The notes beneath the pieces are model-generated. The model did no database searches and was not told the DNA's origin. It saw only the letters and a program-made list of their open reading frames with translations. From positions 1-38,338 of the forward strand of contig JAFZSR010000073.1 in NCBI GenBank assembly GCA_017619275.1: a stretch of DNA of 38,338 bases, given 5' to 3'. Shown here piece after piece: positions 1 to 38,338 of this stretch (positions are counted from its first letter, which is position 1; each line of letters opens with the position of its first letter). The position numbers and the translations under genes were made by a program. Origin of the DNA: Prevotella sp. (GTDB taxonomy: Bacteria > Bacteroidota > Bacteroidia > Bacteroidales > Bacteroidaceae).

Positions 1-26
1 GCCCCACTATGCTTCAGACTGCACGG

Positions 27-58
27 CAAAGGTACGAAATCTGAAGATTACAGCCAAA
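27..58 (-). promoter_or_regulatory. Leftward Bacteroidetes-type promoter
   Basis: Read on the minus strand, a TTTG box (55-58) is followed by a 20-bp spacer and TACCTTTG (27-34). Both boxes match the Bacteroidetes sigma-ABfr consensus TTTG/TAnnTTTG exactly, with the spacing seen at the two promoters near 31.35 kb. Transcription would run left and out of the window, so the gene served is not visible. Confidence 0.7.
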
Positions 59-74
59 CAAAACAGCCAAAAAG

Positions 75-136
75 ATATCCTGCAATTTGACCCATTGACA
101 CATAGTACTATCAAACTATCCTGCAAATTGACCTAT
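75..136. repeat. Two 21-bp direct repeats upstream of the leftward promoter
   Basis: Positions 75-95 and 116-136 match at 18 of 21 bases, sharing a core TATCCTGCAA then TTGACC. They are offset by 41 bp, close to four helical turns, and lie just upstream of the -33 box of the leftward promoter. That is where a dimeric or tandem activator would bind. The layout recalls operator repeats of AraC-type or hybrid two-component regulators at polysaccharide utilisation loci; this is inference, because the regulated gene is outside the window. Confidence 0.5.
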
Positions 137-169
137 ACGCCAAATATTTGTCCCCCGCTTATCGAGAAA

Positions 170-184
170 AGACCGCTGCGGTCT
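170..184. other. Perfect 15-bp palindrome
   Basis: AGACCGC-T-GCGGTCT is a perfect inverted repeat with a single central base. No T-tract follows on either strand, so it is not a typical terminator. A protein-binding dyad in the divergent intergenic region is possible, but nothing shows this directly. Confidence 0.35.
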
Positions 185-235
185 GTTTGGTGGTGTCATT
201 GTAGAAATTTTACTTTTTTTACACTAAATCCACAA

Positions 236-298
236 TCTGTTTAAAATAGACAACAGTTTGTTCAAAACAGACAACAGATTGGACAAAATATGCAATGC
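236..298. repeat. Three tandem 21-bp imperfect repeats before the first gene
   Basis: Units 236-256, 257-277 and 278-298 share the layout [TA]TTGGACAAAA[TC]A[GT]. The first two are nearly identical and end in ACAACAG; the third is diverged. The 21-bp period is two helical turns. The array ends about 20 bp before the TAnnTTTG box at 317, so it is a candidate operator for the locus. The longest open frame starts inside this array but is not used as the gene start here. Confidence 0.5.
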
Positions 299-316
299 TT
301 TTAACAGGATTTTTCA

Positions 317-324
317 TATTTTTG
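317..324 (+). promoter_or_regulatory. Probable -7 box for the surface-protein locus
   Basis: TATTTTTG fits TAnnTTTG and is followed by GCAG, much like the -7 region at 31333-31340. No good TTTG lies 19-21 bp upstream; AATG at 294-297 is the best. The weak -33 box together with the adjacent 21-bp repeats would suit activator-dependent expression. Transcription would begin near 330 and leave a leader of about 30 nt before the ATG at 363. Confidence 0.45.
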
Positions 325-362
325 CAGAGCAAAATAAATATCAACTAACCATCGTTATCAAT

Positions 363-2720
363 ATGCGCCGTCTATCCCTTTCAGTATTGTTCCTGGCACT
401 GGCCTTTGGGCTACATGCCCAATCGTGGTGGACAGCCCCTGACCGCCATCAATACAACGACGAGACCGTGGTCTACGCCGCCCTGCAACTCGAGACATGG
501 TCCTCGAATTATTGCAATTCGCACTATCGCGTGGCCGCCTTCATCGACGACGAGTGCCGCGCCATTGCCGACGCGCCGGAGACCCACAACGACGGCAGCA
601 GCGTCTTCGTGCTCCGCGTGCTGGGCGACCGCGACAGCGACAAGGGCAAAAGCATCCGCTTTGAGGTGTGCTGCAAAGACAACAACTTCGGGCTGGTGTA
701 CGACGTGACACCCACCACCCCCATCACTTTCGACGGCGAGTCGTGGGGCCGCCCCTCGCAGCCCATCGTGATGCATGGCGACGGCTTCACCGGTGGCGCC
801 AGCTTCAGGTTCAACAGTGCGACGATTGCGGTGGGCGAGACGGTCGACATCGTCAGCCTCTACCAAGACAACGCGATGCCGAAGTATGAGGAGATCACGC
901 TCAGCAACACCGAGGTGGCCTCGCTCGACGGCACCGTGGTCACCGGTCTGCAACCCGGCGAGGTGTGGTTCACGGTGCGTTTCCCCGGCATCTCCATCGG
1001 CAATGTCATCACCGTCATCCAGCCTGCCACCGCCTTGAACCTCCTCATCGACGAGATTCGCGTCGACATTGCGCTGCCTGAGACGCTGCAGACAAAGGCC
1101 GAGGCGTGCTACGAGCTGCTGCCCGCCAACACCACCGACATCATCACGTGGCTCATCGACGACCCGACGATAGTAGGCTACGACCCCGCCACTGCGCGAC
1201 TCCTGCCACTTGCCGTCGGCGAGACCTATATTGAGCCCGTGGTGCTGGCTGCCGACGGCAGTGTGCGCCTGCGCCCTGCCAATGGCCGACGCATCCACGT
1301 CATCATCTATGAGAACATCCCCTTGCAGGGGTTTGTCGTCAGCATCGGCCGTGTGGCCGTCGGCGAGACCACGCCCATGACGCTCACCCCCGTGCCGGCC
1401 AACGCCACCTTCGACCCGCAGGACTTCATCATCACCATGCCCGTTGCCTCGCCAGCCTTTGCACACTGGCAGGCAGCAAGCTATCAGCTGGTGTCGCGCG
1501 AACCTTTTATTTATAATGTCACCGGCTTAGTGCCCGGATGGGCCAATATTGAGATATGGCCCAAGGATGGCTCCTCGCAGGAGCCTTATCCGCTTTATAG
1601 CGATGTTGATGGCGAGACCCTCTTCGACGGTTTCGGCATCAACGAGCGGTTGGCGTTCAGCGAGGGATGGCAGTGGCGCACCAACCCCTACGGCGACCTG
1701 GACGCGCAGAACATCGAAACCGTCTTCGGCCCCTCGCTCATCGAAGCCCGCACCCAGCAGGAGCTGCTCTACAACGACCCCGAGCTGGGCTACTTCGGCA
1801 CCATCATGACAGGCGAAGGCATTCCCGAGAATATGGCCTACAAGGTGAAGATGCAGAAAGATGCCGTCGGCTACTTGGCCAGAGGCACCTATTACCCCAG
1901 CTGGTCGATAGTGCTGGAAGAGGGCTGGACATGGATTCCCACCTACTATTTCTACGACCGCCAGCTCACAACCGCCTTCGCTGGCAACAACCTGCCCGAG
2001 GGTACCGTCATCGTGTCGAAGGAAGACGGATCGGCCGAGTGGAACGGCACCGAGTGGGAGGGCGACCTGCAAGTGCTGCCCACGCGCCAGAGCTTCCTGT
2101 GCTACTACCCCGACACGGAACCCTACATACTGCTGTACGCCTCCGAATTCGAAATGCCACAGGGTATCACCCCCAGCGGGCCCTCCCCCTACCCCTCCCT
2201 TGTAGGGAGGGGAGCGGATACCTCTGCTGCTGGAATTACAGATGGCAAATCTATATACTCCTCTCCCTACAAGGGAGAGGCTGGGGAAGGGTCTGCTCAA
2301 CTTAAAGCTACCGCCCGCCGCTTCCGCGACAACATGACGATGGTGGCCACGGTGAACGGCGCCGCCAACCAAACGCTGTTGGCCTACGTGGGCGATGAGT
2401 TGCGTGGCATCGGCAGTGCTATCAATGGCCGCTACCACCTCACCGTGCATGCCGACGGTGGCGAGCGCATCAGTCTGCGCCTACTCGATGCCGACGGCTA
2501 TGAGTGGCCTGTCGACGAGCAGTTCACCGTCAGCCAGCTGCGCTTGGGTTCGCTGCGCCAGCCCGTAGCACTCCACAGCCAAGCCTGGACGCAAGGCATC
2601 AACAACGTTCAACGTTCAACGTTCAACGTTCAACGTATCTACGACTTGCAAGGCCGCCCCGTGAAGCATCCACAGAAAAAACACATCTATATTATTAATC
2701 ATAAAAAAGTGAGATTATGA
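363..2720 (+). CDS. Secreted Ig-like surface protein with sorting-signal-like C-terminus
   Basis: I start this 785-residue protein at ATG 363, where a signal peptide begins (MRRLSLSVLFLALAFG, cleavage near HAQ). The frame is open from 258, but that start lies upstream of the probable promoter. Visible modules are an N-terminal beta domain with AAFIDDECRA near residue 58, Ig-like segments in the middle, a GWQW...GWTW module from about 435, a second FVDGECRG-type domain (AYVGDELRG) near 674, and a C-terminal tail IYDLQGRPV...KKV like Bacteroidetes type-A sorting domains. It is paralogous to the next gene, with which it overlaps by 4 bp. Residues from about 606 to 645 are encoded by two palindromic repeats and have no counterpart in the paralogue. 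The linker NVQRSTFNVQR comes from a heptamer array. Exact function is unknown; surface adhesion or structure is inferred. Confidence 0.8.
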   Translation: MRRLSLSVLFLALAFGLHAQSWWTAPDRHQYNDETVVYAALQLETWSSNYCNSHYRVAAFIDDECRAIADAPETHNDGSSVFVLRVLGDRDSDKGKSIRFEVCCKDNNFGLVYDVTPTTPITFDGESWGRPSQPIVMHGDGFTGGASFRFNSATIAVGETVDIVSLYQDNAMPKYEEITLSNTEVASLDGTVVTGLQPGEVWFTVRFPGISIGNVITVIQPATALNLLIDEIRVDIALPETLQTKAEACYELLPANTTDIITWLIDDPTIVGYDPATARLLPLAVGETYIEPVVLAADGSVRLRPANGRRIHVIIYENIPLQGFVVSIGRVAVGETTPMTLTPVPANATFDPQDFIITMPVASPAFAHWQAASYQLVSREPFIYNVTGLVPGWANIEIWPKDGSSQEPYPLYSDVDGETLFDGFGINERLAFSEGWQWRTNPYGDLDAQNIETVFGPSLIEARTQQELLYNDPELGYFGTIMTGEGIPENMAYKVKMQKDAVGYLARGTYYPSWSIVLEEGWTWIPTYYFYDRQLTTAFAGNNLPEGTVIVSKEDGSAEWNGTEWEGDLQVLPTRQSFLCYYPDTEPYILLYASEFEMPQGITPSGPSPYPSLVGRGADTSAAGITDGKSIYSSPYKGEAGEGSAQLKATARRFRDNMTMVATVNGAANQTLLAYVGDELRGIGSAINGRYHLTVHADGGERISLRLLDADGYEWPVDEQFTVSQLRLGSLRQPVALHSQAWTQGINNVQRSTFNVQRIYDLQGRPVKHPQKKHIYIINHKKVRL
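2178..2220 (-). repeat. Palindromic REP-like element, copy A
   Basis: A 9-bp perfect stem (2192-2200 with 2204-2212) has a 3-nt loop. On the minus strand it is followed by the G-rich tail GGTAGGGGGAGGG. It is the inverted partner of copy B 30 bp to the right. Both lie inside the coding frame of the first gene and are translated as a Pro/Gly/Ser-rich linker. Confidence 0.75.
2250..2294 (+). repeat. Palindromic REP-like element, copy B
   Basis: TCTATATACTC is followed by a 9-bp perfect stem (2260-2268 with 2272-2280, loop ACA) and the tail CTGGGGAAGGGTCT. The same lead, stem and tail order appears at 7715-7758, and inverted at 7564-7603. It is translated as YSSPYKGEAGEGS within the first gene. 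Confidence 0.75.
2604..2636 (+). repeat. Heptamer array AACGTTC within a coding region
   Basis: Four exact AACGTTC units (2604-2631) are followed by AACGT. Because 7 is not a multiple of 3, three units encode seven residues (NVQRSTF), and gain or loss of one unit would shift the frame just before the C-terminal sorting-like tail. The downstream paralogue carries the same kind of array at the same place. Confidence 0.8.
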
Positions 2721-5683
2721 AAAAGTTATTATCACTGCTGACGCTCCTGATCGTAACGATGGGAGCCTCGGCGCAAGATTGGAACGTAGCCTATCACGAA
2801 GGCTATCCACAGGCCTACACCAACATCATGGCCGAACTTGTGGTCAACAATGGCCCAGCTGTCTACGCCGGCAACTACACCATCGGCGTGTATGTGGACG
2901 GCGAGTGCCGTGATATTGCCAGGGACAACGACATTGTGCAAGAAGTGCAAGGGAAGAAATTCCTGCTGTTCCAGGTGCCCGGCAATTATGGTAATGAAGA
3001 CCCCGAAGATGGTGCAAGCATCTCCTTCGTGTTGAGGGACAACAACAACAACTTCTACAGTGTCAAGTGCAGCCAAGAAATCACTTTCTGCAGCGATTGC
3101 GACACCTACGGCTATCCCCCCTCATCAAATCTTATCCAGCTGACGGTCACCCTGCCCAGTAGTATCACCTTCAACCCGTTTGTGGTGGAAAAAGGACAGG
3201 AGATTGACCTGATGGATCAGCTCGTGCTTACCCCTGCTGACGCCCAGCTGCCCCAGGACTACTATTGGGATTTGGGCAATAGCGAAATATTTGCCGAAAT
3301 ACATGGCGACATGCTCAAAGGTACGCAGGTCACCACAAACGCCCCCATCTCCCTGTGGGCTGGCGGCGAAGAGTTGGCCAGCACCACCTTCAGCGTCATC
3401 CAGCATGCCACCGCCATCAACATCGTGACGGACGAGTTCCAAGTGGAGAAGGGTTCTACGATGGGGCTGACCATGTTCATGCGCAACGTCCATAACTTCA
3501 AAGCCTATAGCCTCGACCCCGAAGATGCCACCGACGAGGTGCTGTGGGAGATTAAGGATGATTCATTCATCGAGGTGGGAATGGATGAAGAAGGCCTAAC
3601 CACGTGGACACCCATCAAAGGCGGCACCACTCGCATTCGACCTTACATCATGCAGGGCAACGACAAGCTCACTCCCGCCAACGACCAGTGGATTACCATC
3701 AACATCCATGTGTCCGCGACAAACCTCACTACCGACTGGCCGCAAGACCCCGAAACCGGCGATTATGTGAGCCTGAAGGCCAACGTGGGCGACGACATCA
3801 GCGATATATACAATGCCATTGGCGGTGAAAATGGACTCTTCAAAGTGTATCCTGGAGATGCCACGAACAAAGTGGTTGGAATCAAGTTTGCAAACCAAGC
3901 GGATTTTGAAAGCGGAATATTGGAGTGGGATGACTATGGTCATGGCATTGCCAAGAAGGAAGGCGTAGTGACGCTCCGCTTCTATGCCATAGAGAACGAC
4001 GCCATCTTCAAGGACATCAGCGTGGAGGTGTTCAACCCCGCCAAGACCATTGATGCCAAGGAAGGAAAGTCGCAGGGCAGCCCGCTGATGATTGACAAAG
4101 ACACCCCCATCGACGAGGCAGCAGCAGAGATAGAATTGAATCTGACATGGGGGCCCGAGGGCAGCATACCTAACGGCTACATCACCAGCACAGGAGCCAT
4201 TACCGGAGAGGGCGGCATAAGTGCAAACGGAGCCTTCTTCGACATCACCGCTCCTGAGGAGCTGGAGCGTGGCGATGCCACCGTCACCGCCACGGTGTAC
4301 TGGAACGACTATAGCAACTACAAAGGCACTAATGCCACCATCGTGCAGCAGTCGGCATCGGTTACGTTCTACGTGAAAATCATCGAGGGCCTCGACCACT
4401 TCGAAATTACCATCGTGCCCAATACCGCAGACCCCACCACCGGCACCATCACCCTGACGCCTGTGCCCGAACAGGCCACCTTCAACTGGGAAGACTATTC
4501 GCTCACAGCCTCTAACAACATGTATGGCAACTGGGATGTGCTCACCGTCACCGACACAGGCAACGGCACCTACACCTACAGTGCCTCACTGCCCGGCGAG
4601 TGGAGTGTCATGGTGGATGGAACTTCGCAAGACGAGCCAGAATGGCTGACCATACCGGCCAAGGTGTCGCTGGCAAGCGGCTGGCAGTGGAAGAGCAACA
4701 ACTGTGGAAGCCTGATGGGCGTGGAGGCACTGTCGAATTTCTTCGGCGACAACCTCGTGGAGGCACGCACCTACAACGACCTGCTCTACAACGACCCCGA
4801 ATGGGGCTACTGGGGCTCGATGACCGGACAAGCTGGCATCGGACAGAGTGTGATGTACAAGGTGAAGATGAGCAACGACAAGGTCAGCTATCTCGACAAT
4901 GGCGATCTCAATGAGGAAATTACCTTGGCATTGGTGCCGGGCTGGAACTGGATAGGCTCGCCCTACTTCTACGACCGAACAATAGAGAACGTGTTCGGAG
5001 GATTCATCGACAACAACATGGAGGGCATGGTCATCGTGTCGAAGGCCAATGGCCAAGCCGAATATGCCAACGGAACATGGAATGGCAACCTGAAGATGAT
5101 GAAGAAGGGCGAGGGCTACTACGTCTACAACCCCACCAATGAGCCTGTGTCGTTCTACATGCCTTGCGAAATCTTCGGCAATATGGATCAAGGCGACGAA
5201 ACGCCTGCTGGTGCCCGCTCGATGCGCCAGAGCGTATGGAGCTACGACCACACGCAGTTTGCCAGCAACATGAGCATGGTGGCCGAGATGCCTGAACTGG
5301 AGAATGCCGAGAACTACACCATCGGCGCCTTTGTAGATGGTGAGTGCCGCGGCGAGGGCAGCTTCGAGAATGGCCTGGCCTTCATCACCGTCCACACCAA
5401 TGGCGGCGAGCAGGTGAACTTCGTACTGCACAACGAGCTCACCGACGAGTATGCCGACATCGACGAGACCGTCGTCTCGCGCACCCGCATCGGCTCGGTC
5501 AAGGCTCCCGTAATGCTCACCAGCAATACGGTGGTAACGGGCATCAACGACGTTCAACATTCAGCGTTCAACGTTCAACGTTCAACGTTCAACGTCGACG
5601 GACGCGCCATCGGTGGCTCTACCAAGGGTGTCAGCATCCGCAAGATGAGCGATGGCACCGTCCGCAAGGTGGTCATCAAGTAA
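2717..5683 (+). CDS. Secreted Ig-like surface protein, paralogue of the preceding gene
   Basis: This 988-residue protein has a signal peptide (MKKLLSLLTLLIVTMGASAQ). Its ATG overlaps the preceding stop as ATGA, so translational coupling is likely. The module order repeats that of the first protein: an N-terminal beta domain with IGVYVDGECRD near residue 56, a long Ig-like middle, a GWQW...GWNWIGSPYFYD module from about 655, a second copy of the motif (IGAFVDGECRGEG) near 868, a heptamer-encoded linker NVQRSTFNV, and a tail KGVSIRK...RKVVIK typical of Prevotella C-terminal sorting-like sequences. The pair probably arose by tandem duplication. Transport by a type IX system is suggested by the tail, but no type IX component is present in the window. 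Role at the cell surface is inferred; no catalytic motif is visible. Confidence 0.8.
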   Translation: MKKLLSLLTLLIVTMGASAQDWNVAYHEGYPQAYTNIMAELVVNNGPAVYAGNYTIGVYVDGECRDIARDNDIVQEVQGKKFLLFQVPGNYGNEDPEDGASISFVLRDNNNNFYSVKCSQEITFCSDCDTYGYPPSSNLIQLTVTLPSSITFNPFVVEKGQEIDLMDQLVLTPADAQLPQDYYWDLGNSEIFAEIHGDMLKGTQVTTNAPISLWAGGEELASTTFSVIQHATAINIVTDEFQVEKGSTMGLTMFMRNVHNFKAYSLDPEDATDEVLWEIKDDSFIEVGMDEEGLTTWTPIKGGTTRIRPYIMQGNDKLTPANDQWITINIHVSATNLTTDWPQDPETGDYVSLKANVGDDISDIYNAIGGENGLFKVYPGDATNKVVGIKFANQADFESGILEWDDYGHGIAKKEGVVTLRFYAIENDAIFKDISVEVFNPAKTIDAKEGKSQGSPLMIDKDTPIDEAAAEIELNLTWGPEGSIPNGYITSTGAITGEGGISANGAFFDITAPEELERGDATVTATVYWNDYSNYKGTNATIVQQSASVTFYVKIIEGLDHFEITIVPNTADPTTGTITLTPVPEQATFNWEDYSLTASNNMYGNWDVLTVTDTGNGTYTYSASLPGEWSVMVDGTSQDEPEWLTIPAKVSLASGWQWKSNNCGSLMGVEALSNFFGDNLVEARTYNDLLYNDPEWGYWGSMTGQAGIGQSVMYKVKMSNDKVSYLDNGDLNEEITLALVPGWNWIGSPYFYDRTIENVFGGFIDNNMEGMVIVSKANGQAEYANGTWNGNLKMMKKGEGYYVYNPTNEPVSFYMPCEIFGNMDQGDETPAGARSMRQSVWSYDHTQFASNMSMVAEMPELENAENYTIGAFVDGECRGEGSFENGLAFITVHTNGGEQVNFVLHNELTDEYADIDETVVSRTRIGSVKAPVMLTSNTVVTGINDVQHSAFNVQRSTFNVDGRAIGGSTKGVSIRKMSDGTVRKVVIK
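5550..5594 (+). repeat. Heptamer array ACGTTCA within a coding region
   Basis: Six heptamers (ACGTTCA, with one ACATTCA and one GCGTTCA variant) run from 5550 to 5591, followed by ACG. They are translated as DVQHSAFNVQRSTFNV between the last beta domain and the C-terminal tail, exactly where the upstream paralogue carries its array. Confidence 0.8.
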
Positions 5684-5710
5684 CGTGAATATCCATTAAT
5701 TTGAACACTG

Positions 5711-5783
5711 CGACACAGAGATACAGAGTTTTGTGAGAAACACTTTGAAAACGGAGAGAGCCAAGACTCTGTGTCTCTGTGTT
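5711..5783. repeat. Inverted repeat of CACAGAG type upstream of the barrel gene
   Basis: The left arm ACACAGAGATACAGAG (5713-5728) pairs with the right arm CTCTGTGTCTCTGTGT (5767-5782) with one mismatch, leaving a spacer of about 38 bp. A related half-copy lies at 23763-23788. Both sit just upstream of a start codon. The longest open frame begins with GTG 5733 inside this repeat, which argues against that start. Confidence 0.6.
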
Positions 5784-5798
5784 AATAAAAAGAATCCG

Positions 5799-7586
5799 AT
5801 GATGAGCAGACAACGACAACCTCGCGCGTACATTATATATATTATAATGGTCATCGCCGCACTGACAGCTCCTCCCTTCGGGGGAACCGGGGGAGCACAG
5901 GCCCAGTCAATCACGCTGGGGCAGAACACCATCTCGAACATCGCCAAGAGCGACCCGCTCATCATCACTGGTGCCATCGGCACGCAGAACACCTACTACC
6001 ACTCCTCCATAGGCAGTGGCTACCGCTCGCCGTGGGGCAACTCGTTCTACGCCAACCTCAACGTGTCGGTGTACGGCATCTCCATGCCCTTCGCGTTCTA
6101 CTACTCCAACAACAACTCCTCGTGGAACTTCCCCCACTTCTCGTTCCACATCGACCCCACCTACAAGAATTGGCGCGGCCACTTCGGCCGTAGCAATATG
6201 GGCATGCACGCCTACATCATGAACATGTCGTTCAACGGCATAGGCCTGGAATACAACTCCACCAAGCTGCGTGCAGGTGCCTTCTACGGCGAGCTGCGCA
6301 ACGCCATCAACGACAATCCCGAAGACCCCGCCCACCGCAATCCGCAGTATCAGCGCATGGGCATGGGCGTGAAACTGGGCTATGGCACCAGCCGCAACTA
6401 CATCGACATGTTCCTGCTGCGTGCCTACGACAAGATCTCGTCGGTCGACGCCCGCTGGCACGACCAAATCAACCCGCAAGACAACGTGGCCGTGGCCCTG
6501 AAGGGCGGCCTGGGCCTGACACGCTGGCTCTCGCTGCGCGGCAACCTTGCATGGAGCACCTTCTCAAGCGACAAGCGCGCCCAGCGCGTACACACCACAG
6601 AACTCGACCGCTGGGACAAGGTGTTCGAAGCACGCTACACCTCGCTCATGCGCATCGCCGGCGACATCAACGCCACGCTGATGCTCAAAGGCTTCAGCGC
6701 CAACATCTTCTATCGCATGGTGCAGCCCGACTACACCACGCTGGGACTCTACTACACCAGCAACAACTACCAGTCGCTGGGCATCAACGCCTCGACGACC
6801 CTTTTCAAGAGAATCAGCCTCTCGGCCTCGTTCAGCGGCCAGGAGGACAACATAACCCGCCGCCAGCTCTACACCACTCGCGGCTTCGTCTACAACGCCT
6901 CGGCTTCTACCTCGATAGGCAACAACATCTCGCTCACTGCGGGCTACAGTGGCTACCGCCAAGTGCAGGCCGACGGCAAAGCCCGCGTCTACGACACCAC
7001 ACGCGTAGACCGCATCATGCATTCGGTCTACTTGAGCCCAACGTACACCATCGACGGCGATCAGCTGGGACACAGCATCGCGCTCACGGGCAACTTCACG
7101 CAGAACCTCGACCTCAACCAATTTGCAACTGGCGTCAGCGATGTCACCACATGGGCTGCTGGCGCTACCTACGCCTTGGACGTGAAGCCGTGGGAGATGT
7201 CGTTCACTACGGCTTACTCGCACCAGACCTCCAAAGGCTACAAGACACGCTATTCAAGCGACGTGCTCTCGTTCTCGACGGGACGCTCGTTCCTCAAGGA
7301 GAAAAACCTGTACACATCGGCCACCGTGTCGCTGTGCTACAACGACATACGCGACCAACAGCGCAACCTCTCTGTGGGTGCCGACCTCTCGGCGGGCTAC
7401 ACGCTGGCGAAGGTGCACCAGTTCTCGTTCACTGCAGGCTTCAACAAATACAGCGACACCAACCTCACGGCCGACCTGTCGTCGATGGGAACCACAGAAA
7501 TCAACCTCTCATTAGGCTACAACTACACCTTCTCGCTGCTGCAGCTGGGGAAGAAGAAATCATCCCCCGACAGCCCCTCCCTATAG
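5799..7586 (+). CDS. Predicted outer-membrane beta-barrel linked to the giant TANFOR-like protein
   Basis: Starting at ATG 5799 (or 5802) gives a protein of about 595 residues with a signal peptide ending in AQAQ. The mature part is rich in alternating aromatic/polar strands with turns (YGISMPFAFYYSNNNSSWNFP, HPTYKNW-like segment, GMGVKLGYG, later GLGLTRWLSLRGNLAW and further strands), which fits an outer-membrane barrel. From memory, similar sequences in Bacteroidetes often lie beside TANFOR-domain and fibronectin-like genes; I could not check this. Two oddities: the signal peptide c-region APPFGGTGG is encoded by a G-rich repeat-like block (5868-5896), and the C-terminal residues and TAG stop lie inside a REP-like element (7564-7603). 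The original C-terminus may therefore have been replaced. The first 22 residues of the longer GTG-initiated frame are excluded because they come from the inverted repeat. Confidence 0.75.
   Translation: MMSRQRQPRAYIIYIIMVIAALTAPPFGGTGGAQAQSITLGQNTISNIAKSDPLIITGAIGTQNTYYHSSIGSGYRSPWGNSFYANLNVSVYGISMPFAFYYSNNNSSWNFPHFSFHIDPTYKNWRGHFGRSNMGMHAYIMNMSFNGIGLEYNSTKLRAGAFYGELRNAINDNPEDPAHRNPQYQRMGMGVKLGYGTSRNYIDMFLLRAYDKISSVDARWHDQINPQDNVAVALKGGLGLTRWLSLRGNLAWSTFSSDKRAQRVHTTELDRWDKVFEARYTSLMRIAGDINATLMLKGFSANIFYRMVQPDYTTLGLYYTSNNYQSLGINASTTLFKRISLSASFSGQEDNITRRQLYTTRGFVYNASASTSIGNNISLTAGYSGYRQVQADGKARVYDTTRVDRIMHSVYLSPTYTIDGDQLGHSIALTGNFTQNLDLNQFATGVSDVTTWAAGATYALDVKPWEMSFTTAYSHQTSKGYKTRYSSDVLSFSTGRSFLKEKNLYTSATVSLCYNDIRDQQRNLSVGADLSAGYTLAKVHQFSFTAGFNKYSDTNLTADLSSMGTTEINLSLGYNYTFSLLQLGKKKSSPDSPSL
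5868..5896 (+). repeat. Degenerate REP-like G-rich block in a signal-peptide region
   Basis: GCTCCTCCCTTCGGGGG is followed by AACCGGGGGAGC. The outer arms GCTCC/GGAGC pair, and the block resembles the stem-plus-G-tail layout of copies A-D but is diverged. It encodes APPFGGTGGAQ between the hydrophobic core and the AQAQ cleavage region of the barrel protein. Membership in the same family is uncertain. Confidence 0.4.
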
Positions 7587-7603
7587 GACGGGGAGTATAT
7601 AGA
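7564..7603 (-). repeat. REP-like element, copy C, containing a stop codon
   Basis: On the minus strand this reads TCTATATACTCCCC, an imperfect stem (7574-7582 with 7585-7593, two mismatches) and the tail GGCTGTCGGGGG. It is the inverse of copy D at 7715-7758. The TAG ending the barrel gene (7584-7586) is in the loop and right arm, so the element provides the last few codons and the stop. Confidence 0.7.
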
Positions 7604-7635
7604 ATCATTCCGTATATATTTATAGCGTAAAGAAT

Positions 7636-10600
7636 ATGACTGTGAAACATAATATTGGAAATCGATGCTTTAAGAAGGCCCTGTTAATTCTGGTACTTCT
7701 GAATCTTCAGTTTATCTATATACTCACCTCCCTTCAGGGAGGGGCAGGGGGTGGGTCTCTATGGGCGCAGGACATCACCCTCCAGGTGACGCCCACGCAG
7801 CAGGTGATCCCACCACGGCCCGGTGAATATATCGACAACCTGGGGCGCTACTTCCGCGTCACCATGATCAACAACACCGATGCCGCCCAGCGCATCTACT
7901 TCGGCGTGCAAGTGCAGCAGAAGTTCCCGTCGGATGTGCTGTGGATGTCGACCAACGTTCAGACGATGCACATCCCGCAACAGCCCATCGTGCTCTCGCC
8001 CAATCAGCACAAGACGCTGAACTCCATTGAGATGAGACACCTCTTCGACCACTTCGACTCGCACGACATCTTCGTACGCGAGGGGCGCTATAAGAACATC
8101 CTCGACTCCGATTTCGGACTGATGGACGAGGGACAATACGAGCTGCAGCTCACCGCCTACAAGTGGGATCCTGAGCTGTCGTCGCCCGTGGTGCTCAACA
8201 ACCCCACCGACGGCATCTGCCTCTTCAACGTATGCTACGAAGCCGAGGCGCCCGTATTCACTACACCCGACATCACCTTCATGGACGGCGGACTGGGCGA
8301 CCTCAGCATCATCAACATCGACAAGGCCAACCCGCGCTTCGAATGGAAAACGCCAACGCTAAACTGTAACGCCACCATGGTGCAGTGGCAGTACGACATC
8401 CGCTTCGTGGAACTCGGCTCGATGATGCCCGACGAGGCCATGCAAACCAACACCATCACCTTCCTTGAGAAAAAGCTGCTGACGCAGAACTACTATACCA
8501 TTCCATCGGCATACATCACACAGATGATTGCCGACACCGCTGCACAGGGCAAGATTTACGCCATGCAGGTGACGGCGCACACGCCCTACCAGAGTAAGAA
8601 CGCCCTCAACGTGCCCATGATCAAGAACGAGGGCAAGAGCCCCATCGTGCTCTTCCGACTGCAGGACCAGACCAAGGACATTTCCTCCATCAAGGGGGAG
8701 GGTGTCGACGTGGAGAACGAGAAGAGAGGAGCTGCCTACATCTATGAGCAACCTATCCTCACCAGCCCCACATTCGCTGGCAACTGGAGCCGTCTGATCT
8801 ATCAGGATGACGACATCGAGGTGAAGTGGCGCCAACCCGCCTTGGCCGGAGGATGGGGTGAGCAGCAGGACACCATCAAGTTCAACTACACGCTGGCACT
8901 CTACACTGGCAACTCTGCCGACAACAAGGAGGTGATATTCAAGTCGAAGGCCTTGTACGACAAGGAATTCAATAAAGACGAGCTGAAAGACGATTACGAA
9001 TACACCATCAAGTGGGACGACATCAAGGAAAAGGTGAAACAGGGCGACTACCTGATGCTGCGCATCACGGCGAAGCCCACCAACAAGCCCGACTCGATAT
9101 TCGAGATGAAGAGCGACTCGCTGAACTATACCGACTTCGCCCTCACCACCCACTTCAACGAGAACTACCAGTGCGGACACGACAACATCACGGTGAAGAA
9201 CCAGACCAAAATCGGCAAGATGCCCGAGAAAGGCACAAGCTTCAAGATTGGCCAGTTCTACATGACCTTCGATGAAAACGTGAAATTCGAAAAAGAGGAT
9301 AGCACCTTCACTGGTTCAGGATGGGTGCGCTGGAAGCCACAGTCCGACAACTTCTACAACATGAACGCTCGCGTGGCGGTGAAGTTCAGCAAACTGAAGG
9401 TGAACACCGACAACGAGGTCTTTGAAGGCAAGTGCCAGACCTACTCAATCAACGAAACACTCAACCGCTACAACGACACCGAGGCACTCGACTCACTGTT
9501 CTCGATAACCGGCCTCGACAATGTGTTTGGCGCGCTCGAACTGCCCGAGGATGTGCGCAACGCCATCACCAAGGAGCTGGGCAGCGACCCTGAAAAGCTA
9601 TTGAAAGACGAGGTCGGTAGCCTGGCCAAGAGCTACCACTTGGGCAAATACTATTCGGAACTGAAGCAAGGCATGTATAAATGGGACGACCTGAAGCATG
9701 GCGACGTCTTCGACCTCTACTTCCCCGTGGAGCTGCCCGACACGCTAAAGGAATTCCTGCCCAAGGACTTCAGCCTGCAGATAGGCTCCATGCAGTTCAC
9801 GCCACAATCGGCACAGATGAACCTTATCGCCGAGGTGGCCCTGCCCAACAGCGACATCTTCGATGGTCAGGATGTGCTCATCTTCGGCGCACCGCGCCTC
9901 TGCATCACGCCCGATAAGTTCTTCCCCGAAGAGGGCGTGTTGGCACTGTTGAGCAACCTGCCGCTGAAAGACCCCAACAGCGACTTCAAGATGGTGTTCA
10001 AAGCTCCTACCGAGCCACTCGACCCCATGCCCAAAGACGGTTGCTTCCTGCGCTGGGCTGGCGGTGAGTTTGGCGGACTGGGCTTGAACATCGCCTGCAC
10101 CGTGCCCAACACGAAGCGCATCGTAGACGGCAAGGCACAGGATGACATACCAGCACTCATCGACCTCTGGACCGTCATCGAGGCCAACGAGAGTGCCGGC
10201 GACTTCATCGCCAGCGGAAAAGTGACTCCCTTCGAGGTGACCGACCTGCCCGGATGGAGCTTCCACGTGGCAGACGAAATCGTCTTCGACCACAACATGG
10301 ACAAGAACTCCAACATCATGCCCAACTGGGAAGAGGTGGAGAAGAAATACACCGTGTCCTACTACGACAAGGACGACAAGACCATCAAGAAGACCACCAC
10401 CTTCGACCGCTCGCTCTGCGGAACGGGCGTGAAATCGGACTGGAACGCTTGGCAGGGACTGTATATCAAGAATGTCGAAGTGGAGTTCCCCAAGTTTGCC
10501 GTCTTCGGCAAGGGTGAGGAAGGCGTGAAGGTGGGAGCGCAGAATATGCTCCTCGACGCTTCGGGCATCAGCTGCCGCATGTACGCACAGAACATCCTCG

Positions 10601-13600
10601 ACGCACAGACAGGACGTTGCGGAGGATGGATGTTCGGCATTGACGAGGCCACCGTCGACATCATACAGAACAACTTCGACAACTGCAAGATTACGGGTAG
10701 CATTGGCGTGCCTCTGCTCGGAAAGAAAGCCGACCGCAAGGCCAACGAGGAATCGAAGAGCAAAGGCAAGGGCGACACCAAGAAGGCTGACGACGGGCAG
10801 GACACCGACTTCAACTACTCTTGCGAGATACGCCACCTCACCGACCCAGAAAACATAGAGTACTACACCTACGACAAATCGGGCACGAAGAAGGAGAAAC
10901 ACACACGCAAGAAATATGCCAACACCTACGGCTATGTCTTCTCCACCGTGGCCATCCCCGACCTGTCGCTCAACTGCTTCGTGGCCGACCTGACGCTCAA
11001 GCAGTGCTACTTCCTCGTGGAGTCCATCGACGAAGAGAAGGACGAGAACGACTACACGCAGGTGGAACTGTGCCTGGCTGGCGACATCAATATTGCCGGA
11101 GCCGACGACATCAACGCCACCATCAGCGACCGTGTGAAATCGCTAATCAAGGATCTGCCCATCGACCTGAAGCTGCCGGGAATCCACTTCACGAAGATGC
11201 GCCTGTCAAACGTGGCATACGACAAATGGAGAAAAGACCTGGGACTCTCAACCATCCACGAGGAAGGCGAGAAGGCACAGGAAGAGATAGAGAAAGAACT
11301 GAAGAAAAAGCTCTTCTACACTTCACTGAATCGCAAGAACGGGGGCAACGGAGAGCTGGAACTGGGTAAGGAATGCTTCTTCCGCTACGGCGAGTGGTCG
11401 CTGGCATCCATGCAGAAGAAGATTGGCCCCTTCACTTTCAACCTGGAAACATTTGAGCCGAATTACGATGAGAAGGAAAAACAGGTCTCACTTGCCATCT
11501 TCGGCGGCCTCGGACTGGTAGAGAACAAGATTTGTGTCGACGCCGGCGTCACCATCACAGCGAAGGCCAACTTCAGCGGCGATGTCAGCAATTGGTATCT
11601 CAGCGACGGCGAAGTCACCTTCGACAGTCTGAAGGTGGGTTGTGACTTCACAGCCCTGAAGCTGGAGGGCGTGCTCAACGTGGGCAAGAACGCCCAAGGC
11701 GAGAAGGGCTATGCCGGACGCCTGACCATTGACGTCAACGAGATATTCTCGCTCGACGTGAAGGGCGGCTACTACGAGCACGAAGCCACCGAGAACGACA
11801 AGAAGGAGCGCGAACAGGAAGCCAAGGACGAGGCGGCCAAGGAAGGCAAGGAGTACACCAAGAACGCTTCTATCGACGACCCGAAATTCTCCTACGGATA
11901 CTTTATGGTGGACTTCCAGAGCAAGGTGGGCATACACATCGACCCCGTGGTCATCAATGGCATACGAGGAGGATTCTTCTTCAACTGCCGACCCACGAAG
12001 GGCGAGAGCAATTTCGACGGTACTCCCGTGGCCGACTATGGCACCATTGGACTGGCCTTCGGGATGGGCCTCTCAACCAGCGCTGGCGAGGAGACCCTGA
12101 AAGTCGACGCCGACCTGCTCGTGGCATTCAACCGCAAGCGGGGTGAACTCACCACCTTCATGTTCAACGGAAAGGCAGAAGCCGTGGGAGGCATCATCAA
12201 GGCCGACATGAGCCTGGTCTATGAGAAGACACCAACCGACCGCTACCTTTGCCTGAACATCACATCGGAGATGGGATTTGGCAACAACAAACTGACCGAC
12301 GCCCTCAACAAAATGAATGAGGAACTACAGGCGGGTGCCGATGCACTGGAAAAGTTGAAGACCAACGTTGCGAACCTCACCAACGAGCCTATTGACAAGA
12401 TTCCAGAGAAGGGACTCGGCATGCTGTCGGGCAAGTACGACAAGGATGGCCAGCAAAAGGAAAACAAAAGTGACACTGAGCTGACCAAAGAAGAGGAGGC
12501 GAAACTCGCCGCACAAAAACAGAAAAACACCAAAGAGGTGAAGGGCATCACGTCAAAGCAAAAGCTTGAGTTCAAGGTGACGTGGATGCAGAATGGCGTG
12601 AAGAAGACGCCCACCAAGTGGCATCTCTACTTGGGCGAGCCTGACAAGGACAAGCGTTGCAGCTTTATCTTCCTCGACTTCGATGCCAGTGCCGTGCATG
12701 CACACATAGGTGCCGATGCCTATCTGTGCATTGGCAACGAGCTGCCAGGCAACGGACAGCTGCCCGCCATCCCCAGCAAGATCACCGAATTCCTCAACGG
12801 CCATAAGAAAGACCAAGCCGACTTGGGAGCCGACATGGCGAAGGTGGAGCAATCGCGCAAGGATGCCGCCAAGGCCATGCTCAACCCCTCGGGCACCAAG
12901 GGCGGCGTCATGGTGGGCGCCTCGGCATGGGGCGACATGCGCATCGACCTCGGCCTAATCTATGGCAGTCTCGACGCAAACGCAGGCTTCGATGCCGCAC
13001 TGGTCAACTATGGCAAGACGGCATTCTGCACCAACACCCATTCGGCCATGGGCTACGGCGGCTGGTATGCCATGGGACAACTCTATGCTTATCTGGCTGC
13101 CGATCTCGGTCTGCGCATCCACATCGGCGAACTCATCAACAAGGATGTCAATTTGCTCAACGCCGGCATCGGCGGCGTGCTCGAAATGGGTCTGCCCAAC
13201 CCCACTTGGTTAGATGGCCAAGCACGCATCAAATTCGAGTGCCTCAGCGGACTCGTCAAAATCGACCGCAGCTTCAGCTTCTCCTTCGGCGACCACTGCA
13301 CGCCCTTCCTTGGCAACGCCCTCGACGGTTTCGAACTCTTCCAAAACGTCAGCATGGGCAGCGACAGCCTCTATCAGGCACTCTACAAGCCAGAGTTTGC
13401 CATCTCGAAGAACGATGTCAGCAAGATGACCTTCGCCACCAATGCATCGCTGGGCAGCCACTACCGCCTGATAGACCCCAACGTGGCTGACAAGATGAAG
13501 AAAGATTTCTACGGAGACGACTACTACGACAAAGAGATGGCCGACTCCCTCAACCATCTGGTAGAGCTGCAGGCTTCGCGCACCTATGTCTTCGACATGA

Positions 13601-16600
13601 ACCAAGACACAAGGGGCGGAATGAAGTTGGGTGTGCGACTCATCGACCTGGGCACCAAGCCCACCCAATGGCTCGAACAAGGCCGTAGCCTGTCGGCAAA
13701 AGACTTTAAGCTTGAGTTGATGAAACAAGGACTCAACGATCAGGGAGAGCAAGTATATGTCGGCCTCAATTCTCCGAAGAGCAAGAGCGATGCTGTGTCG
13801 GCACTCGGCACCCACAATGATGTAATCCAGTTCATTGGCAGCTACTTCAGCACCCGCGAGCAAACGGTTTCGGAGATGAGCACCGCCATGATGGGAGCCG
13901 ACTTAAGTATGCCTGAGAGGGAAATACTCCATAGTGGCGAAATGGCCTCCTACCTCGGCTATCTGCTTGACCATGGCAGATTCAAGGATGGCACAACCAT
14001 CAAGATGAAAGAGCGGAATGTCACCTTCCGCGAAGAGAAAGGCCGCATCTTCCATCTCTCGGACATGAACGTCGAGGCAGGCCACAGCTATGCCCTGCTG
14101 CTCATGGGCGATGCCTACGAGATTGAGAACGGCTACCGTGTCTGGTGCGACTATGTGAACACCGATACCAACACGCCTGAGCGCATCAAATGGCAACAGG
14201 CCAAGCTCTGGTTCTTCCGTGTGAAGAGCAATAAGGAGGACAAAATCATCGGCGACTCGCTCACCAGCATCGAGTCCTACGTGGCACTGGCCTATCCATC
14301 GGTCGACGGCACGAAAGTGTCGAGCATTGGCACCGGCTATACCACCGCCTACCACAACGACATCATGCACCCCACCATCGCCTTGAACCGCGACCTGCGC
14401 TTCGATGTGCCGCAGGGAAAGATGAAGTGGGTGCTCACGGCCTACCACGCCAACGAGTACGAGCGCGACGACTCACTCTGCTGGCGCTACCGGCAAGAAC
14501 GCACAGCCAAGTATATCTACGGCGACAACTGCCTGAACCTGGAACCCAACACACCATTCAAGGAACCCAACGTGTTTGCCAACGAGCGTAGTAGCAAGGG
14601 ATCATCCTACAACTACGCAAACCAACTCTATCACCTGGAGTTGCTCTACACCTATAAAGACACCAACCTTAAAGACAGCGTCACCAACAAGTTCGTCGAC
14701 CTCTGGCTCACGTCGGCGCCCTACAATGTCACTGTCAACGGCAAGACCTACACCGACTCGTGGATGGAAACCACCAACCGCGAGATTACTGGCGAGCTGT
14801 TGCCCTACACGCAGCCCTTCGTGGGGGCCAGCCCCAGCACGGCACCAGTGTTTTCCTATGAGAACAGCCTGAAGAAGAAGAATGACGTCGACCTGGCCTT
14901 CAACAACGTGAAACTGGGTTCCACGCCCTACCGCCTCGTCGACCCGTGGCTCTATCTGGCCTACCTCTCGAAGTTCACCTTCGTTGGCGACCGCAAGATA
15001 TATCCCTATACTTTCGATCCCATGGGCGTGCCACACGCATCAGAGTCGCTCGTCTACGAAATGGGTGGCACTATCATCAATAGCGACTATGTCAGGGGAG
15101 AGGATGGCAAGACCCTATGGGAGCTGCGCAACGACATGTACAACACATGGAACGACTGGAGCTATAATTCAACGCTCCAGCCCGAATGGCCGCTGCCCGT
15201 CACGCTGAAGACCGTGGGCGGACCCACCGTCGTCAACCAGAACAACCGCGCCTCGACCGTCACGCCGCGCAACGTAAAGCTGCAACCCGACCGCACCTAT
15301 TCATTTGTCAACGTGGCACAAGATTTCATGCGCCCCTACGACGTGGCCAAGGCCATGTCATCAGTACTCAAGAAAAATGCACAGAAAGTGTGGGATGCGT
15401 TTGCCGATTCCTTTTTCCCCACCACTCATACTTTCCGCTATAGCATCTTGGACCAATTCATGAAGGAGCTCAACGCTGACTATCGTGGCCATTACATCGA
15501 GTGCAACAGTGGCAATGTCAGCGCCAAGGTGCCTTTCTATCAGCTGCCGCTCATCTTCGGTGGATGCTTCGGCACTCCATTACATCCCGTTAACGATAGA
15601 CCAACATATATGGGCATCAGCGTTGGCACACCACTTGAAACTCCTGGCCATAGGCGTGGCTTCGACGCTTCGTTAGTAGAGGGCTATGAGCTTACCTATG
15701 GCTTTAAGCGCTTTGATAGCAGACGTTCCAACCTGCTATTCTTCCGCCTCCTCGGCTCATACGCCCCCTCCTGGGCAGTCGATGTCCCAGCACGTATGTT
15801 TATCAGCAGTTACTTGGATGCCAACAATAGCGACGAGATTGGCGCTTGGCCCGACTATGATGAATTCGACCGCGAGAGTTCGCTCAAATACGTCACCTCC
15901 TTCAAGGCACGCATCTACCGCGTGGATGCCTACAACATGAAAAACGGCTTCTACCAGATGAAGGAACGTGGCGGCGGCCCGTGGGTGGACTCACTGACCA
16001 TTGGCAGCGGCAACCTGAAGAACATGGGCGACATGGTCACGTATATCCGTGAAAGCCAAGCACAGCTTGAGAATTTTGAGGATACTGACAACTTCTACGC
16101 CATTTATACCGAGTCCGACAATACGCTGACATTTGCCTACACCAACGAAAAGCTATCCTCTGGCATGGAAAGCAGCAAGCTGATGGGCAAGAAGGCGCTC
16201 ACCAAGGTCTATAAGAACGATGCACTCAACGAATACTGGAAGCGCGACAACGCCATCCGCTCGAAAGTGAAGCATGTGGTGATACACCAGACGATGCTCG
16301 ACATGAATCCTACATCCATGAATGAGTGGTTTGCCGACATGAAAAATCTTGTCGATATACAGGGACTCGGTTACTTGAACACCGACGACGTGGTATCGAT
16401 GAAGCGTTTGTTCAAGGGCTGTACGTCGCTTGTGGAACTCGACCTGCACAAACTCCGTACTCCCAACGTGGAGTCGATGCAAGAGATGTTTAGCGGCTGC
16501 ACAGCACTCAAGAAAATCAGCGTGATTGGATTCGACACCAAGAATGTGAAGAATTTCTATCGCATGTTCCAAAACTGCAGCCAGCTGAAAACTCTTAACC

Positions 16601-19600
16601 TGACGAAATTCTCGGGAGCCAGTGCGACAATTACCGATGAGATGTTCTCTGGATGCTCAAGTCTTTCCACGCTCTACATCGATTGCTTCGATGCCAATGA
16701 ATACGTGATGAGCTGCTCGAAGATGTTCGTCAATGTGCCCAACAGCCTCGTCTCCTATATCAATGTCTGCCTCAAGCAGGAAATCAAGGATCAGATACCT
16801 GGAAGGAAGAATGTGGACTATTCGAGCATGAAGGCTGTACTGGCCGAACAGTCTGATGGGAAGAATGTGCTGATATTCCTGAACACCGGTGAGGATTTGA
16901 AGACAGGCAACACCTATCTCGCCACCAAGAATGCATCGTATGGCCACCTGAACATCAAGAAGGTCTATGCCGGCAACGACGTAATGAAGACACCCACCAA
17001 TTCGAAACCGGGATGGGCTGGCGACAAGACGTTGTACAAAGTCATCTTTGATGCGTCGTTCAAGGCATCGCCCACCTCCATGTACGGATGGTTCCAGGGC
17101 TGCGAAAACCTGAACACCATCAGCGTGAAGGGCAAGCTTCTGACCAAGGAAGTGACCACAATGGCCCACCTGCTCGATGGCTGCTCCAACCTGAAGTCGG
17201 CGGCATTTGTCACGGAATTCAATACCGACCAAGTGAAGGACATGTCGTACATGTTCAACGACTGCAAGAGCCTGACGATGATTCAGCTGAATCACTGGGA
17301 CTGGGATAAGGCCTACTTCAACACGAAGAACGTGGAGGACATGTCGAACATGTTTGCCGGTTGTGAGAACGCAGAAAAGATTGAGCTGAGCGATTTCTTC
17401 AACATGAACAGTTTGACAAAGACGGTTTCCATGTTCCAAAATTGCAAGAAGCTTGAAAGAATTGTCGTGCAACACAACTACATTCCGATGGATAAGGCCG
17501 ACAAGCTCATCTTCACGAACAATATGTTTAACGGCTGTGAGAGCCTCAATTCTTTTGCCGACTTTATCAAGCTGCTCAACACCTCGCATGTGATGAGGAT
17601 GGATGGCATGTTCAGGAACTGCTCCTCGCTGACAGAACTTGACCTCTCGCATTTCACCACGGAGGGCTTAAAGATTTCCGATTACATGTTCTTAGGATGT
17701 ACTTCCCTGAAGAAGGTCGACCTGTCGCACTTCGAAGCTGCCTCGTTGAGCACGGCAGCATGGATGTTCAAGGATGTTCCCACCGATTGCTACATTTACC
17801 TGCCCTACAATACGCACCGAAACATTCACCCGATGCAGGTGAAGGTCCAGACGCATCCTAACTTGGTGCTGATCTATCCCAGCAAGGCTTTGCTGCTGAA
17901 GTCGAACAGCACCGACAAGGAACTCGTCTTCCTCAGCGACGAGGCCGCATACAGTGCAGGACAGAAATACGATGGAAAGGAAATCGTCGACGTATGGACC
18001 GACAACGCGCTCTACAACGGCGGCGCACCATGGAGATCATCATACGCCAAGGACATTATCAAGGTGACGTTCAAGCCCAGCTTCGAAACAGTGATGGTGA
18101 CCAACATGAACAACTGGTTCTATGGAATGAACAGGCTTACGAACATTGAGGGCATGGAGTATCTCAACACTTCGCAGGTGAAGAAGATGGAAAACCTGTT
18201 CAATGGTTGCAATTCGCTGAAACATATCGACCTGAGTCATTTCGACACTGGCAATGTGGAAAGCATGCACTTCATGTTCCACGACTGCTTGTCATTGGAG
18301 GAACTCGACCTGAGCCACTTGAACACATCGAAGGTGACCGACATGTACGGCATGTTCTCAGACTGTAAAAGGCTGAAGCGCCTCGACCTGAGCAACTTCA
18401 ACACGGCCAATGTCAACAATATGACCATGATGTTCGAAGGCTGCAAGGCTCTCAAGCAATTGGATGTCTCGAGCTTCGACACAAGAGCCGTCAATAGCTT
18501 CACCATGATGTTCAGCGATTGCTCTTCGCTGACAGAACTCGACCTGTCAAACTTCTACATCACTGACGAGGCAGCTGTCTTAGGATATATGCTATATGGC
18601 TGCACCTCGCTTCGCACGCTATATGTCGGCTCTGCATTCCAAGGCAAGAGCGAATTCAGCCATGCTGATTGGGAGCCCGTTCCCGATAAGCCCACGAACA
18701 ACACATTCGGCAAGGTGCACGACCTGTATGTCTACGTAAAGGCTGGATCTTACGACAGGATTCGCCAATACTTGCTGAAGCTGGGATTTGTGGAAGGCGA
18801 GACGGGCGAAATCTACGGCCCTGGCAGGGAACCCATCCCACAGGCAGTATGGACCGAGGGCAACAGCACGCTGACCTTCATCTTCAATCCCACCCTGCTG
18901 AAGGCTGGCGACACCTTCAACGGGCAGACGGTGACAGCCGCCTGGAACGGAACCGACATCACCGACACGCCATCAAACAACCAGGAGGCTCCTTGGTCAC
19001 GGACGGTGATGGCCAAGATGAAGCATGTGGTGATAGAGTCTGCATTCAGCAGGGTGACTCCCAAGAGCACTGCCTACTGGTTTGCTGAACTGGGCACCTC
19101 GACATTGCAAAACATCAAAGGTTTAGCATACCTCAACACGTCGGAGGTGACCGACATGTCGGGCATGTTCAAGGACTGCAACAGTCTGAAAAGGCTCGAC
19201 CTGAGCAATTTCAACACGGAGAAAGTCACCAACATGAGCGATATGTTCAGGCGCTGCGGCTCGCTGCTGGCGGTCGATCTGTCGGGATTCAACACAGACA
19301 ACGTCACCAACATGAATGGCATGTTCTTCGGCTTCGGGACAGAGTGGCCGCTCGACATCTCGAATTTCGATACGGGCAAAGTGAATAACGCCGACTACCT
19401 CTTCGCCAACTCCAAGGTGAAGTACCTCACGGTAGGTGCCGGCTTCGGCGGCTATTTTGGAAGATATGGACAATACAATTACCAGTCACACGCCTTCGAC
19501 AACGTGAAAGGCATGCAGGTGACCATCAACACGGAATCCCAAGTCCAAGCGCATCAAACGAAGACTGCCTTCAAAGAGTACCTGAATTTCATCGAAGGCA

Positions 19601-20520
19601 CCAATGGCACCTTCATCATTCCTGCCGACATGAAGGTCCAAAAGATATGGATCAAGGACACCAAGACACTCATCTACTACTACGGTGAGCCGTATGGAAC
19701 CAATGCTTCAAATAGACGGTATGATGGTTACTCGATTACCTCCATCTGGAATTTGGTTGATGGAAAATGGGTCGCTCAAAATGGCTTCTATAGCCCAACA
19801 GGAATCTCTGGCAATCCAAAGAACCTAGCCACCAAGGCGGTGATTGATCGGTCGTTCACTCAGGTGAGACTGCGCGACGCAAGCAATATGTTCGCACTGG
19901 GTCCCCAGCTGACGACTATTGAAGGACTGAAATACTTGAACACCTCAGAGGTGGAGAATATGGACAACATGTTCCAAAACTGCGGAGTTGAACAGCTCGA
20001 CATCAGCCAATTCGACACCCACTCCGTGAAGTCCATGGCCAACATGTTCATGGGGTGCCGCAAGCTGAAGACACTCGACTTGAGCGGCTTCGACACACAT
20101 TTGGTGGAGCAGATGCAATCCATGTTCAATGGATGTACGGCGCTCACAGATGTGAAGCTCGACCATTTCGATGTGAGCATGGTCAAAAGACTGGATAATA
20201 TGTTTTATGGGTGCAGCAGTCTGAAGGCACTCAACTTGAGAAGTTTCTCTCTTAACAACGGTCCCTTGGAGAAAATTAATTCCATGTTTGCAGGATGCAC
20301 CAGCCTGAGGTCCCTGAAGTTGTCGCATACCTTCCAACTCCCCAACATCAACAACAAGAACAACTATGCGAATGCGTTCGACCGTGTTACGAAACTGAAG
20401 GTCATTATCTATACGCCCTACTCATTAAACCGCACACTCGATTTGGAAAGAGACTTGGAGAAGATGGGCTTCACCAAGAACACCGGCACCATTGAGCGCA
20501 AATCTGTAAATGATGATTAA
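7636..20520 (+). CDS. Giant secreted protein: TANFOR-like N-terminus and five BspA-type LRR cassettes
   Basis: The protein has 4294 residues in one uninterrupted frame. A signal peptide (LLILVLLNLQFIYIL) is followed by TSLQGGAGGGS, encoded by REP copy D, then WAQ. Residues about 45-210 fit the TANFOR domain: PPRPGEYIDNL, then FGVQVQ, then LMDEGQYELQL, ending in a C-containing strand. Residues about 340-2000 are beta-rich, with repeated WQGLYIKNVEVEFPKF-type segments and two Lys/Glu-rich stretches (near 1031-1061 and 1556-1640). From about 2820 to the end there are five cassettes. Each has a lead-in beta segment (NTLTFAYTN-type), a VxFxxSF strand and 4-8 DUF285/BspA-type repeats of about 23-26 residues (pattern MFxxCxxLxxLDLSxFNTxxVxxM), about 28 by hand count. 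There is no sorting-like tail or lipobox, so its anchoring is unclear. It lies between the barrel gene and the fibronectin-like gene, 14 bp before the latter. Surface adhesion is inferred. Confidence 0.85.
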   Translation: MTVKHNIGNRCFKKALLILVLLNLQFIYILTSLQGGAGGGSLWAQDITLQVTPTQQVIPPRPGEYIDNLGRYFRVTMINNTDAAQRIYFGVQVQQKFPSDVLWMSTNVQTMHIPQQPIVLSPNQHKTLNSIEMRHLFDHFDSHDIFVREGRYKNILDSDFGLMDEGQYELQLTAYKWDPELSSPVVLNNPTDGICLFNVCYEAEAPVFTTPDITFMDGGLGDLSIINIDKANPRFEWKTPTLNCNATMVQWQYDIRFVELGSMMPDEAMQTNTITFLEKKLLTQNYYTIPSAYITQMIADTAAQGKIYAMQVTAHTPYQSKNALNVPMIKNEGKSPIVLFRLQDQTKDISSIKGEGVDVENEKRGAAYIYEQPILTSPTFAGNWSRLIYQDDDIEVKWRQPALAGGWGEQQDTIKFNYTLALYTGNSADNKEVIFKSKALYDKEFNKDELKDDYEYTIKWDDIKEKVKQGDYLMLRITAKPTNKPDSIFEMKSDSLNYTDFALTTHFNENYQCGHDNITVKNQTKIGKMPEKGTSFKIGQFYMTFDENVKFEKEDSTFTGSGWVRWKPQSDNFYNMNARVAVKFSKLKVNTDNEVFEGKCQTYSINETLNRYNDTEALDSLFSITGLDNVFGALELPEDVRNAITKELGSDPEKLLKDEVGSLAKSYHLGKYYSELKQGMYKWDDLKHGDVFDLYFPVELPDTLKEFLPKDFSLQIGSMQFTPQSAQMNLIAEVALPNSDIFDGQDVLIFGAPRLCITPDKFFPEEGVLALLSNLPLKDPNSDFKMVFKAPTEPLDPMPKDGCFLRWAGGEFGGLGLNIACTVPNTKRIVDGKAQDDIPALIDLWTVIEANESAGDFIASGKVTPFEVTDLPGWSFHVADEIVFDHNMDKNSNIMPNWEEVEKKYTVSYYDKDDKTIKKTTTFDRSLCGTGVKSDWNAWQGLYIKNVEVEFPKFAVFGKGEEGVKVGAQNMLLDASGISCRMYAQNILDAQTGRCGGWMFGIDEATVDIIQNNFDNCKITGSIGVPLLGKKADRKANEESKSKGKGDTKKADDGQDTDFNYSCEIRHLTDPENIEYYTYDKSGTKKEKHTRKKYANTYGYVFSTVAIPDLSLNCFVADLTLKQCYFLVESIDEEKDENDYTQVELCLAGDINIAGADDINATISDRVKSLIKDLPIDLKLPGIHFTKMRLSNVAYDKWRKDLGLSTIHEEGEKAQEEIEKELKKKLFYTSLNRKNGGNGELELGKECFFRYGEWSLASMQKKIGPFTFNLETFEPNYDEKEKQVSLAIFGGLGLVENKICVDAGVTITAKANFSGDVSNWYLSDGEVTFDSLKVGCDFTALKLEGVLNVGKNAQGEKGYAGRLTIDVNEIFSLDVKGGYYEHEATENDKKEREQEAKDEAAKEGKEYTKNASIDDPKFSYGYFMVDFQSKVGIHIDPVVINGIRGGFFFNCRPTKGESNFDGTPVADYGTIGLAFGMGLSTSAGEETLKVDADLLVAFNRKRGELTTFMFNGKAEAVGGIIKADMSLVYEKTPTDRYLCLNITSEMGFGNNKLTDALNKMNEELQAGADALEKLKTNVANLTNEPIDKIPEKGLGMLSGKYDKDGQQKENKSDTELTKEEEAKLAAQKQKNTKEVKGITSKQKLEFKVTWMQNGVKKTPTKWHLYLGEPDKDKRCSFIFLDFDASAVHAHIGADAYLCIGNELPGNGQLPAIPSKITEFLNGHKKDQADLGADMAKVEQSRKDAAKAMLNPSGTKGGVMVGASAWGDMRIDLGLIYGSLDANAGFDAALVNYGKTAFCTNTHSAMGYGGWYAMGQLYAYLAADLGLRIHIGELINKDVNLLNAGIGGVLEMGLPNPTWLDGQARIKFECLSGLVKIDRSFSFSFGDHCTPFLGNALDGFELFQNVSMGSDSLYQALYKPEFAISKNDVSKMTFATNASLGSHYRLIDPNVADKMKKDFYGDDYYDKEMADSLNHLVELQASRTYVFDMNQDTRGGMKLGVRLIDLGTKPTQWLEQGRSLSAKDFKLELMKQGLNDQGEQVYVGLNSPKSKSDAVSALGTHNDVIQFIGSYFSTREQTVSEMSTAMMGADLSMPEREILHSGEMASYLGYLLDHGRFKDGTTIKMKERNVTFREEKGRIFHLSDMNVEAGHSYALLLMGDAYEIENGYRVWCDYVNTDTNTPERIKWQQAKLWFFRVKSNKEDKIIGDSLTSIESYVALAYPSVDGTKVSSIGTGYTTAYHNDIMHPTIALNRDLRFDVPQGKMKWVLTAYHANEYERDDSLCWRYRQERTAKYIYGDNCLNLEPNTPFKEPNVFANERSSKGSSYNYANQLYHLELLYTYKDTNLKDSVTNKFVDLWLTSAPYNVTVNGKTYTDSWMETTNREITGELLPYTQPFVGASPSTAPVFSYENSLKKKNDVDLAFNNVKLGSTPYRLVDPWLYLAYLSKFTFVGDRKIYPYTFDPMGVPHASESLVYEMGGTIINSDYVRGEDGKTLWELRNDMYNTWNDWSYNSTLQPEWPLPVTLKTVGGPTVVNQNNRASTVTPRNVKLQPDRTYSFVNVAQDFMRPYDVAKAMSSVLKKNAQKVWDAFADSFFPTTHTFRYSILDQFMKELNADYRGHYIECNSGNVSAKVPFYQLPLIFGGCFGTPLHPVNDRPTYMGISVGTPLETPGHRRGFDASLVEGYELTYGFKRFDSRRSNLLFFRLLGSYAPSWAVDVPARMFISSYLDANNSDEIGAWPDYDEFDRESSLKYVTSFKARIYRVDAYNMKNGFYQMKERGGGPWVDSLTIGSGNLKNMGDMVTYIRESQAQLENFEDTDNFYAIYTESDNTLTFAYTNEKLSSGMESSKLMGKKALTKVYKNDALNEYWKRDNAIRSKVKHVVIHQTMLDMNPTSMNEWFADMKNLVDIQGLGYLNTDDVVSMKRLFKGCTSLVELDLHKLRTPNVESMQEMFSGCTALKKISVIGFDTKNVKNFYRMFQNCSQLKTLNLTKFSGASATITDEMFSGCSSLSTLYIDCFDANEYVMSCSKMFVNVPNSLVSYINVCLKQEIKDQIPGRKNVDYSSMKAVLAEQSDGKNVLIFLNTGEDLKTGNTYLATKNASYGHLNIKKVYAGNDVMKTPTNSKPGWAGDKTLYKVIFDASFKASPTSMYGWFQGCENLNTISVKGKLLTKEVTTMAHLLDGCSNLKSAAFVTEFNTDQVKDMSYMFNDCKSLTMIQLNHWDWDKAYFNTKNVEDMSNMFAGCENAEKIELSDFFNMNSLTKTVSMFQNCKKLERIVVQHNYIPMDKADKLIFTNNMFNGCESLNSFADFIKLLNTSHVMRMDGMFRNCSSLTELDLSHFTTEGLKISDYMFLGCTSLKKVDLSHFEAASLSTAAWMFKDVPTDCYIYLPYNTHRNIHPMQVKVQTHPNLVLIYPSKALLLKSNSTDKELVFLSDEAAYSAGQKYDGKEIVDVWTDNALYNGGAPWRSSYAKDIIKVTFKPSFETVMVTNMNNWFYGMNRLTNIEGMEYLNTSQVKKMENLFNGCNSLKHIDLSHFDTGNVESMHFMFHDCLSLEELDLSHLNTSKVTDMYGMFSDCKRLKRLDLSNFNTANVNNMTMMFEGCKALKQLDVSSFDTRAVNSFTMMFSDCSSLTELDLSNFYITDEAAVLGYMLYGCTSLRTLYVGSAFQGKSEFSHADWEPVPDKPTNNTFGKVHDLYVYVKAGSYDRIRQYLLKLGFVEGETGEIYGPGREPIPQAVWTEGNSTLTFIFNPTLLKAGDTFNGQTVTAAWNGTDITDTPSNNQEAPWSRTVMAKMKHVVIESAFSRVTPKSTAYWFAELGTSTLQNIKGLAYLNTSEVTDMSGMFKDCNSLKRLDLSNFNTEKVTNMSDMFRRCGSLLAVDLSGFNTDNVTNMNGMFFGFGTEWPLDISNFDTGKVNNADYLFANSKVKYLTVGAGFGGYFGRYGQYNYQSHAFDNVKGMQVTINTESQVQAHQTKTAFKEYLNFIEGTNGTFIIPADMKVQKIWIKDTKTLIYYYGEPYGTNASNRRYDGYSITSIWNLVDGKWVAQNGFYSPTGISGNPKNLATKAVIDRSFTQVRLRDASNMFALGPQLTTIEGLKYLNTSEVENMDNMFQNCGVEQLDISQFDTHSVKSMANMFMGCRKLKTLDLSGFDTHLVEQMQSMFNGCTALTDVKLDHFDVSMVKRLDNMFYGCSSLKALNLRSFSLNNGPLEKINSMFAGCTSLRSLKLSHTFQLPNINNKNNYANAFDRVTKLKVIIYTPYSLNRTLDLERDLEKMGFTKNTGTIERKSVNDD
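7715..7758 (+). repeat. REP-like element, copy D, inside a signal peptide
   Basis: TCTATATACTCAC is followed by stem CCTCCCT (7727-7733) pairing with AGGGAGG (7736-7742) and the tail GGCAGGGGGTGGGTCT. It is colinear with copy B. It encodes IYILTSLQGGAGGGS of the giant protein, between the hydrophobic core and the cleavage site, without breaking the frame. Confidence 0.75.
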
Positions 20521-20534
20521 AACAATTCAAAAAC

Positions 20535-22823
20535 ATGAGGTATAAGTCAATCGTTGCATCGCTGGCCCTGCTCGCCACCAGTCTCACGGCAGGCGCTCAG
20601 ACGCCCGACACACTACAGGACGCCGGGGTGCGCCAGCGTGTGCTGCCCCTCGTCACCACGAAGATACGTCTGGTCACCCGCACCTACGGCGACAGCATTG
20701 TGCTGCGGTGGAGTGCCGAGGATTATGTATCGTGGAAATACCTGGCCAATTGGGGCGTCAATGTGCTGCGCGTCTCACGCGGCAGCCACGGTCGACAGGT
20801 CGACACGCTGGCCTACGCCCTGAAGCCACTCACGCTGGAGCAGTTCCAGGCCAAGTATCCGCCCAGCGACTCCGTGGCGCTGGTGCCGCAAGGCGTGCTC
20901 TACGGCGATGCCAAGAACGTCAAGCACGAGCGACCCGGCACCATGGGGCGCACGCTGGAGGACAACTCCGACCAGGACATGGCCTTCGGCTTCGCCATGG
21001 TGGTGGCCGAGTGGCGCAAGGACCTGGCTGAAGACATGGCCGTGCGCTTCACCGATCGCAACGTGCAACCGGGCATGACCTACGAATACATCGTGCAGCC
21101 CACACGGTGGGAGAATGACGGACGCCTCATCTTCGAACCTGGCATCGTGGAGAACGTGGAGAACAATCCCTACGACCCCGAACCCTTCCGACCCACAGTC
21201 ATCGACTCGCTGACGGCATCTCACAGCGTCAAGCTGGGCTGGTGGGACAGCCGACATTCGAGCTATGAGATTGAACGCCGCTTGGTTAGTCGTTTGGAAA
21301 AAACGCTGGATAATCGTTTAGAGCCTTACGACCTAACAACCGAAGGACTGGACGACCAAATGACCCAATGGCAGCGCGTCATCTCGAAGCCCTACGTCTC
21401 GATGGTGGAGCAGCCCGAAGGTGCCGACTACCGGTTGTTCGTCGACTCGGTTTCCACTCTGGGCGTCTATGAATACCGCATCATGGGCTACGATGCCTTT
21501 GCCGACTTGAGCCTGCCATCGGAGCCGCGCCGCGTGGTGGTCTACGACATCGATGCACCCACACCGCCACAACTGAAGTACATCGTGGTGGAGCGCCCCG
21601 ACGATAAAGACCCCATGGCAAAGGTCATAGCCCACATCGTGTGGGAGAAGTCCGAAATTGAAGACGACCTCGTGGGCTACTGCCTCTACTATGGCAGCGG
21701 CCGCTCCACGGGCGGCGAGTGGCAGCTGATGAACCAGGAGATGATTCCGCCGCAGGACACCATCTACCACGCCGACGTGACCGGACTCTCCACCGGCATG
21801 ATCTACCTGAAAGCCTACGATGATTCGGGCAATGAGAGCAACTCCTTCCCGCAGCAGATGCGCCTCACCGACTACAAGGCACCCGCCGCCCCCAACTCCA
21901 TCAAGGTGCAGATAGTGATGCCGCCTGCCGACACCACAATGACCGCCAAGAAGGAGTGGGCCTACGCCATCATCACATGGCAACAGGCTCCAGAGGATGA
22001 CGACATCGACTACTACGACGTGGCCTTCGCCAACGATTCCACCCACAACTTTGTCATCCGCAACCAGGGCGGCATACGCGAACAGATGTTCATCGACTCG
22101 CTGGCACTCGACGTGAACCAAAAATACATCTTCTACAAGGTGCGTGCCGTTGACTACTCCACCAACATCGGACCATGGAGCCCCATGTTGCGCGTGACAC
22201 GCCCACACATCACCCCGCCCACGCAGCCTCATCTCGACAAGTCGAGCCACACCGACCAGGACGGCATGCACATGGAGTGGGTAGTGGGAATGGATGTAGA
22301 CATGACTCATCATGTGCTCTACCGCCGTCTGGGCGAACGGGGCGACTGGCAGCCCATCGGGCGCTACGACGCCGACTCTTTGGTCTACCACGACTACCGT
22401 ATCGTGGTCGACGACATGCCGCCTTACGACCGCGAGCAACGCTACTACTACCACCTGGAGTCGTTCAACGCCTCGCCCTTCACGTCGAAGAGCCTTGCAG
22501 TGAGCTGGCTGCACGCAGGGCCGAAGATATGGCCCGTCGACATCGAGCTGGCTGGCGACTACATCAATAACGAGAAGGAGACACGACTGGTGTGGAACGT
22601 GGGCAAGCTGCCCTTCGACGCCCCCTACTACTTCTGCATCTACCGCAAGACCGCAGCCGACAGCAAGTTCAGCTTCGTCATCAGCCAGCCCGCCGAAAAA
22701 ACAGAATACACCGACCGACTGCTGCGCAAGGGCGAGAAGGCCGAGTACTATGTGATGATACAGTGGCGCGACGGACGGCAGAGCACAACGTCGAACACCG
22801 TCACCATCTCCCGCAAGGAATGA
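20535..22823 (+). CDS. Secreted fibronectin-type-III-like protein
   Basis: This 762-residue protein has a signal peptide (MRYKSIVASLALLATSLTAG, cleavage near AQ). After an N-terminal region of about 200 residues containing VLRWSAEDYVSWKYL, it shows four or five FN3-like beta-sandwich units at about 210-335, 340-440, 445-555, 560-665 and 668-762. Typical starts are APTPPQ, APAAPNSI and TPPTQPHL, with Trp- and Tyr-containing strands (VWEKSE, YYDVAF, HHVLYRR). It starts 14 bp after the giant gene, so the two are almost certainly cotranscribed. FN3 chains in secreted bacterial proteins usually serve as spacers or binding modules; a role as partner or cap of the giant protein is inferred. No lipobox or sorting-like tail is visible. 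Confidence 0.75.
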   Translation: MRYKSIVASLALLATSLTAGAQTPDTLQDAGVRQRVLPLVTTKIRLVTRTYGDSIVLRWSAEDYVSWKYLANWGVNVLRVSRGSHGRQVDTLAYALKPLTLEQFQAKYPPSDSVALVPQGVLYGDAKNVKHERPGTMGRTLEDNSDQDMAFGFAMVVAEWRKDLAEDMAVRFTDRNVQPGMTYEYIVQPTRWENDGRLIFEPGIVENVENNPYDPEPFRPTVIDSLTASHSVKLGWWDSRHSSYEIERRLVSRLEKTLDNRLEPYDLTTEGLDDQMTQWQRVISKPYVSMVEQPEGADYRLFVDSVSTLGVYEYRIMGYDAFADLSLPSEPRRVVVYDIDAPTPPQLKYIVVERPDDKDPMAKVIAHIVWEKSEIEDDLVGYCLYYGSGRSTGGEWQLMNQEMIPPQDTIYHADVTGLSTGMIYLKAYDDSGNESNSFPQQMRLTDYKAPAAPNSIKVQIVMPPADTTMTAKKEWAYAIITWQQAPEDDDIDYYDVAFANDSTHNFVIRNQGGIREQMFIDSLALDVNQKYIFYKVRAVDYSTNIGPWSPMLRVTRPHITPPTQPHLDKSSHTDQDGMHMEWVVGMDVDMTHHVLYRRLGERGDWQPIGRYDADSLVYHDYRIVVDDMPPYDREQRYYYHLESFNASPFTSKSLAVSWLHAGPKIWPVDIELAGDYINNEKETRLVWNVGKLPFDAPYYFCIYRKTAADSKFSFVISQPAEKTEYTDRLLRKGEKAEYYVMIQWRDGRQSTTSNTVTISRKE

Positions 22824-22835
22824 CTATTGGCGGTT

Positions 22836-22866
22836 GACTGTAGACTATAGACGGTAGATAGTAGAT
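22836..22866 (+). repeat. Heptamer array GACTATA type
   Basis: GACTGTA, GACTATA, GACGGTA and GATAGTA follow in register, then a partial unit. This is the reverse complement of the TCTATAG heptamers at 38073-38149, so one dispersed heptamer family is present in both orientations. It lies between two genes of the locus. Confidence 0.6.
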
Positions 22867-22884
22867 GCCCTCAGCTGGTTGGGG

Positions 22885-22902
22885 GGCGGTGTATTCACCG
22901 CC
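22885..22902. other. Short hairpin in the intergenic region
   Basis: GGCGGTG-TATT-CACCGCC forms a 7-bp stem with a 4-nt loop. No T-tract follows, so this is not a convincing terminator. It may be part of a small repeat element or affect RNA stability upstream of the lipoprotein gene. The rest of 22824-22980 shows only the heptamer array. Confidence 0.35.
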
Positions 22903-22980
22903 AAGCCCATAGCCTTTAGGCGATAGATTTTCATCATTGAAAGGATGCATTCATGCTTGAACAAAATAAAAAATGACGAT

Positions 22981-23751
22981 ATGAAGAGGAGTAAAAACAG
23001 ACATCTGACAGGAGGAGCACTATTGATATGCCTGGTGGCCCTGAGTTCGATGGTTACCTCCTGCGGCGAATATTGGGACGGCGGCGAGCCCGTGGCGGCA
23101 CGCAAGATGACACTCGGCCGACGCGTGGTGAACCTGGTGGTGGGCGACCGCTACCGCATTCCCGTCATCTTCGAGCCCGACACGCTCTCGAACCGCTCTG
23201 TGTTCTGGCAGACGGTGGACAACAAGGTGGCCGTCGTCGAGAACGACACCGTCATCGGTATGGCCGAGGGCCTCACCCTGGCCTACGCCCTCAGCGTCAG
23301 CGACCATCAGAGCGACTCGTGCTGGGTGAACGTGCTGCCGTCGATATATCTCAACCCGAAGAACTATCCCTACGACATGGTCATCTATGCCGACGTCACC
23401 ATCCATGGCCATCCTTATACGAAGGCCGACGAGGACTCGCTCATCGTTGCCGCCTACGTGAACAACGAGCTGCGCGGCATCGGCAAGATGCGGGAATGGA
23501 AAGGCAGACCCTATATGGAGCTGCGCCTGTGGAACAATAATGCCGAGAGCAACGACTTGGTGGAGCTGAGGTGCTACTACCGAGGCCGGGGCTTGGCGGA
23601 AATCTTCCCCACCTACTATTTCTTCGATGGTGACGCCCACGGTTCTCTGTCGCATTTGGAAAAGCTGGTGCTCGACGACGACGCCCGCGAATATGCCCCA
23701 TGGGATGCCATCGGCATCGACGAGCCTATCGACACCCTTGTGGCAATTTGA
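22981..23751 (+). CDS. Lipoprotein with a FVDGECRG-type beta domain
   Basis: I start at ATG 22981, 256 residues, because it gives a compact lipoprotein signal (MKRSKNRHLTGGALLICLVA, lipobox VTSC with Cys28). An upstream in-frame ATG at 22945 would add 12 non-signal residues. The N-terminal mature part has Ig-like strands (VVNLVVGDRYRIPVIF...AVVENDTVIGMAEG), resembling bacterial Ig-like group 2 domains. The C-terminal half holds VAAYVNNELRGIG near residue 157, the same motif as in the two Ig-like proteins at the start of the locus. The protein is probably attached to the outer membrane. The shared domain suggests it contacts the same partners as those proteins; this is inference. Confidence 0.75.
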   Translation: MKRSKNRHLTGGALLICLVALSSMVTSCGEYWDGGEPVAARKMTLGRRVVNLVVGDRYRIPVIFEPDTLSNRSVFWQTVDNKVAVVENDTVIGMAEGLTLAYALSVSDHQSDSCWVNVLPSIYLNPKNYPYDMVIYADVTIHGHPYTKADEDSLIVAAYVNNELRGIGKMREWKGRPYMELRLWNNNAESNDLVELRCYYRGRGLAEIFPTYYFFDGDAHGSLSHLEKLVLDDDAREYAPWDAIGIDEPIDTLVAI

Positions 23752-23762
23752 CCTCTAAAGAA

Positions 23763-23788
23763 TTCTGTGTTTTCTATGTCCTCTGTGG
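23763..23788. repeat. Half-copy of the CACAGAG-type repeat
   Basis: TTCTGTGTTTTCTATGTC followed by CTCTGTGG resembles the right arm of the inverted repeat at 5711-5783. It lies immediately upstream of the lipoprotein gene at 23798. No matching left arm is seen nearby. Confidence 0.45.
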
Positions 23789-23797
23789 AAAAAAACT

Positions 23798-26509
23798 ATG
23801 ACAATGAAAAAGACCTTATCATACCTGCTGATGCTTCTGGGCGCCTCGCTGGCATCGTGCAACCTGTTTATTGATGAAGAGGTGGAAGACCTCAGCCAAG
23901 GGCTGGACCTGAATAAGAAGACGGTGTACACCGGTGACGGCTTTTCGAATCCCAAGACCGAGGTGGGCGACGATTACACCATCACCTACCAGTATTACGA
24001 CAACGTGAAACTACTCACCGACGAGATACAGAGCTATATCGTGCGCTGGGAGGTTGACGACCTCTTTGGCAGCATTGGCTACATCGACTTCCGCGAGGAC
24101 ACCCCAGAGCAGTTCCTGCCCCGCATAGGCGAAGTGGTGGCCACCGGCGCCACAGAAATGATGCCCGATGGATTCTATGCCATGGTGATGGCTGCCGGCT
24201 TCGACGAAGGCGTCTACCGCATAGGCACCTGCGCCGTGGACATGAACAAGGTGTTCAAACACCTGGAATGCGAAGCCAACGTAACCCTTGTGGATGACGA
24301 AATGCGCGATGCCATCAACCAGAACGGTGGAGGCGGCACGAAGAGGTTAAAAGATGTGGGCACAGGCATTTTTGAATTGGAGGAAGCCCAGATAAAGACC
24401 AAAGATGACCTCGAAAACGAAGAAATTGAAAAAGATGATGGCAAATACTTATGCATCACCATCCCGATAAAAGCTGTCCTTGAAGGCCAAATGCCAAAAT
24501 ACAAGAATGGAGGCAAGAAAAAGAGAACCCGTGGTGCTGTGGTGGACAGCAAAGGCAATGTCACCAAATGGAGCGTATCGTCGACCGACGAAAACGCCCG
24601 CATGCAGAGTTCTGTCAGCACAGCAAGCGGGCTGGAAATCCTGCCGGAGGAAACGACAATGAGGCATCGGATCAGACTCGGGTTCGCCAATGAGGAATCC
24701 TCTATCTCCCCCATCTTCCAAATCATTGACACCATCTGTACCAAAGGCACAGCCCATATCTTGGGAGGCATAGAGTGCAGCAAGTCCAAAGAAAAGAAAA
24801 AGGCCCTGCCCAAGGTCATTTCCCTGAGAATGGGTCCTCTCCGACTAAAAGTGCTGCTCGGTAGTGGTGTGTCTTTAGATGCCAATGTCTTCGGCACGTC
24901 TGATGTGGTCTTCAACGACAGCAGCGTGATTCAAACGAGAATCAGGTTGCTGCCACCATCACCCCTCGACATCTTCGATTACGTGAAAAGCAAATTGGAT
25001 ATCGAACAGTGGGCGAAAGAAGAAGCCTTAGAAGTGGATGAGAAAGGATGTCGACATATATCAGGAAACATGTATGTGAAAAACGGCTCCATCGAGGGGA
25101 CTCTTGGCATTTCGGCCTCGCTCTCACTGGGCGTGGGCTTTGGAACCAAGAAAAACAGTGTCAACGCATACGTGAAGAACACCATGAGTGGGGAGGCGTC
25201 ATCATTTGGCATTACCAGCAACAATACGCTCAGCATTTCCGATGCCCCAGGCATGGCCATAAAAAGCAAGACTGAAACAGGGTTGAAAATGAGTCTGACG
25301 CTCAACATCTATGAGCTCCTACTCGGTGTTCAGGATAACGCCATTGACATTTCCAAGTTGGGTGTTAGTGCCTACAAGAAACTGGTTAACAAACTGAAGG
25401 GTGCGAATTCTTCGGAAGAGGATTTCCCCACCGACAAGTCACAGCTGGAGAAACTCATCCAAAGTTGGGAAGAGCTGTATGAGGAGCAGGAGAAAGAGAT
25501 TGACGAATCATGGGGATTTCTGGATTTTGACCTGCCGGAAGTGAAGTTTAAAGCATGGGATCGGTCACTGGGCACTGACAGCTGGGTGCCTCAAATGAAG
25601 GATTTCAGCTACAAGCGCACAGAAACCACCAGCCAAGGAGTCACTTATTACACCACTTGGTCTTATAGTACAAAAGGAAAGCTGGTCAACAACGGATTTG
25701 GCCCTTACTATCCTTGCATCTATGTGGATGGTGGCAAGGGCAACCCCGCAAATGGCACCTATTACCCCGACCTTGATGGGTATGACGAAACAGATCCGAT
25801 AGGCAAAAACACGACCATCAAAGGCTATGGCACCGGCATCTACATCAGAAAGCTGCAGCCAGGCAAGGCCTACACCGTCTACCCCGCCCTATCGTTGGGC
25901 AGGGGCCGTGAGCCACTGTTCTTAGATGTGCCACAGACACTGACCGTAGCTTCGCCTACGGTGAAGATCGTATCTGTCGACCAATATGCCAGCTACCAGT
26001 CGGAGAAGATGAAGGCCTCCAACTATTATGGCTATCTGGTGGAGGTACGAGTAGCGGTAAAGGGTGCGGCAAGCGTGCTGCAATGGTCCATCACGTTTGG
26101 CATTCCAAAGTCTGATGGAAGTATGCTGATGTATGAGAAGATGTTCAAGGGCAGCGAAGTGAAAGAGACCAGCGGCCATCCCGTGAGGATTGACATCACC
26201 TACCACAAGCCTTCATTTGAGTCCACAGTCTATGGCGAGTATTGGGTCAAAGAATTGAAGGATAACAATGAGTATCAAAACACATGGATGGAGATGGAAC
26301 CGTATCCCTTCATTGGTTCATGGTCGGCCTTCAATTTCAGCCGCCCCGTCACTCCCATGGGCAACGGCGATGCCCAGCTTGGAGCGCGATTCGATGCTAA
26401 TCTCACCGACGGGGGCACCGACCCCATCGTCTACTTCGATGATGATGACACGCCAACCAAGCCCGTGGCCATCATCCGCAACGGCATACGCACACCACTG
26501 CCTCATTGA
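23798..26509 (+). CDS. Large lipoprotein of unknown family
   Basis: This 903-residue protein begins with a lipoprotein signal (KKTLSYLLMLLGASLASC, Cys21). ATG 23804 is an equally plausible start two codons later. An N-terminal beta region (YTITYQYYDNVKLLTDEIQS...WEVDDLFGSIGY) is followed by a charged stretch around residues 180-240 (KTKDDLENEEIEKDDGK). A beta-rich middle resembles the strands of the giant protein (GTLGISASLSLGVGFG). A helical Glu/Lys segment lies near 535-570 (LEKLIQSWEELYEEQEKE). The end, YFDDDDTPTKPVAIIRNG, contains no sorting-like tail. I do not recognise the family. As the last gene of the run it may act as an outer-membrane anchor or assembly factor for the locus; this is inference from position. 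Confidence 0.7.
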   Translation: MTMKKTLSYLLMLLGASLASCNLFIDEEVEDLSQGLDLNKKTVYTGDGFSNPKTEVGDDYTITYQYYDNVKLLTDEIQSYIVRWEVDDLFGSIGYIDFREDTPEQFLPRIGEVVATGATEMMPDGFYAMVMAAGFDEGVYRIGTCAVDMNKVFKHLECEANVTLVDDEMRDAINQNGGGGTKRLKDVGTGIFELEEAQIKTKDDLENEEIEKDDGKYLCITIPIKAVLEGQMPKYKNGGKKKRTRGAVVDSKGNVTKWSVSSTDENARMQSSVSTASGLEILPEETTMRHRIRLGFANEESSISPIFQIIDTICTKGTAHILGGIECSKSKEKKKALPKVISLRMGPLRLKVLLGSGVSLDANVFGTSDVVFNDSSVIQTRIRLLPPSPLDIFDYVKSKLDIEQWAKEEALEVDEKGCRHISGNMYVKNGSIEGTLGISASLSLGVGFGTKKNSVNAYVKNTMSGEASSFGITSNNTLSISDAPGMAIKSKTETGLKMSLTLNIYELLLGVQDNAIDISKLGVSAYKKLVNKLKGANSSEEDFPTDKSQLEKLIQSWEELYEEQEKEIDESWGFLDFDLPEVKFKAWDRSLGTDSWVPQMKDFSYKRTETTSQGVTYYTTWSYSTKGKLVNNGFGPYYPCIYVDGGKGNPANGTYYPDLDGYDETDPIGKNTTIKGYGTGIYIRKLQPGKAYTVYPALSLGRGREPLFLDVPQTLTVASPTVKIVSVDQYASYQSEKMKASNYYGYLVEVRVAVKGAASVLQWSITFGIPKSDGSMLMYEKMFKGSEVKETSGHPVRIDITYHKPSFESTVYGEYWVKELKDNNEYQNTWMEMEPYPFIGSWSAFNFSRPVTPMGNGDAQLGARFDANLTDGGTDPIVYFDDDDTPTKPVAIIRNGIRTPLPH

Positions 26510-26510
26510 C

Positions 26511-26560
26511 GAAAATTTGGTAACGACTTTTGAAAATTTGGTAACGACTTTTGAAAATTT
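26511..26560. repeat. Two and a third copies of a 21-bp direct repeat
   Basis: The unit GAAAATTTGGTAACGACTTT plus T occurs at 26511-26531 and again, identical, at 26532-26552, followed by GAAAATTT. It starts one base after the stop of the preceding gene. The remaining bases up to 26834 are AT-rich; I see no gene, clear terminator or good promoter there. Confidence 0.75.
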
Positions 26561-26834
26561 CCCATATAGGATTTTTTGAAAAGTCGATGCCATTTTTTGT
26601 GAATCTATTCCAATGCGTTACAAAACGGGCAAATAAATGTGACTTGCCTCTTCTCTCTGCGAAAAAGCCAGTCATTTCGAGATGTATAGGGTGTTTTTTA
26701 CGCTATGCTTATGATTGGTGCGGCCTAAACGCCTATACCAAAATTGTTAATCTTTCGTCTGCACAAGAAAAAAAGTGATGCTACGGGTGCAAGATTTCAG
26801 TTTTTTCGCGTTATATTAGAAAACGAAAAGAAAG

Positions 26835-27446
26835 ATGATGTTCAACAAAAGCAAAATATGGCCGACGCTGATGGCCATCGCAATGGTAGCCATGCTGACG
26901 GGCTGCAAGTCGGAGGATGAAGCGTACAACGATAAAGCCTATTACATGGATAACGATGTGACCTACAACGGAATCTATGATGGGGAATGGAAGGTGAACC
27001 GCCAAGTGGTGGACACCGCTCGCCTCGTAATGAATGGCCCCCTGCGCATCCGCCTGCCGGAGCGCTATCTGCTGGGGCTGTGTTTCGATGACCCCTCGAT
27101 AGCCCAGCCCTCCAACACGCCCATTGTCATACAGATGCAGGCGCAGGGCTACGGCAAGTTGTCGGACTTTAACTCTTTCTTCTCGGATGCGAAGAACAAC
27201 GAGCAGGGAGAGATGCGTTTTAGCAACTGTTCCTTCGGAACCATCGTTGGAACCGACAGTTGCGTGGTCACCCTGGTATCGGCGGAGAACGCCACGGCCG
27301 TTTGGCAGAAGGACACCGACCAGTGGACGCTGGTCATCCCCATCAACGCCCTCATGGTTAGCAATCTGACGACCGGCCAGCAGACGGAGAAGGCACTCTC
27401 GGGCACACAAACCTTGTATTACCACACGAAGAAACGGATAGAATAG
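26835..27446 (+). CDS. Small lipoprotein upstream of an ECF sigma factor
   Basis: The 203-residue protein has a lipoprotein signal (MAIAMVAMLTGC, Cys24). ATG 26838 is an alternative start. The mature part is beta-rich, with a segment NGIYDGEWKVNRQVVDTARLVM and a conserved-looking IVGTDSCVVTLVSAE. I do not recognise the family confidently; it resembles Bacteroidetes lipoproteins of unknown function of about 200 residues. The sigma gene begins 8 bp after its stop, so the two are probably cotranscribed, and the lipoprotein may belong to the same envelope-sensing unit. Confidence 0.7.
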   Translation: MMFNKSKIWPTLMAIAMVAMLTGCKSEDEAYNDKAYYMDNDVTYNGIYDGEWKVNRQVVDTARLVMNGPLRIRLPERYLLGLCFDDPSIAQPSNTPIVIQMQAQGYGKLSDFNSFFSDAKNNEQGEMRFSNCSFGTIVGTDSCVVTLVSAENATAVWQKDTDQWTLVIPINALMVSNLTTGQQTEKALSGTQTLYYHTKKRIE

Positions 27447-27454
27447 CAGCCGAC

Positions 27455-28009
27455 GTGGAGACGGAGAAGCAACTGCTCGACGCTGTCAGCAACGGTGAAA
27501 AGACGGCACTGCAGCGCCTCTATGAACGCTATGCGGACTATGCCATGGCCATTGGGCTGAGGTATATCCCTGAGCGCGACGAGGTGCGCGACGTGCTGCA
27601 GGACAGCTTCGTGAAGATTCTCACCTCCATCAATCGGTTCGACTATCGCGGCGAGGGGTCGCTGAAAGCATGGGTGACCAGGATTGTATGCAACAACGCC
27701 ATCAACCACCTGCGGGCGCAAAACCGATTCGCCTCGACCGACGCCCTACCCGACCTGCCCGACGACACCGACGAGGAGCCCGACGTGGGGCGGCTGTCAC
27801 CCGAGGTACTGACGGAGCTGATAGGGCAGCTGCCGGTAAACTACCGCACGGTGCTCAACCTCTTCGTCTTCGAGCAATGCCCCCACCGCGAGATTGCACG
27901 GCAGCTGGGCATCAAGGAGAACACTTCCTCGTCTATCTTCTTCAGAGCCAAGAAGATGCTGGCAAAAATGATTGTAGACTATAACACCAGAACAAATGAA
28001 ACAAAATAG
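27455..28009 (+). CDS. ECF sigma factor
   Basis: This 184-residue RNA polymerase sigma factor starts with GTG 27455, the only start that keeps the full region 2. Region 2 includes ALQRLYERYADYAMAIGLRY, the DVLQDSFVKIL helix and the FDYRGEGSLKAWVTRIVCNNAINHLR segment. Region 4 is LPVNYRTVLNLFVFEQCPHREIARQLGIKENTSSSIFFRAKKML, a helix-turn-helix typical of Bacteroidetes ECF factors. The downstream gene overlaps it by 14 bp and encodes its likely anti-sigma partner. Genes under its control cannot be named from this window; envelope stress or vesiculation is suggested only by analogy with the Dma/Das pairs of Bacteroides. Confidence 0.9.
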   Translation: METEKQLLDAVSNGEKTALQRLYERYADYAMAIGLRYIPERDEVRDVLQDSFVKILTSINRFDYRGEGSLKAWVTRIVCNNAINHLRAQNRFASTDALPDLPDDTDEEPDVGRLSPEVLTELIGQLPVNYRTVLNLFVFEQCPHREIARQLGIKENTSSSIFFRAKKMLAKMIVDYNTRTNETK

Positions 28010-29189
28010 GTCTGACTGGACACAACAGCTACGCGAAAAGCTGGCGGAGCATGAGACGGCTGCGCCCGAAGGTCTGTGGGCCGACATCGAGGCCGCGCTG
28101 CCAAAGCAGCCGCAGAGGGCACGACGCGTGGCCCTGTGGCGGTGGGCGGCAGCGGCAGCTGTGGCCGTTCTCCTTGGCACGGGTGCCATGTTCTGGTTTA
28201 ACGATACCGAAGAAGAAATGCCCACCCAGCAGCTGACGGCCAAGGCCTACGAGCAGGACGTCGATTTCGAGAGTGAGGAGCCTTGGGAAGAAGAAGTGGC
28301 GACAACCGATGTCCTCCCCATCGAAGAGCACAAAACGACAGTGCGGCGCACGGCGACAGAGCCGATGGCCCTTGCCGAGAAGACCGACGACGAAGAGCCG
28401 ATGCCCACACCCGCCACCGAAGAAACGAAGATGACCGAGCACACACAGCGCACCGACTCCGTTCCCCCAAGAAAAAAGACCATTCTTCCGCCAACGCCCG
28501 ACCCACTGCCAACGTATGGCGGCAAGCGCTCACCCAAGCTGCAGCCACAGCTCAGCCTCTATGCCATGAACACCCTGGGCTCGCACTCGGCCAGCAACGC
28601 CGTGGTCATGGCCGAAGCCCTGGCACGCTCCTTCGCCCTCAACGACGCCGACAATCCGGCGGCCAGCCGACAGGCACCTATCTTTCTTTCGGGCTATGAG
28701 GAACGGAGCCACCACCGTCAGCCTGTGGCCTTCGGTCTGCAGGCAGGGTGGCCCCTCACGCCGCGGCTCACGCTCACCACGGGCCTGGTCTACACCCGCC
28801 TCAGTGCAGAGTTCACGCAGACCATGCACAGCCAGCACATTGGCCGCGAGCAGACACTCGACTACTTCGGCGTGCCCCTCGGCCTGACCTACCAGCTATG
28901 GCAGACAGGCAACCTGGGCCTCTACATGGCGGCTGGGGTGCAAGCCGACTGGAACACCCGCGCCAAACAAACCACCGACGGTGTGGAGCAGCACGCCAAG
29001 CGCGACGACCTTCAATGGTCGGCCAACGGCAGCCTGGGCATCCAGTACAGCCTGATGCCACAAATAGCCGTCTACGGCGAGGCTGGCGTAAACGGCTATT
29101 TCGACAATGGCAGCAGCGTGCAGACCTTCTTCAAGGAGCGCCCCGTCAGCCTGCGTCTGCAGGTGGGTTTGAGGTTCAACCTCCATTAA
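27996..29189 (+). CDS. Dual membrane-spanning anti-sigma factor candidate (Dma-like)
   Basis: The 397-residue protein has an N-terminal segment (1-44) with WTQQLREKLAEHE and GLWADIEAAL, typical of cytoplasmic anti-sigma regions. One membrane helix follows at about 47-68 (LWRWAAAAAVAVLLGTGAMF). A long acidic and Pro/Thr-rich linker spans about 70-170, and about 220-397 form a predicted 8-strand outer-membrane barrel (VAFGLQAGWPL, LTLTTGLVYTRLSAEF, YFGVPLGLTYQL, LRLQVGLRFNLH). Chain order implies that it crosses both membranes. This architecture and its overlap with an ECF sigma gene match the Dma proteins described in Bacteroides thetaiotaomicron. The inference is that an outer-membrane signal reaches a sigma factor in the cytoplasm through one polypeptide. 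Confidence 0.75.
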   Translation: MKQNRSDWTQQLREKLAEHETAAPEGLWADIEAALPKQPQRARRVALWRWAAAAAVAVLLGTGAMFWFNDTEEEMPTQQLTAKAYEQDVDFESEEPWEEEVATTDVLPIEEHKTTVRRTATEPMALAEKTDDEEPMPTPATEETKMTEHTQRTDSVPPRKKTILPPTPDPLPTYGGKRSPKLQPQLSLYAMNTLGSHSASNAVVMAEALARSFALNDADNPAASRQAPIFLSGYEERSHHRQPVAFGLQAGWPLTPRLTLTTGLVYTRLSAEFTQTMHSQHIGREQTLDYFGVPLGLTYQLWQTGNLGLYMAAGVQADWNTRAKQTTDGVEQHAKRDDLQWSANGSLGIQYSLMPQIAVYGEAGVNGYFDNGSSVQTFFKERPVSLRLQVGLRFNLH

Positions 29190-29198
29190 TAACGAAAG

Positions 29199-29234
29199 CC
29201 CCCCTGTCCCGCTATGCTGCAACATCGTTGCAGC
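29199..29234 (-). repeat. RAYT-linked REP element abutting the transposase stop codon
   Basis: On the minus strand, directly after the TAG of the transposase gene, comes GCTGCAAC-GAT-GTTGCAGC (29216-29234), an 8-bp perfect stem with a 3-nt loop, then the tail ATAGCGGGACAGGGGGG. The same hairpin and tail, with compensating stem changes, occur at 29799-29853. It is not followed by a T-tract. Confidence 0.7.
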
Positions 29235-30263
29235 CTAACGGCAAATACTGGCAGCCATTGCGTTTAGCTGGAGGCACATCTCACGCGTGAGGGGGATGCG
29301 CTGGTTTTGGTGCTCCCAAGGGGCGAGGATGAGGAAACGGCCCTCGGCACAGGCTTCATAATACTGATGCCCCGGACGGGAGAACTGATTGAAGCCCCAG
29401 GGCGTGAGGAAGATGAGTGGCAGATGGGCGTCGAGCACCGCCCTCATCACCGCCTGCTCACCCTTGGAGATGGCTGGCGACACCAGCACTACGCCTCGCC
29501 GTGCCTTTGCCAGCATCTGCTCCACGGTGGTAGCCACCTGCTCGTCGGTGAGGCTGCGCGAGCACTGCACCTGCAGCTTTTCGGGGCTATCGAGCAGGAA
29601 GCGGTTGCCAATGGCGGCGTATGTCTGCCCGCAGATGGTGATACCAAAGCGCACACGGAAGTAGTCGGGGTGAGCGCGGCGGATAGCCAAACGGCGAGGA
29701 TTGCTGTGCAGATAATGGAACCAGCGTTCCAGCTCGCCATTCCCCTCAAGAATGTGGTCGTTATAGTTGCGAGAGAAAAGGAAGCCTTGGTTTCCTTTGC
29801 CGCAACAGTGTTGCGGCATAGAGGGACGGGAGGGTTGCGGCATAGAGGGACTGGCGAAGCCCAAGGCCCGGTAGGCCTTGTTGCAACCGGCCTTGAAGCC
29901 CTTGAGAACCATCCCCAAGTGCTGCTCCATCTGGCAGGTGACGAAAAGAATGCCGTGCAGATGATCGGGCATCAACTGCAGGGCAAGCACCTCCACTTCA
30001 GGGTAATGGTCGTGAATGGAAAACCAGCACTGCCGCACCGCCTCGCCCAGGGGCGAGGGCTCCACACGCGGGGCATCGGGGCTGTCGTCGGGAGCGTCGG
30101 CATCTCCTACAAGCCGACCTAAAAGCGGGCGACGCCCCTCCACCGTCATGGTGATGAGATAGACCCGGCGCGACTCGTAGTCATGACCCACTCGCCGACG
30201 GAGCATCGATGGATTCTTCTCGCCGGCGAATGGCTTGTGCTTCTCAAAGGCTTGGTGGTCCAA
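29235..30263 (-). CDS. REP-associated tyrosine transposase (RAYT) fused to a DprA-like domain
   Basis: The 342-residue frame starts at TTG 30263, 1 bp after the preceding stop; ATG 30206 (residue 20, MLRRRVGHDYESRR) is an equally good start. The N-terminal half is a Y1/HUH transposase: YLITMTVEGRRPLLG, the HUH motif MPDHLHG (His101, His103), and a candidate catalytic Tyr184 in FHYLHSNPRR. These enzymes nick and join single-stranded DNA at REP hairpins and move or spread them. Residues about 205-342 resemble the Rossmann-type DprA/SLOG fold (VVLVSPAISKGEQAVM, then CAEGRFLILAPWEH and a TREMCLQLNAMAASI end). Residues 138-156, with a duplicated SMPQ, are encoded by an internal REP copy lying between the two catalytic motifs. 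No inverted repeats bound the gene as in a conventional insertion sequence. Confidence 0.8.
   Translation of the reverse strand: MDHQAFEKHKPFAGEKNPSMLRRRVGHDYESRRVYLITMTVEGRRPLLGRLVGDADAPDDSPDAPRVEPSPLGEAVRQCWFSIHDHYPEVEVLALQLMPDHLHGILFVTCQMEQHLGMVLKGFKAGCNKAYRALGFASPSMPQPSRPSMPQHCCGKGNQGFLFSRNYNDHILEGNGELERWFHYLHSNPRRLAIRRAHPDYFRVRFGITICGQTYAAIGNRFLLDSPEKLQVQCSRSLTDEQVATTVEQMLAKARRGVVLVSPAISKGEQAVMRAVLDAHLPLIFLTPWGFNQFSRPGHQYYEACAEGRFLILAPWEHQNQRIPLTREMCLQLNAMAASICR
29799..29853 (+). repeat. RAYT-linked REP element inside the transposase gene
   Basis: GCCGCAACA-G-TGTTGCGGC is a perfect palindrome (29799-29817), followed by the tail ATAGAGGGACGGGAGG. An identical 18-bp segment GTTGCGGCATAGAGGGAC starts at 29810 and again at 29834, a 24-bp in-frame duplication. 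It is antisense to the transposase gene and encodes part of a Ser/Pro/Gln/Cys-rich loop. Confidence 0.7.
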
Positions 30264-30264
30264 G

Positions 30265-31305
30265 TTACTTCTTCTGCTGCGCCGACCACTTCTGCAGCTT
30301 CTTGTATTCCTTCTTCGTCAGGCGCATGAAGGAACCGTGCTGCGGGCCGGTGACACCCTCGATGTCGACGGGGTCGTGGAAGTTGCGCAGGTGCTCGTCG
30401 GCCTTACAGATGCGGTAATGCTTGGGATTGTCGGAGTACTGGATGTAGGCCACGCGCCAGGTCTTGTCGCCTATGAGCTGGAAGGCGCTGCTGCCCTCGC
30501 AGTTCTTGCGGCCCTCGAAACTCACGTAGTCGTTCTCCACCGGCTCGCCCCAGCCGCTGGTGAGCTGCTTCGACGTGGCGGTGTAGATGCCGGGCTTGCC
30601 CCCCTCCTTCTTGATGAGCATGTGGTAGAGGCCGTCGTCGAGCAGGTTGATGTCGGCGTCGATTGTGGCATAGCCCCAGTCGAAGAGCAGCTTGGGCTGC
30701 GTCAAGCGGGTAAACGACTTGTCGGCATAGCTATAGTACATGCGGTCGTACTTCTCCTCCGGGCGGTTGAGCATGCTATAGTAAATCATGTAGCCTCCTT
30801 TGTCGCCGTTCTCCCAAACGTAGTTGGGGTCCCAGAAGATCTGCGGCGCCCACACGCGGTTGATGGTGCTCCAGTCCTTGTAGACGCTCTCGGCCTGGGG
30901 ATTGCAGAAGATGCTGGTGCCCTTGCGATAGTCGAAGGTCACGCTGGTCCAGTTGATGAGGTCCTTGCTCGTCATCAGGTCGATGCCGTAGTTGTCCCAC
31001 TTGTGGCTCTTTGCCACGCACATGTCGGTTGTCACCATCACGAAGCCCTTGCCGTCCCACGAGCGGGTGATGAAGGCGTCGCGCTGTCCGCCCTCGATAC
31101 GGGCATGCACCTTCGGGTCGATGACGGCGTCGCCGCCGATGATGTCCTCATAGTGGTAGCCGTCGCGGCTCAGTGCATAGGCGGTGTATTCGCCGCGGTC
31201 GCTCATGTGGCAGTACAGGTAGCCGTAGTCGCCCTTCACTCGGTTCTGGGCAGTGGCCGAGAGTGCCATCAGCACCAATGCGGCCAGTGAAAAGATTCTC
31301 TTCAT
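30265..31305 (-). CDS. Secreted GH43-like glycoside hydrolase
   Basis: Starting at ATG 31305 gives 346 residues with a signal peptide (MKRIFSLAALVLMALSATAQ). The sequence fits a five-bladed propeller of the GH43 type (arabinofuranosidase/xylosidase-like). Acidic candidates are an Asp in QRDAFITRS, an Asp in ATIDADINLLDDGLYHM and a Glu in NCEGSSAFQL. Other family-like segments are DLMTSKDLINWTSV and RVWAPQIFWDPNY. The substrate cannot be read from sequence; a plant or host glycan with arabinose or xylose is a reasonable guess. No SusC/D pair is next to it. A good promoter lies 28 bp upstream, and the transposase follows 1 bp after its stop. Confidence 0.75.
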   Translation of the reverse strand: MKRIFSLAALVLMALSATAQNRVKGDYGYLYCHMSDRGEYTAYALSRDGYHYEDIIGGDAVIDPKVHARIEGGQRDAFITRSWDGKGFVMVTTDMCVAKSHKWDNYGIDLMTSKDLINWTSVTFDYRKGTSIFCNPQAESVYKDWSTINRVWAPQIFWDPNYVWENGDKGGYMIYYSMLNRPEEKYDRMYYSYADKSFTRLTQPKLLFDWGYATIDADINLLDDGLYHMLIKKEGGKPGIYTATSKQLTSGWGEPVENDYVSFEGRKNCEGSSAFQLIGDKTWRVAYIQYSDNPKHYRICKADEHLRNFHDPVDIEGVTGPQHGSFMRLTKKEYKKLQKWSAQQKK

Positions 31306-31332
31306 TGTAGTAATAATTATTGGTTTCGTCTG

Positions 31333-31364
31333 CAAATTTACACAAAAACTTTGAATATGTCAAG
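31333..31364 (-). promoter_or_regulatory. Promoter of the GH43-like gene
   Basis: On the minus strand CTTG (31361-31364), a 20-bp spacer and TAAATTTG (31333-31340) match the Bacteroidetes consensus. The start codon is at 31305, giving a leader of roughly 20 nt. It contains the TTG codon of the longer frame, supporting ATG 31305 as the start. Confidence 0.75.
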
Positions 31365-31400
31365 GAAATAGCCAAATAGTTTTAACTGATGGCGCGATTC

Positions 31401-31432
31401 CTTGGAGTTACGCCCCAATAATGCTAACTTTG
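31401..31432 (+). promoter_or_regulatory. Promoter of the lipoprotein/barrel gene
   Basis: CTTG (31401-31404), a 20-bp spacer and TAACTTTG (31425-31432) match the consensus. The ATG at 31457 follows after a leader of about 20 nt. It is divergent from the promoter at 31333-31364, with 36 bp between the two -33 boxes. Confidence 0.75.
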
Positions 31433-31456
31433 TGCTCCAAAACAAATAGACAGACC

Positions 31457-32428
31457 ATGAAACATACATACGCTGCATTCCTGTTGGCTCTCCTCCTCAC
31501 GGCTTGTGCGCCCAAGGTGGTGGTCGACATGTACACCAACGAGTGGCCCTCCACCACTCCCGACTCCGTAAGGGTTTACCTGATGAACGATGGCGTTCCA
31601 CGCAACACGATGGCCATCGGCCAGGTGAAAGTGGTCGACAACGGCCTTTCCACCCATGGAACCTTTGAGCGGGTGGTGCAGATGGCCATCGATGCCACGG
31701 CAGAGAACGGCGGCAACGGACTGATTATCACCGAGCACCGAACACCCGACGGTCGAAGCACCATCCATCGCATTTGGGGAACGGTGCTCCGCATACCCGA
31801 GACGGCTACCACCGACAGCACAAAATCGGAAAGCATGCGACGCTTGCTCTTGGCTGAGCAACAGTCGGAGCGTCAGAATCAGGAAATCAAGCAGCACGTC
31901 AGGGATATGTACACACAGTCGCCGAGCAACATCTTCCGCCTGAATGTAGGACCTTCGTTCTTGTGTTCGAAATTCCAGGTGGGCAACCATACCTACAAGT
32001 CGCGCATAGGCTTCAACATCGGTGCCGACTATGAGCATGTGTGGAAGTCGGGCTTCGGCTTTGGACTCAACTATCTGCACAACTACACCTCATTCAACGA
32101 GGGCGTCACCACGCGCCTGAACTACTACGGCCCCAGCTTCTTGATGGCAACGCCACTGCTGAACAGATGGCGCTACGACCTTGCCGTCGGCATTGGCTAC
32201 TGTCGCTATTCCGAATCCTTCGCCAACATCACCAACTCTGAGAACTGCATCGGAACCACGTTTCGCCTTGGCGCCGAGTGGAAGATAGCCAAGCATCTGG
32301 CCTTGGGGGCTCAACTAAACTTGTTCACCGTAAGCCTGAAGAAGCCCGACGACTTGGAACTAAAGAAAAATGAGTTCTACGGCATCAGACACTTCAACCT
32401 ATTGGGAGGCCTGCGCTACTATTTCTAA
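31457..32428 (+). CDS. Lipoprotein with predicted C-terminal beta-barrel
   Basis: I start at ATG 31457 (323 residues), downstream of a good promoter. A longer frame from 31421 would begin within the -7 box. The signal ends in a lipobox (LLLTAC, Cys17). Residues about 20-115 form a small alpha/beta domain (IGQVKVVDNG...FERVVQMAIDATAENGGNGLIIT). A charged helix follows near 125-155, and then about eight strands end in the aromatic LRYYF typical of outer-membrane barrels. A lipid anchor on a barrel protein is uncommon. Function unknown. It is monocistronic, with its own promoter and a strong terminator 11 bp after the stop. Confidence 0.7.
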   Translation: MKHTYAAFLLALLLTACAPKVVVDMYTNEWPSTTPDSVRVYLMNDGVPRNTMAIGQVKVVDNGLSTHGTFERVVQMAIDATAENGGNGLIITEHRTPDGRSTIHRIWGTVLRIPETATTDSTKSESMRRLLLAEQQSERQNQEIKQHVRDMYTQSPSNIFRLNVGPSFLCSKFQVGNHTYKSRIGFNIGADYEHVWKSGFGFGLNYLHNYTSFNEGVTTRLNYYGPSFLMATPLLNRWRYDLAVGIGYCRYSESFANITNSENCIGTTFRLGAEWKIAKHLALGAQLNLFTVSLKKPDDLELKKNEFYGIRHFNLLGGLRYYF

Positions 32429-32438
32429 ACCCTAAAAA

Positions 32439-32475
32439 AGAGAAAGCCGATGCAGCGGGTGCATCGGCTTTCTCT
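32439..32475. terminator. Bidirectional rho-independent terminator
   Basis: A perfect 16-bp stem (32439-32454 with 32460-32475) encloses a 5-nt loop GCGGG. On the minus strand a T-run follows from the A-tract at 32434-32439; on the plus strand the stem ends in TCTCTTTATCTT. It lies between convergent genes and can serve both. Confidence 0.9.
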
Positions 32476-32501
32476 TTATCTTCTGCTTGAGAACCAAGGA
32501 A

Positions 32502-33359
32502 TTAGTCGTTGGTGTCGGGAGCCTCGCCAATGAGTTCCATGAACTCGTCGAGCTTCGGGGTGATGATAATCTGAGTGCGGCGGTTGCGCTGCTTGCCCAG
32601 GTCGGTGTCGTTTGACTGCAGGGGATTGTACTCGCCACGGCCACCAGCGGTGAGACGCTTCGGGTCGACGCCATACTTCGTCTGCAACTCCTGCACCACG
32701 CTGCTGGCACGCAGACACGAGAGGTCCCAGTTGTTGCGGATGTTCTCGCGCGAGATGGGCACATTGTCGGTGTTACCCTCGATGAGCACGTCGTAGTCCT
32801 TGTAGTCCTTGATGATCTTGGCAATCTTCGACAGGGTCTCGGCGGCGCGGTTGTTAATCTCGTAGCTACCGCTCTGATAGAGCATGTTGTCGGCCAGCGA
32901 GATGTAGACAACACCTTTCAGCACCTGCACGTCGACCTCCTTCAGCTCCTCTTTCGAGAGCGAGCGGGTGAGGTTGTTCGTCAGCACCATGTTCAGCGAG
33001 TCGCTCTTCGACTTCACCTCCACCAGGTGGCGGATATACTGGTTCGACTCGTTAATCTGGTCGACCAGCTTCTCCAGGTTCACGTTGTTCTGGTTGGCGT
33101 TCTGCAGACTCTGGTTCAAGCTCTCCTGCATCTTGTTGTACTTCGACTCGGTGGCTGCCAGTGCCTGCTGCATACCCTTCTGCTGTTCCTCCATGCTGGT
33201 GATGCGGCTGTTCTTGGCGGCCAGCTCTTCCTTCAAGGTCTGCAAGCTGTTGGTCAGGCTCTTGTTCTCCTCACGGCAGCTAACAAGATCCTTCTTCATA
33301 GCACAGCTGCTCAACAGCAGCCCTGCGGCCAATGTGGCAAATAATACGTTAGTTTTCAT
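32502..33359 (-). CDS. OmpA-family lipoprotein with coiled coil
   Basis: This 285-residue protein has a lipobox LLSSC (Cys19). Residues about 25-125 are Gln/Asn/Glu-rich and helical, consistent with a coiled coil. Residues about 150-272 form an OmpA C-terminal domain that binds peptidoglycan: LIEGNTDNVPI, NNWDLSCLRASSVVQEL with the conserved N-LS-RA pattern, and KQRNRRTQIIITP. It would tether the outer membrane to the cell wall. The stop lies 27 bp from the shared terminator, and the gene is monocistronic with a TAAATTTG box upstream. Confidence 0.9.
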   Translation of the reverse strand: MKTNVLFATLAAGLLLSSCAMKKDLVSCREENKSLTNSLQTLKEELAAKNSRITSMEEQQKGMQQALAATESKYNKMQESLNQSLQNANQNNVNLEKLVDQINESNQYIRHLVEVKSKSDSLNMVLTNNLTRSLSKEELKEVDVQVLKGVVYISLADNMLYQSGSYEINNRAAETLSKIAKIIKDYKDYDVLIEGNTDNVPISRENIRNNWDLSCLRASSVVQELQTKYGVDPKRLTAGGRGEYNPLQSNDTDLGKQRNRRTQIIITPKLDEFMELIGEAPDTND

Positions 33360-33391
33360 ACTTTTCTGCTTTGTTGGTGATTAATTCGTTG

Positions 33392-33399
33392 CAAATTTA
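33392..33399 (-). promoter_or_regulatory. Probable -7 box of the OmpA-family gene
   Basis: TAAATTTG followed by CA on the minus strand is identical to the -7 box of the GH43-like gene, and lies 33 bp before the ATG. No good TTTG is found 19-21 bp upstream (TGGC is at the expected place). The rest of the intergenic stretch up to 33586 is AT-rich, and I see no convincing promoter for the rightward gene. Confidence 0.55.
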
Positions 33400-33586
33400 A
33401 TCATCTACACGCGAAAACAGCCATTTGCCAGCTTATTATTAGTATTATTTAACCGCTTATGCGGCTTTTTTACATCATTTTTCGGAATTATCTGCAAAAA
33501 TCGCCGTTTTTTCGTGAACGCTTTTCGTTGTTCTGTGTATGCAATAACAAAAGCACTTCAATCGTTTAATGATAAAATAAGAAAAG

Positions 33587-34741
33587 ATGAAAAGAGTATT
33601 GGTAATTGCATCACTGGCCATGCTGGGCCTCGGAGCAATGGCTCAAACGAAAGCCATCAAAGTGGAAAGTCCAATCGTAACAGAAAAGGATTTCGCATGG
33701 TATGTGGAGCAGAAGGAGGCGTGGAAAGCGCTGACGGAGAAGAACCCACAAGACGAGACGGCATGGCTGAACTACTACAACGCAGCCCGCTACATGGCTT
33801 GGAGCCACGAGGAGGACACCACGGCACGGCAGGTGGTGAGCGAGATGGAACAGGCCATCCCCGACTCCTACACCTTCAATTATTGCGCCTACAGAGAATC
33901 GGCATCGGGCAAGGGCTATGGTAATCCAAACACCTATGCCGAGGCTGCGCTGGCAAAGCTGCCCGCCGACATGCAGTTCTTCGACTACGACCAGTGGGTG
34001 TGCTATCTCGCACTGCATGGCGACGAGACGCGCATGAAACCGTTGGCCAAGCGCTATTTCGACAGCGGTATCTACTCCGAGGCCGTGCTGCGCTATAGCT
34101 ACAACGAGCTGGCGGGCATGGACGAAGGCGGCATCTACATCGGCAACGGCGACGCGACCATCATCCCCAAGTGGCTCATCCAGGAGGGCATGGGCATGCA
34201 CAAGGACAAGACCATCGTCTGCGCGTCGTTCCTCGTACTGAAGGAATACCGCGAATGGCTCTTCAAGAAACTCGACATCGCCCTGCCCGAACTGAAAGAA
34301 CTGGCGACAGCCAAGGACTATGATGACAATCAGGTGGCCCTCATCAACGCCATCATCGGCAAGTATGGGAACAAAGTTTATTTCTCACCCCTGAACATAA
34401 ACGTCGGCAATTATTGGGAAAAGAACCTCTACAACGAAGGGCTTGTGCTGAAGTATTCGAAGAAGCCCTACGACAATCTCGCCGTGAAGCGTCGCAACGT
34501 GGAGGAGCGCTACATGCTGGAGTATCTGCTGGTGTCGTTTCGTCCCGACTGGACGGCTGGCCAACGCCTCTCGGCCAACTACGCCGTGCTGCTGGCCGAC
34601 CTCCTACCCTACTACGCCCGCCACGACCGGAAGCGCTACGACTGGCTGATGCAGCGCCTGGTGAACGGCATCACCAACACGTCGCTCAACGAAGAGAAGA
34701 AACAGGAGTACTTGAACCTCTTGGCCGAAACCGACAAGTAA
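33587..34741 (+). CDS. Secreted helical repeat-like protein of unknown function
   Basis: This 384-residue protein has a signal peptide (MKRVLVIASLAMLGLGAMAQ). The mature part is alpha-helical, starting with WKALTEKNPQDETAWLNYYNAARY, which looks like a TPR-type helix pair. Later segments include GGIYIGNGDATIIPKWLIQEGMGMHKDKTIVCASFLVLKEYREWLF. No catalytic motif is recognised. An ECF sigma gene begins 5 bp after its stop and is very likely cotranscribed. An envelope protein sensed by, or controlling, the sigma system is possible but unproven. Confidence 0.75.
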   Translation: MKRVLVIASLAMLGLGAMAQTKAIKVESPIVTEKDFAWYVEQKEAWKALTEKNPQDETAWLNYYNAARYMAWSHEEDTTARQVVSEMEQAIPDSYTFNYCAYRESASGKGYGNPNTYAEAALAKLPADMQFFDYDQWVCYLALHGDETRMKPLAKRYFDSGIYSEAVLRYSYNELAGMDEGGIYIGNGDATIIPKWLIQEGMGMHKDKTIVCASFLVLKEYREWLFKKLDIALPELKELATAKDYDDNQVALINAIIGKYGNKVYFSPLNINVGNYWEKNLYNEGLVLKYSKKPYDNLAVKRRNVEERYMLEYLLVSFRPDWTAGQRLSANYAVLLADLLPYYARHDRKRYDWLMQRLVNGITNTSLNEEKKQEYLNLLAETDK

Positions 34742-34746
34742 AGACC

Positions 34747-35310
34747 ATGCTGATACCGCTTAGATGGTCGTCGCAAACCGACGAACAGCTGATGAAGCGC
34801 GCCGCCCATGGTAGCGACCGTGCCTTCGAAGAACTCTACAACCGCTATGCCCGGCGGTTGCAGGGTTTCTTCGCACGCCGCCTGAATGGCGATGCCGAAC
34901 TGGCTGCCGACCTGATGCACGACACCTTCCTACGCCTTTATGATGCGCGCAGCCGTTACCGCGAGGGCGAAAGCTTTCGTGCGTGGCTCTTCACCATTGC
35001 CTATAACCTCTGCAAGAACCAGCAAAGGAACGCCGACCTGCTTGCGGCGAGCAGTACGCCCAGTCTGACCGACGACTCCTGCGACATCGAACTCCAGCTT
35101 GACACTGCCATCCTGCACGATGCGCTGCGCGAAGTGTTGGCCGCTCTCCCCGACCCTTACGCCCTGCTCTTCTCGCTCCATTACGAGGAAGAACTCACCA
35201 TCCCGCAGATTGCGCGTATCACCCAGTTGCCCGACGGCACGGTGAAGTCGCGTCTGCACAAAGCCATGACCATCATCAAACAACAACTGAAACCCTATGA
35301 GAATCACTGA
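34747..35310 (+). CDS. ECF sigma factor
   Basis: The 187-residue protein starts at ATG 34747; the open frame extends upstream to 34414 only as an overlap with the preceding gene. Region 2 is AFEELYNRYARRLQGFF...LMHDTFLRLYDARSRY, with FRAWLFTIAYNLCKNQQR. Region 4 is LPDPYALLFSLHYEEELTIPQIARITQLPDGTVKSRLHKAMTIIKQQL with a clear helix-turn-helix. It is distinct in sequence from the sigma factor at 27455. The next gene overlaps it by 14 bp and encodes a small membrane protein that may be its regulator. Confidence 0.9.
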   Translation: MLIPLRWSSQTDEQLMKRAAHGSDRAFEELYNRYARRLQGFFARRLNGDAELAADLMHDTFLRLYDARSRYREGESFRAWLFTIAYNLCKNQQRNADLLAASSTPSLTDDSCDIELQLDTAILHDALREVLAALPDPYALLFSLHYEEELTIPQIARITQLPDGTVKSRLHKAMTIIKQQLKPYENH

Positions 35311-35704
35311 GCAAGACATCATTCGCACTGCCCGCGAACTGTGCGACGAGGCAAATGCCCAACAGCATGTGCGCCCCGCTTTTCACCGCTCTGCAACGCG
35401 GTGGCAGATCCCAGCTTGGATAGTGGCCGTGCCCGCAGCTGCCATCATTGGCTTTGTGCTGGGGCTGTGGACAAAAGTGCCCACGCAGGAAGCCACTTGT
35501 CTCACAGCACTCACCGACACCGTCTATATCCAAGTGCCTCCTAAGTCTTTGCCACATGCCGATACCATGGCCGTAGCTACCAGCGCCGCCCCCACTACCG
35601 TCGTGAAGCGCCTGCAGTCGCGTCGTCAACAGGCGTCGCCCGCACGCCAAGGGCGTTCCGTGGCCGACGACCACATCCGCTATGATTTGCTATTGAAAAA
35701 CTAA
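35297..35704 (+). CDS. Small single-pass membrane protein, possible anti-sigma factor
   Basis: The 135-residue protein has an N-terminal cytoplasmic-type segment (RITEQDIIRTARELCDEANAQQ), one membrane helix at about 38-58 (IPAWIVAVPAAAIIGFVLGLW) and a basic periplasmic tail rich in Ala, Thr and Arg. The 14-bp overlap with the sigma gene is the same as in the 27455/27996 pair. It is too short to carry a barrel or a recognisable zinc-binding anti-sigma motif, so the regulatory role rests on gene order. Confidence 0.65.
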   Translation: MRITEQDIIRTARELCDEANAQQHVRPAFHRSATRWQIPAWIVAVPAAAIIGFVLGLWTKVPTQEATCLTALTDTVYIQVPPKSLPHADTMAVATSAAPTTVVKRLQSRRQQASPARQGRSVADDHIRYDLLLKN

Positions 35705-35790
35705 TGGTATTAATCAATCAACCAAGCATTTTCGGCTAAAAAAGCAAAGGTACACACAATATTACGCCTTTCCTGAGCGTTTAAAAGTAA

Positions 35791-37074
<1,284 letters not shown>

Positions 37075-37108
37075 ACCATGCAAGCAGCCATTAATTATCT
37101 CCGTCAGA

Positions 37109-37175
37109 CTAGCCAAACTAGCCCAACTAGTAAATCTAGCAAATCTAGTATATCTAGTAAGTCTAGTAAAACTAG
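37109..37175. repeat. Eight CTAG tetramers at exact 9-bp spacing
   Basis: CTAG begins at 37109, 37118, 37127, 37136, 37145, 37154, 37163 and 37172. The intervening five bases are A-rich and variable (for example TAAAT, CAAAT, TAAGT). The array lies between the helicase stop and the lipoprotein start. The frame stays open through it as Thr/Ser/Lys repeats, but a signal peptide begins only at 37192. Confidence 0.85.
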
Positions 37176-37191
37176 CAGCCCCCTACCAATA

Positions 37192-38070
37192 ATGAGGATG
37201 CTGGCAATGCTCCTGTTGCTGTTTGCCGTCGTGGGGTGCGAAAAGATGGTCATCGATGGAGATGTCGATGCCCCAGATAACTCTGCTGCCGGGCACAATG
37301 TGATTATCAACGCCAGCATCTATAATATCATTCCCTTCAACCAGATGCGAGCCGTAGAACCCCTTACCAACTACTGCTCCAAGCTATGCTTCGTGGTGTA
37401 TCAGGATGGTGCCCAAAAGAAGAAAGTGTTGCAGAAGCGTGGCGACGATGGCTTCGGACAGGCAGCAATGAATCTCTCTCCCGGCACCTATCAACTGCTC
37501 ATCTTGGGACATAGCAGCAATGCTAATCCCACACTATCCAACCCAGCAAACATAAAGTTTGCCAATGCTGACGGGTTCACCGACACCTTCTATTATTACG
37601 GTGACCTGGAAGTGGCCGATGAAACCGAGAAACACGATTTATTGATGGAGCGCGCCACGTCGATGCTGCGCATCATTCTCACCGACGAGCAGATTCCTCA
37701 GTCCGTCAACCGTATCCGCATCTACTACACAGGAGAGTCGGGCGTGTTCGATGCCACCACAGGCTGGGGTGGCAGTGTCAACTCCAAGCAGTACACTATG
37801 TTCGACGTGACTGGGCGCACCACGCCCCCCACGCTCGAAGTCTACACCTTCCTGCGTGACGACATTGGCTCGCTGAATGTCGTGCTGACTGCCTACAACA
37901 ACAAGGACGACATCATCGCCGAGAAGGAACTCACCAATGTGCCCATGAAGAATCGCATGGTAACAGAATATTCCGGTTCCCTTTTCGATGGCAACTCCTC
38001 CACCGAGGAACAACGCTTCTCGCTGTTAGCCGAAACAGAATGGCAGGTGTTTAAGCGCCTAAACTTCTGA
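37192..38070 (+). CDS. Mfa2/FimB-like lipoprotein
   Basis: I start at ATG 37192 (292 residues), where a lipoprotein signal begins (MRMLAMLLLLFAVVGC, Cys16). The longer frame from 37078 would put a Ser/Thr/Lys repeat before it. The mature part has an N-terminal beta-sandwich (HNVIINASIYNIIPF...KLCFVVYQDGA...LSPGTYQLLILGH) and a second sandwich (MLRIILTDEQIPQSVNRIRIYYTGESGVFDATTGWGG), as in the FimB/Mfa2 fimbrial anchor family. Such proteins anchor or cap fimbriae at the outer membrane in Bacteroidales. No fimbrillin gene is visible next to it, so it may be a relative with another job. Confidence 0.6.
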   Translation: MRMLAMLLLLFAVVGCEKMVIDGDVDAPDNSAAGHNVIINASIYNIIPFNQMRAVEPLTNYCSKLCFVVYQDGAQKKKVLQKRGDDGFGQAAMNLSPGTYQLLILGHSSNANPTLSNPANIKFANADGFTDTFYYYGDLEVADETEKHDLLMERATSMLRIILTDEQIPQSVNRIRIYYTGESGVFDATTGWGGSVNSKQYTMFDVTGRTTPPTLEVYTFLRDDIGSLNVVLTAYNNKDDIIAEKELTNVPMKNRMVTEYSGSLFDGNSSTEEQRFSLLAETEWQVFKRLNF

Positions 38071-38072
38071 TA

Positions 38073-38149
38073 TCTAAAGTCTAAAGTCTAAAGTCTATAG
38101 TCCATCATCTACAGTCTAAAGTCTATAGTCTACAGTCCATCACCTACAG
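38073..38149 (+). repeat. Array of eleven imperfect heptamers
   Basis: Units run in strict 7-bp register: TCTAAAG three times, then TCTATAG, TCCATCA, TCTACAG, TCTAAAG, TCTATAG, TCTACAG, TCCATCA and CCTACAG. It begins 2 bp after the stop of the preceding gene and ends at the T-tract of the rRNA terminator. It is related to the inverted array at 22836-22866. Confidence 0.8.
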
Positions 38150-38153
38150 TCAC

Positions 38154-38191
38154 AAAAAAAGAAGACTGCAGTCCGCATTGGACTGCAGTCT
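38154..38191 (-). terminator. Rho-independent terminator of the rRNA operon
   Basis: The perfect 12-bp stem (38163-38174 with 38180-38191) has the loop GCATT. On the minus strand it is followed within two bases by a T-run (A-tract 38154-38160). It stands about 10 bp after the 3' end of the 5S gene. Each arm contains the self-complementary ACTGCAGT. Confidence 0.85.
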
Positions 38192-38201
38192 CCATCAAAA
38201 G

Positions 38202-38312
<111 letters not shown>

Positions 38313-38338
38313 AAAGGGGGTTGACACATCACACACAA

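Follow-up and report, generated by a model that had tools for sequence, protein, structure and literature searches.

Comparison of gene neighbourhoods indicated that the seven-gene set around a 4294-residue protein in the window (the whole 38,338-nucleotide stretch of DNA analysed) is a real conserved unit. The set is best read, at a probability of roughly 0.55, as one envelope surface-display cassette built on a TANFOR-like giant with a swappable tip, which in this copy would be adhesive. The window, contig bases 1-38338, begins at the start of its contig in a MAG of 3.59 Mb that is 85% complete. An earlier note on this DNA had suggested a surface assembly or adhesion apparatus; the surface assembly is retained as the best reading of the conserved gene set, and adhesion is kept as a conditional property of this copy's tip.

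All seven closely spaced ORFs on the + strand were recovered by an ORF check, with the intervals that had been reported earlier. The gene g1 (363..2720; 785 aa from the ATG at 363) encodes an apparently exported protein of a family found upstream of the barrel gene, with a C-terminal part similar to the type A sorting end of the type IX secretion system (T9SS), and overlaps by 4 bp with its paralogue g2 (2717..5683; 988 aa), whose C-terminus is of the same kind. The next gene, g3 (5799..7586; ~594 aa), for a predicted outer-membrane beta-barrel without a Pfam family and the putative partner of the giant, follows after 115 bp counted from 5799; its start is ambiguous between the in-frame ATG codons at 5799 and 5802, and the ORF opens at a GTG at 5733. 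The gene of the giant, g4 (7636..20520), lies 49 bp further on, and 14 bp separate it from g5 (20535..22823), coding for a 762-aa exported multi-Fn3 protein. The lipoprotein gene g6 (22945..23751, 268 aa from 22945; alternative start 22981) begins 157 bp downstream of g5 if counted to the ATG at 22981, or 121 bp if counted to 22945, and after 46 bp comes g7 (23798..26509), encoding a 903-aa lipoprotein with weak positional conservation. Signal-like N-termini were recognised by eye on the gene products, as were the lipoboxes VTSC in g6 and LASC in g7; a lipobox was also seen by eye in most of the g6 homologues' starts and in 9 of the 13 g7-position genes listed. None of the six non-giant proteins gave a Pfam match above cut-off. 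The label Ig-like for g1 and g2 was not borne out, as Pfam gave nothing for g1 and one weak match far under the cut-off for g2; both have a domain in common with g6. The FN3-like character of g5 was upheld by a profile search against PDB sequences, the Pfam fn3 match alone being sub-threshold (19.3 of 25 bits).

The giant had been described as one fibre-like unit; it is instead composed of a TANFOR domain, a conserved beta core, a C-domain and an appended PARCEL/DUF285 array. The N-terminal domain (7759..8415, +, about aa 42-260) was assigned using hhalign. The family N-domain profile aligned with nine TIGR02542-found domains at a probability of 98.7% (E 1.8e-16, 193 columns), and three control profiles in the same comparison reached only 0.2-1.0%. 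This profile comparison identifies the N-terminus of g4 as a TANFOR domain of divergent type. With the curated model TIGR02542 itself, nothing in the genome of the window matched at E <= 10, and 0 of the 40 genomes searched had a match above the cut-off; a relative of the giant at locus L102 matched at 2.7e-15 with 56.5 bits (cut-off 67). The conserved core (11431..13287, +, about aa 1266-1884) is predicted to be a meander of about 24 amphipathic beta-strands. An invariant cysteine lies within it at aa 1798 and another at aa 1888, just behind it. Comparison of the core model, which is of moderate confidence, with barrel structures (VIA-align, Foldseek's first 1000 chains) gave rmsd values of 8-20 A, indicating that a meander is in common with barrels and not a common barrel. 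The core showed no sequence relatives in the PDB apart from two weak antibody matches, and the whole giant against Pfam at E <= 0.1 gave nothing beyond leucine-rich/DUF285-type repeat families. Homologues of its first 2755 residues were found in 19 of 201 family genomes and 22 of 198 order genomes, the window's own genome being counted in both, and were absent from all 12 same-genus genomes listed. The order-level giants (16 loci) are mostly shorter forms of about 1400-1550 residues. As regards mobility, weak matches were found in four plasmid records.

The C-terminal array (16078..20517, +, about aa 2815-4294) is of the PARCEL/DUF285 (BspA-type) leucine-rich kind and matched PF03382 in 9 stretches (E 2.8e-112) and TIGR02167 in 13 stretches (E 1.8e-93). 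It was cut into five modules which match one another, and by these domain searches it explains the giant's size. The last 420 aa gave DUF285/LRR matches only, with no recognised C-terminal toxin domain. PARCEL units were detected with a locally built profile in 12 ORFs besides the window, and in the ten ORFs keeping the giant's start the array sets in at about residue 2820-2950. Other loci supplied 88 giants: the array is absent from 63 complete ones, present in 10 and uncallable in 15. The state was thus callable for 74 of 89 giants including the window's, the 15 cut or unclear ones being excluded, and the tip frequency is biased because long giants are more often cut at contig ends. In a tree built from the first 720 residues, the tip state changes 6 times with 74 rows, in which L145 (a split frame whose second ORF holds PARCEL units) was scored as lacking the tip, and 5 times with 71 rows, after removal of L145 and two long-branch rows. 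An IQ-TREE analysis of 36 rows gave 5 changes, 4 of them forced by starred branches. Shuffled tip states on this tree required a mean of 9.5 changes, and 0 of 500 shuffles was as low as observed; the tip state is therefore clustered as well as changeable. The tree indicates changes of state, either gains or losses of the tip, and not their direction. The array is missing from the two rows nearest to the window's giant, L104 and L103 (N-part identity 69% for L103), and one MAG, RUG12472, holds two loci with different tips, L108 with the array and L111 without.

Some tails elsewhere contain leucine-rich repeats plus ribosomal L7/L12 C-terminal domains. In a set of 88 mutually dissimilar tails (window included, L145 excluded) most matched nothing; two nuclease-type Pfam families were found with one member each, perhaps the same member, and the remaining 86 or 87 tails gave no nuclease family at E <= 0.001. 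At locus L208 an HNH-like end was seen by eye, beside a barrel gene. The tree and the tail comparison show the giant's C-terminus, at the level of sequence, as a swappable tip on a constant TANFOR domain plus beta core. The PARCEL coding DNA holds 2 short inverted repeats against a synonymous-shuffle mean of 2.5, by a method other than the MEME approach of PMC2996958. Recent acquisition of the PARCEL part was also considered, and its GC content of 49.8% against about 55% is not telling.

The gene order was analysed in other genomes. A species-genome scan with the barrel gave 153 confirmed relatives, of which the best 80 were used as named loci; nearly all of these are MAGs under the titles Prevotella, Prevotellaceae, Bacteroidaceae or Bacteroidales, many of them named after the ruminant gut, and one is the isolate Hallella seregens ATCC 51272, where the barrel and giant genes of L135 are accompanied by a g1/g2-type gene and a Fn3 gene. 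Within these best 80 of 153, the giant is the next gene after the barrel in 79/79 testable loci (1 cut), a g1/g2-type gene precedes the barrel in 77/77 (3 cut), and a Fn3-like gene follows the giant in 46 of the 47 with a next gene present (43 by profile and 3 by tblastn; 32 loci cut). The sole miss is L145, where the giant's frame is split. Several named loci come from the same genomes as loci of the family and order samples and give identical rows, so the two collections are not independent. The usual order in 20 places of 18 other family genomes is g1/g2-type gene, barrel, giant, Fn3-like gene and g6-type lipoprotein. In this family search the barrel is directly upstream in 16/16 long-form loci and the Fn3-like gene directly downstream in 19/19 places, in each case where that side is present (L063 is cut), and two short forms, L084 and L085, have no barrel directly next to them. 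Within the family the barrel, giant and Fn3-like genes thus travel together (79/79, 46/47) and do not occur independently of one another.

The neighbourhoods analysed cover all 18 other family genomes and 16 of the 21 further matching genomes of the order, all but G019, G066, G132, G154 and G159. At the order level the barrel is present in 8 of 16 loci (one a cut fragment, one behind the giant) and 13 of 16 have a Fn3-like gene no more than four genes away; the loci found with TIGR02542 have a barrel in 5 of 8 stretches. The phylum sample consisted of 30 regions, every second high-ranking barrel place (ranks 6 to 64), and a barrel ORF was recovered from 28. In 24 of these 28 it has a giant or TANFOR ORF next to it at E <= 1e-3, with L218 at just 14 bits; the exceptions are L204, L206, L211 and L215, and a very large unmatched ORF is close by in L204 and L206. 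For Fn3-like genes the figure is 10 of 28, counted within four genes of the barrel, which makes Fn3 a less constant partner across the phylum. The conserved order in other genomes means clustering beyond chance, and chance clustering was rejected on the basis of the family, the named loci and the phylum. The barrel profile itself matched 125 of 395 genomes across the phylum at E <= 1e-5. The g3 protein has 20 alternation peaks compared to 8.8 after shuffling (maximum 15) and, after the signal, no TM helix. No relatives of it were found in the PDB, and the 77 barrel homologues have no common Pfam family, giving scattered weak matches of which the commonest occurs in 6 (best E 0.0011). The g3 product is predicted to be an outer-membrane beta-barrel, and its conserved adjacency points to a dedicated partner of the giant for export or anchoring.

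Upstream of g1, two direct repeats of about 21 bp, GTTtAAAAtAGACAACAG and GTTCAAAACAGACAACAG (239..277, +), form a possible operator; the search gave 2 matches at up to 3 mismatches against a shuffle mean of 0.03. The AGACAA repeat was considered as a shared operator and set aside as not general, since just 2 of the 73 further upstream regions contain such a pair. Among the 82 loci whose upstream gene has at least 150 residues, 41 have a gene from a single similarity cluster there; the one member inspected, at L159, was recognised by eye as a hybrid of the histidine kinase-receiver-AraC type. In the window the contig stops short of this position.

The relation to type IX secretion (T9SS) was examined through C-termini and through co-occurrence. 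A CTD-like motif was present at the C-terminus of 93 of 106 g1/g2-type upstream proteins against 9 of 569 other ORFs, the pattern having been chosen after the motif was seen; g1 and g2 themselves gave no Pfam/NCBIfam CTD match. A narrower CTD-like motif was found in 0 of 71 complete giants and is insensitive, as together with a second pattern it catches just 56 of 108 upstream proteins. Of 48 genomes bearing a giant or a TANFOR protein, 46 have SprA. Within the family the figures are 17 of 19 for genomes with the giant and 138 of 182 for the rest. Across the phylum SprA was found in 78/78 genomes whose barrel match reaches at least about 100 bits, against 22 of 40 others selected by number, all 18 negatives coming from one family (f136). 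Because of the baselines of 138/182 and 22/40 the co-occurrence is uninformative, and it was rejected as evidence of export. The genome G204 (3 contigs, 99% complete) combines a short giant and a Fn3-like gene with a barrel at a distance of two genes, and lacks both SprA and GldM, so that at least one genome argues for another export route; it is the sole such case among the 118 distinct genomes tested for SprA. A second genome, G206, has GldM without SprA, an absence that probably reflects a gap in the assembly. In the genome of the window SprA is present and GldM gave no clear match (10.6 bits in a MAG 85% complete). A role of T9SS in the export of the giant is likely, and dependence on it is doubtful. 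An order-level relative, L088, has a SprB-repeat neighbour.

The earlier note knew of no functional description of such a system; this needs revision, as TANFOR proteins were described in 2020 and the giant's N-terminus belongs with them by profile comparison. In its main text, the paper of Jana, Salomon and Bosis (2020, PMC7073777) presents TANFOR as a marker of Bacteroidetes polymorphic toxins whose toxin domains are C-terminal and whose neighbourhoods are enriched in Fn3, SprB and T9SS-CTD/T9SS-substrate domains, and hypothesises that these proteins are T9SS substrates; TANFOR is also listed among trafficking domains in the accessible part of PMC11796102. The present locus resembles the toxins so described in its very large exported protein with an N-terminal TANFOR domain and a variable C-terminus and in its Fn3 and T9SS-type neighbours. 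Downstream of the giant, where a cognate immunity gene would be expected, stand the Fn3-like gene and the lipoprotein genes. The locus differs in that g4 is missed by the curated model, carries a PARCEL/DUF285 tip with no toxin domain found, and has a barrel partner, whereas the words barrel, leucine, PARCEL and DUF285 are absent from the main text of PMC7073777. The analysis stops short of placing the locus among the polymorphic toxins, because g4 showed no toxin domain and was not matched by the curated model. The tip is like the PARCEL/DUF285/BspA-type surface proteins covered in the accessible part of Roske et al. (2010, PMC2996958) in its 26-residue repeats and its TIGR02167 and PF03382 matches; unlike those, the array caps a TANFOR-like giant, and its short DNA inverted repeats are not above synonymous shuffles. 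Likeness to type IX substrates (CTD, SprB-repeat adhesins) lies in the CTD-like ends of the g1/g2-type proteins and the neighbour at L088, whereas the narrow motif is missing from the complete giants and g1/g2 lack a database CTD match. A literature search on the whole gene set found nothing. The locus is accordingly judged a variant of the TANFOR class, distinguished by its PARCEL/DUF285 tip and by a barrel as dedicated partner. Relative to the main text of PMC7073777, the new elements are this barrel, which has no Pfam family, and the predicted amphipathic beta-meander of the core.

In the preferred reading, that of a surface-display cassette, all products would reach the periplasm by Sec, as their signal-like N-termini suggest. 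The g3 barrel would sit in the outer membrane and, given the conserved adjacency, serve the giant as its dedicated partner for export or anchoring. The giant would reach or cross the outer membrane, probably with the aid of the type IX system present in most carriers, and would remain at the cell surface with g5 as a Fn3 stalk or clamp, the lipoproteins g6 and g7 as anchors and g1 and g2 as separate T9SS-type surface proteins. The TANFOR domain and beta core would be the constant part and the tip the variable one, which may be a nuclease-type domain in a relative and is the five-module leucine-rich array in the window's copy. This array makes it most likely, as judged from the sequence, that the copy acts as a contact or adhesion device rather than a toxin.

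The same components could be those of an ordinary TANFOR polymorphic toxin, in which the PARCEL array reaches the target, an unrecognised toxic part lies in the C-domain (about aa 2030-2790) and g6 or g7 gives immunity. The TANFOR domain of g4, from a class described as toxins in the main text of PMC7073777, the two nuclease families among the 88 distinct tails and the HNH-like end beside a barrel gene in L208 speak for this explanation. It is nevertheless unlikely, as aa 2030-2790 searched alone gave no Pfam domain at E <= 0.01, nearly all the tails are without a nuclease family, g6 is a conserved lipoprotein with the domain common to g1/g2 and not a variable small immunity gene, and g4 ends in a repeat array where the toxin domains of PMC7073777 are C-terminal. 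A further possibility is that giant and barrel form a self-contained outer-membrane device whose amphipathic core inserts in or lines the membrane or binds lipid independently of type IX. This is quite unlikely given the rmsd of 8-20 A to barrels in a model of moderate confidence, and G204, the sole such case in 118 distinct genomes, holds a short form. That unrelated exported-protein genes are merely side by side, the null of the earlier note, would agree with the order-level loci, which often lack the barrel (8/16). The neighbours conserved at 79/79, 77/77 and 46/47 in the best 80 of 153 loci, together with the 24 of 28 barrel ORFs across the phylum that adjoin a giant or TANFOR ORF, make it highly improbable.

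A tentative and rather unlikely proposal goes further: the giants with their private barrel would be a separate outer-membrane display or delivery machine, and not just T9SS cargo, with the core in or on the membrane and interchangeable nuclease-, L7/L12-type or leucine-rich tips. If this is true, adhesion and toxin delivery would be two uses of one TANFOR chassis. Apart from this proposal, the locus links a barrel family that lacks a Pfam model with the Bacteroidetes polymorphic-toxin class, for which the route of export has only been hypothesised, and it shows the same chassis with a leucine-rich tip that is not a toxin in bacteria of the Prevotella type. The exit of TANFOR proteins from the cell thereby becomes testable by single-gene deletion.

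The dependence of the giant on the type IX secretion system (T9SS), its supposed export route, was considered through the gene content of a near-finished genome, G204, whose locus L085 carries the giant, the Fn3-like gene and the barrel. Both T9SS markers, SprA and GldM, are absent from this genome. Judged by its genes, G204 is therefore a counter-example that contradicts a strict T9SS dependence.

The C-termini of four exported giants of 4800-4970 aa, all from genus g169, revealed leucine-rich repeats followed at the very end by L7/L12 C-terminal domains, the domain of the ribosomal stalk. In the giant of locus L076 this domain (PF00542) was matched in three stretches with 3.6e-46 and in that of L080 in one stretch, while for L078 and L082 it was recognised by eye only. 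A TANFOR protein of 1726 aa (L208:3425-10207) from a same-class relative, genome G593, has final residues that appear by eye HNH-nuclease-like, and its gene adjoins a barrel gene of 336 aa. Proteins of ~800-930 aa in genomes of families f142 and f135 gave weak matches to part of the barrel profile (~34-45 bits) and possibly belong to a wider barrel family.

Translations of the window behind the set (26835-38070), read by eye, gave a lipoprotein, an ECF-type sigma factor, an anti-sigma-like/OMP protein, a transposase-like gene (-), a GH43-like exported protein (-), an OmpA-like lipoprotein (-), a DEAD-box helicase and lastly a fimbrillin-like lipoprotein; none was seen tied to the seven genes.

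Upstream of the g1/g2-type gene, on the same strand or divergent, related regulators of a single similarity cluster were found in 41 of the 82 loci having an upstream gene of at least 150 residues. A single member (L159:3261-6623) was read, and by eye it is a kinase-receiver-AraC hybrid. In the window, the first gene is preceded by a pair of direct repeats of ~21 bp that contain AGACAA (239-277), and similar pairs precede it in the relatives' loci L112 and L150. The spacing of these pairs is one that an operator of the AraC type might have.
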